Assembly (NCBI GenBank): GCA_011391595.1 | Contig: JAABQG010000002.1 | Coordinates: forward strand, 1-64,000 | Length of the DNA stretch: 64,000 nucleotides | Direction of reading: 5' to 3' | Source: Hydrogenophaga sp. | GTDB taxonomy: Bacteria; Pseudomonadota; Gammaproteobacteria; Burkholderiales; Burkholderiaceae_C | Shown: positions 1 through 64,000 of the stretch, piece by piece | How positions within the stretch are numbered: the first letter of the stretch is position 1 | How the letters are laid out: each line of letters begins with the position of its first letter | The notes under the pieces: model-generated | Databases searched by the model: none | Seen by the model: only the letters and a program-made list of their open reading frames with translations | Told to the model about the DNA's origin: nothing | Position numbers and translations under genes: made by a program

Positions 1-1
1 A

Positions 2-481
2 TTGACCGACGAACCCACCAAAATCCAGGAGCCCCGCCTGTGGCGCGCCGACAGCTGGACCGCCCGGGTCATCAAGAACGAAGACGACGACGGCTGGGCC
101 GTGGCCATGACACGGGACGGCGAGCCCGAGCCCGCGCTGGTCGGGCCGTGGACGATGGGGCGCGACAAGAAGAACCCCAAGCCGCTGGACACCAACGCCT
201 TCAACACCCTGGTCAAGACCGCGTCGGAGTTCGTGCGCCGCAGCGAGCAGCAATTGCACGCGACGCTGCACCAGCGCATCACCGTGACCGCCCGCGCGGC
301 CCGCGTGACCGTGTCGCTGGACATCGTGCCCGACGAAGAAAACCCCACCGCTGTGCTGAGCGCGACCGGCGACGACGGCGAACGCCTGGCCGAAGTGCGC
401 GTCGCCCCGTCGTTCAGGCTCAATCGAAGCAGTGCAGTGGCGTGGGCGGAGAGCGGGTTTGCCAGGCCGGGCGGGCGCTAG
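2..481 (+). CDS. conserved hypothetical protein, possibly 5'-partial
   Basis: A 159-residue reading frame opens at the first bases of the window with a TTG codon, so the true start may lie upstream. The protein is soluble and charged, with no signal peptide or membrane segment. It has a basic, tryptophan-containing N-terminal half with a G-P-W-T-M-G-R-D-K-K-N-P-K-P-L-D stretch, and a C-terminal half rich in Val/Thr/Arg beta-like segments. I do not recognise a named family; proteins of this look are annotated as hypothetical in Burkholderiales. It converges on lipA, and the short gap between them is largely a copy of the interspersed repeat. The last 20 or so residues look poorly conserved in composition and could be eroded. 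Coding status is supported by codon bias; no function is proposed. Confidence 0.6.
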   Translation: MTDEPTKIQEPRLWRADSWTARVIKNEDDDGWAVAMTRDGEPEPALVGPWTMGRDKKNPKPLDTNAFNTLVKTASEFVRRSEQQLHATLHQRITVTARAARVTVSLDIVPDEENPTAVLSATGDDGERLAEVRVAPSFRLNRSSAVAWAESGFARPGGR

Positions 482-540
482 GCGGGGCGTTTGTCAGTAC
501 GACTCGATCCGCCAGGCGCCGGGAACAGATTCCCCCATGG

Positions 541-590
541 AAATGGCCTTTTCCCAGCTCCAGATGGTCATCTTTCGCTATTGAAAAAAG
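541..590 (+). repeat. interspersed repeat, copy 1 (intergenic)
   Basis: The segment has the family architecture: an A/T-rich lead, TGGCC, TTTTCCCAGC, an AGATGGTCAT core and a GCTATTGA tail. It fills the gap between two convergent genes and ends just before the lipA stop codon. The core here is degenerate (CTCC instead of GTCA). Confidence 0.75.
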
Positions 591-597
591 ACCAGTT

Positions 598-1602
598 CTA
601 GGCGACCGGTGACCCCATGGCGTGCCCGGCCTGCTGGTCCGCGTGGTAGCTGGAGCGCACCATCGCGCCCACGGCGGCGTGCCTGAAGCCCATCTCATAG
701 GCCTTGGCCTCGAACAGCTTGAAGGTGTCGGGGTGCACGTAGCGCTTGACGGTGAGGTGCGACGACGACGGCGCCAGGTACTGGCCGATGGTCAGCATGT
801 CGATGTGGTGGTCGCGCATGTCCTGCATCACCTGCAGCACTTCTTCGTCGGTCTCGCCGAGGCCGACCATGATGCCGCTTTTGGTCGGGATGTCGGGGTG
901 TAGCGCCTTGAACTTCTTGAGCAGGTTCAGGCTGAACCGGTAGTCGCTGCCGGGGCGGGCCTCCTTGTAAAGGCGCGGCGCGGTTTCCAGGTTGTGGTTC
1001 ATCACGTCGGGCGGCGCGGCCTTGAGGATTTCCAGCGCGCGGTCATCGCGGCCGCGGAAGTCGGGCACCAGCACCTCGATCTGGGTTTTGGGCGAGAGTT
1101 CGCGGATGCGCTGGATGCAGTCGACGAAATGCTGGGCGCCGCCGTCGCGCAGGTCGTCGCGGTCCACGCTGGTGATGACCACGTAGCTCAGCTTGAGCGC
1201 GGCAATGGTGTTGGCCAGGTTTTGCGGCTCGTTGGCATCCAGCGGGTCGGGCCGGCCGTGGCCCACGTCGCAAAACGGGCAGCGGCGTGTGCACTTGTCG
1301 CCCATGATCATGAAGGTCGCCGTGCCCTTGCCGAAGCATTCGCCGATGTTGGGGCAGCTGGCCTCCTCGCAGACCGTCACGAGCTTGTTGGCGCGCAGCA
1401 CGTCCTTGATCTCGTAGAAGCGCGTGGTCGGGCTGCCGGCCTTGACGCGGATCCAGTCGGGCTTCTTCAGCACCTCGCCGGCCTGCACCTTGATCGGGAT
1501 GCGCGACAGCTTGGCGCCAGCCTTCTGCTTGGCGCTGGCGTCATAGGTTTCAACGGACTGGGCTTCGCGCACAACGTTGGGGGCGGCGTCTTTGGTGGTC
1601 AT
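598..1602 (-). CDS. lipA: lipoyl synthase LipA
   Basis: This radical-SAM enzyme inserts two sulfur atoms at C6 and C8 of protein-bound octanoyl groups, the last step of lipoate synthesis for pyruvate and 2-oxoglutarate dehydrogenases and glycine cleavage. The 334-residue product carries the auxiliary-cluster cysteines Cys78, Cys83 and Cys89 (C-x4-C-x5-C) and the radical-SAM motif Cys104-x3-Cys108-x2-Cys111. The conserved RSSY motif lies near the C-terminus. Length is normal for the family. The ATG at 1602 is chosen because it starts at the expected place; the frame stays open far upstream but overlaps lipB in another frame. lipB lies 41 bp upstream on the same strand and supplies the octanoylated substrate, so the two are almost certainly cotranscribed. 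The repeat abuts its 3' end. Confidence 0.97.
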
Positions 1603-1643
1603 GAGGGTTTCCTGCGGGGCGGTGGGGCGGTGGATGGCCGGTT

Positions 1644-2318
1644 TCAAGGCGCCAGCCGGCTGTCGAGCTTCTGGCTCAACACGGCGGCCGCCTCGTCCCA
1701 GGTGACAGAGACGCCGATTGTAGAAAGGTCTACGGTTTTCAGGCCGGCATAACCGCAGGGGTTGATACGCGAGAAGGGTTCCAGGTCCATCGCCACATTC
1801 AGCGCCAGCCCGTGGTAGGTGCAGTGTCGGCTGATCTTGATGCCCAAAGCGGCAATCTTGCCCAGGCCCCGGAACGGGTCCCCCGCAGGTGCCGGCCCGT
1901 TCAGCGCAGCGTGCGAAAACGGGTCGTCCTGCCGCACGTAGATGCCAGGTGCGCCCGCCACACGGTGGCCGGTGACGCCGAATTCGACGAGGGTGCGAAT
2001 CAGTGCCTCCTCGATGCGGTAGACGTATTCCTTCACGTAGTAGCCGGCGCGCTGCAGGTCGATCAGCGGGTAGGCCACCACCTGGCCCGGACCGTGGTAC
2101 GTCACCTGCCCGCCCCGGTTGGACTGAAGCACCGGAATGTCGCCCGGGTTCAGGAGGTGATCGGCCTTTCCCGCCAGCCCTTGGGTGTAGATCGGCGGGT
2201 GCTCGCAGATCCACAGGGCATCGGGGGTGTCGGGTCTGCGCGATGCGGTGAAGGCCTGCATGGCCTCGCAAGTTGGCGCGTAGTCCACCCGGCCGAGGAT
2301 CGAGGTTTCGAGTCGCAT
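1644..2318 (-). CDS. lipB: lipoyl(octanoyl) transferase LipB
   Basis: LipB transfers octanoate from octanoyl-ACP to the lipoyl domains of 2-oxoacid dehydrogenases and GcvH, making the substrate for LipA. The 224-residue product shows the signature RGGQ-T-YHGPGQ at residues 68-79, the catalytic Lys154 in GKIAALGIK, and the catalytic Cys188 in the NPCG motif. Its length fits the family. It follows a DUF6933-like gene by 33 bp and precedes lipA by 41 bp on the minus strand. Placement next to ybeD and lipA is a widely conserved arrangement (dacA-ybeD-lipB-lipA in enterobacteria). Confidence 0.96.
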
Positions 2319-2351
2319 GGCTTCGGCCGACGGGGCAGGCTGGCCGCCGGA

Positions 2352-3272
2352 TCAGTGGCCGTCGGTCCGGGCCGGCCCGCGACCGGAGACTTCCTCGAAA
2401 GCCTCAATCACAGCCGGCAAGGCATTGGCCAGGTGAAGGCTGGAAACACCCAACGTGGCCACTTCGTCCAGCAGGGCCCGGGCAAAGGTGGCCGTGGCAC
2501 TGTCGACGTCGGCAAAGTCGACGATCAGGGTGCGCGGAATCCAGCGTCCGCCCGGATTGCTGGTGCGGCCGGGCGGCCCGCTGACACTGTCGTCATGCGG
2601 CAGGCGCATCAGCAGGATGCTGGCCTGGTGGGCGGCCTCCAGCCGCGGCTCGTCGGGCAGTGCCAGGGCGACGGGGATGTGCACTTCGTCGCGTCCGATC
2701 TGGGCCTGCGCATGATCATAGGCAGCCCGCCAGTTCTCGCTTTTCTCCTTTTGACGCTGGGTCACCAGTTTGGGGTTGCCGCCCAGCAGGCGCAGCACTT
2801 GCGCTGCCGGGTAGCCAGCCCGGGGCTTCAGGGTCATGTGGTCGGCCAGGCGCGCGTTGATCGCACCCAGGCCCAGGCCTTCACCGGCCGCCCAGGTGAC
2901 GCTTTGCCGGTAGTGCGTCAGGTGCCCGACCGTGCTCCGCTCGATACCGCGCCCCAGCACCCAGGGCTCGCTGCGATCGATTTCGGCGCGCGCCCGGTCG
3001 GGCGGCACGCCCAGTGACAGCAATGCCTGGAGCAGGGCGGGGCCAAAGCGGCTTTGCAGCGTGGGCATTGGGGCATAGGGCAGGCAAAACGCCCAGTGCG
3101 TGACATTGCTGACCGCGATCACCAGTTTTTGCGGCCGGGTGTGCACCAGCGCCAGCGCCCAGTCGCCCAGCGCGTTGCCGGGTGGAGGCCTGGGAACGGC
3201 AGCACCGCTGCGCGGTCGCTCCGGCAGATGGCAGGCTTTGGCCAGGGCCGGGTTGAGTCGCAGTGTGGTCAT
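2352..3272 (-). CDS. DUF6933-like protein with a possible STAS-like C-terminal domain
   Basis: The 306-residue cytosolic protein lies between ybeD and lipB on the same strand, so it is probably part of that transcript. The N-terminal ~190 residues begin [12 protein letters not shown] and contain a [20 protein letters not shown] segment and regularly spaced helices, which I associate with DUF6933. The C-terminal ~60 residues (from about residue 235) contain a hydrophobic strand ending in [20 protein letters not shown] followed by a short strand and helix. This resembles the STAS-like DUF4325 fold, in which a similar strand is followed by a Ser-rich turn. Neither assignment comes from a search, and no catalytic residues are obvious. 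It is unusual to find such a gene inside the lipB neighbourhood. Confidence 0.72.
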
Positions 3273-3295
3273 GGGGGCGCCCTCGTTCCGGTTCG

Positions 3296-3607
3296 TCAGA
3301 GCACGACTTTGACCATCGGATGGCTCGACAGCGTGCGGTAGAGCTCGTCGAGCTGAGCGCGGCTGGTGGCGGTGACGGTGAGGGTGACGCCCAGGTACTT
3401 GCCACCCTTGCTCTCGCGCAATTCGAGGGTGTCGGCTTCAAAAGCCGGGTCGAACTGGTGCGCGATGTGGGTGAGCGCTGCGACGAAACCATCGACCCTT
3501 GCGCCCATGACCTTGATGGGGAACTGGCAGGGATATTCGATCAGCGATTCGGTGCGCGAACCGGAGTCCGGCGTCGGGGACCCAGGGGGAGTGGCGGAGG
3601 CGTTCAT
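3296..3607 (-). CDS. ybeD: YbeD/DUF493 family protein
   Basis: This small protein (103 residues) has the DUF493 fold. It has an ESLIEYPCQFPIKVMG strand, a long central helix, a KGGKYLGVTLTVTATS segment, and a final helix ending in the LSSHPMVKVVL motif. In many proteobacteria the gene sits between a penicillin-binding protein or D-amino-acid aminotransferase gene and lipB, and its biochemical role is undefined (ACT-like fold, presumed regulatory). Its start overlaps the stop of the upstream aminotransferase by 4 bp (ATGA), indicating translational coupling. The first ~18 residues are low-complexity Pro/Ser/Thr and may be a disordered tail. Confidence 0.92.
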   Translation of the reverse strand: MNASATPPGSPTPDSGSRTESLIEYPCQFPIKVMGARVDGFVAALTHIAHQFDPAFEADTLELRESKGGKYLGVTLTVTATSRAQLDELYRTLSSHPMVKVVL

Positions 3608-4533
3608 GCCGAGAAGTCTTTCTTGGCCTGCTGGTAGCCTGCGTACAGGCGTTCGTAAACCGGGCCCGGCCGTCCCTTGGTGTTGCCGTGGCCCACCGGC
3701 GCGCCGTCCAGCGTGGTGATGGGCAACACCTCCTTGGTGGCCGACGACAGCAGCAATTCGTCGGCGGCGAGGACTTCCTCGCGGCTGATGCGGCGCAACA
3801 TGAAGGGGATGCCCTGGGCGCGGCAGAGGTCCTCGATCAGGCTGTAGCGGATGCCTTCGAGCACCAAGTGGTCCTTCGGCGGGCCCATGACGACCCCGTC
3901 CTTGACGACCCAGACGTTGCTGGCGGCCGCCTCGCTCAGGAAGCCGTCGCGGAACATCACGGTTTCCACCGCGCCCGCGTCCGCGCTGATCTGGCGCGCA
4001 AATACGGCGCCGAGCAGGCTCACGCTCTTGATATGGGCCTTTTTCCAGCGGAAATCGTCGGCGGTGACACAGGCCACGCCCCTTGCGCGCTGATCGGGCG
4101 TGGGCAGCTTCATGGCGCTGGCCATGACAAACACCGTGGGCGCGATGTCGGCGGGCATGACATGGTCGCGCAATGCCACGCCACGGGTGATCTGGATGTA
4201 GATCAGGTGGTTTGCCGGAGATTCTGAATCTTTTTGGCCATTCCCCAGCGTCGAATGGTCATAGTCTGCTACCAATTGCGTAACGATTCCATGCCACTGT
4301 TCCCGGGTGTGCGGGTTGGCAATGCGCAGTTCTGCCAGTGAGCGGTCGAGTCGCGCCATGTGTTGCTCGAAGCAGAACGGCCGCCCGCCATAGACCGGCA
4401 CGACCTCGTAGACGCCATCGCCAAAGATGAAGCCGCGGTCCATGACGCTGACCTTGGCATTCGGCAGCGTGGTGTAGTCGCCATTGAGGTAGCAGGGCAG
4501 GGGGGGCAGGTCGTGCATGTTCATGGCCTTCAT
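3604..4533 (-). CDS. dat: D-amino-acid aminotransferase-like class IV PLP enzyme
   Basis: A fold-type IV aminotransferase, predicted to interconvert D-alanine or D-glutamate with 2-oxoacids. It has the MDRGFIFGDGVYE motif (residues 31-43), the PLP-lysine region ending HIKS with Lys169, the SNVW strand, and the LEGIRY and SATKEVLPI motifs. Placement before ybeD-lipB supports the D-amino-acid (cell-wall precursor) assignment over the branched-chain paralogue. Residues 90-105 (DYDHSTLGNGQKDSES) are encoded by an in-frame copy of the interspersed repeat. They fall in a loop between family-conserved segments and make the 309-residue protein about 15 residues longer than usual. ATGs at 4533, 4524 and 4518 are all possible; 4533 is given because of a GGA-containing site upstream. 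Substrate specificity is inferred. Confidence 0.9.
   Translation of the reverse strand: MKAMNMHDLPPLPCYLNGDYTTLPNAKVSVMDRGFIFGDGVYEVVPVYGGRPFCFEQHMARLDRSLAELRIANPHTREQWHGIVTQLVADYDHSTLGNGQKDSESPANHLIYIQITRGVALRDHVMPADIAPTVFVMASAMKLPTPDQRARGVACVTADDFRWKKAHIKSVSLLGAVFARQISADAGAVETVMFRDGFLSEAAASNVWVVKDGVVMGPPKDHLVLEGIRYSLIEDLCRAQGIPFMLRRISREEVLAADELLLSSATKEVLPITTLDGAPVGHGNTKGRPGPVYERLYAGYQQAKKDFSA
4223..4276 (+). repeat. interspersed repeat, copy 2 (inside the aminotransferase gene)
   Basis: The sequence has the full family pattern: CTTTTTGGCCATTCCCCAGC, then GTCGAATGGTCAT and a short tail. It lies in the plus orientation while the host gene is on the minus strand, and it preserves the host frame. 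It is read as DYDHSTLGNGQKDS. Confidence 0.85.
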
Positions 4534-4596
4534 TGTCCATTTTTCCAGACGTGCCCGGCGCCGGACGTTTGTGCCGGCGCACAGGCTCCGGCATGC

Positions 4597-4619
4597 CACT
4601 GAACCGTGGAGGTTCAGTG
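4597..4619. other. perfect 9-bp inverted repeat at the end of the CopD-like gene
   Basis: CACTGAACC and GGTTCAGTG flank a 5-nt loop and overlap the stop codon of the CopD-like gene. There is no U-tract on either strand, so it is a candidate mRNA-stabilising hairpin or weak terminator, not a canonical one. Confidence 0.4.
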
Positions 4620-5060
4620 CACCAGGTAAACCAGGGCCACGGCCAGCCAGCCCAGCACGAAATTCGCCACCACCAGGGGGTGGATTTGCGCCATGCGCTG
4701 TCCGGCCTCGGGCCAGTCCCCGACGGCCACGGCGGCCTTCATGCGGCGCCACGGGCCGAAGTACAGGTGGCCGAAGATGGCAAACATCAGCAAGCCGATC
4801 CCCAGCATGAGGTGCCATCCGATGGGGGCGTTCTTCATGCCCACGGCAACCAGCATGAAAACACCGGACAGCAGCAACACGGCGATGCTGGCCCAGACCG
4901 CAACAAAGAACCGGCTCAGCACCCCGGCCATCAGCGGCAATCGCGACGGTGGCTGCAGTTGCGCCACCGCCACGGGGCGCAGCGCGCCCAGGATGAAAGT
5001 CATGCCGCCGAGCCAGACGATGGCGGCAGCAAGGTGGGTCAGTTTGATGGCGAGGTACAT
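4614..5060 (-). CDS. CopD-family integral membrane protein
   Basis: A 148-residue, very hydrophobic protein with four predicted membrane helices (about residues 5-25, 45-70, 80-102 and 125-147). It begins MYLAIKLTHLAAAIVWLGGM, the pattern typical of the CopD domain, in which a histidine in helix 1 and another in a later helix may bind metal or haem. Here His9 and several later histidines (GHLYFGPW, AQIHPLVV) are seen. CopD-domain proteins are linked to copper handling, but short stand-alone ones like this have no proven role. The start at 5060 is preceded by AAAGGGG; the upstream in-frame ATG at 5102 has no such site. It is probably cotranscribed with the downstream aminotransferase, 80 bp away. 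Confidence 0.85.
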   Translation of the reverse strand: MYLAIKLTHLAAAIVWLGGMTFILGALRPVAVAQLQPPSRLPLMAGVLSRFFVAVWASIAVLLLSGVFMLVAVGMKNAPIGWHLMLGIGLLMFAIFGHLYFGPWRRMKAAVAVGDWPEAGQRMAQIHPLVVANFVLGWLAVALVYLVH

Positions 5061-5147
5061 GAAAGCCCCTTTGTTGCCTGCGCATTCTGAACGAACCCGC
5101 ATAACACCGGCGCATGCACGTGTTTTGCGGACCCAGGCGCCATCTGT

Positions 5148-5176
5148 TTTGGCGGTAGCGGGTTTCTACGTATAAT
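5148..5176 (+). promoter_or_regulatory. sigma-70 promoter of the atp operon
   Basis: A perfect TATAAT (-10) lies at 5171-5176 with TTTGGC at 5148-5153 as a weak -35 box and a 17-bp spacer. It is 70 bp upstream of the first ATP synthase gene and is the only strong promoter-like element in that gap. Confidence 0.7.
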
Positions 5177-5246
5177 CAAGGGCTTTGCTGGGGAGTGCCG
5201 GGCAAGTTGCAGGCGAAACCTGGGTGTAACCTGCACGTAATCTGAC

Positions 5247-5726
5247 ATGCCGACAATTGCCACTGGGCCTGAGACGGAGTCGCCTGAACCGGAGTTCAAG
5301 CCCTTGACCGCAGAAGAGGCGCGGCAGTTCAGCGATAAGAATCCGTCGGTGTCGCCAGCGAAGGTGGTCGGGATTCAGGCGGTGGTCGGGCTTGTGGTGG
5401 CGTTGGGTGCCTGGGGTCTTACGGGCAAAGTGAATGTAGGGTGGTCAGCGGCTTATGGCGCGCTCGCGGTGGTGATTCCGGCTGCGATGTTCGCCCGGGG
5501 GCTGGCCCGAAGGATGTCTCTGGAGAGTCCGCAAGCGCGTGCCATGGGTGCGGCATTCGGATTTTTCCTTTGGGAAATGGTCAAGATTGCCTTGACGGTC
5601 GCAATGTTGTTTGCGGCGCCAAGGCTGGTTGCCAACTTGAGCTGGCCAGCCATGCTGGTGGGTCTGGTGGTGACGATGAAGGTGTACTGGGTGGCGCTGA
5701 TGCTCCGCCCGAAGCGTAGAACTTAA
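5247..5726 (+). CDS. atpI: ATP synthase subunit I (AtpI)
   Basis: A 159-residue membrane protein at the head of the ATP synthase operon. A hydrophilic N-terminal tail of about 45 residues is followed by four predicted membrane helices: [59 protein letters not shown] and [17 protein letters not shown]. AtpI assists assembly of the c-ring and is not part of the final enzyme. The F-type AtpI hallmark arrangement (two pairs of helices, Lys in helix 3) is visible. It lies 14 bp upstream of atpB. Sequence conservation in this family is weak, but the position makes the call secure. Confidence 0.92.
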
Positions 5727-5740
5727 ACACGAGTAAACAG

Positions 5741-6598
5741 ATGGCTGCTGAACACGGACCTACTGCCGGTGAGTACATTGGTCACCACCTGACGCATCTG
5801 CAAAACCATCCCATGAAGGGGGTGGTGGACTTTTCAGTCTTCAACCTCGATTCCATTTTCTGGGCCGTGCTGACGGGCGTCCTGGGCACTTTCTTCCTGT
5901 GGAAGGCGGCCCGTTCGGCAACTTCCGGCGTGCCGGGGCGATTCCAGGCGGCGGTCGAGATCCTCGTGGAAATGGTCGACAGCCAGGCGAAGGGCATCAT
6001 TCACAACGCAGAGAGCCGCAAGGTGGTTGCCCCTCTGGCCTTGACCGTGTTCGTCTGGGTGTTCCTGATGAACGCCATGGACTTTCTGCCGGTCGATCTG
6101 ATTCCGCGCATCTGGGAGATGGTCTACGGCGCGGCCGGCCATGACCCACACCATGCCTACATGCGTGTCGTTCCCACGGCCGACCTGTCGACCACGCTGG
6201 GCTTGAGCACCTCGGTATTGCTGGTCTGCGTGTTCTACAACATCAAGATCAAAGGTCTTGGCGGCTGGGTGCACGAACTGTTCTGCGCGCCGTTTGGCGC
6301 CCACCCCCTGTTGTGGCTGCCCAACTTCCTGATGCAGATGATTGAATTCGCCGCCAAGACCGTTTCGCACGGCATGCGGTTGTTCGGCAACATGTACGCG
6401 GGTGAGTTGCTGTTCATGCTGATCGCTTTGATGGGCGGCGCCGCTGCGCTGTCCTTGTCGGGCATCCTGCTGCCGATCGGTCATATCATCGCCGGCACGC
6501 TCTGGTCGATCTTCCATATTCTGATTGTCGCCCTGCAGGCCTTCATCTTCATGATGCTGACCCTGGTGTACATCGGTCAGGCGCACGACGCGCACTGA
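5741..6598 (+). CDS. atpB: F1Fo ATP synthase subunit a
   Basis: Subunit a forms the proton half-channels beside the c-ring. The 285-residue polytopic protein contains the essential arginine (Arg213) in the helix [16 protein letters not shown], followed by the C-terminal helix pair with the conserved [14 protein letters not shown] motif. The N-terminus ([11 protein letters not shown]) and the periplasmic [14 protein letters not shown] segment match the betaproteobacterial form. It is followed by atpE after 65 bp containing an AGGAG site. Confidence 0.98.
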
Positions 6599-6663
6599 TC
6601 TCCCGTTGTTCTCTGAGTTTTCCTTTCCTTCAACCCTTAACTTTTCATCCACAGGAGCATTAA

Positions 6664-6912
<249 letters not shown>

Positions 6913-6951
6913 TCGTTCGCCTGTTCACCAACTGACTGAAAGGGTGTTGCT

Positions 6952-7422
6952 GTGAGTATCAATGCAACCCTGTTCGTCCAAGCGATCGTTTTCGCGATTC
7001 TGGTGTGGTTCACGATGAAATTCGTGTGGCCTCCGATCGCTGTTGCGCTCGACGAACGTGCCAAGAAAATTGCCGATGGCCTTGCTGCTGCCGACAAGGC
7101 CAAGTCCGAGCTCTCCTCCGCCAATCAGCGCGTGGAAGCCGAGCTGGTCAAGTCCCGCAACGAGACGGCGGTGCGTCTGGCCGATGCAGAGCGTCGCGCG
7201 CAGGGCATCATCGAAGAAGCCAAGGCCCGTGCCACCGAGGAGGGCGCCAAGATTGTCGCCGCCGCCAAGGTGGAAGCCGAGCAGCAGACCGTGCGCGCCC
7301 GTGAGTCCCTGCGTGAGCAGGTCGCCGCACTGGCGGTCAAGGGTGCCGAGCAGATTCTCCGCAAGGAAGTCAACGCCGGCATTCACGCCGACCTGCTCAG
7401 CCGTCTGAAGACCGAGCTGTAA
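6952..7422 (+). CDS. atpF: F1Fo ATP synthase subunit b
   Basis: Peripheral-stalk subunit of 156 residues. A single N-terminal membrane helix (residues 5-27, ending KFVWPPI) is followed by a long charged helix rich in Ala, Glu, Lys and Arg that dimerises as a coiled coil. The start is GTG at 6952 with GAAAGGGTG upstream. Length matches the 156-residue family norm. Confidence 0.97.
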
Positions 7423-7432
7423 AGGTACAACC

Positions 7433-7963
7433 ATGGCTGAACTCGCCACCATTGCCCGACCCTACGCGGAAGCGCTGTTCAAGGCGTTCTCCTCGGACTT
7501 GGGCGGCGCGGCTGTCTGGCTGGATGAACTGGCCGCCATCGCGGGCAATTCGCAGCTTCAACAGTTTGCGGACAACCCCAAGAGCACGGTGAACCAGGTC
7601 TTTGACCTGATCGCCGGCGTGGCCAAGACTGCGTTGCCCGAGCCGGCCAGGAACTTCCTGCGTACCGTGATCGAGAACGGTCGTCTGTCGGCCCTGCCGG
7701 AGATCGCGGCACAGTTTCGCAGCCTGAAGAATGCCCAGAGCGGATCTTCCGACGCTGTGGTCTACAGCGCCTTCCCGATCGATGGCGCGGTATTGGCCGA
7801 CGTGGCCAAGACGCTGGAATCACGCTTTGGTCGCAAACTGAACGTCAAGGTCGAGCTGGAGCCGGCGCTGATTGGCGGAATTCGCGTGGTGGTCGGTGAC
7901 GAGGTGCTCGACACTTCTGTCAAGGCCCGCCTGGAACAAATGAAAGTCGCGCTGTCGGCGTAA
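7433..7963 (+). CDS. atpH: F1Fo ATP synthase subunit delta
   Basis: The 176-residue delta subunit links the b dimer to the top of F1. It begins [19 protein letters not shown], the family hallmark, and ends in the [18 protein letters not shown] motif, where the conserved G-D-x-V-x-D-x-S-V-x-x-R-L pattern is clear. It starts 10 bp after atpF. Confidence 0.97.
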
Positions 7964-7997
7964 GCCCGCGGCCTATTTAAGAAAGAAGGAAAGAGTC

Positions 7998-9551
<1,554 letters not shown>

Positions 9552-9583
9552 TCCGATCCGCACGGCAAAAGACAGGAACTATC

Positions 9584-10453
9584 GTGGCAGCAGGCAAGGA
9601 AATACGCGGCAAGATCAAATCGGTGGAAAACACCAAGAAGATCACGAAGGCCATGGAAATGGTGGCCTCCTCCAAGATGCGCAAGTCGCAACAACGGATG
9701 CGTGCGGCGCGCCCCTACAGTGACAAGATCCGCAACATTGCCGCGAACCTGGGCAAGGCAAATCCGGAGTACACGCATGCTTTCATGCGTCCGAACACCG
9801 ACGCCAAGACGACGGGCTTGATCATTGTCTCCACCGACAAGGGACTGTGCGGCGGCCTCAACACCAACGTGCTTCGCATGGTGACCGCCAAGCTTCGCGA
9901 GATGCAGGCGCAAGGGCAGTCCGCGCAGGCCGTGGCCATTGGCAACAAGGGTCTGGGTTTCCTCAATCGCATCGGCGCCAAGGTGGTGGCCCATGTGACG
10001 CACATTGGCGACACGCCGCACCTGGACCAGTTGGTCGGCCCGGTCAAGGTCCTGCTTGACGCCTATGCCGAGGGCAAGCTCAGCGCGGTCTACATCTGCT
10101 ACACGCGTTTCATCAACACCATGAAGCAGGAGCCGGTGATTGAGCAGCTGCTGCCACTGGCAGCGGATTCCATCAAGGCCGACGAGGGTCAGCATGGCTG
10201 GGATTACATCTATGAGCCCGACGCGCAGTCGGTGATTGATGAATTGCTGGTGCGCTATCTGGAGGCGCTGGTCTATCAGTCTGTCGCGGAGAACATCGCG
10301 TCCGAACAGGCGGCCCGCATGGTCGCCATGAAGGCGGCGACCGACAACGCGGGCAGCGTGATTGGCGAACTCAAGCTGATCTACAACAAGACGCGGCAGG
10401 CGGCGATCACGAAAGAGCTTTCGGAAATCGTCGCGGGTGCGGCGGCGGTCTAG
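9584..10453 (+). CDS. atpG: F1Fo ATP synthase subunit gamma
   Basis: The central-stalk rotor subunit, 289 residues. It begins with GTG at 9584. The N-terminal helix ([19 protein letters not shown]) and the C-terminal helix ([36 protein letters not shown]) form the antiparallel coiled coil that turns inside the alpha-beta hexamer, and both match the family well. The central Rossmann-like part includes [11 protein letters not shown]. Confidence 0.98.
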
Positions 10454-10477
10454 GCTCCGGCTCGGGCAGCGGTTTAA

Positions 10478-11911
<1,434 letters not shown>

Positions 11912-11960
11912 TGCATGCGGACGGGCCGTTTGCGCCGTCCTCAACTGACCAGGAAAACTT

Positions 11961-12377
11961 ATGAACACCATCCGCGTTGATGTTGTCAGTGTCGAAGAGT
12001 CCGTCTTCTCGGGTGAAGCGCGTTTCGTCGCCTTGCCCGGTGAATCTGGCGAGCTTGGCATACTTCCCCGCCATACCCCGTTGATCACCCGTATCAAGGC
12101 AGGTTCAGTGCGAATCGAAAAGGCTGACGGCTCCGAAGAGTTCATTTTCGTGGCCGGCGGCATTCTGGAGGTGCAGCCCGACCGTGTGACCGTGTTGTCC
12201 GATACCGCGATCCGCGGCAAGGATCTCGACGAAGAAAAGGCCAACGAAGCCCGAATGGCCGCACAGGAAGCGGTCAAGAATGCCAACAGCGACATCGATC
12301 TGGCCAAGGCCACGTCCGAGCTGGCGGTGATGGCCGCGCAGCTCTCCGCACTGCGCAAGTACCGCGGCAACAAGTAG
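11961..12377 (+). CDS. atpC: F1Fo ATP synthase subunit epsilon
   Basis: The 138-residue epsilon subunit closes the operon. Its N-terminal beta-sandwich includes [31 protein letters not shown], and its C-terminal helical hairpin (residues 88-138) can inhibit rotation. A strong intrinsic terminator follows 54 bp downstream, marking the end of the nine-gene transcription unit. Confidence 0.98.
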
Positions 12378-12430
12378 GCTGTTGCTTCGTCTCTCCCAAG
12401 TCGCCGGCCACGGCGGCATCGGGAATCAGG

Positions 12431-12460
12431 AAGCCCCAGGCAGTTCCTTGGGGCTTTTTC
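12431..12460 (+). terminator. intrinsic terminator of the atp operon
   Basis: AAGCCCCAGG pairs with CCTTGGGGCTT around a 6-nt loop (one G-U pair) and runs into TTTTT. It lies directly after atpC and before the convergent moaC. Confidence 0.9.
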
Positions 12461-12499
12461 TTTGGGGGCGACGCTTTTGCAGTGCGCGGAATGGGCGCT

Positions 12500-13003
12500 T
12501 CACAGATTCTCAAAACTTCCCGATTTTCCGCCATGCTTTTCACGCACGCGAACGTCTGTGATCGTCATGCCACGATCCACCGCCTTGCACATGTCGTAGA
12601 TTGTCAGCAGCGCCACCTGGACAGCGGTCAGGGCCTCCATTTCCACGCCGGTGGGGCCGACCGTCTCGACGGTTGCGGTACATGAAATCGACGGATATGC
12701 CGCCCTTGCATCCTCCGGCAGATCGAAATCAATCGCTACCCGCGTCAGCGCCAGGGGGTGACACAAGGGGATCAGATCGCTGGTCTTCTTCGCGGCCATG
12801 ATGCCGGCAATGCGGGCAATGCCCAGCACGTCGCCTTTCTTGGCCGTGCCGGACTGAACCAGGGCCAGCGTGGCGGGCAGCATGACGATGCGGCCGCGGG
12901 CCACCGCGATGCGGTGCGTGGCGACCTTGGCCGCCACATCCACCATGTGGGCCTGGCCTTGTGCGTCAAAGTGGGTCAGGGGGCTGGATGAAGCCTTGCT
13001 CAT
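12500..13003 (-). CDS. moaC: cyclic pyranopterin monophosphate synthase MoaC
   Basis: MoaC converts the MoaA product (3',8-cyclo-GTP) into cyclic pyranopterin monophosphate in molybdenum cofactor synthesis. The 167-residue protein has the family motifs THRIAVARG near the N-terminus, [12 protein letters not shown] in the middle (His in the active site), [11 protein letters not shown], and the active-site segment [10 protein letters not shown] near the C-terminus, followed by K-x-GGKSG. No other moa gene is nearby. It is transcribed divergently from the TfpX/TfpZ-like gene with about 60 bp between them. Confidence 0.96.
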
Positions 13004-13064
13004 GAGGGGTTGCCTGAAATGTCGGATTTACAGAACGTTCATCTTTTTCAAGCATCATACGGCC

Positions 13065-13823
13065 ATGACAGACTGGAAAATCCGGGTCAGGGCAGCGGCC
13101 ATCCATCTTTGCATCAGTCTGCTGGTCGCGGGGGTCGCGGCGGGCTTGGTCTTTGGCCTTTGGTACCCGTATCCCTACCGGGAAATATCGGGCGGGCGGG
13201 AGCTGTTTCTGCTGGTCGTTGCCGTGGACGTCGTGCTGGGACCGCTGGTGACCTTTGTCGTCTTCAATCGCACAAAGCCACGAAAGGAACTGGTTCGCGA
13301 TCTGGCGCTGGTCGGACTGATGCAGCTCGCTGGCCTCGCATACGGGCTGTGGACCGTCCATGAAGCCCGCCCCGTGCATCTGGTGTTTGAAATTGACCGG
13401 TTCCGTGCGGTGCACGCGGTGGACGTGCCGCCGGAGCTGCTGTCAAAGACGCCTCAAGGCGTTGTCGCATTGCCTGTGACCGGACCCTCGCTGCTTGCGG
13501 TACGTCCTTTTGCCAGTGCGCAGGAGCGCACGGATGCGACCCTGGCCGCCTTGCAGGGACTTCACCTGGGCGCCCGTCCGGACTTGTGGCAGCCCTATGA
13601 GCAGGCGGTACCGCGCATTCTCGCGGCCGCCAAACCCGTCAACCAGCTCTTGAGCCGATTCCCCGAGCGAACCGCCGACATCGAAAAGGTGATTGCCGCG
13701 ACGGGGCAACCGGTCGAACGGCTTGTCTACCTGCCACTTGCCGCGCGCAAATCGTTCTGGACGGTGCTGCTCGACGCCCGGACCGGCCAGGTCCTGGGAT
13801 TTGCCCCGCTGGATTCATTCTGA
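13065..13823 (+). CDS. TfpX/TfpZ-family type IV pilin accessory-like membrane protein
   Basis: The 252-residue protein begins with a cytosolic W-K-I-R motif and has four predicted membrane helices. It includes the diagnostic FGLWYPYPYREISGGRELF and VVAVDVVLGPLVTFVVFN segments, a second helix pair ending QLAGLAYGLWTVHEARP, then VHLVFEIDRFRAV and a periplasmic C-terminal domain. This arrangement is that of TfpX/TfpZ accessory proteins, which in some bacteria lie beside pilA and modulate pilin surface display. No pilin gene is next to it here, so the role is uncertain. The ATG at 13065 is used because the reading frame upstream overlaps the divergent moaC gene. The M48 protease gene starts 34 bp downstream. 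Confidence 0.8.
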   Translation: MTDWKIRVRAAAIHLCISLLVAGVAAGLVFGLWYPYPYREISGGRELFLLVVAVDVVLGPLVTFVVFNRTKPRKELVRDLALVGLMQLAGLAYGLWTVHEARPVHLVFEIDRFRAVHAVDVPPELLSKTPQGVVALPVTGPSLLAVRPFASAQERTDATLAALQGLHLGARPDLWQPYEQAVPRILAAAKPVNQLLSRFPERTADIEKVIAATGQPVERLVYLPLAARKSFWTVLLDARTGQVLGFAPLDSF

Positions 13824-13857
13824 CGAAAAAACTGCACGAAAGAAGTCTTTCCCCATC

Positions 13858-15366
13858 GTGAAAAGGTCACTGATTGCAATCATTCTGATAGCGCTCCTGG
13901 TCTCTCCGGCAGGGTGGACCCAGACACAGCTTCCTACCATGGGCGACGGCGGCGAGATGACTGCCGGCGCCGAGCGTGGGCTCGGTGAGCGTATCGTGCG
14001 GGAGCTCTACCGGGATCCCGACTACATTGACGACCCCATTCTGGGCGAATACGTTCAGTCGATCTGGCAACCGTTGTTGAGGGCGGCCCGGGCGCGTGGC
14101 GAACTCCCGCCCGAACTCGACGAGCGCTTTGCCTGGGAAATCCTTCTCGGGCGGGATGGGTCGGTCAATGCCTTCGCGCTGCCTGGGGGCTACCTCGGAT
14201 TGCATCTGGGACTGATTGGGGTGGTGGCCAGCCGGGATGAACTGGCGTCGGTGCTGGCCCATGAACTCACTCATGTCACACAGCGGCACATTTCGCGCCT
14301 GATGACGCAGCAAAGTCGCCAGACCCCCTGGCTCATTGGCGCCATGATCCTGGCAGCACTCGCCGCGAGCAAGAACCCCGAAATGGCAAACGCCGCAGTG
14401 ATGGGCGGACAGGCAATTGCAGCGCAGAACCAGTTGAACTTCTCGCGGGACATGGAGCGCGAGGCTGACCGGATTGGCTATGGTGTGATGACCCAGGCGG
14501 GCTTCGACTCCCGCGGTTTCGTCACGATGTTCGAAAAACTGCAACAGGCCTCACGGCTGACGGACAACGGCTCGTTTCCCTACCTGCGAAGTCACCCGCT
14601 GACCACCGAGCGAATTGCCGACATGCAGACTCGCCAGGCCCTCGAAGGACGTGCTGCGGCCGTTGCTGAACCCGTCATGGAGCATGCCATGCTTGCCGCG
14701 CGGGCGCGCGTGCTGTCCTACCCCGGGGTGGATTTGCTCCGGGCCTGGGTGGCCGAGCCCGAAGCCACGGGTTTTGCACGGCTCAGTGCCTCGCGGCAAG
14801 CTGCGATCCTGTACGCGGCGGCGCTGGCCGCCGAGCGCCTTCGTGAGGGTCGGAAGGCGGCCACCCTGGCCAACCGGTTGCTCACCTTGACGGGCGACAA
14901 TCCGGCAGCTTCGAGGCAGGCGCGACTGCTGGCGGCGGAGATCGCACTGTCAGCCGGTGACCTCGCCCGCGCTGCCGGCTTGCTGAATTCCGCTTCGCCC
15001 TCCTCACCCCTTGGTCGCCCGGAACTGCTGATACTGGCCCAGGCGCGCACACGCTCAGGCCAGCCCGCGCAAGCGGTAGACCTGTTGCAAACCTGGGTGA
15101 GCACGCACCCGCGCGACGCCGCTGCATGGCAGGCATTGGCGGTCGCGTACCGCGCGCAGGACCAGACATTGCGGGCGATCCGTGCCGAGGGCGAAGTACA
15201 GATGTCTGTCTATGATTTCGGGGGTGCCGTGGATCGATTCAAGGCCGCCCGGGTGGTCATGGGCAAGGGAAACCTGGGCCCGGCGGATCACATCGAGGCA
15301 TCGATCATCGACACCCGGCTGCGCCTGGCGGAATCACTCCTTCGAGAACAGGCTTTGCAGCGCTGA
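13858..15366 (+). CDS. BepA-like M48 metalloprotease with TPR-like C-terminus
   Basis: The 502-residue secreted protein has an N-terminal signal peptide (residues 1-21, KRSLIAIILIALLVSPAGW, cleaved near TQTQ). It has an M48 zinc-protease domain with HELTH at residues 135-139 and the third zinc ligand Glu202 in MEREAD, and an alanine-rich helical C-terminal half (residues ~300-495) with TPR-like pairs. This is the layout of BepA/YfgC, a periplasmic chaperone-protease that helps LptD and BAM assembly and degrades stalled outer-membrane proteins. The GTG at 13858 is preferred over upstream in-frame starts because it gives the signal peptide. It overlaps the convergent downstream gene by 33 bp. 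Confidence 0.9.
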   Translation: MKRSLIAIILIALLVSPAGWTQTQLPTMGDGGEMTAGAERGLGERIVRELYRDPDYIDDPILGEYVQSIWQPLLRAARARGELPPELDERFAWEILLGRDGSVNAFALPGGYLGLHLGLIGVVASRDELASVLAHELTHVTQRHISRLMTQQSRQTPWLIGAMILAALAASKNPEMANAAVMGGQAIAAQNQLNFSRDMEREADRIGYGVMTQAGFDSRGFVTMFEKLQQASRLTDNGSFPYLRSHPLTTERIADMQTRQALEGRAAAVAEPVMEHAMLAARARVLSYPGVDLLRAWVAEPEATGFARLSASRQAAILYAAALAAERLREGRKAATLANRLLTLTGDNPAASRQARLLAAEIALSAGDLARAAGLLNSASPSSPLGRPELLILAQARTRSGQPAQAVDLLQTWVSTHPRDAAAWQALAVAYRAQDQTLRAIRAEGEVQMSVYDFGGAVDRFKAARVVMGKGNLGPADHIEASIIDTRLRLAESLLREQALQR

Positions 15367-15687
15367 ATCGATCACGATACCGAGCACCGAGTAAATCAGC
15401 GAGCCGACCAGCGCGGCGCCGAATCCGTTCACATGGAAACCCGACAGCATGCCACCCGCGGACCAGAACATCAGGGCATTGATCACGAAGAGGAAAAGAC
15501 CGAGGGTGATCAACGTGACGGGCAGCGTCAGCAGGATCAGGAAGGGCCGGACGAACGTGTTCAGCAAACCGATGACCAGCGCCGCCACCATGGCCGAAGT
15601 GAAGGTGCTGACCTGGACCCCGCTGTAGAGATGCGCCACGGCCAGCAGGGCGGCTGCGCTGAGCAGCCATTTGAGAGTGAGCTTCAT
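15334..15687 (-). CDS. phage holin family (DUF360-type) four-helix membrane protein
   Basis: A 117-residue protein with four predicted helices (about 7-25, 30-48, 52-78 and 90-112) and the conserved NTFVRPFLILLTLPVTLITLG segment of the PF04020 family. Members are widespread chromosomal proteins of unknown function despite the holin name. The 3' end overlaps the convergent protease gene by 33 bp. No phage genes are nearby, so I do not read this as prophage. Confidence 0.88.
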   Translation of the reverse strand: MKLTLKWLLSAAALLAVAHLYSGVQVSTFTSAMVAALVIGLLNTFVRPFLILLTLPVTLITLGLFLFVINALMFWSAGGMLSGFHVNGFGAALVGSLIYSVLGIVIDSALQSLFSKE

Positions 15688-15969
15688 GGGGGCAGAGGAT
15701 AGCACCGCCACGTCGGGATTTGCCCGGCCGCCGCGTTGAACGGGAGGGGCTTTTCGTCGCGACTCTGAGGCGAGAATCAGCACGGCGCCCCAGGGGCCGA
15801 CCTGCGCTGCAGATGCTGCGGGAGGTTGCGCGCCACCAAGGCGCTGACGTTCGAGGTGCTGCCGCCGAGAACGAGATCGATCAGGGCTGATGGCCGGGCA
15901 AGCTGGGGGGCGGCGTGCGGGCCCGGACACGCCCTCGGGCTATGATCCTCTGGCTCAGACCTTCCTTCC
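15688..15969. other. intergenic region between divergent genes
   Basis: Contains no convincing gene. A TATGAT at 15941-15946 is a plausible -10 box for the downstream DUF3717-DUF1289 gene, but there is no good -35 box 16-18 bp upstream. Otherwise nothing is recognised. Confidence 0.4.
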
Positions 15970-16401
15970 ATGCCCAGCATCCACATCACCGACATTGAAT
16001 CCGCCATCAACTTCTGGCGCGAGCGTTGCCCGTCCGGCGACGGCGTGACGCTGGCGCCGCAGGTGCGCGCGCTGGCCGACCTTTACGCGCGCATGGTGTA
16101 CCAGCGTCAGGAGCTGGCCGAAGACGGTGCCTTTTCGCCCGACGCCTGGGCGGCCTGGCAAACCTGGTATGCCAGCACGCCCGATACGCCGTGCATCGCG
16201 ATCTGCTCGACCAGTCAGGGCGATGCCGTGTGCAAGGGCTGCGGCCGCACGGAGTCGGAGGTGCAGTACTGGCCGGCGATGGGGCCTGCGGCCAAACGCA
16301 GCACCTGGCGGCGCATCACCGCCGAAGGCACGGCCTGGCGTTTCAACCGGTATGCGGAGCGCGCGCGGGAATCGTCGAATGATTCGGGCAATAGATCCTG
16401 A
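15970..16401 (+). CDS. DUF3717-DUF1289 fusion protein
   Basis: A 143-residue soluble protein. Residues 1-60 (ITDIESAINFWRERCP onward) resemble DUF3717, a small domain I know from Burkholderiales. Residues 70-110 contain the DUF1289 cysteine pattern (TPCIAICSTSQGD, then VCKGCGRTESEVQYW), with four conserved cysteines (two C-x2/3-C pairs) likely to bind a metal ion. The tail is basic. The two domains are commonly separate genes, so the join is of interest. The last residues precede a repeat copy. The function of both domains is unknown. Confidence 0.8.
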   Translation: MPSIHITDIESAINFWRERCPSGDGVTLAPQVRALADLYARMVYQRQELAEDGAFSPDAWAAWQTWYASTPDTPCIAICSTSQGDAVCKGCGRTESEVQYWPAMGPAAKRSTWRRITAEGTAWRFNRYAERARESSNDSGNRS

Positions 16402-16460
16402 AATAATAGCGATCTACGACCGTTCGACGCTGGAAATCGGCCAAAAATCTGAAAAAAACG
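16400..16460 (-). repeat. interspersed repeat, copy 3 (intergenic)
   Basis: Read on the minus strand it gives TTTTTGGCCGATTTCCAGC, then GTCGAACGGTCGTAGAT and CGCTATTATTTCA. It fills the gap between the DUF3717-DUF1289 gene and the convergent yaeQ gene. Confidence 0.85.
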
Positions 16461-16467
16461 CTGCGGC

Positions 16468-17028
16468 CTACTTCCATCGCACGCACTCGATGTCGATGTG
16501 CGTCTGGCTGTCCGACAGGCTCAGGTTGCCTTCCTGCACGGTCGCCTGCAGTTGCATGCTGCGCTGCGCCAGTCGCGTCAGCGCCTGCGAGGCCTCGGTC
16601 GGCACCCGCCAGACCTGCAATTTGTCCAGGCGCGCAAGCTTGTTCTCGATGCCGCGCCACCAGACTTCGGCGGCGTGGTTGAACGGGTACAGAATCACCT
16701 GGTCAGCCTTCTGGCAGGCCTTGGCGATCGGTTTTTCTTCGGGCTGGCCGACTTCAACCCACAAGCGCGTCAGGCCGGTGAAGTCCTTCAATGAGAGGTC
16801 CGGGTCGTTCGGGTCGGACAGGCCGGCCCCGAAGGCCAGGATGCCGTCACCGTTGCAGACCGACTGCAGTTGCCAGGCGTTGAGCGCCAGGGCCACCAGC
16901 CGCACCATCATGCGTTCGTCGGTCTCGCTGGGGTGGCGCGCCAGGGTCAGAGCGTGGTCGGCGTAGTAGCCGTGGTCAATGTCGGCAACCGACAGGGCGG
17001 CCTTGAAAATGGTGGATTTGAGCGCCAT
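16468..17028 (-). CDS. yaeQ: YaeQ family protein
   Basis: A 186-residue protein that matches YaeQ from start to end: MALKSTIFKAALSVADID, then YYADHALTLARHPSETDERMMVRLVALALNA and the PD-(D/E)XK-like core with FGAGLSDPNDPDL and TRLWVEVGQPEEKPIAKA. YaeQ has a nuclease-like fold of unknown function and was reported as a multicopy suppressor related to RfaH. It is probably transcribed alone or with purB, which lies downstream in the same direction of coordinates but upstream in transcription; a repeat sits between them. Confidence 0.93.
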   Translation of the reverse strand: MALKSTIFKAALSVADIDHGYYADHALTLARHPSETDERMMVRLVALALNAWQLQSVCNGDGILAFGAGLSDPNDPDLSLKDFTGLTRLWVEVGQPEEKPIAKACQKADQVILYPFNHAAEVWWRGIENKLARLDKLQVWRVPTEASQALTRLAQRSMQLQATVQEGNLSLSDSQTHIDIECVRWK

Positions 17029-17045
17029 GGAGTTGCGGTCCAGTC

Positions 17046-17110
17046 TGATATTGATAGCGGGTTACGACCATCCGGCGATGGGATGGTCGTGTTTTAACCC
17101 TGAAAACCGG
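17046..17110 (-). repeat. interspersed repeat, copy 4 (purB-yaeQ intergenic)
   Basis: The minus strand reads AAAACACGACCATCCCATCG, then CCGGATGGTCGTAACC and CGCTATCAATATCAG. It occupies nearly the whole 86-bp gap between purB and yaeQ. Confidence 0.8.
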
Positions 17111-17114
17111 GGTC

Positions 17115-19214
<2,100 letters not shown>

Positions 19215-19245
19215 CGCGTGCACCGGGGGCGCCTGGGGCGAAGCC

Positions 19246-19689
19246 TCAGGTGTTTGCGCGTTTCTTGAGCCAGCGCATCAAACCACCCACGAGCGGCAGT
19301 TTTTCGTACAGTTCTTCAGCGGCATCCCAGTAGTCGCGGTGCATCCGGATGCGGCCGTCCTCGGCCATCAGCAGGTGCGAGCCCCCCCTCACGGTCTGTA
19401 GCGTGTGGGTGTCAAAGCGCTTGAAGCGAAAGCGGAATTCCCAGGTCAGGAAGCACTGTGCGCCGTCGACCACACGCCCTGTCACGACGAAGTGAGGCTG
19501 GGCGAGGGCCGCGTACATGTGGCGGAAGATGTGCTGAATGGCGTCAACACCCCTGACTTCGTTGAACGGGTCCTTGAACGTGGCGTCAGCGGTGTAATGG
19601 TGGTCGAGCTGCTCGACGGCGTGCGGCGTGAGCGTTTCGAAGAACTGCACGATCCTCTCCACGGCGGCTTGCGGGTCTGCAGGGGTCAT
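19246..19689 (-). CDS. SnoaL/NTF2-like protein at the end of the lipid-modification cluster
   Basis: A 147-residue cytosolic protein with the cone-shaped NTF2/SnoaL pattern: an N-terminal helix pair, then DHHYTADATFKDPFNEVRGVDAIQHIFRHMY, a strand rich in aromatic and basic residues, and HRDYWDAAEELYEKLPLVGGLMRWLKKR at the end. Asp and His residues line the predicted pocket, as in ketosteroid-isomerase relatives, but no reaction can be assigned. It begins 7 bp after the upstream SDR gene and is the last gene of the operon, so it is taken to act in the same lipid pathway. Confidence 0.85.
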   Translation of the reverse strand: MTPADPQAAVERIVQFFETLTPHAVEQLDHHYTADATFKDPFNEVRGVDAIQHIFRHMYAALAQPHFVVTGRVVDGAQCFLTWEFRFRFKRFDTHTLQTVRGGSHLLMAEDGRIRMHRDYWDAAEELYEKLPLVGGLMRWLKKRANT

Positions 19690-19696
19690 GGCGTTG

Positions 19697-20563
19697 CTAC
19701 AGTCCGGTGAAGCGGCTCACCGTCGCGAAATACAGCCTGTAGGGTAGCAGTCGCAGCAACTTGAGCCAGCGCGTGAAACGTTTGGGGAAATGAATGTCGA
19801 AGCGGCCGTGCGCCCAGCCCCGCAAGATTTCTGCGGCAGCCTGCGCCGGCGTGATCAGGGCCGGCATCGTGAACGGATTCTGCTCGGTCAGCGGCGTTTC
19901 GACAAAACCCGGATTGATGACGCTCACGCCGATCCCTGCGGGCCGAAGGTCGAGGTAGAGTGTTTCCGCCAGATTGATCAGCGCCGCCTTGGTGGGCCCG
20001 TAGGCCAGACCCTGGGGCAGACCGCGAAAGCCGGCCACGCTGCTGACCAGGCTGATGTGGCCGGCGCCGCGCTGAAGCATGTGCGGCAGCACGGCATCCA
20101 GCACGCGCAGGGCGCCGGTGTAGTTGACCTGTTCATGTCGCAGCATGTCCGGCAGATCGAAAGCCGTCGCCCGCTGCGCACGGTAGTGTCCGGCGCAATA
20201 GATCATCAGGTCGAGCGGACCTTTCGACAGCACGGCCCGCGCGGCTGCCGCGACACTGGCGGCGTCCGTCACGTCCATGGGCACCGGATGGACCCTGGAG
20301 GTTCCGGAGGCGTCATGGCTTTGCTGTGAAGCGGCGAAATCGTTCAGCGCTTTTTCGTTGCGGGCCGAGACCACCACGGTCGCGCCCTGGCGCAGCAGCG
20401 CTTCGGCTGTCGCCAGTCCGATGCCGCTCGAAGCGCCGACCAACCAGACACGCCGGCCACTCCACGTTTCCATCGGCGGATTCAGGGGCGAAAACCAACC
20501 GCGCGCAGGGGCGGCAGGGGCGGGGGTGATCACCGGCGCGCCGGGGCTGAAGGCGGCCTTCAT
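19697..20563 (-). CDS. short-chain dehydrogenase/reductase of the lipid cluster
   Basis: A 288-residue classical SDR. The nucleotide-binding motif GASSGIG is at residues 43-49, an NAG-like motif is replaced by CAG (IYCAG), and the catalytic Ser and Tyr-x3-Lys are in SLVSSVAG and YGPTK. A Pro/Ala-rich N-terminal extension of ~35 residues precedes the domain. The start overlaps the stop of the upstream lipoprotein gene by 4 bp (ATGA), so translation is coupled. Homologues occur in the RSP_1087-1091 type cluster of Rhodobacter. The substrate is not known; a modified fatty acyl chain is a reasonable guess. Confidence 0.9.
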   Translation of the reverse strand: MKAAFSPGAPVITPAPAAPARGWFSPLNPPMETWSGRRVWLVGASSGIGLATAEALLRQGATVVVSARNEKALNDFAASQQSHDASGTSRVHPVPMDVTDAASVAAAARAVLSKGPLDLMIYCAGHYRAQRATAFDLPDMLRHEQVNYTGALRVLDAVLPHMLQRGAGHISLVSSVAGFRGLPQGLAYGPTKAALINLAETLYLDLRPAGIGVSVINPGFVETPLTEQNPFTMPALITPAQAAAEILRGWAHGRFDIHFPKRFTRWLKLLRLLPYRLYFATVSRFTGL

Positions 20564-21099
20564 GGGCGCTTCACGAACGACAGCGTGACCTCGCCGAGCC
20601 GAATGCCCCATTTGCTCATCACTGCGGTGTTGAGCATGACACGGCCGTCCATGAGGTACATCCAGTCATCGAACTCCACGTTCCACACCGTGCCATCGAC
20701 CGGAAGCGCAAGGGTGTATTTCCAGTTGAAGGCGTTGCCGCGGGCCTGTCCGACTGCCTCGCCGATGACATCGTCAGCCGTGCCGGTGTAACGCCCGTCG
20801 GCGAAGCGCTTCAGGCGCCAGATGCGCTTTTGCTTCGTGCCGTCGGAATAGAAAAAGTCCTCGTCGAGAATGCCGTCATCCCCGTTCCAGGTGCCCTGCA
20901 TGACCACGGTGAAGCGCTTGACGACCTTGCCCGAGCGATCGGTGAACAGGCCATAGGCGTCCAGCGTGCCGTTGAAGTAGTCGCGCAGGTCCAGCACCGG
21001 CTTTTCCGCTGCGAAATCACTGATCTGCGGCCCGGCACAACCCGCAAGCGCCAGCGCGGCAGTGCCGGCCGCGCCGGTGAGAAGAAGTCGTCGATTCAT
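20560..21099 (-). CDS. DUF3833 lipoprotein
   Basis: A 179-residue exported lipoprotein. The signal peptide MNRRLLLTGAAGTAALALAGC ends in the lipobox L-A-G-C, so Cys21 is lipidated. The mature part has the lipocalin-like DUF3833 pattern (PVLDLRDYFNGTLDAYGLFTDRSG, then RFTVVMQGTW, and WNVEFDDWMYLMDGRVMLNTAVMSKWGIRLGEVTLSF). Several aromatic residues point to a barrel able to hold a lipid, which fits its cluster. The stop of the upstream permease overlaps its start by 4 bp (ATGA). Confidence 0.92.
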   Translation of the reverse strand: MNRRLLLTGAAGTAALALAGCAGPQISDFAAEKPVLDLRDYFNGTLDAYGLFTDRSGKVVKRFTVVMQGTWNGDDGILDEDFFYSDGTKQKRIWRLKRFADGRYTGTADDVIGEAVGQARGNAFNWKYTLALPVDGTVWNVEFDDWMYLMDGRVMLNTAVMSKWGIRLGEVTLSFVKRP

Positions 21100-22412
21100 G
21101 ATGGTTTCCGCAAAAGGGGGGGGATTGGCTGGGCAGTGACCGGAGGGTTGGAGGGCCGGATCACCAGCGCATAGAGCGCGCCGCCAGCCAGCAGTTTGAG
21201 AACGCAGGGCAGCGCGCAGTACGCCAGGGTGAGTGCCAGCAGGGCCTGGGGGTCGCTCGTGCCGGGCGTGTAGCCGGCCAGGGAAAGCAGCGGCAACGCC
21301 AGGCCCGCCGCGAGCGCCAGGTTGAGCTTGATGGCGAAGTTCCACCAGCCGAAATAGGCGCCCTCGGCATGGCCGCGATCGCCGTTTTCGGCGATCACAC
21401 CGGCCAGCAGGGCGCCGGGCAACGCCAGGTCGGTTCCCAGGGCCACGCCCGACAGGGCGCAGACGACCAGGAACAAGCCTGCGTCTCCCGCGCCCAGCGT
21501 GGCGGCCCAGGCGAACGTCGCAACGGCCAGCACGATACCGGCCAGCCAGGTGCGTGCCAGGCCGAAACGTCGCACCGCGCGCATCCACAGTGGCAGCGAC
21601 AGGGCGGCACTGATGAAGTACGTGCCCAGGAAGGCCGGCTCCATCGCGGGCGGCGCCTGCAGCCGGTCCTGCACGAAGAACAGCACGAGCGTGGCCGGAA
21701 TGGCGCTGGCGATGCCATTGAGAACGAACACGATGAGAAGGCGGCGAAAGGCGGGGCGTGTGAAGGGGTGCCAGAGGCTGATGGCTTGGGCGGCGCCGTC
21801 GAGCGGCATGACCGGGCCCGGCCTGGGGCGCGGCGCGCGTGTCCAGGCCAGCCAGCCCAACGCCAGGCAGACCGTGAACAGCGCCGCAGTGGCCGGCAGT
21901 CCCAGCAAGGTCGGCGCGACAGCGGCCAGCACCACCCCGACCAGGCCCAAACCCTCGCGCCAGGCCACCACCCGCCCGCGCTGGGCTTCATCGCCACCCA
22001 GCATGGCGCCCCACGACTGGTGCGTGATGGAAAGCAGGCTGTAGGCTGTGTAGGTCAGGACCAGCGCCACGGCGGCCCAGGCCATCAGCCCGCTGAGCTC
22101 GCGCACCGGCGGGAAAAACAGGCCGGCGAACCCGGCGGCCAGTGCCAGGGAAGCCGCGAGGCCTGCGACCAGAATGCTGCTTACCGAGCGTGAAAACAGC
22201 CGGTCACTCAAACGTCCCAGCAGCGGATCGATAAACGCGTCCAGCAGGCGGGCTGCCAGCAGCAGGGCGCCCAGCAGGGCCAGAGGGACACCGAACTCGC
22301 GCGCGTAGTGGTTCGGCAGGATCACGTAGAGCGGCAGGGCCACGAAGGCCAGCGGCAGGCCCAGGCTGCCGTAAAGCAGGCCGTCCCGTCTTGAAAACTC
22401 ATGCGCGCTCAT
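21096..22412 (-). CDS. GPH/MelB-like MFS permease of the lipid cluster
   Basis: A 438-residue polytopic protein with 12 predicted helices, a SAHEFSRRDGLLYGSLGLPLAFVALPLYV start and the DPLLGRLSDRLF motif after helix 2, which is typical of the glycoside-pentoside-hexuronide branch of the major facilitator superfamily. In related clusters the gene encodes a permease of unknown cargo; a lipid or lipid precursor is possible, but a sugar transporter ancestry is clear. A GTG at 22424 and the ATG at 22412 are both possible starts; neither has a strong ribosome-binding site. Confidence 0.88.
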   Translation of the reverse strand: MSAHEFSRRDGLLYGSLGLPLAFVALPLYVILPNHYAREFGVPLALLGALLLAARLLDAFIDPLLGRLSDRLFSRSVSSILVAGLAASLALAAGFAGLFFPPVRELSGLMAWAAVALVLTYTAYSLLSITHQSWGAMLGGDEAQRGRVVAWREGLGLVGVVLAAVAPTLLGLPATAALFTVCLALGWLAWTRAPRPRPGPVMPLDGAAQAISLWHPFTRPAFRRLLIVFVLNGIASAIPATLVLFFVQDRLQAPPAMEPAFLGTYFISAALSLPLWMRAVRRFGLARTWLAGIVLAVATFAWAATLGAGDAGLFLVVCALSGVALGTDLALPGALLAGVIAENGDRGHAEGAYFGWWNFAIKLNLALAAGLALPLLSLAGYTPGTSDPQALLALTLAYCALPCVLKLLAGGALYALVIRPSNPPVTAQPIPPLLRKPS

Positions 22413-22433
22413 GACTGTGTTCACGGGCGCTAG

Positions 22434-23021
22434 TCAGGGCTGGACCTGGGCAAGAAGCGACTGGCGCATCGCAGGCTCGGAGGTGCCCGGGGAAAGCCAG
22501 ATGCCAAAGAACAGGCTGGCGAACTCGGCGTCGCGCACCTCGCCGAAGGGCTTTCCGTTGAGCAGGAAACGCACGCCGACGCCAGGGACATGCAAGCCGG
22601 CAATGCGGTCGCCCTTCTTGACATCCGGCAGGGCGTCGCGCAGCGCCACCTGCCATGCTTCGGCCTTGGCGTCGCTGAAGCGGCCGATGCGCCGCATCTC
22701 CTCGATGGAGCGCCCGGCAATGGCGGCGCCGGTGAAATCGCGCAGGTAGTCGAGTTCCAGCGCGAAGGCATGGCGCGTGAAGTCTGGCGCCTGAAACCCA
22801 GGACGCACCCACAGCGTGGCCTGGTACACGTCGAACCCCCAGAAGCGCAGTTTGGCGGAGCCGGCGAGCCGGGCGCCACTGAGCAGTGGCTGGGGAGTCG
22901 CCGCGATGGGCGATGAAGGCACGGGCGCAGCGCCGCCCTCGGTGCTGGCCGAAGCCAGGGCAGGGAAAACGACACAGCCCATCGTCAAATGGACCAGGAT
23001 TGCTATTGTTTTTGAAGTCAT
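22434..23021 (-). CDS. chalcone-isomerase-like periplasmic protein (Chalcone_3)
   Basis: The 195-residue protein has a signal peptide of about 25 residues (MTSKTIAILVHLTMGCVVFP...ASA). The following Chalcone_3 domain runs from ~LRFWGFDVYQATLWVRPGF through FALELDYLRDFTGAAIAGRSIEEMRR, PDVKKGDRIAGLHVPGVG and FFGIWLSPGTSEPAMRQSLL. Bacterial relatives bind fatty acids or haem; no isomerase activity is established. Nearly the whole hydrophobic core of the signal peptide (residues 4-19) is encoded by a copy of the interspersed repeat. The start overlaps the stop of the Cfa-like gene by 4 bp. Confidence 0.9.
   Translation of the reverse strand: MTSKTIAILVHLTMGCVVFPALASASTEGGAAPVPSSPIAATPQPLLSGARLAGSAKLRFWGFDVYQATLWVRPGFQAPDFTRHAFALELDYLRDFTGAAIAGRSIEEMRRIGRFSDAKAEAWQVALRDALPDVKKGDRIAGLHVPGVGVRFLLNGKPFGEVRDAEFASLFFGIWLSPGTSEPAMRQSLLAQVQP
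22966..23016 (+). repeat. interspersed repeat, copy 5 (encodes a signal peptide)
   Basis: AAAACGACACAGCCCATCGT, CAAATGGACCAGG and ATTGCTATTGTTTTT align with the other copies. Read on the opposite strand in the host frame it gives TIAILVHLTMGCVVF, the hydrophobic core of the signal peptide of the Chalcone_3 protein. Confidence 0.8.
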
Positions 23022-24235
23022 GGCCGGACCAGTGTGTATTGCACCACGTCGATGTTGGCTTCCGCAAAGGCCGCTTCGCAATAAGCGAGGTAGAACTCCC
23101 AGGTGTGCATGAACTTCTCGTCGAAGCCCTGCTGCATGACCTGCTGGCGGCGCGCCAGGAACTGCTCGCGCCAGCGGCGGAGCGTTTCGGCATAGTCGGC
23201 CCCAAAAGCGAATTCGTCGACCACCTGCAGTCCCGCGGCGGCGGCTTCCCGACGGAATTCGCGCGGGCAGGGCAGGCAGCCGCCCGGAAAGATGTACTGC
23301 TGGATGAAGTCGGTGGACTGGATGTAGCGGTCCCACAGGGCATCATCGATGACGATGCTCTGGATGCAGGCTTTGCCGCCCGGCTTCAGCAGCCGGTGAA
23401 CCGTCTGGAAGTAGGTGGGCCAGTATTCGCGGCCGACCGCCTCGACCATTTCGATGGAACAGATGGCATCGAACGGCGCATCCTTGATCTCACGGTAGTC
23501 CTGCAGGCGCAGCTCGGCGTGCTTCTGCGTTCCCAGTCTGCCCATTCGGGCCTGCGCGAACGCCAGTTGTTCGGTGGACAGCGTCACGCCGGTGATCGAG
23601 GCCTGGAATTCGGTGGTGGTCATTTCGGCCAGCGCGCCCCAGCCGCAACCAATCTCCAGCACGCGGTCACCCTGCGCAACACCAGCCATGCGCAAGGCGC
23701 GGCGCACCTTGGCATGCTGCGCGGCCTGCATCGGCTGGGTCAGGTCGCCGTCGAACCAGGCCGACGAATAGTTCATCGTGTCGTCAAGCCACAGCTCGTA
23801 GAACGCATTGCCGAGGTCGTAGTGGGCATGGATGTTCTTGCGGCTGTTGACCTTGCTGTTGCGATGCAGCAGATGGCGCAACCGGTACAGCAGTCGCCCG
23901 GCCCAGCTGCCGTGGATCACGTCCTCGACTTCGCGGCGATTGCGCACCAGCACCTGGATCAGGGTGGTCAGGTTCGGCGTGGTCCAGTCGCCGGCGATGT
24001 AGCTTTCTGCAAAGCCGATGTCGCCCGACTTGAGCGCGGCACCACAGACGTTCCAGTTCTTCAGCGTCATCGCCGCATGGGGCAGCGCGCCATTGCCGAA
24101 GCAATGGGTGTCGCCATTGGGCAACTGCATGGTCAGCGTGCCATGGCGAAGTTTCTTCAGCAGTTGCAGGACGCTTCGCGCGGCAGCGGGCGCACCGTGT
24201 GGCAGCGATGGGGTGGGGGCGGTGGTGGTGTTCAT
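23018..24235 (-). CDS. cyclopropane-fatty-acid-synthase family SAM methyltransferase
   Basis: The 405-residue enzyme has an N-terminal lipid-binding region and a SAM-methyltransferase core. The Cfa motifs HYDLGNAFYELWLDDTMNYSSAWF (residues 138-161) and VLEIGCGWGALAEM (192-205), then GVTLSTEQ, CSIEMVEAVG and QYIFPGGCLP, match cyclopropane fatty acid synthases. The conserved active-site cysteine and bicarbonate-binding residues (C..E..) are seen in the ICSIEMVE segment. In this operon type, homologues act on unsaturated acyl chains of phospholipids and may form methylated or furan fatty acids rather than cyclopropanes. It begins 54 bp after the DUF1365 gene. Confidence 0.92.
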   Translation of the reverse strand: MNTTTAPTPSLPHGAPAAARSVLQLLKKLRHGTLTMQLPNGDTHCFGNGALPHAAMTLKNWNVCGAALKSGDIGFAESYIAGDWTTPNLTTLIQVLVRNRREVEDVIHGSWAGRLLYRLRHLLHRNSKVNSRKNIHAHYDLGNAFYELWLDDTMNYSSAWFDGDLTQPMQAAQHAKVRRALRMAGVAQGDRVLEIGCGWGALAEMTTTEFQASITGVTLSTEQLAFAQARMGRLGTQKHAELRLQDYREIKDAPFDAICSIEMVEAVGREYWPTYFQTVHRLLKPGGKACIQSIVIDDALWDRYIQSTDFIQQYIFPGGCLPCPREFRREAAAAGLQVVDEFAFGADYAETLRRWREQFLARRQQVMQQGFDEKFMHTWEFYLAYCEAAFAEANIDVVQYTLVRP

Positions 24236-24289
24236 GGCCGGGTCGGTTTCAGGTCGTCGAACGGGGGGGCTTTGAAAATGGGTCAGGTT

Positions 24290-25075
24290 TCAGTGGCTCT
24301 GGCGGGTTACCAGATCGGTCGGTGGAACAGGCTTGCGCCAGAAAGGCACTTGTTTGAGCCACAGCCTGAGCGCCTGCCAGTGGATGCGCGCCACCACGCC
24401 CAGCGTCAGCGCCGGATAGCGCAGCAGTGCACGACGCAGGCTGGCCGGGGTCACGGGTTCCAGCGCGCCGCTGAGGCTGGTTTCGATCAATGGGCGGCCG
24501 TCAGCGTCGTCATGGTCGACACGGGCGACGATGCGCTCGATGCCGTCATGCGTGGTGCGCATGAAGCGGAAGCGGTAGCTGCCCTGCACGCTGCAGAACG
24601 GCGACACATGAAAGACCTTGTCGGCGCGCAGCGTGGCCCCATGGCGTGGCGCATCCAGCAGATAGCAGTGACGCTCGCCGAAGGTGTTGTTGACCTCCAC
24701 CACGATCGCGCGCAGGGCGTCCCCTGCCGTGTGGCAGTACCAGAAGCTCACCGGCTTGAAGGTGTGGCCCAGCACGCGGGGGTAAGTTTGCAGCCATATT
24801 TCACCGGTGGCGTCGGCGATGCCTTCGCGCTGAAGCAGTTCATCCAGCCAGGCCAGCGCTCCGCCCTGCTGTGGCCCGCGCCCATCGCCGTGGTCGCGGT
24901 CCTGAAAACTGAGCAGTGCGGGGCGGTTGACCGCCAGCGCCTGGCTGCCGTTGGCGCGCAGTTGCCGCATGGGCAGCATCAGGAAATAGGTGCCATAGGC
25001 AAACGCGTGGTGCGCGGGGTGCAGCCGCACGTGGCGGACTTGGCCGAAACCGATGAGAGGTCTTGCAGCGATCAC
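24290..25075 (-). CDS. DUF1365 protein
   Basis: A 261-residue protein of the DUF1365 family. It has an N-terminal HVRLHPAHHAFAYGTYFLMLPM, a PRVLGHTFKPVSFWYCHT segment, VVEVNNTFGERHCYLL, KVFHVSPFC and a C-terminal helix. DUF1365 proteins nearly always lie between a flavin amine oxidase gene and a cfa-like gene, as here, and are believed to act in the same lipid pathway. The start is GTG at 25075, overlapping the oxidase stop by 4 bp (GTGA). The conserved His and Asn-Asn residues suggest an enzyme, not just a chaperone, but no reaction is proven from sequence. Confidence 0.92.
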   Translation of the reverse strand: MIAARPLIGFGQVRHVRLHPAHHAFAYGTYFLMLPMRQLRANGSQALAVNRPALLSFQDRDHGDGRGPQQGGALAWLDELLQREGIADATGEIWLQTYPRVLGHTFKPVSFWYCHTAGDALRAIVVEVNNTFGERHCYLLDAPRHGATLRADKVFHVSPFCSVQGSYRFRFMRTTHDGIERIVARVDHDDADGRPLIETSLSGALEPVTPASLRRALLRYPALTLGVVARIHWQALRLWLKQVPFWRKPVPPTDLVTRQSH

Positions 25076-26427
25076 GCCGCCTCCAGTTCCGGCTCTGGCG
25101 CCGTGGCGGGCGCAGCACGGAGCGGCGCCGGTTTGTCTGCATCCTGCAGGAGCTGCCGCGCAGCACCGAGTCCGGCCTTGAGGCCGTCTTCGTGGAAACC
25201 ATAGCCCATCCACGCACCCGCGAAATAGGTGTGGTGCTGGCCCTGCAGCGCGGGGACGTGTTTCTGGGCGTGAATGGCGGCGAGGTCGAAGACCGGGTGG
25301 TCGTACTCGAATTCGCCGAGGATCTGCGCCTGGGAAATTTCTCGGACCGGGTTCAACGACACCACCACCGGTCGCTCGAACGGCAGCGGCTGCAGCCGGT
25401 TGATCAGATAGTGCAGGCACACGCGCGATGATTCCGTGGCGTCGCTGGCGGCGCGCTCGTAGTTCCACGCGGCCCAGGCCTTGCGGCGCGTGGGAAGCAC
25501 CGAGGTATCGGTGTGCAGCACCGCGCGGTTCGGCTGGTAGCGAATGGCGCCCAGTGCCCGGCGCTCGTCGCGCGAAGGGGCCTGCAGCAAGGCGAGTGAC
25601 TGGTCGGAGTGGGTGGCCAGGATCACCTTGTCGAAAGTATCGGTCCGGCCGTCGGTGACGACCCGCACGCCGTTCTCCGCAATGCAAGGGTCGCGCTCGA
25701 TGCGCCGCACCGGCGTGTTCAGGCGCTTGTCCGCGATGGTGGCGGTGATCTTCTCGACATAGTTGCGGGCGCCGCCCTGAACAGTCCACCATTGCGGGCG
25801 GTTGCTGACTTGCATCAGCCCATGGTTGTGACAGAAGCGAATCATCGTGGCCACGGGGAACTGCAGCATCTGGTCGGTCGGGCAGCTCCAGATACAGCCG
25901 AGCATGGGCAGGAAGTACCAGTCGCGGAACTCGGTGCTGAAGCGGTGCAGGGCCAGGAAATCGGCAAGGGGCTGCATCAGCGCGGCTTCCTGGTTGGCAC
26001 CCGCAATGCGGGTGCACAGCGCATTGAAGCGCAGCAGGTCCCGCAGCATCCGGATGAAGCGCGGGCTCAGGAGGTTGCCGCGCTGCGCAAACACTGTGTC
26101 GAGGCTGGAGCCACTCCATTCAAGCTTGCGACCGTTCAGCGCACCGGGCGCCTGGACCGAAAACGACATGTCCGACTTGACCGTTGCGACACCGAGTTCC
26201 TCAAAGAGCTGGATCAGGTGCGGGTAGGTACGCTCATTGAAAACCAGGAAGCCGGTGTCCACGCCATGGGTGACCAGTCCGGTCGGTGTTGAGAGCGTGA
26301 TGTCCACGGTATGGGTGTGTCCGCCAAAGTAGCGGCCGGCTTCAAACAGGGTGACGTCGGCGCGGCCGCGCAATGCGTGCGCCGCGGAAAGGCCCGAGAT
26401 ACCCGATCCGATGATCGCGACTTTCAT
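25072..26427 (-). CDS. FAD-dependent amine oxidase/desaturase-like protein
   Basis: The 451-residue flavoprotein starts MKVAIIGSGISGLSAAHAL, the GxGxxG FAD-binding fold (residues 7-16), followed by FEAGRYFGGHTHTVD, the GG...HT motif of the amine-oxidase/phytoene-desaturase group. It has VDTGFLVFNERTYPHL, a large substrate domain and the C-terminal YFAGAWMGYGFHEDGLKAG FAD contact. Cluster-mates include DUF1365 and a Cfa-like methyltransferase. In Rhodobacter the counterpart (RSP_1091-like) belongs to the sigma-E singlet-oxygen response and to furan fatty acid synthesis. An in-frame GTG/TTG start lies upstream, but the ATG at 26427 gives the normal N-terminus. Confidence 0.9.
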   Translation of the reverse strand: MKVAIIGSGISGLSAAHALRGRADVTLFEAGRYFGGHTHTVDITLSTPTGLVTHGVDTGFLVFNERTYPHLIQLFEELGVATVKSDMSFSVQAPGALNGRKLEWSGSSLDTVFAQRGNLLSPRFIRMLRDLLRFNALCTRIAGANQEAALMQPLADFLALHRFSTEFRDWYFLPMLGCIWSCPTDQMLQFPVATMIRFCHNHGLMQVSNRPQWWTVQGGARNYVEKITATIADKRLNTPVRRIERDPCIAENGVRVVTDGRTDTFDKVILATHSDQSLALLQAPSRDERRALGAIRYQPNRAVLHTDTSVLPTRRKAWAAWNYERAASDATESSRVCLHYLINRLQPLPFERPVVVSLNPVREISQAQILGEFEYDHPVFDLAAIHAQKHVPALQGQHHTYFAGAWMGYGFHEDGLKAGLGAARQLLQDADKPAPLRAAPATAPEPELEAA

Positions 26428-26903
26428 GGCGCGCTCCGATCCGGCGACGGGTTGGACAAGATTGCCGCGAAGCGCCCCCGGGCGAAGTGAGGAGGGAGGG
26501 AGAAGAAGCACCCGGGGATTTCAGCCAGGCATTGAATGCCCAGCTGGCTTCGCAGCATGAAACTGTTGGGATCAAGCGTGTTGCCCACCTTGGCTTTGAG
26601 GGAAGACCGGCGCCATGAGTTCCCGCGCCAGGCGGAAAATGGGCGGGTGGCTGCGTGAATTAAACTCTTTGTAAAAAATAAGACCATTTGGTATTATTGT
26701 GACTGCTCGGTATATATTTTTGCTAAGCGCGGTGTGATACCCCTCATTCTCACAGGGTTTTCAGGCAATGGCCGGCTTCGCAGGCTGTCCGGGCTGTCCG
26801 TCACACGGCGCCCCTGCCGATGCAACGCCATTTGGCGATTCTGTCAGTCGTGCGGCCTGGCCGTCGCGGGACGGCCGAGCTCAGCGTGCCCGAGGCGGCC
26901 GGC
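26428..26903. other. 476-bp gap with an AT-rich core between two minus-strand operons
   Basis: No credible gene is present on either strand; the short open frames lack any coding signature. The part at 26661-26731 is markedly AT-rich (TAAACTCTTTGTAAAAAATA, a TATTAT, a TATATA) in an otherwise GC-rich gap and must contain the promoter of the lipid cluster or a transcriptional boundary. At 26859-26876 there is a perfect stem (GGCCGTC/GACGGCC, 4-nt loop) downstream of ridA, without a U-tract. Confidence 0.6.
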
Positions 26904-27314
26904 TCAGGCAGGGCTTGCAGCGGCGTCGGGCGCCACGGCCGTGACCTCGATTTCGACCTGGGCCCGCGCCTCCATCAAGGCGGACACCTCCACGCAGGTC
27001 ATGGCCGGAAAGTTGCGCCCCATCACGGCACGGTAGGCCGCGCCCAGTTCGGGCAGCCGGCGCAGATACTCTTCACGGCTCGTCACATACCAGGTCATGC
27101 GCACCATGTGTTCCGGGCCAGCGCCGGCTTCCTTCAAGACGGCCGCCACATTGCGCAGGGTCTGTTCGACCTGGGCAATGAAGTCGTCGGTCTCGAACTG
27201 CTGCTGCGCGTTCCAGCCGATCTGGCCGCCGACGAAGACCAGCGTGCCGCGCGCGGCCACGCCGTTGGCGTAACCCTTGGGGGTGGCCCATCCGGGCGGT
27301 TGCAGGATCTTCAT
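26904..27314 (-). CDS. RidA-family deaminase-like protein
   Basis: A 136-residue protein of the RidA (YjgF/YER057c) family, with LVFVGGQIGWNAQQQFETDDFIAQVEQTLRNVAAVLKEAG and the VRMTWYVTSREEYLRR-LPELGAAYRAVMGRNFPAMTCVEVSAL motif. The conserved arginine that binds the carboxylate of enamines/imines is in the R-N-F-P-A-M-T segment region. RidA proteins hydrolyse enamines to ketones. In the 2-aminobenzoyl-CoA pathway an amino group has to be lost after ring reduction, and a RidA-like protein is part of such clusters. The start overlaps the stop of the ligase gene by 4 bp (ATGA), and it is the last gene of the operon. Confidence 0.93.
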   Translation of the reverse strand: MKILQPPGWATPKGYANGVAARGTLVFVGGQIGWNAQQQFETDDFIAQVEQTLRNVAAVLKEAGAGPEHMVRMTWYVTSREEYLRRLPELGAAYRAVMGRNFPAMTCVEVSALMEARAQVEIEVTAVAPDAAASPA

Positions 27315-28963
27315 GGCGTCCTCAGCTTGAAACGTTGCAGTTTGCCGGTCTCTGTGCGCGGCAGCGTGTCGCGAAACTCGATCTGGCGCGGGTATTTGAA
27401 GGGGGCAATCGTCGCCTTGACGTGATCCTGCAGGGTCTTGACCATCGTCTCGTCCCCGGAGAAGCCAGGTTTGAGCACGCAGAAGGCCTTGACGATCATG
27501 CCGCGTGCGTCATCGGTCACGCCGATCACCGCGCATTCGGCCACGGCGGGGTGGCGCAGCAGGGCGTCTTCCACCTCGGGTCCGCCAACGTTGTAGCCGG
27601 CCGTGATGATCATGTCGTCGTCGCGCGCCTGGTAGACGAAATAGCCGTCGGCGTCCTGCACAAAGGCGTCGCCGGGGTAGTTCCAGCCGTCCTTCACATA
27701 GCGGGTCTGACGCTCGTCGTCGAGGTACTTGCAGCCGGTGAGGCCGATCACCGCGAGCTTGCCCACGGTGCCGCGAGGCAGCTCGGCGCCTTGGTCGTTG
27801 ACCACTTTCGCGGTGTACCCCGGCACCACCTTGCCGATGGCGCCATGGCGCACCTCGGCGCCAGCCGACGAAATGAAGATGTGGAACATCTCGGTGGCAC
27901 CGATGCCGTCGATCATCTCGATGCCGGTGGCCTCGCGCCAGAGGGTTCGCGTGGCGTCCGGCAAGCCCTCGCCGGCGCTTACGCACAGGCGCAGCGACGG
28001 GATTCCGACGGCCTTGGCGAAGGGCGCCATCTGCCGGTAGAAGGTCGGCGCGGTGTAGCAGATCGTGGCGCCGACTTCGCCGATCAGGCGCACCATGGCC
28101 TCGGGCGTGTAGGCGATGTCCGGGTAGTACACCGAGGCGCCGGCCCACATCGGGAAGATCAGCATGCCGCCCAGGCCGAAGGTGAAGGCCAGCGGTGGCG
28201 AGCCCATCACGATGTCATCGGGTGTCGCGCGCAGCACATGGCGCGGCCAGGCCTCGCAGGCGGCCAGCACGTCGCGATGGGTGTGGATTGCGGCCTTGGG
28301 CTTGCCGGTGGTGCCCGAGGTGAAGGCCATCAAGGCAATGTCATCCGCTGCCGTCGGGCAGGGTGCAAATCTGCCGGACTTGCCGGCGCACAACACGCCA
28401 AGATCCGACGGGTCGTCCGACGCGTTGAATTTCACGATCGCGCGTAGCGCGGGGTGATCCCGCTGGGCCTGCTCCAGTTCCGCCTGCAGCGTGGCGTCGC
28501 AGAGCGCCAGCACCGGCTGGGCCTTGTCGATGATGTCGCCCAGCTCGCGGGCGCGCAGCAGCGGCATGGTGGCCACGGCAACCAGCCCGGCCTTGACCAC
28601 CGCCAGCCAGCACAAGGCCATGCCGATCGAGTTGCCCCCGCGCAGCAGCACCCGGTTGCCCGGCACCAGCCCCATGTCCTCGGTCAGCCATTGGGCGATG
28701 CGGTTGACGCGTTCCCCGGCCTGCGCGTAGCTGAAGGTGACGCGGCTGGAGCGCAGCAGGGGGCGCTCGCCAAAGCCCTTGGCGTGCGCCTTGTCCAGCA
28801 GTTCCTCGACCAGGTTCAGCTGTGCCGGGAACTGCAATTCCGGGCGGTCGTAGCGCAAGTTGGGCCATTGGTCCGCCGGGGGCAGGCGGTCGTGGACGAA
28901 GCGGTCAGTCTGGGCGCTGACGCCTTGGGGGGCGAACGCGGGCATGCGTGAGGGCTGGTTCAT
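27311..28963 (-). CDS. abmG: 2-aminobenzoate/benzoate-CoA ligase family
   Basis: The 550-residue AMP-forming aryl-CoA ligase activates an aromatic acid to its CoA thioester. The P-loop is MAFTSGTTGKPKAAIHTH, followed by GSPPLAFTFGLGGMLIFP, the YQARDDDMIITAGYNVGG motif that carries the adenylate contacts, and the catalytic Lys in the C-terminal P-R-T-E-T-G-K-L-Q-R segment. It is of benzoate-CoA-ligase type. Linkage to an AbmA-type monooxygenase/reductase makes 2-aminobenzoate (anthranilate) the best substrate, but a salicylate or benzoate analogue cannot be excluded. The preceding dehydrogenase gene ends 4 bp upstream. Confidence 0.88.
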   Translation of the reverse strand: MNQPSRMPAFAPQGVSAQTDRFVHDRLPPADQWPNLRYDRPELQFPAQLNLVEELLDKAHAKGFGERPLLRSSRVTFSYAQAGERVNRIAQWLTEDMGLVPGNRVLLRGGNSIGMALCWLAVVKAGLVAVATMPLLRARELGDIIDKAQPVLALCDATLQAELEQAQRDHPALRAIVKFNASDDPSDLGVLCAGKSGRFAPCPTAADDIALMAFTSGTTGKPKAAIHTHRDVLAACEAWPRHVLRATPDDIVMGSPPLAFTFGLGGMLIFPMWAGASVYYPDIAYTPEAMVRLIGEVGATICYTAPTFYRQMAPFAKAVGIPSLRLCVSAGEGLPDATRTLWREATGIEMIDGIGATEMFHIFISSAGAEVRHGAIGKVVPGYTAKVVNDQGAELPRGTVGKLAVIGLTGCKYLDDERQTRYVKDGWNYPGDAFVQDADGYFVYQARDDDMIITAGYNVGGPEVEDALLRHPAVAECAVIGVTDDARGMIVKAFCVLKPGFSGDETMVKTLQDHVKATIAPFKYPRQIEFRDTLPRTETGKLQRFKLRTP

Positions 28964-28967
28964 GGCG

Positions 28968-30173
28968 CTACTCCTGCAGAACGGCCTTGCCGATGATGAG
29001 CAGCTGCACTTCGGTGGCGCCTTCGTAGATGCGCAGCGATCGGATGTCGCGGTACAGGCTTTCGACCTTGGCGCCGACCTCCACACCGCGCCCGCCGTGC
29101 ATTTGCAGCGCCATGTCGATCACTTTCTGGGCATTTTCAGTGGCGGTCATCTTGGCGGCCGCGGCGGCTACCGTTCGCTCGCGCGCGCTACCGGCACCGA
29201 GGTCGCGCATCCAGGCGGCGCGGTAGGTGAGCAGGGCGCCGGCGTCGATCAGCGCTGCCATCTCGCCGATCTTGGCCTGCGTGAGCTGGAAGTCCGCCAG
29301 CGTCTGGCCGAACATGCGGCGCTGGCGGACATGCTGCACCGCCTCGGCCAGCGCGCGGCGCGCCATGCCCAGTGCGGCCGCTGCCACCGAAGCACGGAAG
29401 ATGTCCAGCGTCTGCATCGCCAGCTTGAAGCCGCCGTTGACCTCGCCCAGCAGGGCCCCGACGGGCACCCGGCACCCTTCGAAGACCAGCGTCGCCAGCG
29501 GGTGCGGCGCCATCACGTGGATGGCGCGGCTGGCGTCCAGACCCGGGGTGCTGGCGTCCACGATGAAGGCGCTGATGCCGCGGCTGCCACCCTGCGGGTC
29601 GGTCTTGGCGAACACGCAGTAGAAATCGGCCAGTCCGCCGTTGCTGATCCAGGTTTTTTCGCCTTGCAGCACAAAATCAGCCTCTTTTTGCGCATCCCCC
29701 ATCGTCGAATGGTCATAAGTAGCTATGGTTTGCATAGCAGCCACATCCGAGCCGGCCTCTGGCTCGCTCAGCGCAAACGCCGCGATCTTGTCGCCCCGCG
29801 CCACGGCAGGCAAATAAGCCGCCTGCTGCGCCGGCGTGCCGGCCAGCGAGATCGCCCCGCTGCCCAGGCCCTGCATTGCAAACGCAAAGTCGGCCAGCGG
29901 CGAATGAAAAGCCAGCGTCTCACGCAGCACCACCAGCGCGCGCGAGTCCAGCGCCGGCAGCGCGCCGCCGTGTTCGGCGGCCACGCAGTAGCGCAGCCAG
30001 CCGCCGTCGCCCAGGCGGCGCACCCAGTCGCTGCAGGCGGCGCGATCGTCGGCCTCGTCAACCGCCTGGGCCGGCGTCCAGTCGCGCAGGCCGTCGGCCA
30101 GCTGGCGGTGGGCCGCGTCGAAGAAGGGCAGGCCCAGATGGCCGGTGGGTGCGCGCAGGTCGGTGGCGGCCAT
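28968..30173 (-). CDS. acyl-CoA dehydrogenase with a repeat-derived insert
   Basis: A 401-residue flavin-dependent acyl-CoA dehydrogenase, expected to take part in the beta-oxidation-like ring opening of the CoA thioester. SEPEAGSDVAAMQ contacts the FAD, GGRGVEVGAKVESLYRDIRSLRIYEGATEVQ carries the catalytic Glu in YEGATE. Between the SEPEAGSD and WISNGGLAD motifs the protein has an extra TYDHSTMGDAQKEA segment encoded by a repeat copy; that loop is normally short (the canonical text is GSDV...T.A...G....L.G.K.WI.N). The insert may be tolerated because it lies at the surface. The gene is followed by the aryl-CoA ligase at a 4-bp gap and preceded by a hydratase gene. Confidence 0.9.
   Translation of the reverse strand: MAATDLRAPTGHLGLPFFDAAHRQLADGLRDWTPAQAVDEADDRAACSDWVRRLGDGGWLRYCVAAEHGGALPALDSRALVVLRETLAFHSPLADFAFAMQGLGSGAISLAGTPAQQAAYLPAVARGDKIAAFALSEPEAGSDVAAMQTIATYDHSTMGDAQKEADFVLQGEKTWISNGGLADFYCVFAKTDPQGGSRGISAFIVDASTPGLDASRAIHVMAPHPLATLVFEGCRVPVGALLGEVNGGFKLAMQTLDIFRASVAAAALGMARRALAEAVQHVRQRRMFGQTLADFQLTQAKIGEMAALIDAGALLTYRAAWMRDLGAGSARERTVAAAAAKMTATENAQKVIDMALQMHGGRGVEVGAKVESLYRDIRSLRIYEGATEVQLLIIGKAVLQE
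29675..29733 (+). repeat. interspersed repeat, copy 6 (inside the acyl-CoA dehydrogenase gene)
   Basis: CTCTTTTTGCGCATCCCCCA, TCGTCGAATGGTCATAAGT and AGCTATGGTTT match the family. The opposite-strand reading frame gives TYDHSTMGDAQKEA, nearly the same peptide as copy 2 in the aminotransferase. Confidence 0.85.
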
Positions 30174-30174
30174 C

Positions 30175-31029
30175 TCAGTCGCCTCCGAAGACGGGTTTCT
30201 GCTTCGCCGCAAACGCTTCGTATGCGCGGCGGAAATCCTGCGTCTGCATGCAGATCGCCTGCGCCTGGGCTTCGGCCTCGACCGCCTGCTCGATGGTCAT
30301 GGCCCATTCCTGCTGCAGCATGGTCTTGGTCATGGCGTGGGCGAAGGTGGGGCCGGCGGCCAGCTCGCGGGCCATCGCCGTGGCGGCGCTCAGCAAGGCG
30401 TCGCTCTCGTGCAGCGCGTTGAAGAAGCCCCAGGCCAGCCCTTCCTGAGCGGTCATCGCGCGGCCGCTGAACAGCAGTTCGGACGCGCGGCCCTGGCCGA
30501 TCACGCGTGGCAGCAGCGCGCAGGCGCCCATGTCGGCGCCCGCCAGCCCGACGCGGGTGAACAGGAAGGCGGTCCGGGTGGTGGGTGTTCCGTAGCGCAG
30601 GTCGCAGGCCAGCGCCATCATCGCGCCGGCCCCGGCGCAGATGCCATCGATGGCGCCGATGATAGGCTGCGGGCAGTTGCGTAGGGTCTTGATCAGGTCG
30701 CCGGTCATGCGGGTGAACTCCAGCAGCTCGGGCATGGTCATCTTTGTCAACGGCCCGATGATCTCGTGCACGTCGCCGCCCGAGCAGAAGTTGCCGCCCG
30801 CGCCGGTGACCACCACCACCTTCACATCGTTGGCGAATTTCAGGGCCTGGAACAGGTCGCGCAGCTCGGCGTAGGAGTCGAAGGTCAGCGGGTTCTTGCG
30901 CTCTGGCCGGTTCAGGGTGAGCGTGCCCACGCCGGCTTCGAAAGACCAGCTGAAATGCCTTGCGGCATAGCCCGCCTTGGCCTCGAACTGGCCGCGCATG
31001 GGGTTGGTGGGGCCGATGAAATGCTTCAT
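30175..31029 (-). CDS. enoyl-CoA hydratase/isomerase family protein
   Basis: A 284-residue crotonase-fold enzyme. The oxyanion-hole strands are in [21 protein letters not shown] and [24 protein letters not shown], with the second Gly-rich stretch typical of crotonases. The active-site acids of the hydratase are partly replaced ([24 protein letters not shown]), so hydration versus isomerisation versus ring opening is unclear. Genes like this follow the monooxygenase/reductase in the aerobic 2-aminobenzoyl-CoA pathway. The ATG at 31029 has an AGGAG site 8 bp upstream. Confidence 0.88.
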
Positions 31030-31087
31030 ATCAGTTCTCCTGCAAGGGGGCGCCGGCGCTGTGGCGGGGTGTCGGGCGGGCGGGGGT

Positions 31088-31567
31088 TCATCCGGCCTCC
31101 TGAAAGCGGGTTTTGACCTTGCCGAGCAGCAGGTGCAGGCGGGCAATTTCGTCGTCGTCCAGAGCGGCGAAGGCTTCCACGATCCAGCCTTCGTGCGAGC
31201 TGGCCATGTCGTCGAACGCGGTACGCCCTTTGGGGGTGAGGCGCACGCGCCAGGCGCGGCGGTCGCCCTCCACGTCGATGCGCTCCACCAAGCCTTCGGC
31301 CACGAGCTGATCGGTGATGCCGGTGACGTTGCCGCCCGTCACCATCATGCGGCGCGACAGCTCGTTCATGCGCAGGCCTTCGGGCGCGCGCTCCAGCTGG
31401 GCCATCAGGTCGAAGCGGGGCAATGTGGTGTCGAACTGCTCGCGCAGCGCGGTTCGAACCTGTTTTTCCACCAGTTGCGTGCAGGTCAGCAGGCGCAGCC
31501 ACAGGCGCAGCGCCTCGGGGTGCGCGCTGTGCGCCCGGGCTTCGAGGTCCATCGGAGTGAAATCCAT
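31088..31567 (-). CDS. MarR-family transcriptional regulator of the aryl-CoA operon
   Basis: A 159-residue winged-helix protein of the MarR type. It has a dimerisation helix at the N-terminus ([24 protein letters not shown]), then the [28 protein letters not shown] and the wing [17 protein letters not shown]. MarR regulators of aromatic-CoA operons repress and are released by the aryl-CoA ligand. The gene is inside the operon it presumably controls. The palindrome GTTTAGATCTAAAC lies in the promoter of the operon. A second near-palindrome lies 11-29 bp upstream of its own ATG, within a repeat copy. Confidence 0.93.
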
Positions 31568-31570
31568 GTT

Positions 31571-31636
31571 TGCTATGTAATCAGTAGCTAATTACGTCCG
31601 CTTCACGCTGGAAGCGTGCGCTTTTTGTTCGAAATC
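31571..31636 (-). repeat. interspersed repeat, copy 7 (overlaps the abmA 3' end and the marR upstream region)
   Basis: The minus-strand reading AAAAAGCGCACGCTTCCAGC, GTGAAGCGGACGT and AATTAGCTACTGATTACATAGC is a divergent copy. It provides the codons for the last residues of the AbmA-like protein ([10 protein letters not shown]) and all of the 35-bp spacer to marR, including the near-palindrome GTAATTAGCTACTGATTAC at 31578-31596. Confidence 0.7.
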
Positions 31637-33894
31637 TCGCGGTACAGCTGGTCCCGGCCGCTTTCATAGGGGCGCGGCCAGTTGGTGGCACGGCTCTGCA
31701 GCTTGGCGGCCTCGTGCAGCGTCCAGGCCGGGTCGGCGAGGTGCGGGCGGCCGACCGCGCACAGGTCGGCGCGGCCGGCGGCGATGATGCTGTTGGCGTG
31801 ATCGGCCTCGGAAATGGCGCCCACCGCCATGGTCGCGATATCCACCTCGTTTCGGATGCGGTCGGCAAATGGGGTCTGGTACATCCGGCCGTACACCGGT
31901 TTCGCCTCGCGCGTGGTCTGGCCGGAAGACACATCGATCAGGTCGCAGCCCGCGGCCTTGAACTGGCGTGCCATCAACACCGCGTCATCGTCGGTGTTGC
32001 CGCCGGGGGCCCAGTCGTGCGCCGAAATGCGCACGCTCATCGGCCGGTCGGACGGCCAGACGCCGCGCATCGCGGCGAACACCTCCAGCGGGTAGCGGCA
32101 GCGGTTCTCGATGGCGCCGCCGTAGGCGTCGTTGCGCTGGTTGGTCAGCGGGCACAGGAAACTCGACAGCAGGTAGCCGTGGGCGCAGTGCAACTCCAGC
32201 CAGTCGAAGCCGGCAGCCGCCGCCCGTCGCGTCGATTCGACGAACTGCGCGGTCAGCCGGTCCATGTCGGCGCGGGTCATGGCGCGCGGCGTCTGGTTCT
32301 GCGCGCCGTAGGCCATCGCGCTGGCGGCCATCAGCGGCCAGTTGCCCTCAGCTAGCGGCTCGTCGTTACCCTCCCAGCCGACGCGGGTCGAGCCCTTGGG
32401 GCCGCTGTGGCCGAGTTGCAGGCCGATGCGGGCGTCGCCCTGGCCGTGAATGAAGTCCACGATGCGCTTGAACGCGGCGGCATGCGTATCGCTCCAAAGA
32501 CCGGGGCAGCCGGGGGTGATGCGGCCCTCGGGCGTCGGGCTGGTCATCTCGACCATGACCATCGCCGCGCCGCCGAGCGCCCGCGCGCCCAGGTGCACCA
32601 GGTGGTAGTCCTGGACCACGCCGTCCACCGCGCTGTACTGCGCCATCGGCGAGACCACGATGCGGTTCTTCAACGTGAGACCCCGCAGCTTGAAGGGCGT
32701 CAGCATCGGCGGCATGACGGTGCCGCCGGAGAACCAGGCCTCGTAGCCTTCCAGCCACCGGGCGTCGCGCAGGCGCAGGTTTTCGTGGCTGATGCGCTGG
32801 CTGCGCGTGAGCATCGAGTACATGAACTGCTGCGGCGCGAAACGGTCGCAGTAGCGCTGGCCGCAAACTTCGAACCATGCCATCGCGTTCCAGGCTGCGT
32901 TCTGCAGCTTGAGCACCTCCACGTTGCGCACTTCCTGGTAGCGCGCCAGCACCTCGGGGATGTGCGCCGCGGTGTCGCCCATCTCGACGAACAGGCGTGT
33001 CAGCTCGATCGCATCCTCGATCGCCAGCTTGGTGCCTGAGCCGATCGCGAAGTGCGCGGTGTGGACTGCATCGCCCATCAGCACCACGTGGCTCTTGCCG
33101 TTGAACAACGACCACTGCTCGCACTTGACCCGCTGGAAGTTCAGCCAGGCTGACCCGCGCAGGTGGCGCGCGTTGGTCATCAGCTTGGCGCCTTGCAGGT
33201 TCTTTGCAAATACCTTCTCGCAGAAGGCGATGGATTCGGCCTGGTCGGCCAGGTCCAGGCGGTGCGCCTGCCAGACGTGCTCCGGGCACTCGACGATGAA
33301 GGTGGTGGTGGTCTCGTCGAACTTGTAGATGTGCGCCTGGAACCAGCCATGCTCGGTCTTCTCGAACAGGAAGGTGAAGGCGTCGTACAGCTTGTGCGTG
33401 CCCAGCCAGATGTAGCGGTTGGGGCGCAGCACGATGTCGGGTTTGAAGACGGCTTCGTACTTGGTGCGGATCTTGGAGAAGATGCCGTCGCTGGCGATGA
33501 TCAGGTCGGCGTCCGGGAAATCCTCGTCCGAGTTCACGTCGGTGTCGAAGACCAGCTTGACCGCCAGCTGCTCGCACCGCCTCTGCAGGATATTCAGCAG
33601 CTTCTTGCGGCCGATACCGACGAAGCCGTGGCCGCCCGAGCGGATCACCTCGCCCTTGAACTCCAGCTCGATGTCGTCCCAGTGGTTGAAGGCCTGCTCG
33701 ATCTCGGCGGCGGTGACCGGGTCCCACTGGCGCATGTTGTCCATGGTCGCGTCGGAGAACACCACGCCCCAGCCGAAGGTGTCGTAGGGCTTGTTGCGCT
33801 CGACCACGGTGATGTCGTGCGCCGGGTTGCGCATCTTCATCAGCAGGCCGAAATACAGGCCGGCGGGGCCGCCGCCGATGCAGACGATCTTCAT
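31603..33894 (-). CDS. abmA: 2-aminobenzoyl-CoA monooxygenase/reductase (AbmA-type; salicylyl-CoA 5-hydroxylase-like)
   Basis: A 763-residue two-domain flavoprotein. Residues 1-~385 are a flavin monooxygenase ([22 protein letters not shown], and the DG and [22 protein letters not shown] motifs). Residues ~395-763 are an old-yellow-enzyme-like reductase ([24 protein letters not shown], then [24 protein letters not shown] and [11 protein letters not shown]). This fusion hydroxylates the CoA-bound aromatic ring at C5 and reduces it in the same protein, the key step of the aerobic 2-aminobenzoyl-CoA pathway of Azoarcus evansii. Genes annotated as salicylyl-CoA 5-hydroxylase are the same family, so the exact ring substituent is an inference from neighbours. 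The ATG at 33894 is preceded by GGAGCG. Confidence 0.92.
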
Positions 33895-33926
33895 GGACGC
33901 TCCAGTGACAGGTGTTTTATCTCCGA

Positions 33927-33955
33927 ATAGTTTAGATCTAAACAAAATACTGCAA
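33927..33955 (-). promoter_or_regulatory. operon promoter with overlapping palindromic operator
   Basis: On the minus strand TTGCAG (-35) and AACTAT (-10) are 17 bp apart, with the perfect 14-bp palindrome GTTTAGATCTAAAC at 33930-33943 covering the spacer and part of the -10 box. This is the best candidate for the MarR binding site; a bound dimer would block RNA polymerase. Assignment is by position and symmetry only. Confidence 0.65.
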
Positions 33956-34027
33956 AGGAGGGGAAACCCGGGTGTGATGGCGCGTCCGGGCGCACAATGG
34001 GCGCTGTTCCGTTCTCAGCGAGTCACC

Positions 34028-34351
34028 ATGCTTTACAAGTTCAAATCTCGGGTCACGGGCGACGTGATCATGCTCGAGCCCAACGGGCGTCGCTTGCTGG
34101 AAATTATCGGCAAGGATCCGGGCGCGCCAGGCATCATCGAGGCGGCGGATGCCCCGGCCGCCATTCATGCGCTCGAAGCGGCCATCGTCCGGGAAGAGGC
34201 CGACCAGAAGACCGCCGTCGAGGAGGCGGCCGCGCAGGGCGAACCGCCGCCCCACTTCGAGGGCATCTCGCTGCGCCAGCGCGCGGTGCCGCTCATCGAC
34301 ATGCTGCGTCGCAGCGAAAAGGCCGGCAAAGAGGTGGTCTGGGGCGTCTAG
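34028..34351 (+). CDS. DUF1840 protein
   Basis: A 107-residue soluble protein. The N-terminal MLYKFKSRVTGDVIMLEPNGRRLLEIIGKD and the internal RQRAVPLIDMLRRSEKAGKEVVWGV define DUF1840, a family confined to betaproteobacteria as far as I recall. The start ATG at 34028 lies divergent to the abmA operon, 133 bp away. The function is unknown; the central helix is rich in Glu and Ala. Confidence 0.93.
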   Translation: MLYKFKSRVTGDVIMLEPNGRRLLEIIGKDPGAPGIIEAADAPAAIHALEAAIVREEADQKTAVEEAAAQGEPPPHFEGISLRQRAVPLIDMLRRSEKAGKEVVWGV

Positions 34352-34353
34352 AC

Positions 34354-34384
34354 GCAAAAACGCCCGGCGAAATGCGGCCGGGCG
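34354..34384 (-). terminator. terminator between DUF1840 and Bug genes
   Basis: CGCCCGGC and GCCGGGCG form a perfect 8-bp stem with an 8-nt loop. On the minus strand the stem is followed by TTTTT, so it terminates the Bug gene at 34407-35417. The plus-strand direction lacks a T-run, but the hairpin may serve both convergent genes. Confidence 0.75.
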
Positions 34385-34406
34385 AATGAGCCGGGTGCGA
34401 CAAAGT

Positions 34407-35417
34407 TCAGTCCACCTTCGCGCCGGAGGCCTTGACCACGTTGGCCCACTTGATGTGTTCCGCGTCGATCATCTTCGCGAATTCCTGCGGCGTGTTGCCG
34501 CCAGGAATCGCGCCCTGGGCCAGCAGCTTTTCCTTGACGGCGGGGGAGGCCAGCGCCTTGGCGGTTTCCTGCTGGATGCGGTTGATGATGTCAGGCGGGG
34601 TGCCGGCGGGCGCCAGCAGGCCGAACCAGGAACTGGCGTCGAAGCCCTTCAGACCAGCGGCCTCCGCGATCGTCGGCAGGTCGGGCACGGCGGCCGAGCG
34701 TTCGGCGCTGGTCACCGCGAAAGCCTTGAGCTTGCCGCCCTTGATCTGCGGCAGGGCCGAAGGCAGGTTGTCGAACATCACATCCGTGTTGCCAGCCACC
34801 AGATCCAGCAGCGCGGGACCCGAGCCGCGATAGGGGATGTGGGTCATGAAGATGCCGGTGCGCGACTTGAACAGCTCGCCCGCCAGATGGATCGAGGTGC
34901 CGTTGCCGCTGGATGCCATGCTCAGCTTGCCAGGGTTGGCCTTGGCGTACTTGATGAAATCAGCCACGCTGTTGATGCCCAGGGCTTTTGCGCGCTCGGC
35001 GTTCATCACCATCACGTTGGGCACGCCGGCCACCAGCGTGATCGGGGCGAAGTCCTTCTGCGGGTCATAAGGCAGCTTGTTGTACAGCGCCTTGTTGATG
35101 CCGTGCGTGCCCACCGTGCCCATCAGCAGGGTGTAACCGTCCGCCGGTGACTTGGCCACGATGTCCGCGCCAACGTTGCCGCCGGCGCCCGCGCGGTTGT
35201 CCACGATGAACTGCTGATTGAAAGCCCGGGACAACTCGGGCGCCATGGCGCGCGCCAGGATGTCCGTCGTGCCACCAGGCGCGAAGGGCACCACGATCTT
35301 GACGGGCTTGGTGGGCCAGGCGCCCTGCGCCAGGACGGCAGGGACGCTCAGCAGCAGGGCGGCGCCAGCGATGGCGGACAAGGCGGCGCGGCGATGGAAG
35401 GCGGATCTCGGGGTCAT
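34407..35417 (-). CDS. Bug/TctC-family tripartite tricarboxylate-type binding protein
   Basis: A 336-residue periplasmic binding protein with a signal peptide (residues ~8-31, ending VLAQ). The mature protein has [26 protein letters not shown], a TctC signature in which the loop after strand 1 binds a carboxylate, and [28 protein letters not shown]. TctC proteins feed TctAB permeases, and betaproteobacteria carry many solitary copies. No tctA/tctB is nearby. Location next to catabolic genes suggests an aromatic or dicarboxylic acid ligand. It has its own terminator. Confidence 0.93.
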
Positions 35418-35465
35418 TCAGGTCTCCTGGATTGGTCGCCCATTGTCCACCAGCCCGTGCGTAAA

Positions 35466-36455
35466 TCAGTCAGCGTAAACGCCAGCCGCCTTGATGACGG
35501 GGCTCCATCGGGCAATCTCGGCCGCCACAAACTTCTTGTGTTCGGCGGGCTCCAGCCGCTTGTCGGTCACGACCACAGCGCCCAGGCCTTCCTGCTTCTT
35601 GATGAACTCGGGGTCCTTCAGGGCAGCGATCAACGCGGTGTTGATCCTGGCCTGCACGTCCGCTGGCGTGCCCTTGGGCGCGTACAGGCCGTGCCAGATC
35701 GTGACCTGGAAGTTCTTCAGGCCCGACTCGTCCAAGGTCGGCAAATCCTTGAGCGCCGGAGTCGTCAGGCGCTTCAGCGTCGTCACGCCATAAGCCTTGA
35801 CCTTTTTGCCTTCGATCTGGCTGGTCGTGTTGGTGGTCTGGTCGCACATCAGGTCGATCTGCCCGCCGATCAGGTCGGTCATGGCCGGGGCCGTGCCCTT
35901 GTACGGCACCGTGGTCATGTCCACCTGCCAGGCGTTTTGCAGCAGCAGTCCGCACAAGTGCGAGGCCGAACCGACGCCGGCATTGCCCAGATTGATCTTG
36001 CCCTTGTTCTGGTTGATCCAGGCCGTCAGTTCCTTGTAGTTGGTCGCGGACAGGGAGGGACGGCCGATCAGCGTCATGGGCACGTCGTTGACCATGCCCA
36101 GGTATTCGAAGTCGGTTTCCACCTTGAACGGCATGTTGCGCAGTAGCGAGGGCATGGTGGCCATGGCAATGTGCGCCAGCAGCAGCGTGTGGCCATCCGG
36201 GCTGGCCTTGGCCACCTTGTTGGTGCCGATGGAACTGCCGGCGCCAGCGGCATTGTCCACCACCACCGTGGCGCCGCCGAGGGGTTTGCGCAGCGCTTCG
36301 GCCAGATCGCGCGCCACGCGATCGGTCGGCCCGCCTGCCGCGAACGGCACGACGATGGTGATCGGCTTGTCCTTGACGGGAAAGTCCGCAGCGAGGGTCC
36401 CCGTGGCGGCCAGGGTCGCGGCGGCGAGGGTGGCGAGGGAAATCAGTTTCTTCAT
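35466..36455 (-). CDS. Bug/TctC-family binding protein, second copy
   Basis: A 329-residue periplasmic protein with a signal peptide (MKKLISLATLAAATLAATGTLAA). It carries the same ITIVVPFAAGGPTDRVARDLAEAL and VDNAAGAGSSIGTNKVAKASPDGHTLLL motifs, but is distinct from the neighbouring copy (about one-third identity by eye), so it is an old paralogue and not a recent duplicate. A conserved Cys pair (HLCGLLL, LMCDQTT) may form a disulfide. It lies 48 bp from the other Bug gene on the same strand; each may have its own promoter. Confidence 0.93.
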   Translation of the reverse strand: MKKLISLATLAAATLAATGTLAADFPVKDKPITIVVPFAAGGPTDRVARDLAEALRKPLGGATVVVDNAAGAGSSIGTNKVAKASPDGHTLLLAHIAMATMPSLLRNMPFKVETDFEYLGMVNDVPMTLIGRPSLSATNYKELTAWINQNKGKINLGNAGVGSASHLCGLLLQNAWQVDMTTVPYKGTAPAMTDLIGGQIDLMCDQTTNTTSQIEGKKVKAYGVTTLKRLTTPALKDLPTLDESGLKNFQVTIWHGLYAPKGTPADVQARINTALIAALKDPEFIKKQEGLGAVVVTDKRLEPAEHKKFVAAEIARWSPVIKAAGVYAD

Positions 36456-36583
36456 GACGTGATGTCTCCGTGATTGAGGAAGCGGATCGTAGCGGCCGCA
36501 GGCCACGCCGTCATCGTGAAAACTACGTATCCCACACCTTCTGCACGGAAATGGCCCGGGAGCAATGTCCAAAGACCCGCAGC

Positions 36584-37840
36584 CTACTTGTAGCTGCGCG
36601 CGTCCTCGATGACCTTGCCGTCGTTGGGCAGGCTGCCGGGCAGCAGCACCTCGACATCACCGCGCAGTTTGGTCACATCGCGGATGGCCTCGCCGACGCG
36701 GGTGTGCAGGCCTTCCGGGGCCGTGCACGCGGTCTCGACCTTGAGCGTCATGCTGTCGTTGGCCATCTCCCCGGTCACCACGAGGCGGGCCTTGACGATG
36801 TCGGGAAAGCGCTTGACGATCTCCGCCACCTGGCCCGGATGCACGAACATGCCGCGGATCTTGGTCGTCTGGTCGGCGCGGCCCATCCAGCCCTTGATGC
36901 GGGTGTTGGTGCGGCCGGTCGGGCAGGGGCCGGGAAGGATGGCCGAGAGGTCGCCGGTGCCGAAACGGATCAGCGGGTAGTCGGGGTTCAGTGAGGTCAC
37001 CACCAGTTCGCCGACTTCCCCCTCGGGCACCGGGTCGCCGGTGCCGGGGCGCACGATCTCGACGATCACGCTCTCGTCAAGCACCAGGCCTTCGCGCGCC
37101 GGGGTTTCATAGGCGATCAGGCCGAGGTCGGCGGTGGCATAACACTGGTAGCCGTCGATGCCATGGGAAGTGAACCAGTCGCGCAGGCTGGGCGGGAACG
37201 CCTCGCCGCCGAACATGGCCTTGGTCACGCTGGGCAAGGCCACGCCCATTTCGGCGGCCTTCTCGACAATGATCCGCAGGAAGCTCGGGGTGCCGATATA
37301 GCCGGCCGGCCGGAGTTCGGCCATGGCCTGCACCTGTTGCTCGGTCTGCCCGGTGCCGCCCGGGAACACGGTGCAGCCCAAAGCATGCGCGCCGGTTTCC
37401 ATCATGGAGCCGGCCGGCACGAAGTGGTAGCTGAAGCTGTTGTGGATCAGCTCGCCGGGCCGAAAGCCCGCCGCAAAGATGGCTCTGGCCATGCGCCAGT
37501 AGTCGCGCCCGGCGCCTTCGGGTTCATAGATCGTGCCGGGGCTGGCAAAGACGCGCGGCATGGCCTTGCCGAAGCCGATGGCGCTGAAGCCGCCAAACAC
37601 GCTGCCGCCTTCGCTGCGATGTTTCTTCTGCAGTTCCAGCAGCTCATGCTTGCGGATGACTGGCAGCTTGGCCAGTGCCGCCCGGGTGGTGATGGCTGGC
37701 GCGTCCACGCCCGCCAGGATGCCGGCGAAGGCCGGCGCGCGCGACTGCGCATGGGCGATCTGGCCCGGCAAGGCCCGCAGCAGGGCGGCCTCGCGGACTT
37801 CTGGCTTGCGCTGCTCCAGCGCGTCAAAAAATGAGCTCAT
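36584..37840 (-). CDS. PaaK-like phenylacetate-CoA ligase family protein
   Basis: A 418-residue adenylate-forming enzyme of the phenylacetate-CoA ligase group. The motif order is that of PaaK: FFDALEQRKPEVREAALLRALPGQIAHA at the start, a divergent P-loop (FASPGTIYEPEGAGRDYW), then GYQCYATADLGLIAYE, DLSAI and a C-terminal IRGMFVHPGQVAEIV and EVLLPGSLPNDGKVIEDARSYK. The P-loop departs from the canonical SSGTTG form, so activity on phenylacetate is uncertain. It is the last gene of the Liv-type operon, 51 bp after livF. Confidence 0.85.
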   Translation of the reverse strand: MSSFFDALEQRKPEVREAALLRALPGQIAHAQSRAPAFAGILAGVDAPAITTRAALAKLPVIRKHELLELQKKHRSEGGSVFGGFSAIGFGKAMPRVFASPGTIYEPEGAGRDYWRMARAIFAAGFRPGELIHNSFSYHFVPAGSMMETGAHALGCTVFPGGTGQTEQQVQAMAELRPAGYIGTPSFLRIIVEKAAEMGVALPSVTKAMFGGEAFPPSLRDWFTSHGIDGYQCYATADLGLIAYETPAREGLVLDESVIVEIVRPGTGDPVPEGEVGELVVTSLNPDYPLIRFGTGDLSAILPGPCPTGRTNTRIKGWMGRADQTTKIRGMFVHPGQVAEIVKRFPDIVKARLVVTGEMANDSMTLKVETACTAPEGLHTRVGEAIRDVTKLRGDVEVLLPGSLPNDGKVIEDARSYK

Positions 37841-37891
37841 TCACGCGGCTTTCGAAATGAAGGGGATCGAAGGAAAAGGCGCAATCGGCGC

Positions 37892-38701
37892 TCAGGCCAG
37901 CCAGCGCTTGCGGCGCTTGTAGCTCTTGACGTCCTTGAAGCTCTTGCGCTCGCCGCCGCCCATGCCCAGGTAGAACTCCTTGACGTCCTCGTTGTTGGCC
38001 AGGTCGCTGGCGATGCCGTCCATCACCACCCGGCCGCTTTCCATGATGTAGCCGTAGTCGGCATAGCGCAGCGCCATGTTGGTGTTCTGCTCGGCCAGCA
38101 GGAAGGTGACCTTCTCCTTGGTGTTGAGGTCTTTCACGATGTTGAAAACCTCTTCCACGATCTGCGGCGCCAGGCCCATGGAAGGCTCGTCGAGCAGCAC
38201 CATGCTCGGGTTGGCCATGATGGCGCGGCCGATGGCGCACATCTGTTGTTCACCACCCGAGGTATAGGCGGCCTGCGAGGTGCGCCGCGTCTTCAGGCGC
38301 GGAAAGTAGTTGTAGACCTTTTCCAGATTGGCCGCGATCTCGCCCTTGTCCTTGCGGGTGTAGGAGCCTGTCATCAGGTTCTCCTCGATCGTCAGGTGGG
38401 CAAAGCAGTGGCGGCCTTCCATCACCTGCACCACGCCGCGCTGCACCAGGTCGGCCGGCGACAGGTTTTCGATGCGCTCGCCGCGGAGTTCGATCGAGCC
38501 CTTGGTCACCTCGCCGCGCTCCCCCTTGAGCAGGTTGGAGACGGCCCGCAGCGTGGTGGTCTTGCCCGCGCCATTGCCACCCAGAATCGCGACGATGCCC
38601 CCCTGCGGCACCTGCAATGACACGCCCTTGAGCACCAGGATCACGTGGTTGTAGATGACCTCGATGCCGTTGACGTTGAGAACGATAGTTTTAGGTTCCA
38701 T
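37892..38701 (-). CDS. livF: LivF-type ABC transporter ATPase
   Basis: A 269-residue cytosolic ATPase of the branched-chain amino acid (HAAT) type. Walker A is GGNGAGKTT; the signature motif is TSGGEQQMCAIGRA, in place of LSGGQ; Walker B is MVLLDEPSMGLAP; the switch His is replaced by an Asn/Gln context in LLAEQNTNMAL, as is typical for LivF. It pairs with the LivG-type ATPase 4 kb upstream in transcription. A 44-bp hairpin lies between it and the binding-protein gene. An in-frame ATG at 38722 is an alternative start. Confidence 0.93.
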   Translation of the reverse strand: MEPKTIVLNVNGIEVIYNHVILVLKGVSLQVPQGGIVAILGGNGAGKTTTLRAVSNLLKGERGEVTKGSIELRGERIENLSPADLVQRGVVQVMEGRHCFAHLTIEENLMTGSYTRKDKGEIAANLEKVYNYFPRLKTRRTSQAAYTSGGEQQMCAIGRAIMANPSMVLLDEPSMGLAPQIVEEVFNIVKDLNTKEKVTFLLAEQNTNMALRYADYGYIMESGRVVMDGIASDLANNEDVKEFYLGMGGGERKSFKDVKSYKRRKRWLA

Positions 38702-38803
38702 GAATCGTGTCCTGTTGACCAATCGGCAGAACTGCGGTTGCAGTCCTGGCGATTGGCGGCTCGCCGGAGCCGCAGCCCATCAAGTCATGCTTGGATGGGG
38801 TGA

Positions 38804-38847
38804 GTGCCGTCAGACTGGTCTGGGAAGCACCAGCCTGACGGGGGCAC
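38804..38847 (-). promoter_or_regulatory. intergenic hairpin between the binding protein and LivF genes
   Basis: GTGCCcccGTCAGgCTGGT and ACCAGtCTGACGGCAC form an interrupted long stem with no T-run. It lies after the binding-protein gene. Such hairpins stabilise the upstream mRNA and reduce read-through, giving more binding protein than ATPase. Confidence 0.55.
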
Positions 38848-38850
38848 TGT

Positions 38851-40188
38851 TCAGGACTGGCAGTCCTGGGGGGTGCGGCGGGTCAGCTTTTTCTCAGCAG
38901 CGTACTTCTCCGCCGAAGCCTTCACGAGCGGCTTGATGATCTGCTCGTCGGCCTGGATCCAGTCGGAAGCCCAGGTGAACTTGCTGCCGTCCCAGGTGTG
39001 CACGCGGGCCCAGTTGGCGCCGAGGTGATCGGCGCAGCTGGTGGACACCGGGCGCATCACGCCCTTGAAGCCAAGCGCGTCAAGCTTGGCCTGGGTCAGG
39101 TTGAGGTTCTCATAGCCCCAACGCGCCTGCTCGCCGGTCATGACCTTGCCCTTGCCGAAGCGTTCCTGCGCCTGGCGCACACCTTCCACCGCCAGCATCG
39201 CGCCGACAGCGCCACGCATGTAGAGCACGGAGCCGACCTCGTCCTTCGGGCCGGTACCCTGGCCCTTGGCATGCACCTTCTCCAGGATTTCCTTGACCAC
39301 CTGTGACTGCGGTTCGGCGCCGTGTTGCATCATGACCGCGCTGTAGCCCTTGGCGGCGGCGCCGACGTCCTTCAGATCCGGCTCGGCGCCCGACCACCAG
39401 GTCCCGAACATTTTTTCACGCGGATAGCCGGTGGCGACGGCTTCCTTGATGGCGGTCGGGGTCATCACGCCCCAGGTCTGCATCACCACAAAGTCCGGCT
39501 TCTGCTGGCGGATCTGCAGCCAGATCGCCTTTTGCTCGACGCCAGGGGCGGGCACCGGAAGCAACTGCAGAGTAAAGCCGTGCATCGAGGCGCGCTCCTG
39601 CACGATGGGGAGCAGTTCCTTGCCGAACGGGCTGTCATGGTAGACCACAGCGATCTTCTTGCCCTTGAGCTTGTCCCAGCCACCTTCCTTCTTGGCGATG
39701 TGCTGCAGCACGGCATCGCCGGCCAGCCAGTAGTGGCCAATCAGCGGGAAGTTCCATTTGAAGATGCCACCATCAGCCGTATCGCTGCGACCGTAGCCAG
39801 AGGTGATCATCGGGATCTTGTCGCCCGGGATCTTTTCGGTCAGTGCGAAAGTGATGCCGGTTGACAGGGGCTGAAACACCGTGGCGCCGCCATGCTTGCC
39901 TTTGAGTCGTTCGTAGCACTCGACGCCGCGGTCGGTGGCGTAGGCGGTTTCGCATTCCTCAACGAGTGTGTTGACACCGTTGATGCCGCCGCGGGCATTG
40001 ACCAGCTTCATGTAGTCGTTGTGGCCGTTCGCCCAAGGCGTGGCATTGGGCGCGACGGGGCCGGTTCGGCCCGACAGCACCGGGAAAAACTGCTCCTTCG
40101 CCTGGGCGAAAGCAGCAGAGGTCACGAGCGCGCCGGAAAGACCGGCGGCGACTACGGTGGCAGCGAGAGCGAGTTGTCGAAGCTTCAT
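38851..40188 (-). CDS. ABC transporter periplasmic binding protein (Liv/amide type)
   Basis: A 445-residue exported binding protein. The signal peptide covers residues 1-29 (MKLRQLALAATVVAAGLSGALVTSAAFAQA). The mature protein has the two-lobed Peripla_BP_6 fold with RTGPVAPNATPWANGHNDYMKLVNARGGINGV at the N-terminus and AVVYHDSPFGKELLPIVQERA in lobe 2. This is longer than the amino-acid binding LivJ (about 370) and belongs to the group that often binds amides, urea or aromatic acids. Linkage with two acyl-CoA ligase genes favours an organic acid ligand. Confidence 0.9.
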   Translation of the reverse strand: MKLRQLALAATVVAAGLSGALVTSAAFAQAKEQFFPVLSGRTGPVAPNATPWANGHNDYMKLVNARGGINGVNTLVEECETAYATDRGVECYERLKGKHGGATVFQPLSTGITFALTEKIPGDKIPMITSGYGRSDTADGGIFKWNFPLIGHYWLAGDAVLQHIAKKEGGWDKLKGKKIAVVYHDSPFGKELLPIVQERASMHGFTLQLLPVPAPGVEQKAIWLQIRQQKPDFVVMQTWGVMTPTAIKEAVATGYPREKMFGTWWSGAEPDLKDVGAAAKGYSAVMMQHGAEPQSQVVKEILEKVHAKGQGTGPKDEVGSVLYMRGAVGAMLAVEGVRQAQERFGKGKVMTGEQARWGYENLNLTQAKLDALGFKGVMRPVSTSCADHLGANWARVHTWDGSKFTWASDWIQADEQIIKPLVKASAEKYAAEKKLTRRTPQDCQS

Positions 40189-40273
40189 GGTTTGTCTCCT
40201 AAAAAAAGTGAAGCACAGGGGAACGGGGTCAATATCGCGTGTACGGTTCGATACCGGTGAGGGTCGCCTGGTA

Positions 40274-41350
40274 TCAGTGGGGGAAGGGCCACAGTCGCAG
40301 CTTCTGCTTGGCGATGCTCCATAGCTTGGCCAGGCCATGGGGTTCGGCAATCAGAAACCACACGATCAGCGCGCCAAAGACCATGAATTCGCTGTGGGAA
40401 ATCGTGGCGGTCGAAATCTCCACGCCGACCAGTGCGCCAGCCCAAGGCAGGAACTGGTTCAGGAAGATCGGTAGCACCACGATGAAAGCTGCGCCGAAGA
40501 AGCTGCCCATGATCGATCCCATGCCGCCAATGATCACCATGAACAGCAGCTGGAAGGATCGGTCAATCGAGAACGCTGCAGGCTCCCACGAACCCAGGTG
40601 CACGAAGCCCCACAGCCCACCCGCCACACCGACGATGAAGGAGCTGACGGCAAAAGCGCTGAGCTTGGCGTAGACGGGGCGAATGCCGATCACAGCCGCG
40701 GCAACATCCATGTCGCGGATCGCCATCCACTCGCGTCCAATGGCGGAGCGCACCAGATTTTTTGCCAGCAATCCGAAAACTACCAGAAAGGCCAGGCAGA
40801 AGAGGTACTTCTCCAGGGGCGTGTCAATGCGCCATCCGGCGATCTGCAGGTTGGACACCGACACCGAGCCGGAAGAGCTGTTGTTGGTGAACCAGCTGAT
40901 GCGGCTGAACGCCCAGTCACAGAAAAACTGTGCCGCCAGTGTGGCAACGGCCAGGTACAGGCCTTTGACGCGCAGGCTCGGTATGCCAAAGAATATGCCC
41001 ACCAGCGTAGCAAAGAAGCCCCCCGACAGCAGTGCCAGGATCAGCGGCATGCCGTCGATGCGCACATACGTGTTGTAGGCCATGTAGGCGCCCACCGCCA
41101 TGAAGGCACCCGAGCCCAGCGAAATCTGCCCGCAGTAGCCCACCAGGATGTTCACGCCCAGCGCCGCCAGCGACAGGATCAGGAACGGGATCAGGATGGC
41201 GCGGTACATGTATTCATCGACCAGCATGGGCACGCCGACGAACGCGAAGGCAATCAACGCCAGGATGACCCAGCGATCCTGGGAGATCGGAAAGATCTGC
41301 TGATCAGCACGGTAGGTGGTCTTGAACTGACCGTTTTCGCGGTAAAACAT
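40274..41350 (-). CDS. livM: LivM-type ABC transporter permease
   Basis: A 358-residue membrane protein with about nine helices. It has the LivM segments ILSLAALGVNILVGYCGQISLGSGAFMAVGAYMA, FGIPSLRVKGLYLAVATLAAQF and the EAA-like loop of the family (VIGIRPVYAKLSAFAVSSFIVGVAGGLWGF). A periplasmic loop rich in Ser/Asn (NNSSSGSVSVSN) follows helix 5. It lies downstream of livH and upstream of the binding-protein gene. Confidence 0.92.
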   Translation of the reverse strand: MFYRENGQFKTTYRADQQIFPISQDRWVILALIAFAFVGVPMLVDEYMYRAILIPFLILSLAALGVNILVGYCGQISLGSGAFMAVGAYMAYNTYVRIDGMPLILALLSGGFFATLVGIFFGIPSLRVKGLYLAVATLAAQFFCDWAFSRISWFTNNSSSGSVSVSNLQIAGWRIDTPLEKYLFCLAFLVVFGLLAKNLVRSAIGREWMAIRDMDVAAAVIGIRPVYAKLSAFAVSSFIVGVAGGLWGFVHLGSWEPAAFSIDRSFQLLFMVIIGGMGSIMGSFFGAAFIVVLPIFLNQFLPWAGALVGVEISTATISHSEFMVFGALIVWFLIAEPHGLAKLWSIAKQKLRLWPFPH

Positions 41351-41367
41351 GGTGGGTACTCGGGCAG

Positions 41368-42297
41368 TTAGACGCGGTCGATGATTTTTTCGCCGAACAG
41401 GCCCTGGGGCCGGAACAGCAGAAAGACGAGAGCCAGCACGTAGGCAAACCAGATTTCGATGCCACCGCCGACAAGTGGCCCCAGGTAGACCTCGGAGAGT
41501 TTCTCGCCCACGCCGATGATCAGTCCGCCAATGATGGCCCCCGGCACTGAAGTCAGGCCGCCCAGGATGATGACGGGCAGTGCGCGCAGGGCGACGGTTG
41601 TCAGGGAGAACTGCACACCCAGCTTGGAACCCCAGATAACTCCGGCGACCAGCGCCGTGATTCCTGCGACGAACCAGACGATGACCCAGATCTTGTTGAG
41701 CGGAATCCCGATGGACTGAGCCGCCTGGTGGTCATCAGCCACGGCGCGCAAGGCTCGGCCGGTACTGGTTTTCTGGAAAAACAGGGAAAGAACTGCCACG
41801 AGAAGCGCAGCCACACACGCTGCGTACACATCCTCCATATTGACCAGAACGCCACCCTGGAACACACCTTCGAGCAGGAAAACCGGCTCCTTCGGCATGC
41901 CGACGTCGATCTTGTAGATGTCGCTGCCGAAAATGGTCTGACCGAAGCCGTCGAGGAAGTAGGTGATACCGAGCGTGGCCATCAGGAGTGTCACACCTTC
42001 CTGGTTGACCAGGTGGCGCAACACCAGCCTTTCGATCAGCCAAGCCAGCGCGTACATGAGGACGGCGGCCAGCATGAATGCGATCAGGTTACCCAGGAAC
42101 TTGCTTTCCAGTCCCAGCCAGCCCGGCACCCACTCGGAGAAGCGGGCCATTGCCAGCGCGGCGAAAAGTACCATGGCACCCTGCGCGAAGTTGAATACGC
42201 CGGAGGCCTTGTAGATCAGCACAAAGCCGAGTGCCACCAGGGAATACAGCATGCCGGCCATGAGGCCACCCAAAAGGGCTTCAAGAAAAAATGCCAT
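41368..42297 (-). CDS. livH: LivH-type ABC transporter permease
   Basis: A 309-residue permease with about eight helices, beginning MAFFLEALLGGLMAGMLYSLVALGFVLIYKASGVFNFAQGAMVLFAALA, a LivH hallmark. The C-terminal part has GVIWGSKLGVQFSLTTVALRALPVIILGGLTSVPGAIIGGLIIGVGEKL, matching the conserved family loop. It is separated from livM by 17 bp and from livG by 12 bp, consistent with one operon. Confidence 0.94.
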   Translation of the reverse strand: MAFFLEALLGGLMAGMLYSLVALGFVLIYKASGVFNFAQGAMVLFAALAMARFSEWVPGWLGLESKFLGNLIAFMLAAVLMYALAWLIERLVLRHLVNQEGVTLLMATLGITYFLDGFGQTIFGSDIYKIDVGMPKEPVFLLEGVFQGGVLVNMEDVYAACVAALLVAVLSLFFQKTSTGRALRAVADDHQAAQSIGIPLNKIWVIVWFVAGITALVAGVIWGSKLGVQFSLTTVALRALPVIILGGLTSVPGAIIGGLIIGVGEKLSEVYLGPLVGGGIEIWFAYVLALVFLLFRPQGLFGEKIIDRV

Positions 42298-42309
42298 GTC
42301 GTCGTCTCC

Positions 42310-43092
42310 TCAGTGACTGGTGCCGAGGTAGGCACTGATCACGTCTTCGTTGCTGCGCACTTCTTCGGGTGTGCCGTCGCCGATCTTCTTGCCGTAGTCG
42401 AGCACGACCACCCTGTCGGAGATGTCCATCACCACGCCCATGTCGTGCTCGATCAGCACGATGGTGGAGCCGAATTCGTCGTTGACGTCCAGGACGAATC
42501 GGCACATGTCCTGCTTCTCCTCGACGTTCATGCCGGCCATCGGCTCGTCGAGCAGCAGCACTTGCGGCTCCATGGCCAGCGCGCGCCCGAGGTCCACCCG
42601 CTTTTGCAGGCCATAGGGCAGTTGCCCCACCGGCGTCTTGCGGAAGGCCTGGATCTCCAGAAAGTCGATGATGTGCTCGACGTACTCGCGGTGGCGGGTC
42701 TCTTCCTTTTCTGCAGGGCCGATGCGCAGGGCCTGCAGAAAGATGTTGCTCTTGATCTTGAGGTTGCGGCCGGTCATGATGTTGTCGATCACGCTCATGC
42801 CCTTGAACAGCGCCAGATTCTGGAAGGTGCGCGCCACGCCCATCTCGGCCACCTGGCGCGAGTTCATGTGGCTGAAGGTCTTGCCGCGGAAGGTGATGCT
42901 GCCCTCCTGCGGGGTGTAGACACCGTTGATGCAGTTGAGCATGGAGCTCTTGCCGGCGCCGTTCGGGCCGATGATGGCGCGGATCTCGTGCTCCTTCACA
43001 TTGAAGGAAATGTCGGTCAGGGCGTTGACGCCGCCGAACCGCAGGCTGATGTTGTTGACGTCCAGGATGACGTCGCCAATATTTTTGCTCAT
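42310..43092 (-). CDS. livG: LivG-type ABC transporter ATPase
   Basis: A 260-residue ATPase with Walker A GPNGAGKSS, the Q-loop in GVARTFQNLALF, the LPYGLQKRVDLGRALAMEPQVLLLDEPMAGMNVEE signature and Walker B, and switch His in LIEHDMG. The signature motif lacks the canonical LSGGQ (LPYGLQK), as is normal for LivG. It lies between the ligase gene (stop 43110) and livH. The ATG at 43092 is preferred; the frame upstream overlaps the ligase gene in another frame. Confidence 0.93.
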   Translation of the reverse strand: MSKNIGDVILDVNNISLRFGGVNALTDISFNVKEHEIRAIIGPNGAGKSSMLNCINGVYTPQEGSITFRGKTFSHMNSRQVAEMGVARTFQNLALFKGMSVIDNIMTGRNLKIKSNIFLQALRIGPAEKEETRHREYVEHIIDFLEIQAFRKTPVGQLPYGLQKRVDLGRALAMEPQVLLLDEPMAGMNVEEKQDMCRFVLDVNDEFGSTIVLIEHDMGVVMDISDRVVVLDYGKKIGDGTPEEVRSNEDVISAYLGTSH

Positions 43093-43109
43093 GATGCTTG
43101 CGTCATTTC

Positions 43110-45056
43110 TCAGGCGGCTGCTTTCACAGGGGCAAAGGTCTTTGCGTCGGAGATCTTCAGGGTGGCGCTCACGCTGCCGGAGCGGCCGTCCTCGAACTTC
43201 ACCACGGTCTCGATGAACTGCTCGGTCTTGCCGCCGTACAGCGCATCGACCAGCGGCTGGTACTTGTCTGCGATGAAGCCGCGGCGGACCTTGTTGGTGC
43301 GCGTCAGCTCGCCGTCGTCGGCGTCGAGTTCCTTGTGCAGCACCAGGAAGCGGCTGACCTGGCTGCCCGCCAGCAGCTCGTCGATCGACAGGTCGGCGTT
43401 GACCTTCTCGACGCACTCCTTGATCAGCTGGTAGACCTCGGGCTTCTGCGCCAGGTCGGTGTAGCCGGCGTAGGGCAGGTTCTGGCGCTCGGCCCAGTTG
43501 CCCACGGCGTCGAAGTCGATGTTGATCATCACGCAGACTTTCTCGCGCTGGTCGCCGTAGGCCACGACCTCCTTGATCTGCGGGAAGAACTTGAGCTTGT
43601 TCTCCACGTACTTGGGGGCAAACATGGCGCCGTCATTGTTGCCGCCCTTGATGCGGCCCACGTCTTTCACGCGGTCGATGATCTTCAGGTGGCCGTGCGC
43701 GTCCAGGAAGCCGGCGTCACTGGTGTGGTACCAGCCGTCGGCGGTCAGCACCTCGGCCGTGGCGGCCGGGTTCTTGTAGTACTCCTTGAGCAGGCCGGGC
43801 GACTTGACCAGGATCTCGCCGTCGTCGGCCACCTTGATCTCCACGCCGCGGCAAGGCACGCCCACGGTGTCGGCGCGCGCTTCGTTGTCGGGCTGCAGGC
43901 AGACGAACACGGCGGTCTCGGTGGAGCCATAGAGCTGCTTGAGGTTGATGCCGATGGAGCGGTAGAAGCTGAACAGGTCGGGGCCGATGGCCTCGCCCGC
44001 GGTGTAGGCCACACGCACCCGGCTCATGCCGAGGTTGTTGCGAAGCGGGCCGTAGACCATCAGGTTGCCCAGGGCATACAGAACGCTGTTGCCCAGGCCG
44101 ATGGACTTGCCGTCCATGCGCGTCGGCCCGACGCGTTTGGCCAGGTCCATGAAGAAATGGAACATCCGGCGCTTGAGTGCGCCCGCATCTTCCATGCGGA
44201 TCATCACGCTGGTGAGCAGGCCTTCAAACACCCGCGGCGGCGCGAAATAGTAGGTCGGGCCGATTTCCTTCAGGTCGATGGTGACGGTGGCCGCCGACTC
44301 GGGGCAGTTCACCACGTAGCCGCAGACCAGCCACTGCGCATAGCTGAAGATGTTCTGGCCGATCCACGCCGGCGGCAGGTAGGCCAGCACCTCCTCTTTG
44401 GGGCTCAGCTTGTCGAACTCGGCACCGGCCTGGCCCCGGTCGATCAGCGTGGCGTGCGTGTGCACCACGCCCTTGGGGTTGCCGGTGGTGCCCGAGGTGA
44501 AGAACATCGCCGCCACATCGGCGGGCTGGACCTTGTCGACCTCGCCCCGGAAAAACTCGGGGTGCTGCGTGGCAAAGACCTTGCCGGCGGCGATCAACTC
44601 GTCCAGCCCGGCCAGGCCGTTCTCGACATACTTGCGCAGGCCGCGCGGATCGTCAAAGAAGATGTGCGAGAGCTGCGGGCACTTCTCGCGCACCTCCAGC
44701 ATCTTGTCGACCTGCTCCTGGTCTTCCACCAGGGCGAAGCGCACGTCCGCGTTGGTGATCGGGAAGACGCATTCGGCGGCCACCGCATCCTGGTACAGCG
44801 GCACCGGAATCGCGCCGAGCGACTGCGCGGCGAGCATGGTGGCATACAGGCGCGGACGGTTGGCGCCCACGATGATGATGTGTTCGTGGCGTTGCAGGCC
44901 GGCCTGGTGCAGGCCGCAGGCAATCTGCTCCACCAGCGCGGCCATGTCAGCCCAGCTATGGGTTTGCCAGATGCCATATTCTTTTTCGCGCATGGCGGGC
45001 GCGCTGGCGCGCTCGGTGGCGTGTTTGAGCAGAAGTCGGGGGAACGTGGTCAACAT
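43110..45056 (-). CDS. long-chain-type acyl-CoA ligase heading the Liv operon
   Basis: A 648-residue AMP-binding protein. The P-loop is FFTSGTTGNPKGVVHTH; then LPPAWIGQNIFSYAQWL, LYGSTETAVFVC, GWYHTSDAGFLDAHGHLKIIDRVKD and a C-terminal domain with the LTRTNKVRRGFIADKY motif; the terminal Lys is in a SATLKI context. This resembles the group of long-chain-type or aryl-CoA ligases that head branched-chain ABC transporter operons in betaproteobacteria, where uptake is likely coupled to CoA activation. The operon start region has a Crp-type site centred at 45158.5. The ATG at 45056 is used. Confidence 0.88.
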   Translation of the reverse strand: MLTTFPRLLLKHATERASAPAMREKEYGIWQTHSWADMAALVEQIACGLHQAGLQRHEHIIIVGANRPRLYATMLAAQSLGAIPVPLYQDAVAAECVFPITNADVRFALVEDQEQVDKMLEVREKCPQLSHIFFDDPRGLRKYVENGLAGLDELIAAGKVFATQHPEFFRGEVDKVQPADVAAMFFTSGTTGNPKGVVHTHATLIDRGQAGAEFDKLSPKEEVLAYLPPAWIGQNIFSYAQWLVCGYVVNCPESAATVTIDLKEIGPTYYFAPPRVFEGLLTSVMIRMEDAGALKRRMFHFFMDLAKRVGPTRMDGKSIGLGNSVLYALGNLMVYGPLRNNLGMSRVRVAYTAGEAIGPDLFSFYRSIGINLKQLYGSTETAVFVCLQPDNEARADTVGVPCRGVEIKVADDGEILVKSPGLLKEYYKNPAATAEVLTADGWYHTSDAGFLDAHGHLKIIDRVKDVGRIKGGNNDGAMFAPKYVENKLKFFPQIKEVVAYGDQREKVCVMINIDFDAVGNWAERQNLPYAGYTDLAQKPEVYQLIKECVEKVNADLSIDELLAGSQVSRFLVLHKELDADDGELTRTNKVRRGFIADKYQPLVDALYGGKTEQFIETVVKFEDGRSGSVSATLKISDAKTFAPVKAAA

Positions 45057-45123
45057 TGCCGGTACCTTGTCTCCAATTTCGAGCCGCCCCGAAATAGAAA
45101 TCCGGGTTCGCTGTTGTGCCCTG

Positions 45124-45168
45124 AATGTAGGCCGGCATTTGACGTCTTGTTGTCGTTTCGACGACAAT
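45124..45168. promoter_or_regulatory. divergent promoter region with Crp/Fnr-type operator
   Basis: TTGTCGT-N4-ACGACAA at 45150-45167 is a perfect 7-bp inverted repeat. On the minus strand a TACATT (-10) lies at 45129-45124, so the predicted start near 45117 is 41.5 bp from the operator centre, the spacing of a class II activator site. On the plus strand TTGACG (45139-45144) and GACAAT (45163-45168) form a possible promoter for the regulator gene that the operator would cover, suggesting autorepression. Both are inferences from spacing. Confidence 0.65.
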
Positions 45169-45220
45169 CTTCGGGTGTGTTCTCTCAGGACTTTCCCTAA
45201 TACGGCGTCCATTCCCCGTC

Positions 45221-45928
45221 ATGAACCCCGAAACGTCCCTGCACCAGCGTCGCCGCCTGCCGCGTCGCGAAGAACTGGAAGGCATCCCCTGGCTGGCGCT
45301 GCTGCAGCCGCTTGAGCGCGAACGCGCGGTGGAGGAGCTGCGCATGGGTGACGCACAGGCCGGCGACTACGTGTGCCGCATCGGTCGTCCCATCACCTAC
45401 TGGTTCGGCGTCGTCGAAGGGTTGCTGAAAATGAGCAGCGACAACGCCGAGGGCCAGACCATGACCTTCACCGGGGTGCCCCCTGGCGGCTGGTTCGGCG
45501 AGGGCACGGCGCTCAAGCGCGAGGTCTATCGTTACAACATCCAGGCCCTGCGCAAGAGCGTCGTAGCCGGCCTGCCGGTGGACACCTTCCACTGGCTGCT
45601 GGACCATTCCATCGGCTTCAACCGTTTCGTGATGAACCAGCTCAACGAGCGGCTCGGGCAGTTCATTGCCGCGCGCGAGATCGACCGCATGAACAAGCCG
45701 GAACTGCGCGTGGCGCGCAACCTGGCCTCGCTGTTCAACCCGGTGCTCTACCCCGGTGTGGGCGAGGTGTTGCGCATCACGCAGCAGGAGCTGGCTTATC
45801 TGGTGGGCCTGTCGCGGCAGCGCGTGAACGAGGCGCTGACTGCGCTGGCGGCCCGGGGGCTGATCCGCGTCGAATACGGCGGCCTGCGCGTGCTGGACCT
45901 CGCGGGGCTACGGTCGGGTGAATTTTGA
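45221..45928 (+). CDS. Crp/Fnr-family regulator of the acyl-CoA ligase/Liv operon
   Basis: A 235-residue regulator. The N-terminal cNMP-type beta roll (residues ~40-130) includes GDYVCRIGRPITYWFGVVEGLLKM and PPGGWFGEGTALKREVYRYNIQALRKS. A dimerisation helix follows, then an HTH (ITQQELAYLVGLSRQRVNEALTALAARGLIRVEYGG). It lacks the four Cys ligands of Fnr and the cAMP-binding R-S motif of true Crp, so it probably senses another small molecule, perhaps an acyl-CoA or organic acid. It is divergent from the ligase gene and has the operator between them. Confidence 0.93.
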   Translation: MNPETSLHQRRRLPRREELEGIPWLALLQPLERERAVEELRMGDAQAGDYVCRIGRPITYWFGVVEGLLKMSSDNAEGQTMTFTGVPPGGWFGEGTALKREVYRYNIQALRKSVVAGLPVDTFHWLLDHSIGFNRFVMNQLNERLGQFIAAREIDRMNKPELRVARNLASLFNPVLYPGVGEVLRITQQELAYLVGLSRQRVNEALTALAARGLIRVEYGGLRVLDLAGLRSGEF

Positions 45929-45996
45929 TGGCTGAAGTGGCATCCTTTGCGCGTCGCATGGCGCGGGGGTGCGGTTCTTCGGGTGGGCTCAGCGGC

Positions 45997-47082
45997 TCAC
46001 GGCGCGCCGGCTGCGGACGGGCGGCGAATCATCACCACCACCAGCGTCACCACGGTCAGCGGCACGACAAAGCCCAGCATCACGCCTGAGAAAGCTTGCA
46101 GCGCGTCGTGCTGCTGCGCCGCCAGGATCAGGTAGGCCACGTAGGCAAGGTAGTAGCCGAGGAAGACGCCGCCTTCCCAGCGCGCGATCTCGCGGCCGGT
46201 CATGAAAACCGGCAGGCAGGCCAGCGCCACCGCCAGCATCACCCAGATATCGAAGGCCAGCAGCGATGGCGCGATGGCCAGGCCCAGGTCGCCCGATACC
46301 AGCCCCGTCAGTCCCAGGCAGCCCAGGATGTTGAACGTGTTGCTGCCGACGACGTTGCCCACGGCGATGTCGCGTTCCCCCTTGAACGCGGCCGTGACGC
46401 TGGTGGCCACCTCGGGCATGCTGGTGCCGGCGGCGACGATGGTCAGGCCGATGACGAGGTCGCTCACGCCCATGGCCTTGGCGAAACTGACCGCGGCCTG
46501 GACCAGGAAGTCCGAACCGAACACCAGCGCCACCAGGCCGGCGGCGATCAGGCCGATCTGTGCCGCCCAGTGGCTGTCCCAGGCGCCGGCCTCGGCGGGG
46601 TGAATCTCCCCGGCGAAATCGTCCTTCGCAGCCTGGGTCTCGCGGCGCGACTGAACGACCAGGAAGACCGTATAGGCCACCATCAGCGCGAACAGGAAGC
46701 CCCCATCCAGGGCCGAGATCTGGCCATCCAGCGACAGCGCCAGCAGCAGCAGGCTTGCGCCCAGCATGATCGGCACCTCCTGCCGGATCAGCTGGATGTT
46801 GACCACCAGCGGCGCGATCAGGGCACTGATGCCCAGGATGAACAGCACATTGAAGATGTTGCTGCCCACCACGTTGCCGATGGCGATGTCGGTCTTGCCG
46901 TCGAGCACCGCGCCGACGCTCACCGCGAGCTCGGGCGCGCTGGTGCCGAAGGCGACGATGGTGAGTCCGACAACCAGCGGGCTGATGCCGAACGACATCG
47001 CCAGCTTGGACGCGCCGCGCACCAGCAAGTTCGCGCCGATGACCAGAAGGATCAGGCCGCCGAGAAACATGAGCAAGTTCAT
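45997..47082 (-). CDS. CaCA-family calcium/cation antiporter (YrbG-like)
   Basis: A 361-residue protein with ten predicted helices in two inverted halves. Each half carries the alpha-repeat motif: GTSAPELAVSVGAVLDGKTDIAIGNVVGSNIFN and GTSMPEVATSVTAAFKGERDIAVGNVVGSNTFN. The GNxxGSN and PE motifs bind Na+/Ca2+ in this family. It likely exchanges Ca2+ for Na+ or H+. It converges on the Crp-type gene. Four tandem GCTACAA copies lie just upstream of its start. Confidence 0.95.
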   Translation of the reverse strand: MNLLMFLGGLILLVIGANLLVRGASKLAMSFGISPLVVGLTIVAFGTSAPELAVSVGAVLDGKTDIAIGNVVGSNIFNVLFILGISALIAPLVVNIQLIRQEVPIMLGASLLLLALSLDGQISALDGGFLFALMVAYTVFLVVQSRRETQAAKDDFAGEIHPAEAGAWDSHWAAQIGLIAAGLVALVFGSDFLVQAAVSFAKAMGVSDLVIGLTIVAAGTSMPEVATSVTAAFKGERDIAVGNVVGSNTFNILGCLGLTGLVSGDLGLAIAPSLLAFDIWVMLAVALACLPVFMTGREIARWEGGVFLGYYLAYVAYLILAAQQHDALQAFSGVMLGFVVPLTVVTLVVVMIRRPSAAGAP

Positions 47083-47096
47083 GATCGGGTAGTGTA

Positions 47097-47124
47097 GCTA
47101 CAAGCTACAAGCTACAAGCTACAA
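47097..47124 (+). repeat. tandem GCTACAA repeat, four copies
   Basis: GCTACAA occurs four times without mismatch at 47097-47124, upstream of the antiporter gene start. A short slippage-prone array; no phase variation can be claimed because it is not inside a gene. Confidence 0.85.
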
Positions 47125-47230
47125 GCGCCTTCGCGTCGCAGGCTTCCGCGCAGCACGAAGCGAAGACAGGCACGGGTTCTCCGGCTTCAGTGCAGCCTTC
47201 GCGTCGCGCCAGAGAGGGCCGGCATGGTCG

Positions 47231-47644
47231 TCACGCGGCTGTCTGTAGGGCCGGCTTGGGCTGGGAACCGCGGCCGCGGCCGCGCCACATCGCCACCAGC
47301 AAATGCAGCCCCGCCCCCGACAAGACAATCAGCACGCTGCCGAGGCCCCAGATCACCCAGGCCGCGAGGGTCAGGCCGCCGGCCAGCGCCGGTGCGGCAA
47401 GAAGGAGACCCTCGACGACCGGCGTCAGGCCCGACAGCAAAGAGGTCATGGCCTGCACGATCTCCGGCGGCACCCAGGTGGCCAGCCAGCCTGGCAGATG
47501 AAAGCCGTCGATGCCTGATGGGGCGCCTGCCAACGATCCTGCATTCGAGACCGCCCACATGGCAGCGGCATGCGCCGCCCAGGCTGCCAGCGACCAAAGT
47601 GCAAGAAGGCTGAAGACCAAAAACCAGCTGAGCGCGTAGAACAT
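47231..47644 (-). CDS. small membrane protein of unknown function
   Basis: A 137-residue hydrophobic protein with three or four membrane helices (FYALSWFLVFSLLALWSLAAWAAHAAAMWAV, TLAAWVIWGLGSVLIVLSGAGLHLLVAMW and a weaker central pair) and a basic C-terminal tail, RGRGRGSQPKP. It has no motif I recognise. Codon use is like its neighbours, so I take it as a real but uncharacterised gene. It lies on the minus strand between the antiporter and the crp remnant. Confidence 0.65.
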   Translation of the reverse strand: MFYALSWFLVFSLLALWSLAAWAAHAAAMWAVSNAGSLAGAPSGIDGFHLPGWLATWVPPEIVQAMTSLLSGLTPVVEGLLLAAPALAGGLTLAAWVIWGLGSVLIVLSGAGLHLLVAMWRGRGRGSQPKPALQTAA

Positions 47645-47689
47645 GTTCGATTCGTCCTGGGTGAGTAAGAACAGGCGCTAGTATTCAGC

Positions 47690-47875
47690 GCGGAAGGAAA
47701 CGAATAAACCAGTTGCAGACAGACTTGGATTCCTGTTTTTCCGAGGTGTGAGATGGTCGTCTGACCCTGATTTCCGCGGATGTGGGCTCGCGCGAGATCG
47801 ACCGCATGAACAAGCCCGGACTGCGGTTGCTGAACGTCTCCGGGCGGCGTTCCCGCAGGTTTTGATGGTCAAATA
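47690..47875 (+). pseudogene. remnant of a Crp/Fnr-family gene
   Basis: Bases 47788-47829 (GCGCGCGAGATCGACCGCAT, then GAACAAGCCCGGACTGCG) are nearly identical to part of the intact regulator at 45673-45712 (GCGCGCGAGATCGACCGCAT, GAACAAGCCGGAACTGCG). The upstream portion also shows a shorter match to the same gene (AACCAGTTGCAGACAGACTTG versus AACCAGCTCAACGAGCGGCTC). Stops and frame breaks interrupt it. It is a degraded paralogue or a duplicated scrap. Confidence 0.7.
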
Positions 47876-47925
47876 GGCCTCTCCCCAGCGTCAAATGGTC
47901 GCTGACAGCTACAGAAGTAATAGTT
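47870..47925 (+). repeat. interspersed repeat, copy 8 (upstream of the pseudouridine synthase)
   Basis: AAATAGGCCTCTCCCCAGCG, TCAAATGGTCGCTGAC and AGCTACAGAAGTAATAG match the family. Its end carries AGAAG at 47912-47916, which sits at ribosome-binding distance from the start of the following gene. Confidence 0.8.
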
Positions 47926-47926
47926 G

Positions 47927-48874
47927 ATGACGATGCAAAAACCACCCGCGCGCACGCCTGTCGTGCCGGCCCCCGCGGCATCCGGTCCCTCCGGCGCCGT
48001 CCGGCGCGCACCCCTGCCGGCAGGCACCGTCACGCGAGTGGCCGGCCCCACCGACACGATCCGCCTGAACAAGCGCATGGCCGAGCGCGGGCTTTGCTCC
48101 CGCCGCGAGGCCGACGACTGGATTGCCAAGGGCTGGGTCAAGGTCAATGGCGAGGTCGCGCCCATGGGGCTGCAGGTCAAGCCGACCGACCGCATCGAGA
48201 TCGACAAAAAGGCCGAAGGCCAGCAGGCCACGCAGGTCACCATCCTGCTCAACAAGCCGATGGGCTATGTCAGTGGCCAGGCGGAGGACGGCCACGAGCC
48301 CGCCGTGACGCTGTTCACCGCGCAAAACCGCTGGCGTGACGACAATGCGCGCTTCTTTTTCCACCCCTCGCAGCTGCGCGGCCTGGCGCCGGCCGGGCGG
48401 CTCGACATCGACTCCATCGGCCTGCTCGTGCTCACGCAGGACGGACGGGTGGCGCGCCAGTTGATCGGCGAGGACTCGGTGATGGAGAAGGAATATTTGG
48501 TGCGCGTGAGCTACCTGGGCACCGGCGAACCCACGCGCGGCAGTGACGAGCGCCCCGGCGCGCTGCGCACCATCCATGAGAACGACCCCGTGACCACCAA
48601 TGTGCAGGCCGTGTTCCCACCCGCGATGCTGGCGCGCCTGCGCCACGGCCTCTCCCTTGACGGCCAGGCGCTCAAGCCCGCCCAGGTCGATTGGCAAAAC
48701 CCCGAGCAGCTGCGCTTTGTGCTGACCGAGGGCAAGAAACGTCAGATCCGCCGCATGTGCGAACTGGTCGGCCTGAAGGTCGTGGGGCTCAAGCGCGTGC
48801 GCATCGGGCGCGTGATGCTGGGCAAGCTGCCGGTGGGGCAGTGGCGCTACCTGGCGCCGCATGAGCGGTTCTGA
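47927..48874 (+). CDS. RluB/RluF-family rRNA pseudouridine synthase
   Basis: A 315-residue enzyme of the RsuA/RluB/RluE/RluF group. A Pro/Ala-rich N-terminal extension (about 40 residues) precedes the S4 RNA-binding domain (RLNKRMAERGLCSRREADDWIAKGWVKVNGEVAP). The catalytic domain has the motif GRLDIDSIGLLVLTQDG, with the catalytic aspartate, and the C-terminal EGKKRQIRRMCELVGLKVVGLKRVRIGRVMLG. The RluF-type KKRQIRRM motif supports 23S rRNA modification. The start lies within 5 bp of a repeat; ATGs at 47927 and 47933 are both possible. Confidence 0.92.
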   Translation: MTMQKPPARTPVVPAPAASGPSGAVRRAPLPAGTVTRVAGPTDTIRLNKRMAERGLCSRREADDWIAKGWVKVNGEVAPMGLQVKPTDRIEIDKKAEGQQATQVTILLNKPMGYVSGQAEDGHEPAVTLFTAQNRWRDDNARFFFHPSQLRGLAPAGRLDIDSIGLLVLTQDGRVARQLIGEDSVMEKEYLVRVSYLGTGEPTRGSDERPGALRTIHENDPVTTNVQAVFPPAMLARLRHGLSLDGQALKPAQVDWQNPEQLRFVLTEGKKRQIRRMCELVGLKVVGLKRVRIGRVMLGKLPVGQWRYLAPHERF

Positions 48875-49002
48875 GGGGCGGGCGTGAGGCGGCACGGGGC
48901 CAGCGGCACGCCGCGGCTCTGGGGGCCGCTCTCTAACCGGAGTGCCATTTCCTGCTGAAAATGACCCGTCGGTCCCGGCTCCTGTTCCGCGACGGCCACT
49001 CC

Positions 49003-50277
49003 ATGACCAAGAAACCCGCGTCGAAAGACGCACTGCGCCACCTGCGTGCCTCCGACCTGCGCGGCGTGGCCCAGCTGGCCACCCAGGCCACCCAAGGCGT
49101 GACCCGTATCGTCGAGGGCGTGCACCAGTCCGTCTACGACACCATGGGCGTGCCCGGCGGGCCCGCCACCGGGCAGACGCGGGGCGTGACTGGGCTGGTC
49201 TACAAGAGCATCCACGGCGTGACCCAGCTGGTGGGCAAGGCGCTGGATGTGGCGCTCACCGGGCTGATGCCCCTGCTCGAAGCCGCCGGCACCGCGCAGA
49301 CCGGCAGCGCGCAACGCGAGACAGTGCTGGCCATCCTGAACGGCGTCATGGGCGACCACCTGGTGGCCAGCGGCAACCCGCTGGCCACGCCGATGAGCCT
49401 GCGCCACCAGGGCCAGGCGCTGCAATGGGACGTGGAGCCGCGCCCGGCGAGCCTGGCCGGCGCGCGCGGCAAGGCGCTGGTGCTGATCCACGGCCTGTGC
49501 ATGAACGACCTGCAATGGCACACCGAGAAAGACGGCAAGGTGGTCGATCACGGCGAGGCGATTGCCGCCGCGCTGGGCTACACCCCCATTCATGTGCGCT
49601 ACAACACCGGGCTGCACACCTCGCAGAACGGCCACCAGCTCGCGGCTGAACTGGAGCAACTGGTGCTGCACTGGCCGGTGCCGCTGGAGGAACTCACGGT
49701 GCTGGTCCACAGCATGGGCGGGCTGCTGATCCGCAGCGCGCTGTACTACGCGAAGCAGGAAGGGCTGACCTGGCCCGGCCTGCTGAAGAACATCGTCTTC
49801 CTGGGCACGCCGCACCACGGCTCGCCGCTGGAGCGCGCCGGCAACTGGGTGGACACGATCCTGGGCAGCACGCCGTTCACCGCGCCGTTCGCGCGCCTGG
49901 GCAAGCTGCGCAGCGCCGGCATCACCGACCTGCGCTATGGCCATGTGCTCGACGCCGACTGGCAGGGCCATGACCGCTTCCATCGCAAGCCCGACAGCCG
50001 GGTGCCGCTGCCTCTGCCCGAGGGCGTGGCCTGCTATGCCGTGGCCGCCACGCTGGCCAGCGAGCGCAGCGCCCTGGCCAACCGGCTCACCGGCGACGGG
50101 CTGGTGCCGCTGCACAGCGGGCTGGGCGAGCACGACGACCCGGCGCGCTCGCTGATCTTTGCGAAAGACTCGCAGTGGATCAGCTTCAACACCGGCCACA
50201 TGGAGCTGCTCAGCCGCCCCGAGGTGACGCAGCAGGTGCTGAAGTGGCTGACGCCGCCGGTACCACCCGCGCCCTGA
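49003..50277 (+). CDS. alpha/beta hydrolase, lipase-like
   Basis: A 424-residue protein with a helical N-terminal region (residues 1-~130) and an alpha/beta-hydrolase domain. The nucleophile elbow is LTVLVHSMGGLLIRSAL (G/H-x-S-x-G, with Ser in HSMGG), the oxyanion region is KALVLIHGLCMNDLQW, and a later TPHHGSPLERAGNW motif is typical of lipases and PGAP1-like hydrolases. The catalytic His may be in NTGHMELL near the end. An in-frame ATG at 48961 would add 14 residues with no better ribosome-binding site. Confidence 0.85.
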   Translation: MTKKPASKDALRHLRASDLRGVAQLATQATQGVTRIVEGVHQSVYDTMGVPGGPATGQTRGVTGLVYKSIHGVTQLVGKALDVALTGLMPLLEAAGTAQTGSAQRETVLAILNGVMGDHLVASGNPLATPMSLRHQGQALQWDVEPRPASLAGARGKALVLIHGLCMNDLQWHTEKDGKVVDHGEAIAAALGYTPIHVRYNTGLHTSQNGHQLAAELEQLVLHWPVPLEELTVLVHSMGGLLIRSALYYAKQEGLTWPGLLKNIVFLGTPHHGSPLERAGNWVDTILGSTPFTAPFARLGKLRSAGITDLRYGHVLDADWQGHDRFHRKPDSRVPLPLPEGVACYAVAATLASERSALANRLTGDGLVPLHSGLGEHDDPARSLIFAKDSQWISFNTGHMELLSRPEVTQQVLKWLTPPVPPAP

Positions 50278-50359
50278 AGTCACCGGCCGCCGATGGGCGG
50301 GGCAGCCCGGGAACTGGACGATACTCGCGGAGTCGCGTTCCCGCTGGAGATTGTCCCCG

Positions 50360-51394
50360 ATGAACATTCGCACTTTCAAAACCATAGCGTTCAGTGTCCT
50401 TTTGACGCTGGGCTCTGCCACTTTGCAGGCCCAAACCGGCACCGTCAATGCCATTTGCAGCACCGACGGCCCCTGGTGCGAACTCGCGGCGAAGGAATTC
50501 ACGCGCCAGACCGGCATCAAAGTGTTCCAGTCGCACAAGGCCACCGGCGAGGCGCAGGCCCAGCTGCGCGCCGAGGCCGCCAACCCCAAGACCGACATCT
50601 GGTGGGGCGGCACCGGCGACCCGTATTACCAGGCGGCCGAGGTCGGGCTGCTCGACCCCTACCGGCCGGCCTACCTGGCCGATCTGCATGGCTGGTCCGT
50701 GCGCCAGTACGCGATGAGCCAGAACCATGTGGGCGGCTTCTACACCAGCGCCATCGGTTTCGGCTGGAACGAGGAGGTGCTCAAGAAGAAGAACCTGCCC
50801 GCGCCCAAGTGCTGGAAAGACCTGCTGAACCCGATCTACAAGGGCGAGATCGAGACCTCGCACCCGGCGTCCAGCGGCACGGCCTACACCATCCTGGCCG
50901 GCCTGGTGCAGCTGATGGGCGAGGACGCGGCCTTCGACTACCTCAAGAAGCTGCACAAGAACATCACCCAGTACACGCGCAGCGGCCAGGCCCAGGCGCG
51001 CAGCGTGGGCAAGGGCGAGGTCGGCATCGGCATCAGCTTCATCTTCGGTTTCGAAAATGAGCGCATCACCAACAAGTTTCCGGTGCAGTCGGTGGCGCCC
51101 TGCGAGGGCACCAGCTACGAGATCGGCGGCATCGCGCTGGTCAAGGGTTCGCGCAACAAGGAAGGCGCCAAGCGCTATTACGACTGGCTCATGAGCCCGG
51201 AAGGCCAGCAGATCGGCGCGCGCGCCAACAGCCTCCAGGTGCCGGCCAACAAGACCTTCACGCCCGATCCGCGCATCCCCTCGATCGACAAAGTGCGCCT
51301 GATCAAGTACGACTTCGAGAAATACGGCAAGGCCGCCGAACGGCGCCGGCTGGTGGACCGCTGGACCCGCGAAGTGGAGTCCCTGCCGCGATAA
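50360..51394 (+). CDS. iron-type (AfuA/FbpA-like) ABC binding protein, orphan
   Basis: A 344-residue periplasmic binding protein with a signal peptide (residues 1-25, MNIRTFKTIAFSVLLTLGSATLQAQ). It has TGTVNAICSTDGPWCELAAKEFTRQTGIKV, WWGGTGDPYYQAAEVGLLDPYRP, and SSGTAYTILAGLVQLMG. The family includes iron(III), phosphonate, thiamine and putrescine-type binders. There is no adjacent permease or ATPase gene, so ligand and partner are unknown. A terminator follows the gene and overlaps the htpG promoter. Confidence 0.88.
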   Translation: MNIRTFKTIAFSVLLTLGSATLQAQTGTVNAICSTDGPWCELAAKEFTRQTGIKVFQSHKATGEAQAQLRAEAANPKTDIWWGGTGDPYYQAAEVGLLDPYRPAYLADLHGWSVRQYAMSQNHVGGFYTSAIGFGWNEEVLKKKNLPAPKCWKDLLNPIYKGEIETSHPASSGTAYTILAGLVQLMGEDAAFDYLKKLHKNITQYTRSGQAQARSVGKGEVGIGISFIFGFENERITNKFPVQSVAPCEGTSYEIGGIALVKGSRNKEGAKRYYDWLMSPEGQQIGARANSLQVPANKTFTPDPRIPSIDKVRLIKYDFEKYGKAAERRRLVDRWTREVESLPR

Positions 51395-51400
51395 TCAGCG

Positions 51401-51427
51401 CTTGAAACCCGTGGCAACGCCCCTAGA
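51401..51427 (+). promoter_or_regulatory. sigma-32-type heat-shock promoter of htpG
   Basis: CTTGAAA at 51401-51407 and CCCCTAGA at 51420-51427 are separated by 12 bp, close to the sigma-32 consensus (CTTGAAA, N11-16, CCCCATNT). The predicted start is near 51434, 36 bp before the htpG ATG. Confidence 0.75.
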
Positions 51428-51447
51428 TAAAGGGGCGTTCGTTTTTT
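51416..51447 (+). terminator. intrinsic terminator of the binding-protein gene
   Basis: AACGCCCCT and AGGGGCGTT form a 9-bp stem with a 6-nt loop, followed by GTTTTTT. The left arm overlaps the -10 box of the heat-shock promoter. Confidence 0.85.
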
Positions 51448-51469
51448 CACTCCCCCAATTCTGAAGACC

Positions 51470-53455
51470 ATGACCAAGCAAACCCTTTCCTTCCAGGCCG
51501 AAGTGGCCCAGCTGCTGCACCTGGTGACCCATTCGCTGTACTCGAACAAGGAAATTTTCCTGCGCGAGCTGATCTCCAACGCGTCGGACGCCTGCGACAA
51601 GCTGCGCTTCGAGGCCATCAACGACGGCGGCCTGTACGAGGGCGACACCGAACTGAAGGTGAAGCTCGCCTTTGACAAGGACGCGAAAACGCTGACCATC
51701 ACCGACAACGGCATCGGCATGAGCGCCCAGGAAGCCATCGACCACCTCGGCACCATCGCCAAGAGCGGCACCAAGGACTTCGTGAGCAAGCTCAGCGGCG
51801 ACCAGAAGGCCGACTCCCAGCTCATCGGCCAGTTCGGCGTGGGCTTTTACTCCGGCTTCATCGTGGCCGACAAGATCACCGTCGAGTCCCGCCGCGCCGG
51901 CATGAAGGAGACTGAAGGCGTGCGCTGGACCAGCGGCGGCGCCGGCGACTTCGAAGTCGAAACGATTACCCGCGCCGAGCGCGGCACCAGCGTCATCCTG
52001 CACCTGCGCGACGACGCGATGGACTACGCCAGCAGCTGGAAGCTCAAGGACATCGTCAACAAGTACTCCGACCACATCAGCCTGCCCATCGTGATGGAAA
52101 AGGAAGAGTGGAAAGACGGCGAGCTGATCACCCCGGGGGACGAGGCCGGCGGCCGCGAGCCCGGCGGCATGGTCAAGACCGGCGAGTGGGAAACCATCAA
52201 CCAGGCTTCGGCCCTGTGGACGCGCCCCAAGAAAGACATCAGCGACGAGCAGTACACCGAGTTCTACAAAGCCATCAGCCACGACTTCGAGGCCCCGCTG
52301 ACCTGGACGCACAACCGCGTCGAAGGCAGCACCGAATACACCCAGCTGCTCTACATCCCGGCCAAGGCGCCGATGGACCTGTGGAATCGCGACAAGAAGG
52401 CCGGCATCAAGCTCTACGTCAAGCGCGTCTTCATCATGGACGACGCCGAGGCGCTGCTGCCCACCTACCTGCGCTTCGTCAAGGGCGTGGTCGACTCCAA
52501 TGATCTGCCGCTCAACGTCAGCCGCGAGCTGCTGCAGGAAAGCCGCGACGTGAAGGCGATCCGCGACGGCTGCGCCAAGCGCGTGCTCTCCATGCTGGAA
52601 GACCTGGCCAAGCACGACAAGCTGCCTGAGCCCGCTGCCCCGGCTGAAGGCGAGGCAGCGGTCACGGACGTGGTGAGCGAGGAAGACAAGGCGGCCGTAG
52701 GAAAGTACACCAAGTTCTACGCCGAATTCGGCGCGGTCCTGAAGGAAGGCCTGGGCGAGGACTTCGCCAACAAGGAGCGCCTGGCGAAATTGCTGCGCTT
52801 TGCCTCGACCTCGTCCGATACGGTGAGCGTGTCGCTGGCCGACTACAAGGCGCGCATGAAGGAGGGCCAGGACGCGATCTACTACATCACCGCCGACACC
52901 TTGGCCGGCGCCAGGAACAGCCCGCAGCTCGAAGTGTTCAAGAAGAAGGGCATCGAAGTCCTGCTCATGACCGACCGCGTGGACGAGTGGGCGCTGAACT
53001 TCCTCAACGAGTTCGACGGCACGCCGATGCAGTCCGTCGCCAAGGGCGCGGTCGACCTGGGCAAGCTGCAAGACGAGACCGAGAAGAAGGCCGCCGAAGA
53101 GGCCGCCGAGACGCTGAAACCGCTGCTGGCCAAGCTCAAGGAAGCGCTCAAGGGCAAGGCCGAGGACGTGCGCCTGACCAGCCGCCTGGTGGACAGCCCC
53201 GCCTGCCTGGTAGTGCAGGACGCCGGCATGAGCATGCAGCTCGCGCGCATGCTCAAGCAGGCCGGGCAGGCCGCGCCGGAGGTCAAGCCCGTGCTGGAAG
53301 TCAACGCCGAGCACGCGCTGGTCAAGAAGCTCGACGGCAGCGTGCACATCAACGATCTGGCGCACATCCTGTTCGACCAGGCGCTGATCGCAGAGGGCGG
53401 GCTGCCGGAAGACCCTGCCGCCTATGTGAAGCGGGTGAACGCGCTGCTGGCCTGA
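51470..53455 (+). CDS. htpG: molecular chaperone HtpG (Hsp90)
   Basis: The 661-residue bacterial Hsp90. The GHKL ATP-binding N-domain includes [45 protein letters not shown] and RGTSVILHL. The middle domain carries the catalytic Arg in [20 protein letters not shown]. The C-terminal dimerisation domain is shorter than in eukaryotes. It belongs to the long HtpG form found in betaproteobacteria. A sigma-32 promoter and terminator overlap precede it, and a hairpin lies 18 bp downstream. Confidence 0.98.
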
Positions 53456-53472
53456 GCCTCGCGGCCGTACTC

Positions 53473-53506
53473 CATTCCAGCCGGCGTCTAGACGGCCGGC
53501 TGAATG
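53473..53506 (+). terminator. candidate hairpin terminator after htpG
   Basis: CATTcCAGCCGGC and GCCGGCTGAATG form a long stem just after htpG, but no T-run follows. It may be a weak terminator between the convergent htpG and pldA genes. Confidence 0.5.
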
Positions 53507-53539
53507 GCGTGCGCCGGGTCAAAAGCCGGTTAGGGCTGA

Positions 53540-53602
53540 AAATTCAAGAAAAACAGGCTTATCCCAGCGTCAGATGGTCATCATCCGCTATTGATTGAGG
53601 AG
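53540..53602 (+). repeat. interspersed repeat, copy 9 (htpG-pldA intergenic)
   Basis: AAAACAGGCTTATCCCAGCG, TCAGATGGTCATCATC and CGCTATTGATTGAGG, between convergent genes. One of the best-preserved copies. Confidence 0.85.
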
Positions 53603-53611
53603 TATTCTGGC

Positions 53612-54706
53612 TCACCGCCACTGCGTCAACGACACGCCAATTCCCACGCCGGTGTTGCGGAAGTTGTAGTTCTGCAGCGAGTCGTTCCAGCCGTAGAAGC
53701 CCTGGACGTAGCCGTGCAGCTGGCCATAGAGCGGGAACGCCCAGTCGGCCTGAATTGAGGTGCGGGAGGGCGTGTTCGCGCTGTTCTTCAGGTTGTTGCG
53801 TAGGGTGGCCGAGAAAACATTGGCACCGTAGGGCAGCACCGCCTGCACTTCGAGCCGGCCTGCGTAGTCGCCCACGTCGGCATTGTTGTCGGTATTGCCG
53901 GTCTCCGGAATTCGCCACCACGGTTTGATGAGCACGCTCAGGTCGCCGGCGGCCAGCCCGAAGGTCGCATAGACCCGGTTCCACGACCGCGAGAGTGGAT
54001 CGTTCTGCCCGTTGGACTGGTGCGAGAGGCCGAGGTTGAGCATGCGCCACTGCAGCCACTCCGGTCCGACCTTGAGGGGCAGGGTCAACCAGGCCTCGGG
54101 CTGGAAATCCGTCTCGCGGAAGGGGCGCGAATTTTTTCCGTCGTAGACCTGCCAGTAGGTCTGCTGGGTGTACGCCGCCCACAGATCGAGCGGGGTGTCG
54201 AAGATGTCCTGCCAGAGCTTGGTCTTGGCACTGATCTGGAACTTGGCGTCGCCATGCATGTAGTCCTCCTGCCCCGTCGCGCAGTTCTGCGGATTGGGCG
54301 AGCAGGGGTTCGGATTGGTGTCCTTGCGCCAGTTCCCCACCATCACGTACGTGGGTTGATACGCCTTGATCTTGAAGACGCCGTCCTTGGTGCCCTGTTC
54401 GAGTTCCCAACGCTCGGCGAAGGTCTGCGGTGTGTAAGTGCCGCCGGTCCACCAGTTGCGCGTCGTTGGAGCGGGTATGGGCGGCGGGCTTGCAGCCACC
54501 ATCACCGGGGCAGGACCCGGGGCTGACGCGGTTACCGCAGCCCACGGCGCAGGCCGGCCGGCGGCCCGGTCGTAACAGGCCAGCCGGGACCCGTCGTCGT
54601 CGAGGGTGCGACAGGCTGCGGCCTCGTCGGCGGCCATGGTCGTGGCCGGGGTCGCGAGGGAAGCCAGGACGGCGAGTATCGCAAAGGCGGAGCTGGAATG
54701 CTTCAT
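53612..54706 (-). CDS. pldA: outer-membrane phospholipase A (OMPLA)
   Basis: A 364-residue outer-membrane enzyme that hydrolyses phospholipids misplaced in the outer leaflet. A signal peptide (KHSSSAFAILAVLASLATPATTMAA) is followed by an N-terminal segment with two cysteines and a Pro/Ala-rich stretch, then a 12-stranded beta barrel. The catalytic His and Ser are in LGLSHQSNGQNDPLSRSWNRV (H-x-S-N motif), with the Ca2+ ligands nearby. The YWQVYDGKNSRPFRETDFQPE strand also matches. The ATG at 54706 is preferred to a GTG two codons upstream. Confidence 0.92.
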   Translation of the reverse strand: MKHSSSAFAILAVLASLATPATTMAADEAAACRTLDDDGSRLACYDRAAGRPAPWAAVTASAPGPAPVMVAASPPPIPAPTTRNWWTGGTYTPQTFAERWELEQGTKDGVFKIKAYQPTYVMVGNWRKDTNPNPCSPNPQNCATGQEDYMHGDAKFQISAKTKLWQDIFDTPLDLWAAYTQQTYWQVYDGKNSRPFRETDFQPEAWLTLPLKVGPEWLQWRMLNLGLSHQSNGQNDPLSRSWNRVYATFGLAAGDLSVLIKPWWRIPETGNTDNNADVGDYAGRLEVQAVLPYGANVFSATLRNNLKNSANTPSRTSIQADWAFPLYGQLHGYVQGFYGWNDSLQNYNFRNTGVGIGVSLTQWR

Positions 54707-55026
54707 GGCCACAGACGGAAAAGGTTGACGGGACGACGGACGCGCCAGTGGCGCGACCGAGATTCAGGATGGGCCCCATCCTCGGTCAGCAGGCGCCCAT
54801 CGTCTGTGGGCTGGCGCACACAGTGGGATGGATGCCGCAACGAGGGCGCGCCCAGGCCGCTGGCGTGGGTCGCAGCGGTCACGACGGGTCTGTCGTGATG
54901 ATTTACAAGAAGTTCTGGCCATTTCCCAGCGTCAAATGGTCATTAATAGCTATGAATAAGAGAGCAAATCTCGCGTCGTGCTTTGGCGTCCGAGCCGCCG
55001 CATCCGGCGCGCCTTACCATCACGCC
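54707..55026. other. divergent intergenic region between pldA and the MoxR gene
   Basis: Contains repeat copy 10 and no convincing gene. The promoters of both divergent genes must be here but no strong hexamer pair is visible. Confidence 0.5.
54903..54960 (+). repeat. interspersed repeat, copy 10
   Basis: TTACAAGAAGTTCTGGCCAT, TTCCCAGCGTCAAATGGTCA and TTAATAGCTATGAATAAGAG. Close to the family consensus; lies 70 bp upstream of the MoxR-type gene. Confidence 0.9.
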
Positions 55027-56415
55027 ATGGACACCCGGACCCTTCAGGACTGCCTCGCCGATCTCGACCGTGACCTGCTGCAGCGCGACGCTGCCGTGCG
55101 GGTGCTGCTGCTGGGGGCGCTGGCGGGCGAGCATGTGCTGCTGATCGGCCCGCCCGGCACGGCCAAGAGCGAGCTGGCGCGGCGCCTGCACCGGGTGTTC
55201 ACCGGCGCGAGCTATTTCGAGCGGCTGCTGACGCGCTTTTCCGTGCCCGAGGAGCTGTTCGGCCCGCTCTCGCTCAAGGCGCTGGAGGACGACCGCTACG
55301 AGCGGCTCACCGACGGCTTCCTGCCCACGGCGCAGGTGGCGTTCCTCGACGAGGTGTTCAAGGCGAATTCGGCGATCCTCAATGCGCTGCTCACGCTGCT
55401 CAACGAGCGCGAGTTCGACAACGGCAGCGGTCGCGTGGCTGTGCCGCTGATCACCGTGGTCGGTGCCACCAACGAGGTGCCGGACGACGACGCGCTGCAC
55501 GCCTTCTATGACCGTTTCGCTCTGCGCGTGCCGGTGGAGCCGGTGGGCGACGACCAGTTCACGGCCTTGCTGCAACTGCCCGCCACGCTGGCGCAGCCGG
55601 AGCCGCGCCTGTCCCAGCCCGAACTGGAACGATTGCGCGCGCACGCGGCAGGCATGGGCCTGCCACCCGACGTGCTGAGCCTGCTGGTGCAGGCCAGGGC
55701 AGCGTGCGTGGCGCAGCAGATTGCCGTGTCGGACCGGCGCTGGCGCAAGCTGGTCGGCCTGATGCAGGTGCAGGCGGCCAGCCGCAAGCCCGGCCATGGC
55801 GACACCGAGGCGGGCGCGGGTGTGGTGAGTGCCTGGGACCTGTGGCTGCTGCCCTATGTGCTGGCGGCGCAGCCGGCGCAGGTCGCGGGCCTGCGGCAGT
55901 GGTTCATGGAGCAGGTCGCGCTGGCCGTGCCCGCGGACGTGCAATGGCTGACCCGGGCCGTGGAGGCGTTCGGGAAACAACTGGAGATTGAAGCGTCGGC
56001 GCCGCAGTCGGCGGGCGACGACAGCGCCGGCAAGCTGGCGCTGGCGCGCGCCATCGCCGGGCCGCTGGCGCAGGACAGCGCGCAGGGGCTGGTGCGGTTG
56101 GTGTCGGAGCGCGCGCACCGGCGCTACAGCGCGCTGCATGTGGCCACGCGCGTGGCGCAGGTCGACGAGGCCCGGGAGCGTGCCGCATCGGCGCGGGCAG
56201 CCGTGGTGAGCACCGGGCAGGCGGTGATGGCCCAGGCCCGCGCCCACCTGTGGTTGCCCCCCAGCTGGCGCGATGCCATCGAGGCGGTCCATCACGACAA
56301 TGCGCAGCGGCTGGGCGCTCTTGTGGCCGCGCTGGACGATCTGCGCGAAGGTTTTGCCACACTGCCGGTCGACGCGGCACTGGCCGGCGAAGCACCGGCG
56401 CCGGTGGCGGCCTGA
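55027..56415 (+). CDS. MoxR/RavA-type AAA+ ATPase
   Basis: A 462-residue AAA+ ATPase of the MoxR group. Walker A is GPPGTAKS (residues 41-48); the Walker B segment is VAFLDEVFKANSAILNALLTLLNERE; sensor 1 is VVGATNEVP; an arginine finger lies in DRFALRVPVEP. The C-terminal 150 residues are helical with the layout of RavA. It is paired with a VWA protein 15 bp downstream, like the E. coli RavA-ViaA chaperone pair implicated in respiratory complexes and lipid-linked functions. A direct orthology with RavA is likely but not proven. Confidence 0.9.
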   Translation: MDTRTLQDCLADLDRDLLQRDAAVRVLLLGALAGEHVLLIGPPGTAKSELARRLHRVFTGASYFERLLTRFSVPEELFGPLSLKALEDDRYERLTDGFLPTAQVAFLDEVFKANSAILNALLTLLNEREFDNGSGRVAVPLITVVGATNEVPDDDALHAFYDRFALRVPVEPVGDDQFTALLQLPATLAQPEPRLSQPELERLRAHAAGMGLPPDVLSLLVQARAACVAQQIAVSDRRWRKLVGLMQVQAASRKPGHGDTEAGAGVVSAWDLWLLPYVLAAQPAQVAGLRQWFMEQVALAVPADVQWLTRAVEAFGKQLEIEASAPQSAGDDSAGKLALARAIAGPLAQDSAQGLVRLVSERAHRRYSALHVATRVAQVDEARERAASARAAVVSTGQAVMAQARAHLWLPPSWRDAIEAVHHDNAQRLGALVAALDDLREGFATLPVDAALAGEAPAPVAA

Positions 56416-56430
56416 GAAGGCTGCGCTGCC

Positions 56431-57915
56431 ATGGAGAACAAAGCTCTACCCCTGGCGTTCGACGCTGTCTTCAATGCGCCGTTTCACGCACTGGCCGAAT
56501 TGCCGAGGGAACTCTGGCAGTCGGCCACGGTCTGCAGCAGCGGCGCCACGCCCGAGCGGCTGGCCGGGCTGGCGCACTGGCGCACTGCCCTGCTGGCCGG
56601 CATGCTTCCGGATGCCGCGAACGATCTCGGCGACCGGCAAGCCAGCAGCGCCCTGCGGCAGGTCATCGGGGACCTCACACTGACCGCGCTCACGCAGGGC
56701 AGTGCGCCATTGACGATGCAGGTCCTGCGCACCGCGCTGTGGCACCTTGACACCTTGATCGACCGTCCGTCCGGCCAGCCCAGGGCGCAGGCGGTCGAGG
56801 CCATGGCGCAGGCCTTTCGGGACGAATGGACAGTGGAGCGCCATGGCTGGGAAGAAGTGCTGTCGCTGCTGCACACGCTGGGCGACCTTGCGAACCTGCG
56901 CTGGGACGAACTCAAGGGCCGCCTGAACAGCCGCGAATGGCACGAGGCGCAGCGCATCGGCGAACTGCTGCGGGCAATGCCCGGCATGGTTGCCTACATC
57001 GAGCAGGTCGGGCGTGCGAACCGGCGGGACGAGTTGCCGGCGTGCGCGCACGAGACGCCGCGCAACGCCGCGCCGCGCCCCCTGGCCGTGCAGGCCATCG
57101 AGATCCGCCTGGCAGACCAGCCCGGCGCGGTGCGCGGCATCAAGCGCTCGGGCCAGATCGCCCGCATGCTGGCCAGTGAGGCACTGCAGCTGCACCACCC
57201 GGTGCTGCGGCGCCTGTGGCGCGCGCGCTTCGCCGAGTCGCAGCTGCTGAGCTATGAAGACGAAGCCGTGCTCACGCAATGGGTGGTCCGGCCTGACGCC
57301 GCGCGCAGCCTGCCGGCCGCAACCCAGCCCGAACACCGTGGACAAGGCCCGATGATCGTCTGCCTGGACACCTCGGGTTCGATGCGCGGCGCGCCGGAAA
57401 ACGTGGCCAAGGCCTGCGTGTTGCAGGCCCTGCGCACGGCGCATGGCGCGAAGCGGGGCTGCCGGCTGCTGGCCTTTGGCGGGCCCGATGAACTGGTCGA
57501 GCGCGAGCTGGCCCCCACGCTGGAAGGGCTGGACGCGCTGCTGGCCGTCATGGGCCAGAGCTTTGACGGCGGCACCGACGTGCAGACTCCGCTGGAGCGC
57601 GCGATCGCGCTGGTGCATGGCGAAGCCTGGGCGCTGGCCGACATCCTGATCGTGAGCGATGGGGAATTCGGCGTCACACCCGCCACGCTGTCAGCGCTGC
57701 GCGCTTGCAAGGCGGCGCTGGGGCTGCGCGTGCACGGCATCCTGATCGGCGACCGTGAGACCATCGGCCTGCTGGAGGTCTGCGACACGCTGCACTGGGT
57801 GCGTGACTGGCGCCGCTACGCCAGCGACCGCCAGACCGCCTACAACGATGGTTTTTCACCCGTGCAAAACCGCAGCCTGACGGCGCTGTATTTCCCCAAC
57901 GCGATCCGGCGCTGA
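56431..57915 (+). CDS. ViaA-like von Willebrand A domain protein
   Basis: A 494-residue protein. The N-terminal ~300 residues are helical with no motif I recognise. The C-terminal VWA domain has the MIDAS motif DTSGSMRG (residues 313-320), GGTDVQTPLERAI (the T-D...T pattern) and SDGEFGV. This is the layout of ViaA, the partner of RavA. The gap to the ATPase gene is 15 bp, so they are one operon. The MIDAS residues are intact, so metal-dependent ligand binding is expected. Confidence 0.9.
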   Translation: MENKALPLAFDAVFNAPFHALAELPRELWQSATVCSSGATPERLAGLAHWRTALLAGMLPDAANDLGDRQASSALRQVIGDLTLTALTQGSAPLTMQVLRTALWHLDTLIDRPSGQPRAQAVEAMAQAFRDEWTVERHGWEEVLSLLHTLGDLANLRWDELKGRLNSREWHEAQRIGELLRAMPGMVAYIEQVGRANRRDELPACAHETPRNAAPRPLAVQAIEIRLADQPGAVRGIKRSGQIARMLASEALQLHHPVLRRLWRARFAESQLLSYEDEAVLTQWVVRPDAARSLPAATQPEHRGQGPMIVCLDTSGSMRGAPENVAKACVLQALRTAHGAKRGCRLLAFGGPDELVERELAPTLEGLDALLAVMGQSFDGGTDVQTPLERAIALVHGEAWALADILIVSDGEFGVTPATLSALRACKAALGLRVHGILIGDRETIGLLEVCDTLHWVRDWRRYASDRQTAYNDGFSPVQNRSLTALYFPNAIRR

Positions 57916-57945
57916 CTTCCGGAACAACCCCACTGGAGTCGAAAG

Positions 57946-58380
57946 ATGGAACATCAATCCAAGCGCCGCAGCGTGATCGTGATCGCAACCCTGCTGGCTT
58001 GCGCGCCACGGGTCTTCGCGCAGCCCTTGGCGCCCAGGCCGGCGGGTTCCGCGGCGGCAGGGGCGACCAAGGCCGTCGATGCCAGCACCTTGAAGGGCAA
58101 CTGGGTCCGGCCTGATGGCGGCTACAGGATCGCCATCAAGGGCGTGGGACCCAACGGCGAACTGGAGGCGATCTATTTCAACCCGACGGCCTTGCCCTTC
58201 TCCAGGGCCCAGACGTCCGTGGACGGCACGACCTTGCGGGTCTTCCTTGAACTGCGCGCTGGCGGCTACGACGGCTCGACCTACGAGCTGGTCTATGACC
58301 CGGCGTCCGACCGGCTCGTGGGCACCTACTACCAGGCCGTGGCCAAGCAGAAATTCAGCGTCTACTTCGCGCGCAAGTAG
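57946..58380 (+). CDS. small secreted protein of unknown function
   Basis: A 144-residue protein with a signal peptide (SVIVIATLLACAPRVFAQ, cleaved near residue 26). The mature part is a predicted beta-rich domain (GNWVRPDGGYRIAIKGVGPNGELEAIYFNP, LELRAGGYDGSTYELVYDPASDRLVGTYYQAV). This is a lipocalin-like beta pattern of the kind seen in DUF-type periplasmic proteins. It lies 30 bp downstream of the ViaA-like gene and may be cotranscribed. No function can be assigned. Confidence 0.75.
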   Translation: MEHQSKRRSVIVIATLLACAPRVFAQPLAPRPAGSAAAGATKAVDASTLKGNWVRPDGGYRIAIKGVGPNGELEAIYFNPTALPFSRAQTSVDGTTLRVFLELRAGGYDGSTYELVYDPASDRLVGTYYQAVAKQKFSVYFARK

Positions 58381-58405
58381 CCCGTTCCCGGGGGCGCAGG
58401 TCCGG

Positions 58406-58419
58406 ATCGCCCGGGCGAT
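58406..58419. other. 14-bp perfect palindrome between convergent genes
   Basis: ATCGCCC and GGGCGAT abut as a perfect palindrome between the secreted-protein gene and the convergent kinase-like gene. Too short for a terminator; it may be chance in GC-rich DNA. Confidence 0.35.
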
Positions 58420-58420
58420 T

Positions 58421-59317
58421 TCAGCGAGGCCGCAGGCAGGACGACATCGCGTCGGCCAGGATGGCCAGGCGCGCGGCCCCCTTGCGTTCACGGCCTTTCA
58501 CCGTTCGTCCGCGCAGGGGCGCGGTCAGCCAGGCCAACCCGGCGACCCAGGGCAGGGCGCGCACCAGGGTCTGGCGCACGCGCGGGTCAGGGTTCTCCGC
58601 CAGGCAGGTGTCCAGCAGTTGCGGCAGGAGCTGGCGGGACTCGGCCTCGTTGAACGGGGCGACCAGTGAAACCGAGTTGAGGAAAAGGACGATGTCCAGC
58701 GCCTGGGCGACCGGCAAGGGCACGAGGTCGCCAAAGGTTTCCTCGAAGTCGATGCGCCAGGTGTGGCCGCCCTTGCGGGTCAGGTTCTTGATCTGGGCCG
58801 CGCCATGCCACTGGCCGGCCCGGTGAAACAGGCCGAGTTCGCGGGCCTCTGCCTGAAGCTCGCGGCGGCAGGTGTCGAGCGGCCAGCGCCCGATCTGGTC
58901 GCCGAGCGTGGCGCCGCAGTGCGCCATCACCAGGTAGCCGGGCCCGCAATGGATCAGCTTGGGCACACGCACGCCGGCATGGGCCAGCGCGGTCAGCCGC
59001 TGCGCTTCGAAGTCGACACTGGACGCCGCCTCGGACAGCCGCAGCGTCGCCATCGGCAAAGCCTGTCCGGTGATCGACTTCACCAGCCATCGCACGAAAA
59101 ATGACTGCAGGCGCGAACGGGGGCGAACGGCCACGCGCTTGAGCACAAGCGGCTGCCCCGCGTGCTCGATGATCACGACGCGGTCCGTGCTGGCGGCCAG
59201 CGCGGCTTGCACGGCTTCGGCGAGCGGGTGGTCGGTGGGGGCGGGGTGATCGGGGTGGTGGGTCAAGGAAATGGGTCGCAAGGATGGCGGTCGAGCCCCC
59301 GGTGCCGGGCGGGTCAT
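58421..59317 (-). CDS. BUD32/WaaP-like protein kinase-fold protein
   Basis: A 298-residue protein with a kinase-like core. VVIIEHAGQPLVLKRVAVRPRSRL carries the likely ATP-binding Lys. The putative catalytic loop is LGLFHRAGQWHGAAQIKNLT (H-x-A-G-x-x-H-G-A-x-Q-x-K-N), and IDFEETFGDLVPL carries the D-F-E/D-type metal site. It resembles BUD32-like or LPS heptose/Kdo kinases (WaaP), where the HG...N and DFE/DF motifs are used. Linkage to two glycosyltransferase genes downstream is compatible with envelope polysaccharide phosphorylation. The N-terminal 30 residues are Pro/His-rich and may not be translated if a later start is used. Confidence 0.75.
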   Translation of the reverse strand: MTRPAPGARPPSLRPISLTHHPDHPAPTDHPLAEAVQAALAASTDRVVIIEHAGQPLVLKRVAVRPRSRLQSFFVRWLVKSITGQALPMATLRLSEAASSVDFEAQRLTALAHAGVRVPKLIHCGPGYLVMAHCGATLGDQIGRWPLDTCRRELQAEARELGLFHRAGQWHGAAQIKNLTRKGGHTWRIDFEETFGDLVPLPVAQALDIVLFLNSVSLVAPFNEAESRQLLPQLLDTCLAENPDPRVRQTLVRALPWVAGLAWLTAPLRGRTVKGRERKGAARLAILADAMSSCLRPR

Positions 59318-59463
59318 CGATTATCCACGGCCCCGCGGGCGCGTCGGGGCGGCCCTGACCTCCATCGTTTACCATCAGATGGGCCGCGCCGGGCATTCCA
59401 CAGGCCGGTACCGCCCCCGCCACGCCGACGCATCACGCCTCCCGTCTTCCGCCGATCCGAACC

Positions 59464-60990
59464 ATGCCCCCTGTGGAAAGCCGCTGGCAATCACTCCCCG
59501 ACCGGGCCCATTCGATCGCCCTCCTGATTGCCGGCTTCACCGTGCTGCGCCTGCTGCTGGCCGCCACCGCGCCTTTGCTGCCGCAGGAGGCCTACTACTG
59601 GAGCTGGAGCCGGCACCTGGACTGGTCGTATTTCGACCACCCGCCGCTGGCCACCTACAGCATGGCGCTGACCACGGCGCTTTTTGGCCAGACGGCCTTC
59701 GGCATCAAGTCCGCCGCGGTGCTGTGGTCGCTGGGATGGAACCTGCTCTGGGTGCGTCTGATCCTGGACATGTATGGCGACCGCCGGCTCGCGTTCTGGA
59801 GCGTCGCCGCGCTGAACCTCACCTTCGTGTACGAGGCCTTCGGGCTGGCGCCGACGCCCGACAGCCCGCTGATCTTCGCCTGGACCGGCGCCATCTGGGC
59901 GGTCTGGCGCCTGAGCCAGAGCGGCGACGGACGCTGGTGGTTCGCCGCCGGCGGCTTCATCGGTCTCGCCATGCTGGGCAAGTATTCCGGCGTGCTGCTG
60001 GGGCCGGTGGTGCTGCTGTACCTGCTGACGTCGCCGCGCCAGCGCCACTGGTTCCACAAGCCGCAGCCCTACCTGGCGGTTGGCGTGGCGGTCGCAGTGT
60101 TCGCGCCGGTCCTGATCTGGAATGCCCAGCACGAATGGGTGTCCCTGGCCTTCCAGAGCAGCCGGCGGGTCGGCGAGATGGGCGGCTTCAAGCCGCGCTA
60201 CTTCCTGATGCTGGTCGCCACCCAGTTCCTGTTGCTCACGCCTTACCTGTTCGTGGTCGCCATGGGCGCGCTGCTGCGCGGCGCGCGCGGCGGACTCGGC
60301 GCGGCAGTGGACGACCGCACCCGGCTGCTGCTGCTGAGCGGCGCGGTGCCGATCCTGGTGTTCACCTTCGTCAGCTTTCGCTCGATTGCCAAGATCAACT
60401 GGCTGGCGCCGGCCTACTGGTCGCTGATGATCCTGGGTGTGCAGGTCCTGCTGGCGCGAGAGGGTGGCCTGCGCCGCCTGCTGCGCGGCCTGGCGTCCTC
60501 GGCGGCCCTGCTGCTGGCGGCGGGCCTGGTGTTCTGGATACCGAACCTGCCGGTGCCTGGCGACCTGAACAGCTGGAGTGGCTGGGCCGAGGCGTCAGCG
60601 CGGGTCGCGAAGGCCGAAGCCGCGGTGCGCGCCGAGGGCAAGGAGACCTTTGTCTTTTCCCCGAATTACAAGATCAGCTCGCTGATCCGCTTCTACCTGC
60701 CCGGCCAGCCTCACACCTATGCCCACGACATCTACGGTGACAAGGCGCTGCAGTTCGACTACTTCCCGCTCGATCGCGACCTGCGCGGCGCCACCGGTAT
60801 CCTGGTGGTGTCGGACCAGGACGCGGGCGACCTGGACCTGGCCCGGCTCAAGCCTTGGTTCGATTCGGTGGAGCGCATCGACACGGTGGAGGCGCGCGCC
60901 TTCGGCAAGGTCACCCGGCGTGTGGACATCTACCGCGCCACCAGCTACCGGGGCCATCCGCGGTGGCCGGCATCGCGCACGATGCCGTGA
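59464..60990 (+). CDS. GT39/ArnT-like dolichyl-type glycosyltransferase
   Basis: A 508-residue integral membrane glycosyltransferase of the PMT_2/GT39 family. It has about 11-13 helices in the first 380 residues, beginning LLIAGFTVLRLLLAATAPLLPQEAYYWSWSRHLDWSYFDHPPL. The first periplasmic loop carries the acidic/aromatic motif (EAYYWSW...YFDHPPL) in which the Glu/Asp is used for catalysis. The C-terminal domain is periplasmic. Family members use polyprenyl-phosphate sugars to modify proteins or lipid A. The next gene provides a polyprenol-phosphate sugar transferase. Confidence 0.9.
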   Translation: MPPVESRWQSLPDRAHSIALLIAGFTVLRLLLAATAPLLPQEAYYWSWSRHLDWSYFDHPPLATYSMALTTALFGQTAFGIKSAAVLWSLGWNLLWVRLILDMYGDRRLAFWSVAALNLTFVYEAFGLAPTPDSPLIFAWTGAIWAVWRLSQSGDGRWWFAAGGFIGLAMLGKYSGVLLGPVVLLYLLTSPRQRHWFHKPQPYLAVGVAVAVFAPVLIWNAQHEWVSLAFQSSRRVGEMGGFKPRYFLMLVATQFLLLTPYLFVVAMGALLRGARGGLGAAVDDRTRLLLLSGAVPILVFTFVSFRSIAKINWLAPAYWSLMILGVQVLLAREGGLRRLLRGLASSAALLLAAGLVFWIPNLPVPGDLNSWSGWAEASARVAKAEAAVRAEGKETFVFSPNYKISSLIRFYLPGQPHTYAHDIYGDKALQFDYFPLDRDLRGATGILVVSDQDAGDLDLARLKPWFDSVERIDTVEARAFGKVTRRVDIYRATSYRGHPRWPASRTMP

Positions 60991-61076
60991 GCGGGACACT
61001 TGCGGTGAAAATACATACTTTGGGCCCTTGCCCGGAATGAAACAATCGCAGGGCTGCCCTGCAAAAAAGGTAGGAC

Positions 61077-62174
61077 ATGCCACAGCTTTCCGTCATCGTG
61101 CCGACGTTCAACGAGATCGGCAACGTCGTCGAACTGCGGGACCGGGTCGCCAAGGCCCTCGACGGGATCGACTGGGAGATGATCTACGTCGATGACAACT
61201 CGCCCGACGGCACGGCGCAGGCGGTGCGTGACATGGCCCAGCAGGACCGGCGCGTGCGCTGCATCCAGCGCATCGGCCGGCGGGGGCTGTCCACCGCCTG
61301 CATCGAGGGCATGCTGGCCTCGTCGGCGCCCGTGGTGGCGGTGATCGACGCCGACCTGCAGCACGACGAGCGCCTGCTGCCAAAGATGCTCGAACTGATC
61401 CAGGGCGGCGAACTTGATGTCGTCGTCGGCAGCCGCTATGTGGAGAGCGGTGGCATCGGCACCTGGGACGAATCGCGCGCCGCGTTCAGCCGCTGGGCCA
61501 CCCGGCTCAGCCGGGTGGTGCTCAAGGCCGACCTCCAGGACCCGATGAGCGGCTTCTTCATGATCCGCCGCGACGCGGCCGTGGACTGCATCAAGGCCGG
61601 CGTCTCGGGGGTCGGCTTCAAGATCCTGCTGGACCTGTTCGCCACCTCGCCAACCCCGCTGCGCTACCGCGAACTGCCCTACGAGTTCCGCAACCGTGTC
61701 GCGGGCGAAAGCAAGCTCGACACGAACGTGGCCTGGGAATACTTCATCATGCTGCTGGACAAATTCATGGGCGGCGTGGTGCCGATCCGCTTCATCGCGT
61801 TCTCGCTGGTGGGCGGGTTCGGCCTGATCGTGCACCTGATCGTCCTGTGGGCGATGTTCAAGGGCGCGGGCACCACGTTCCTGTGGGCGCAGACGGGCGC
61901 GACGATGGTGGCCATGACCAGCAATTACGTGATGAACAACGTGCTGACCTACCGTGACATGCGCTTGCATGGCTGGAGCTTCGTGCGCGGCTGGTTTTCA
62001 TTCGTGCTGGCCTGCAGCGTGGGCGCGCTGGCCAATGTCGGCATTGCCGACTACCTGTTTCACAAGGAAGGCAGCTTCTGGGTGTCGTCGGCCATTGCGG
62101 GGGTGCTGGTTGGCGCGGTCTGGAACTATGCCGTGACGGCGGTCTACACCTGGAAGAAGCCCAAGGCGGGCTGA
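61077..62174 (+). CDS. GT2-GtrA fusion, polyprenol-phosphate glycosyltransferase/flippase
   Basis: A 365-residue protein with two domains. Residues 1-~235 are a GT2 domain (SVIVPTFNEIGNVVELRDRV, YVDDNSPDGTAQ, VIDADLQHDERLLPKML with the DAD metal motif, and GSRYVESGGIG) of dolichol-phosphate mannosyltransferase type. Residues ~240-365 form a four-helix GtrA domain (RFIAFSLVGGFGLIVHLIVLWAMF to ALANVGIADYLF). The GT2 part makes polyprenyl-phosphate sugar, and GtrA is thought to flip it, so the pair with the upstream GT39 enzyme forms a complete sugar transfer route. Confidence 0.92.
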   Translation: MPQLSVIVPTFNEIGNVVELRDRVAKALDGIDWEMIYVDDNSPDGTAQAVRDMAQQDRRVRCIQRIGRRGLSTACIEGMLASSAPVVAVIDADLQHDERLLPKMLELIQGGELDVVVGSRYVESGGIGTWDESRAAFSRWATRLSRVVLKADLQDPMSGFFMIRRDAAVDCIKAGVSGVGFKILLDLFATSPTPLRYRELPYEFRNRVAGESKLDTNVAWEYFIMLLDKFMGGVVPIRFIAFSLVGGFGLIVHLIVLWAMFKGAGTTFLWAQTGATMVAMTSNYVMNNVLTYRDMRLHGWSFVRGWFSFVLACSVGALANVGIADYLFHKEGSFWVSSAIAGVLVGAVWNYAVTAVYTWKKPKAG

Positions 62175-62180
62175 GCTGAA

Positions 62181-62633
62181 TTATTGCCAGCCTGGCAGCT
62201 TGCGCAGCACGAAGCTGCGCTCCTTCCTGTCGGCAGTGGCCGTCCAAACGCCGCTGATTTCCTTGCCGCAGGCGTCGGCGACGACGGCACCCGCCCAGGT
62301 GGCGGAGATGGACCGCCCGTCGGTGGATTCCTCCAGCGTGAACTCGCCTTTGTCCACGTCGCCCGCCACCTGTGCTTCGATCGTGCCCCGGCGGATGCTG
62401 CCGCGCAGACTGTCCGGGTGATCGGGGTTGCGCCCCAGCGTCAACGTGCCGGGTGCGTCCACCCCCTCCCAGCGCGCCTGCCAGGCGCCATACAGGTGCA
62501 GCGCGGTGACTTCCGTGGCCCGAGGGCAGGCAGCAGGACTGTTTTGAGGACTATTTTGGGCATTGGCCAGCGTCAAATGGACGCTGGTAGCTATCAATAG
62601 AGTAGCCAAAAGGAGCGTTTTGAAAGGTTTCAT
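62181..62633 (-). CDS. small secreted protein whose signal peptide includes a repeat
   Basis: A 150-residue exported protein. The signal peptide (residues 1-26, MKPFKTLLLATLLIATSVHL...NAQ) is partly encoded by a repeat copy: residues 13-29 (LIATSVHLTLANAQNSP) fall within it. The mature domain has two or three cysteines and a beta-rich pattern (LHLYGAWQARWEGVDAPGTLTLGRNPD, GEFTLEESTDGRSISATWAGAVVADACGKEISGVW). It resembles no family I can name. It lies 8 bp before the Rep-type helicase gene ends on the same strand, so it may be transcribed with it. Confidence 0.8.
   Translation of the reverse strand: MKPFKTLLLATLLIATSVHLTLANAQNSPQNSPAACPRATEVTALHLYGAWQARWEGVDAPGTLTLGRNPDHPDSLRGSIRRGTIEAQVAGDVDKGEFTLEESTDGRSISATWAGAVVADACGKEISGVWTATADRKERSFVLRKLPGWQ
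62545..62603 (+). repeat. interspersed repeat, copy 11 (encodes a signal peptide; near-perfect hairpin)
   Basis: TTTTGAGGACTATTTTGGGC, ATTGGCCAGCGTCAAATGGA, CGCTGGTAGCTATCAATAGA. The core CCAGCGTC-AAATG-GACGCTGG is a perfect 8-bp stem with a 5-nt loop and is probably closest to the ancestral element. The opposite strand codes for part of the signal peptide of the 62181-62633 protein. Confidence 0.9.
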
Positions 62634-62641
62634 GCGCGCTT

Positions 62642-64000
62642 TCAGGCGGTTGGGGCCAAGGGGGCGGCGGCGTCTGCCGTGGCCTGGGCCTTTTTTGCAA
62701 ACTCGGCGCGCAGGGCCCGCAGCTTCTCGCGCGGGTCTTCACGCGTGGTGGCCTGGTCCAGCGCCATCTCGGCAATGAAGCGGCTGGGCAGCGCGGCCAC
62801 CGTTTCGCGGCCCTTCTTGCGGCGCTTGGTCCAGCTCACGGCCAGGGTGCGCTGCGCGCGGGTGATGCCCACGTACATCAGGCGGCGCTCCTCCTGCAGG
62901 CGCTGCACGATGCCCTCGCTCATCGGCCCGCCGGCCTTGCCCGAGGCGTCCTCGTCCTCGCCGAGCTTGAACGGCAGCAGGCCCTCGTTCACGCCGACCA
63001 GCATCACGTGCGGCCACTCCAGCCCTTTGGACGCGTGCAGCGTGGACAGCGTCAGCACGTCGGGGTCCTGCTCGCGTTCGTTCAGGGTGGACAGCAGCGA
63101 GATGGTCTGGGCCACTTCCAGCAGGCTCTTCTTTTCGCTGGAAGTCGTGACGCCAGCCGCGTCGTCGATTTCCCCTCCGCAGCGTCCGCCCATCCACTCG
63201 CAGAACTCGATCACGTTGGTCCAGCGCGCAGCAGCCACCTTCTCGTTCTCTTCACCCTCGTAGAGGTGTTTTTCGTAGCCGATGTCTTTCAGCCAGTCGG
63301 TCAGGAAGGCGCGCGCCGCCTCCGCGCCGTGGGTATGGCGGGCGCGGTACTCCTGGTCGTTCACGAAGCGGCCGAACTCGTGCAGGCTGCCCGTGGCGCG
63401 CGCCGGCAAGGCAGCGGGCAGGCTGTGTGAGAACAGCGCGGCGAACAGGCTCAGCCTGTACTTGCCGGCGAACTCGCCCAGGCTTTGCAGCGTCTGGTGG
63501 CCGATGCCGCGCTTCGGGCTGGTGATGGCGCGCAGGAAGGCCGGGTCGTCCGAGTTGTTGACCCACAGGCGAAACCAGGCGCACAGGTCCTTGATCTCGG
63601 CGCGGTCGAAGAAGCTCTGGCCGCCCGACACCTTGTACGGAATCTGCGCGCGGCGCAGCGCCTTCTCGAAGGGCTTGGCCATGTGGTTGGCGCGGTACAG
63701 CACGGCAAAGTTGCGCCATGGCACCGCTGCCCCCACGCTGGCCACTTCGTGTGCTGCGCTGCCCCCCGAGGGGGCCGTGCCTTGCTTGGGGCGGCCCGGC
63801 GCTGCGGCAGCCGTGCCACCCGCAGCGCGGAGCGACAGGATGCGGGCCACGGTGCGCTCGGCCTCGTGCTCCTCGTTGTCGGCGTCCACCACACGCACCG
63901 GCTCGCCTTCGCCCAGCTCGCTGAACAGCGTCTTGGGGTAGAGCTTGGGATTCGGGCCGATCACGTTGTTGGCCGCGCGCAGGATGGCGCTGGTGGAGCG
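62642..64000 (-). CDS. rep: Rep/UvrD-family helicase, 5'-partial
   Basis: The C-terminal ~452 residues of a superfamily 1A helicase; the N-terminus with Walker A lies outside the window. Motif IV (RSTSAILRAANNVIGPNPK) begins at the edge, then motif V (LSTLHASKGLEWPHVMLVGVNEGLLP) and motif VI (EERRLMYVGITRAQRTLAVSW) are intact. The gene order does not distinguish Rep from UvrD, but the LYPKTLFSELGEGEPV and VLYRANHMAKPFEKALR segments favour Rep. A GC-rich insert of ~30 residues (AAGGTAAAAPGRPKQGTAPS...) interrupts the normal text between ARILSL and WRNFAVLYRAN. It is encoded by 63725-63835, which resembles a repeat. Confidence 0.92.
   Translation of the reverse strand, partial: RSTSAILRAANNVIGPNPKLYPKTLFSELGEGEPVRVVDADNEEHEAERTVARILSLRAAGGTAAAAPGRPKQGTAPSGGSAAHEVASVGAAVPWRNFAVLYRANHMAKPFEKALRRAQIPYKVSGGQSFFDRAEIKDLCAWFRLWVNNSDDPAFLRAITSPKRGIGHQTLQSLGEFAGKYRLSLFAALFSHSLPAALPARATGSLHEFGRFVNDQEYRARHTHGAEAARAFLTDWLKDIGYEKHLYEGEENEKVAAARWTNVIEFCEWMGGRCGGEIDDAAGVTTSSEKKSLLEVAQTISLLSTLNEREQDPDVLTLSTLHASKGLEWPHVMLVGVNEGLLPFKLGEDEDASGKAGGPMSEGIVQRLQEERRLMYVGITRAQRTLAVSWTKRRKKGRETVAALPSRFIAEMALDQATTREDPREKLRALRAEFAKKAQATADAAAPLAPTA
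63725..63835. repeat. second type of GC-rich repeat inserted in frame in the helicase gene
   Basis: The segment includes CACGCTGGCCACTTCGTGTG, CTGCGCTGCCCCCCGAGGGG and GCCTTGCTTGGGGCGGCCCG, a compact GC-rich string with the palindrome CCCCCCGAGGGGG. I recall such strings as interspersed repeats in Comamonadaceae. It is translated in the helicase as a low-complexity Ala/Gly/Pro insert. Only one copy is seen here, so repeat status rests on memory. Confidence 0.6.

Follow-up and report, generated by a model that had tools for sequence, protein, structure and literature searches.

Repeat copies at two signal peptides

Two exported proteins encoded in the window, the 64,000 nt stretch of DNA analysed here and the frame for all coordinates given without a locus name, have signal peptides overlapped by copies of the same repeat. 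This raises the question of whether the repeat creates export signals or occupies segments that were already export signals. The first is a 195 aa Chalcone_3 (PF16036) protein (22434–23021, minus strand; Pfam 2.5e-10) with the N-terminus MTSKTIAILVHLTMGCVVFPALASA.., from the ATG at 23021. The second is a small exported protein of 150 aa (62181–62633, minus strand) that begins MKPFKTLLLATLLIATSVHLTLANAQNSP.. from the ATG at 62633; it has matches in 15 of 59 other genomes of the family and none to any Pfam or NCBIfam entry at E 0.1. Both N-termini agree with the earlier translations.

The preliminary description had part of each signal peptide translated from the repeat on the opposite strand, and this is confirmed. 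Both copies are matched by R1, a 66-position sequence model made from 30 copies of the host genome with neither of these two in its seed. The copy at 22974–23018 (plus strand) is antisense to codons 2–16 of the Chalcone_3 gene (25.5 bits, E=4.8e-7) and that at 62548–62606 (plus strand) is antisense to codons 10–29 of the small-protein gene (33.5 bits, E=1.5e-9). The start codons are credible because the upstream open reading frame 23018–24235 ends in a stop that shares bases with the ATG at 23021 (ATGA), and the ATG at 62633 follows the stop of the open reading frame 62642–63964 by 8 bases. It is extremely unlikely that hydrophobic codons resemble the repeat by chance, or that the true starts lie downstream of the copies. 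The Chalcone_3 copy does lend something to the chance reading, being partial (model positions 21–65), weaker than the small-protein copy and, in a test with 44 nt dialect matrices, best with its own dialect yet scoring 5.9 against a shuffle maximum of 9.6. The E values of a model trained without either copy stand against this, as do the orthologues, which show the same pattern, each in its own dialect; the ATGA overlap favours the start at 23021 over one further downstream.

Copies within the window

A search of the window with R1 found 13 copies at E<2e-6, the next match being at E=0.031. Their GC content is 39–50%, and four of them (4221, 47868, 53540 and 54902) are among the 30 seed copies. 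An Rfam scan of the window at the gathering threshold gave 0 matches. Four of the 13 lie in signal peptides, two of these being additional to the preliminary description and both outside the R1 seed. One, at 50372–50423 (minus strand; 31.9 bits, E=4.9e-9), is antisense to codons 5–22 of the signal peptide MNIRTFKTIAFSVLLTLGSATLQAQ of an extracellular solute-binding protein (SBP_bac_6/8; 50360–51394, plus strand; Pfam 5e-27). The other, at 13832–13892 (plus strand; 23.8 bits, E=1.6e-6), is in the sense frame and covers the GTG start and codons 1–12 of the signal peptide MKRSLIAIILIALLVSPAGWTQTQ of a Peptidase_M48 and TPR protein (13858–15366, plus strand; Pfam 8.4e-31).

Two further copies are in frame and antisense within enzyme genes. 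The copy at 29683–29738 (plus strand; 37.7 bits, E=7.2e-11) is translated as AMQTIATYDHSTMGDAQK in a 401 aa acyl-CoA dehydrogenase (28968–30173, minus strand; Pfam 1e-42), a cytosolic enzyme whose loop at this site is 9 residues longer than that of 5jsc. The seed copy at 4221–4283 (plus strand; 55.2 bits, E=2.6e-16) lies within a class IV aminotransferase open reading frame (3604–5115, minus strand; Pfam 3.2e-40 over residues 234–467). Of the others, those at 537–591 (plus strand, 25.6 bits), 16396–16456 (minus strand, 41.5 bits, overlapping a 3' end) and 53540–53603 (plus strand, 51.2 bits) are between convergent genes, and those at 47868–47924 (plus strand, 44.9 bits) and 54902–54965 (plus strand, 52.7 bits) are between divergent genes. 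The copy at 17044–17103 (minus strand, 23.7 bits) is also intergenic, and the one at 31572–31635 (minus strand, 25 bits) covers the 3' end of the gene at 31603–33894 (minus strand) and provides its stop codon.

Distribution and form of the repeat

The repeat is the host-genus dialect of a short (about 44–66 bp), AT-rich interspersed element present across numerous genera of a single betaproteobacterial family, which, judging from the named best matches, is the Comamonadaceae. In the host genome (3.37 Mb), 108 copies at E≤0.01 were found in 863,368 sampled bases. Most copies sit between genes, often near gene ends. The gene caller placed 80 in intergenic regions, 25 inside genes and 3 at edges. 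These counts are biased because the caller favours GC-rich codons and begins genes past the repeat copies, the two focal ones and that at 13832 being labelled intergenic; no excess of copies over chance at gene starts is claimed from them. Among the 80 are 26 between convergent genes, 24 and 23 between co-directed genes and 7 between divergent genes, while a comparison set of 430 gaps of at least 60 bases has 50 convergent and 96 divergent.

A copy is present at the 3' end of 42 of the 780 genes sampled. The genome yielded a single Y1_Tnp (RAYT-like) gene, whose 3' end is also overlapped by a copy; the copies at this locus are L178:1106–1165 and 3242–3305. Since 42 of 780 genes are similarly placed, this neighbour is weak evidence, and RAYT as the mover of the repeat, suggested by a single gene with an adjoining copy, was dropped as evidence of mechanism.

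The boundaries of the repeat in alignments of its copies are not sharp. Folding of the 108-copy alignment of the host-genus dialect gave 0 consensus pairs, and no RNA hairpin is therefore claimed for this dialect. In the antisense frame, 40 of the 108 sampled copies contain a stop codon; the consensus of each of the five dialects translated is without stops in this frame, so copies can persist in frame within genes.

Signal peptides and export

The preliminary description proposed that the repeat may serve as a ready-made secretion module, through which cytosolic proteins newly become exported. What stands of this is that exported proteins unrelated to one another draw their hydrophobic segment from one repeat family, in an open antisense frame. 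The conversion of cytosolic proteins is not supported, as repeat-free homologues have N-termini like signal peptides and cytosolic enzymes contain the same frame. By inspection, such an N-terminus is present in all five orthologues of the small protein that lack the repeat. Their best 12-residue hydropathy is 2.01–2.68, although hydropathy alone is weak support for export because the 75th percentile of 716 own-genome genes is already 1.99. Hydrophobic N-terminal stretches were also seen in the repeat-free Chalcone_3 homologues inspected, several of which have unsettled starts. The signal peptides of the repeat-free orthologues differ in sequence from those containing the repeat, which argues that the repeat similarity is not due to chance.

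That copies overlap several signal peptides is in keeping with a secretion module, as is the rather hydrophobic frame of the classic dialect found in other genera (hand-made consensus LIAASACLTSARGQ, best 11-residue hydropathy 1.77). The host-genus consensus, however, is not export-like, with the charged residues DH in its core (..IAxxDHLTLG..), and loops of the cytosolic acyl-CoA dehydrogenase, CCA-adding enzyme, SDR and TlyA are read in that frame too. The other proteins with signal-peptide copies belong to the solute-binding protein, M48-TPR, M16 and DUF547 families, which are typically exported. The secretion-module reading is thus largely refuted, and it is very improbable that the repeat frame acts as a signal for export of this kind.

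The copies in signal peptides are more hydrophobic variants of the repeat, mostly through a change from Asp to Val. In five signal-peptide copies, chosen partly by eye, core hydropathy is 1.06–2.13, against a mean of 0.23 in 89 other copies (p=0.0002; of the 108 copies, 14 are omitted for a stop codon in the core). The base by which the Asp codon becomes one for Val is present in 4 of the 5, the exception, L067, retaining Asp, and in 16 of 102 others (p=0.004; one copy with a gap is omitted). Signal peptides were called by inspection and hydropathy, the Pfam query for L067 started three codons ahead of the ATG, and candidate copies at L046:13270 and L052:14272 were left out as the start is unclear. 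The signal-peptide-like N-termini of repeat-free orthologues, together with the hydrophobic variants in signal peptides, therefore suggest that the repeat occupies an existing export segment and rewrites it.

Dialects at orthologous coding sites

Orthologous genes of several genera bear the repeat at the same protein position in the spelling of their own genus. The classic-dialect pattern GATAGCTNNNAGCGCTT(7)AAGCGC, with up to 3 mismatches, has 381 matches in G011 and 242 in G005, some sites being counted on both strands; there are 0 in G000 and in G001, and the reversed control gave 0. These matches include the signal-peptide sites of the small-protein orthologues at G011:C9:86418–86447 (0 mismatches) and G005:C1:3453034–3453063 (1 mismatch). 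Another pattern does not by itself separate the genomes cleanly, with 1 match in G059 (reversed control 2) and 1 in G019. Whole-genome searches with R1, which scored at most 130 or 150 candidates per genome and whose counts are lower bounds, gave at least 148 matches in G059, including the small-protein orthologue site at G059:C12:10580–10641 (E=1.4e-4), and none in G019 among the candidates scored.

In matrix tests of the small-protein N-termini, 11 of 16 score 19.5–48.1 (largest shuffle maximum among these 14.1) and 5 score below 0. Across 18 sites in four genes the genome's own dialect is best at all 18 when three classic-type genomes are merged, and strictly the own dialect at 14. Only the Chalcone_3 choice in G000 is under its shuffle maximum; near ties occur in G000 (39.9 vs 39.2 and 5.9 vs 5.2) and in G005 for CCA (4.7 vs 4.6). 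Of 36 genomes matched by Chalcone_3, 30 were included in the test of that gene. For this and the small-protein test 60 shuffles each were made with dinucleotides kept, and for the CCA and ACAD tests 40 each with only base counts kept. The single congener compared (G001, 78% complete) has no match to either focal protein.

Copies within enzyme genes

The in-frame copies in acyl-CoA dehydrogenase, CCA-adding enzyme, FolM-like SDR and TlyA score 37.5–49.7 bits, with weaker ones in MurI (26.7 bits) and MnmE (25 bits). Compared with PDB relatives, the sites within genes have a net gain of 0 to +13 residues. This is shorter than the 15–22 codons of the element, and simple insertion does not fully account for the sites. 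The motif was held by 88 of the 110 loci in the loop-length survey, and by 17 of 21 loci for ACAD. Among CCA loops, of which 30 of 39 entered the test, 14 score above 0, of which 11 are over their own shuffle maximum and three (G052, G003 and G013) are not; the other 16 are below −4. In the ACAD test, 4 of 21 are over their own shuffle maximum.

Origin of the coding copies

It is likely that the coding copies are old, that they occupy permissive sites of the proteins in frame and have been rewritten alongside the genomic family, and that export was not created by them. Copies would persist in frame where the protein tolerates foreign residues, in signal peptides and surface loops. Each genus may then have rewritten its copies, those in coding sequence included, through concerted evolution, whether by ectopic gene conversion, by repeated replacement or by selection on a site at the DNA level. 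At signal-peptide sites, purifying selection would subsequently hold the core hydrophobic, as in the change from Asp to Val. A wider reading, to which we give somewhat under even chances, is that a family-wide repeat imposes a genus dialect on proteins, the signal peptides and loops of orthologous genes changing together with the non-coding copies of the genome. Stretches of conserved proteins would then be set by a selfish or DNA-level drive, with selection doing no more than trim the outcome.

A rival account, considered unlikely, is that the repeat inserted separately in each genus at shared permissive hotspots, for instance by way of a RAYT-like transposase, rather than one old copy being rewritten in place. 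The single-gene CCA tree, which is unresolved, intermixes repeat-bearing and repeat-free genera, and because the repeat-bearing genera are not one clade in it, the repeat may have been gained independently or lost many times, and the sites are not phylogenetically independent. The copy over the 3' end of the only RAYT-like gene also speaks for insertion, a point weakened by the frequency of 3'-end copies among other genes. Insertion would, however, have to strike the same codon boundary of the CCA gene (..TIN-S/A-IA..) repeatedly, and likewise the same segment in further genes. It is rather improbable that the repeat is instead a functional DNA-level site, uptake-like or protein-binding, that would be kept by selection or transformation drive, its dialect tracking a co-evolving DNA-binding protein. 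The element is longer and more degenerate than the DNA uptake sequence, which is a 12-mer, and a candidate binding protein was not found. The high copy number and the single dialect per genus, in coding and non-coding sequence alike, are nevertheless as expected of such a site. The uptake sequence of the Neisseriaceae is likewise a short family-wide sequence with lineage dialects and with intragenic copies in permissive regions (PMC3630211).

If the rewriting of old copies is correct, this would stand as a clear example of how concerted evolution passes from non-coding repeats into conserved proteins, with genus dialects at the same codons, and the tolerance of protein sites for foreign peptides would be readable from natural genomes. 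Caution would also be needed in this family (Comamonadaceae), where the repeat can drive the annotation of signal peptides and start sites. Small in-frame repeats and one repeat-derived signal peptide have already been published. In the open-licence literature, a scope that excludes most subscription papers, no account was found of this repeat family or of coding copies that follow dialects across genera.

Comparison with other repeats

The Rickettsia palindromic elements (RPE), as presented in a review (PMC10969869), are small repeats of about 150 bp found in frame in unrelated genes. The repeat here is likewise in frame within unrelated protein genes, but it is 44–66 bp long, in another class, and has dialects between genera. 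The palindromic hairpin of RPE has no counterpart in the fold of the host-genus dialect; the classic dialect of other genera contains AGCGCTT..AAGCGC. For the enterobacterial RU-2 in Y. pestis YPO1552, the system compared, the accessible text describes no orthologous dialect-following copies in other genera (Delihas 2007, PMC2759123).

The BRE of Bordetella and other Betaproteobacteria are about 90 bp and, in Bordetella, 69% GC, according to their description (PMC3110155). They resemble the repeat in being betaproteobacterial and usually intergenic, with some entirely in coding sequence, and differ from it in length and in GC content, which is far lower in the window copies. REPs are described as palindromes of 20–40 bp tagged at one end by GTAG or CGTC, and recB of two Xanthomonas species has different REPs at about the same site (PMC3733652). 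The repeat shares with REP/RAYT systems, as that source portrays them, a high copy number and locations at gene ends, in convergent gaps and in some open reading frames, and one RAYT-like gene of the host genome has an adjacent copy. Unlike REPs, the host-genus dialect is not palindromic by alignment folding, and in place of an end tag it has, by eye, GCGTC inside its core, a sequence missing from the classic pattern.

Repeat copies in signal peptides

The translated N-termini of the Chalcone_3 protein (22434..23021, minus strand) and the small exported protein (62181..62633, minus strand) are the same as in the preliminary description. A pattern search with the 18-base core of the repeat (up to 2 mismatches) found 83 copies in this Hydrogenophaga genome and none of the reversed core, used as the control. 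R1, a 66-position sequence model of the repeat, was built from 30 of the 83 copies, of which 4 are within the window and neither focal copy is included. With filters off, R1 matches 13 copies in the window at E<2e-6, the next match being at E=0.031. Both focal copies are among the 13, therefore the described overlap of the repeat with both signal peptides is real. It covers codons 10–29 of the small protein and codons 2–16 of the Chalcone_3 protein, where the copy is partial and the weaker of the two cases. Within the small protein's copy, positions 62567–62587 form a perfect 8-base palindrome, CCAGCGTC and GACGCTGG around a 5-base loop, that is absent from the genus consensus.

Reading frames also place an antisense copy within the signal peptide MNIRTFKTIAFSVLLTLGSATLQAQ of a solute-binding protein in the window, where a sense-frame copy lies in the signal peptide MKRSLIAIILIALLVSPAGWTQTQ of an M48-TPR protein with a GTG start. 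Two more signal-peptide copies were found in the sampled stretches, in an M16 peptidase (L067:6566) and a DUF547 protein (L066:12758).

The consensus frame for the genus is IAxxDHLTLG. Core hydropathy is 1.06 to 2.13 in five signal-peptide copies, chosen partly by eye and excluding the sense-frame copy at 13832, against a mean of 0.23 in the 89 others with a stop-free core (p=0.0002); the maximum of these is 1.9, and 11 of the 89 reach the lowest signal-peptide value. The base changing Asp to Val is present in 4 of the 5 signal-peptide copies versus 16 of 102 others (p=0.004), the fifth copy, in L067, retaining Asp. Of the 108 copies, 68 are free of stops in the antisense frame across their full match and 40 contain one. 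Hand-made consensus strings of five dialects, the genus-specific spellings of the repeat, are all open in this frame, with the other two frames mostly closed.

Matches to the small protein were found in 15 of the 59 other family genomes searched, and to the Chalcone_3 protein in 35; the congener G001 has no match to either. The signal-peptide codons of the small protein match the repeat in the window genome and 10 others (dialect-matrix scores 19.5–48.1). The 5 repeat-free orthologues score below 0, and by inspection all 5 retain a signal-peptide-like N-terminus. Export is thus independent of the repeat, and the proposal that the repeat is a secretion module, newly converting cytosolic proteins to exported ones, is not supported. 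Five of the 30 Chalcone_3 homologues tested (G056, G052, G011, G042, and G043) exceed their own shuffles. In G011 and G043 the copy spans the start, not the hydrophobic core, and the window genome's copy is not above its shuffles in this test.

Copies within cytosolic enzymes

In-frame antisense copies are present in an acyl-CoA dehydrogenase (GSDVA[AMQTIATYDHSTMGDAQKE]ADFVL), the CCA-adding enzyme (RRDL[TINSIAIEDHSTLGNGQNILKS]GPESHLVDPYGG), a FolM-like SDR, and TlyA, with weaker ones in MurI (26.7 bits) and MnmE (25 bits). Aligned to the best solved relative, all six lie in loops; the net gains are 9, 11, 0, 13, 3, and 4 residues, respectively. The element, at 15 to 22 codons, exceeds these gains, therefore native residues have also been lost; the SDR copy is length-neutral.

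Dialects across genera

Counts of R1 in other genomes come from a capped number of scored candidates per genome (130 or 150) and are therefore minima. Among the candidates scored in the first set, which covered 38 other members of the family or the order, R1 has no match in 36 and only weak ones in G013 (at least 3) and G020 (at least 1); the congener has many. In the second set there are at least 59 in G042, 148 in G059, and 12 in G064, and none among the candidates scored in 7 other genomes. Other genera carry a form of their own. This hairpin type, GATAGCTNNNAGCGCTT(7)AAGCGC, with up to 3 mismatches has 381 matches in G011 and 242 in G005, some sites being matched on both strands, and 0 in G000 (the window's genome) and G001. 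Across 300 genomes of the order, counts of 20 or more for this type were reached only within the family, in 3 of its 9 genomes (194, 98, and 21); the 291 others all fell below this. In the small-protein orthologues of G011 and G005, the signal-peptide sites are themselves among the hairpin-type matches, with 0 and 1 mismatches, respectively.

Dialect matrices were run on four genes, at sites absent from the training copies. The CCA-adding enzyme loop scores above 0 in 14 of 30 genomes, 11 of these above the shuffle maximum. The own dialect is best in G000, G056, G042, and G011; G016 and G005, of the same classic (hairpin) type as G011, prefer that of G011, G005 by a margin of 0.1 over another dialect. 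For acyl-CoA dehydrogenase, 4 of 21 are above shuffles, G000 being best with its own dialect and G016 with the classic. With the three classic genomes merged, the right group was chosen at all 18 scored sites, and strictly the own dialect at 14, one of the 18 being below the shuffle maximum and three near ties.

Twelve of the 14 repeat-positive CCA-adding enzyme loops were measurable, nine having 21–33 residues and three having 15. Among all 88 measured loops, named genomes included, the commonest lengths are 11 (28 loops) and 17 (14 loops, mainly Burkholderia and Paraburkholderia). At the same codons, AATTCAATAGCT is present in a Polaromonas MAG (L205), whereas the loop of Polaromonas sp. JS666 (L206) is GC-rich and 23 residues long. 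GC-rich loops, also of 21–33 residues, are found in several repeat-free genomes (G041, G055, and Limnohabitans) and could be either degenerated remnants of the repeat or expansions unrelated to it. Repeat-bearing genera are not grouped together in the tree of this enzyme. The genes in L216 and L247, titled Akkermansia muciniphila and Cytophagales, are close to those of this family; these are possibly mislabelled or contaminated bins.

The simplest account is that old copies, which would be held at fixed protein positions, have been respelled within each genus in step with its non-coding copies. The replacement may have been through gene conversion, re-insertion at hotspots, or selection on a DNA-level site. 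The closest precedents are Rickettsia palindromic elements (PMC10969869) and in-ORF REPs (PMC3733652) and, among signal peptides, RU-2 in a Yersinia protein (PMC2759123). As far as the available portions of these sources indicate, the repeat here differs from all three in being family-wide and in following the dialect at coding sites.

Abundance and placement

R1 identifies 108 copies at E<=0.01 in 863,368 bases (the window and 40 stretches): 26 in convergent gaps, 24 and 23 in co-directed gaps, 7 in divergent gaps, 25 within called genes, and 3 at edges. The genes were called with our own caller, which places starts too far downstream, so that some start-overlapping copies, including both focal ones, are counted as intergenic. 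A high-scoring copy (4221–4283) is in frame within the class IV aminotransferase domain of ORF 3604–5115 (minus strand). A single Y1_Tnp (RAYT-like) gene was detected in this genome. The gene, L178:1159–1866 (minus strand), has one copy overlapping its 3' end (L178:1106–1165) and a second about 1.4 kb past its 5' end (L178:3242–3305). In an ABC exporter, a weak sense-frame copy (17 bits; L042:3004–3060) lies in the stretch that joins the membrane domain to the ATPase domain. The window also contains a 37-base direct repeat (45672–45708 and 47789–47825; 95% identical, 2.1 kb apart) that by eye is not a member of this repeat family.
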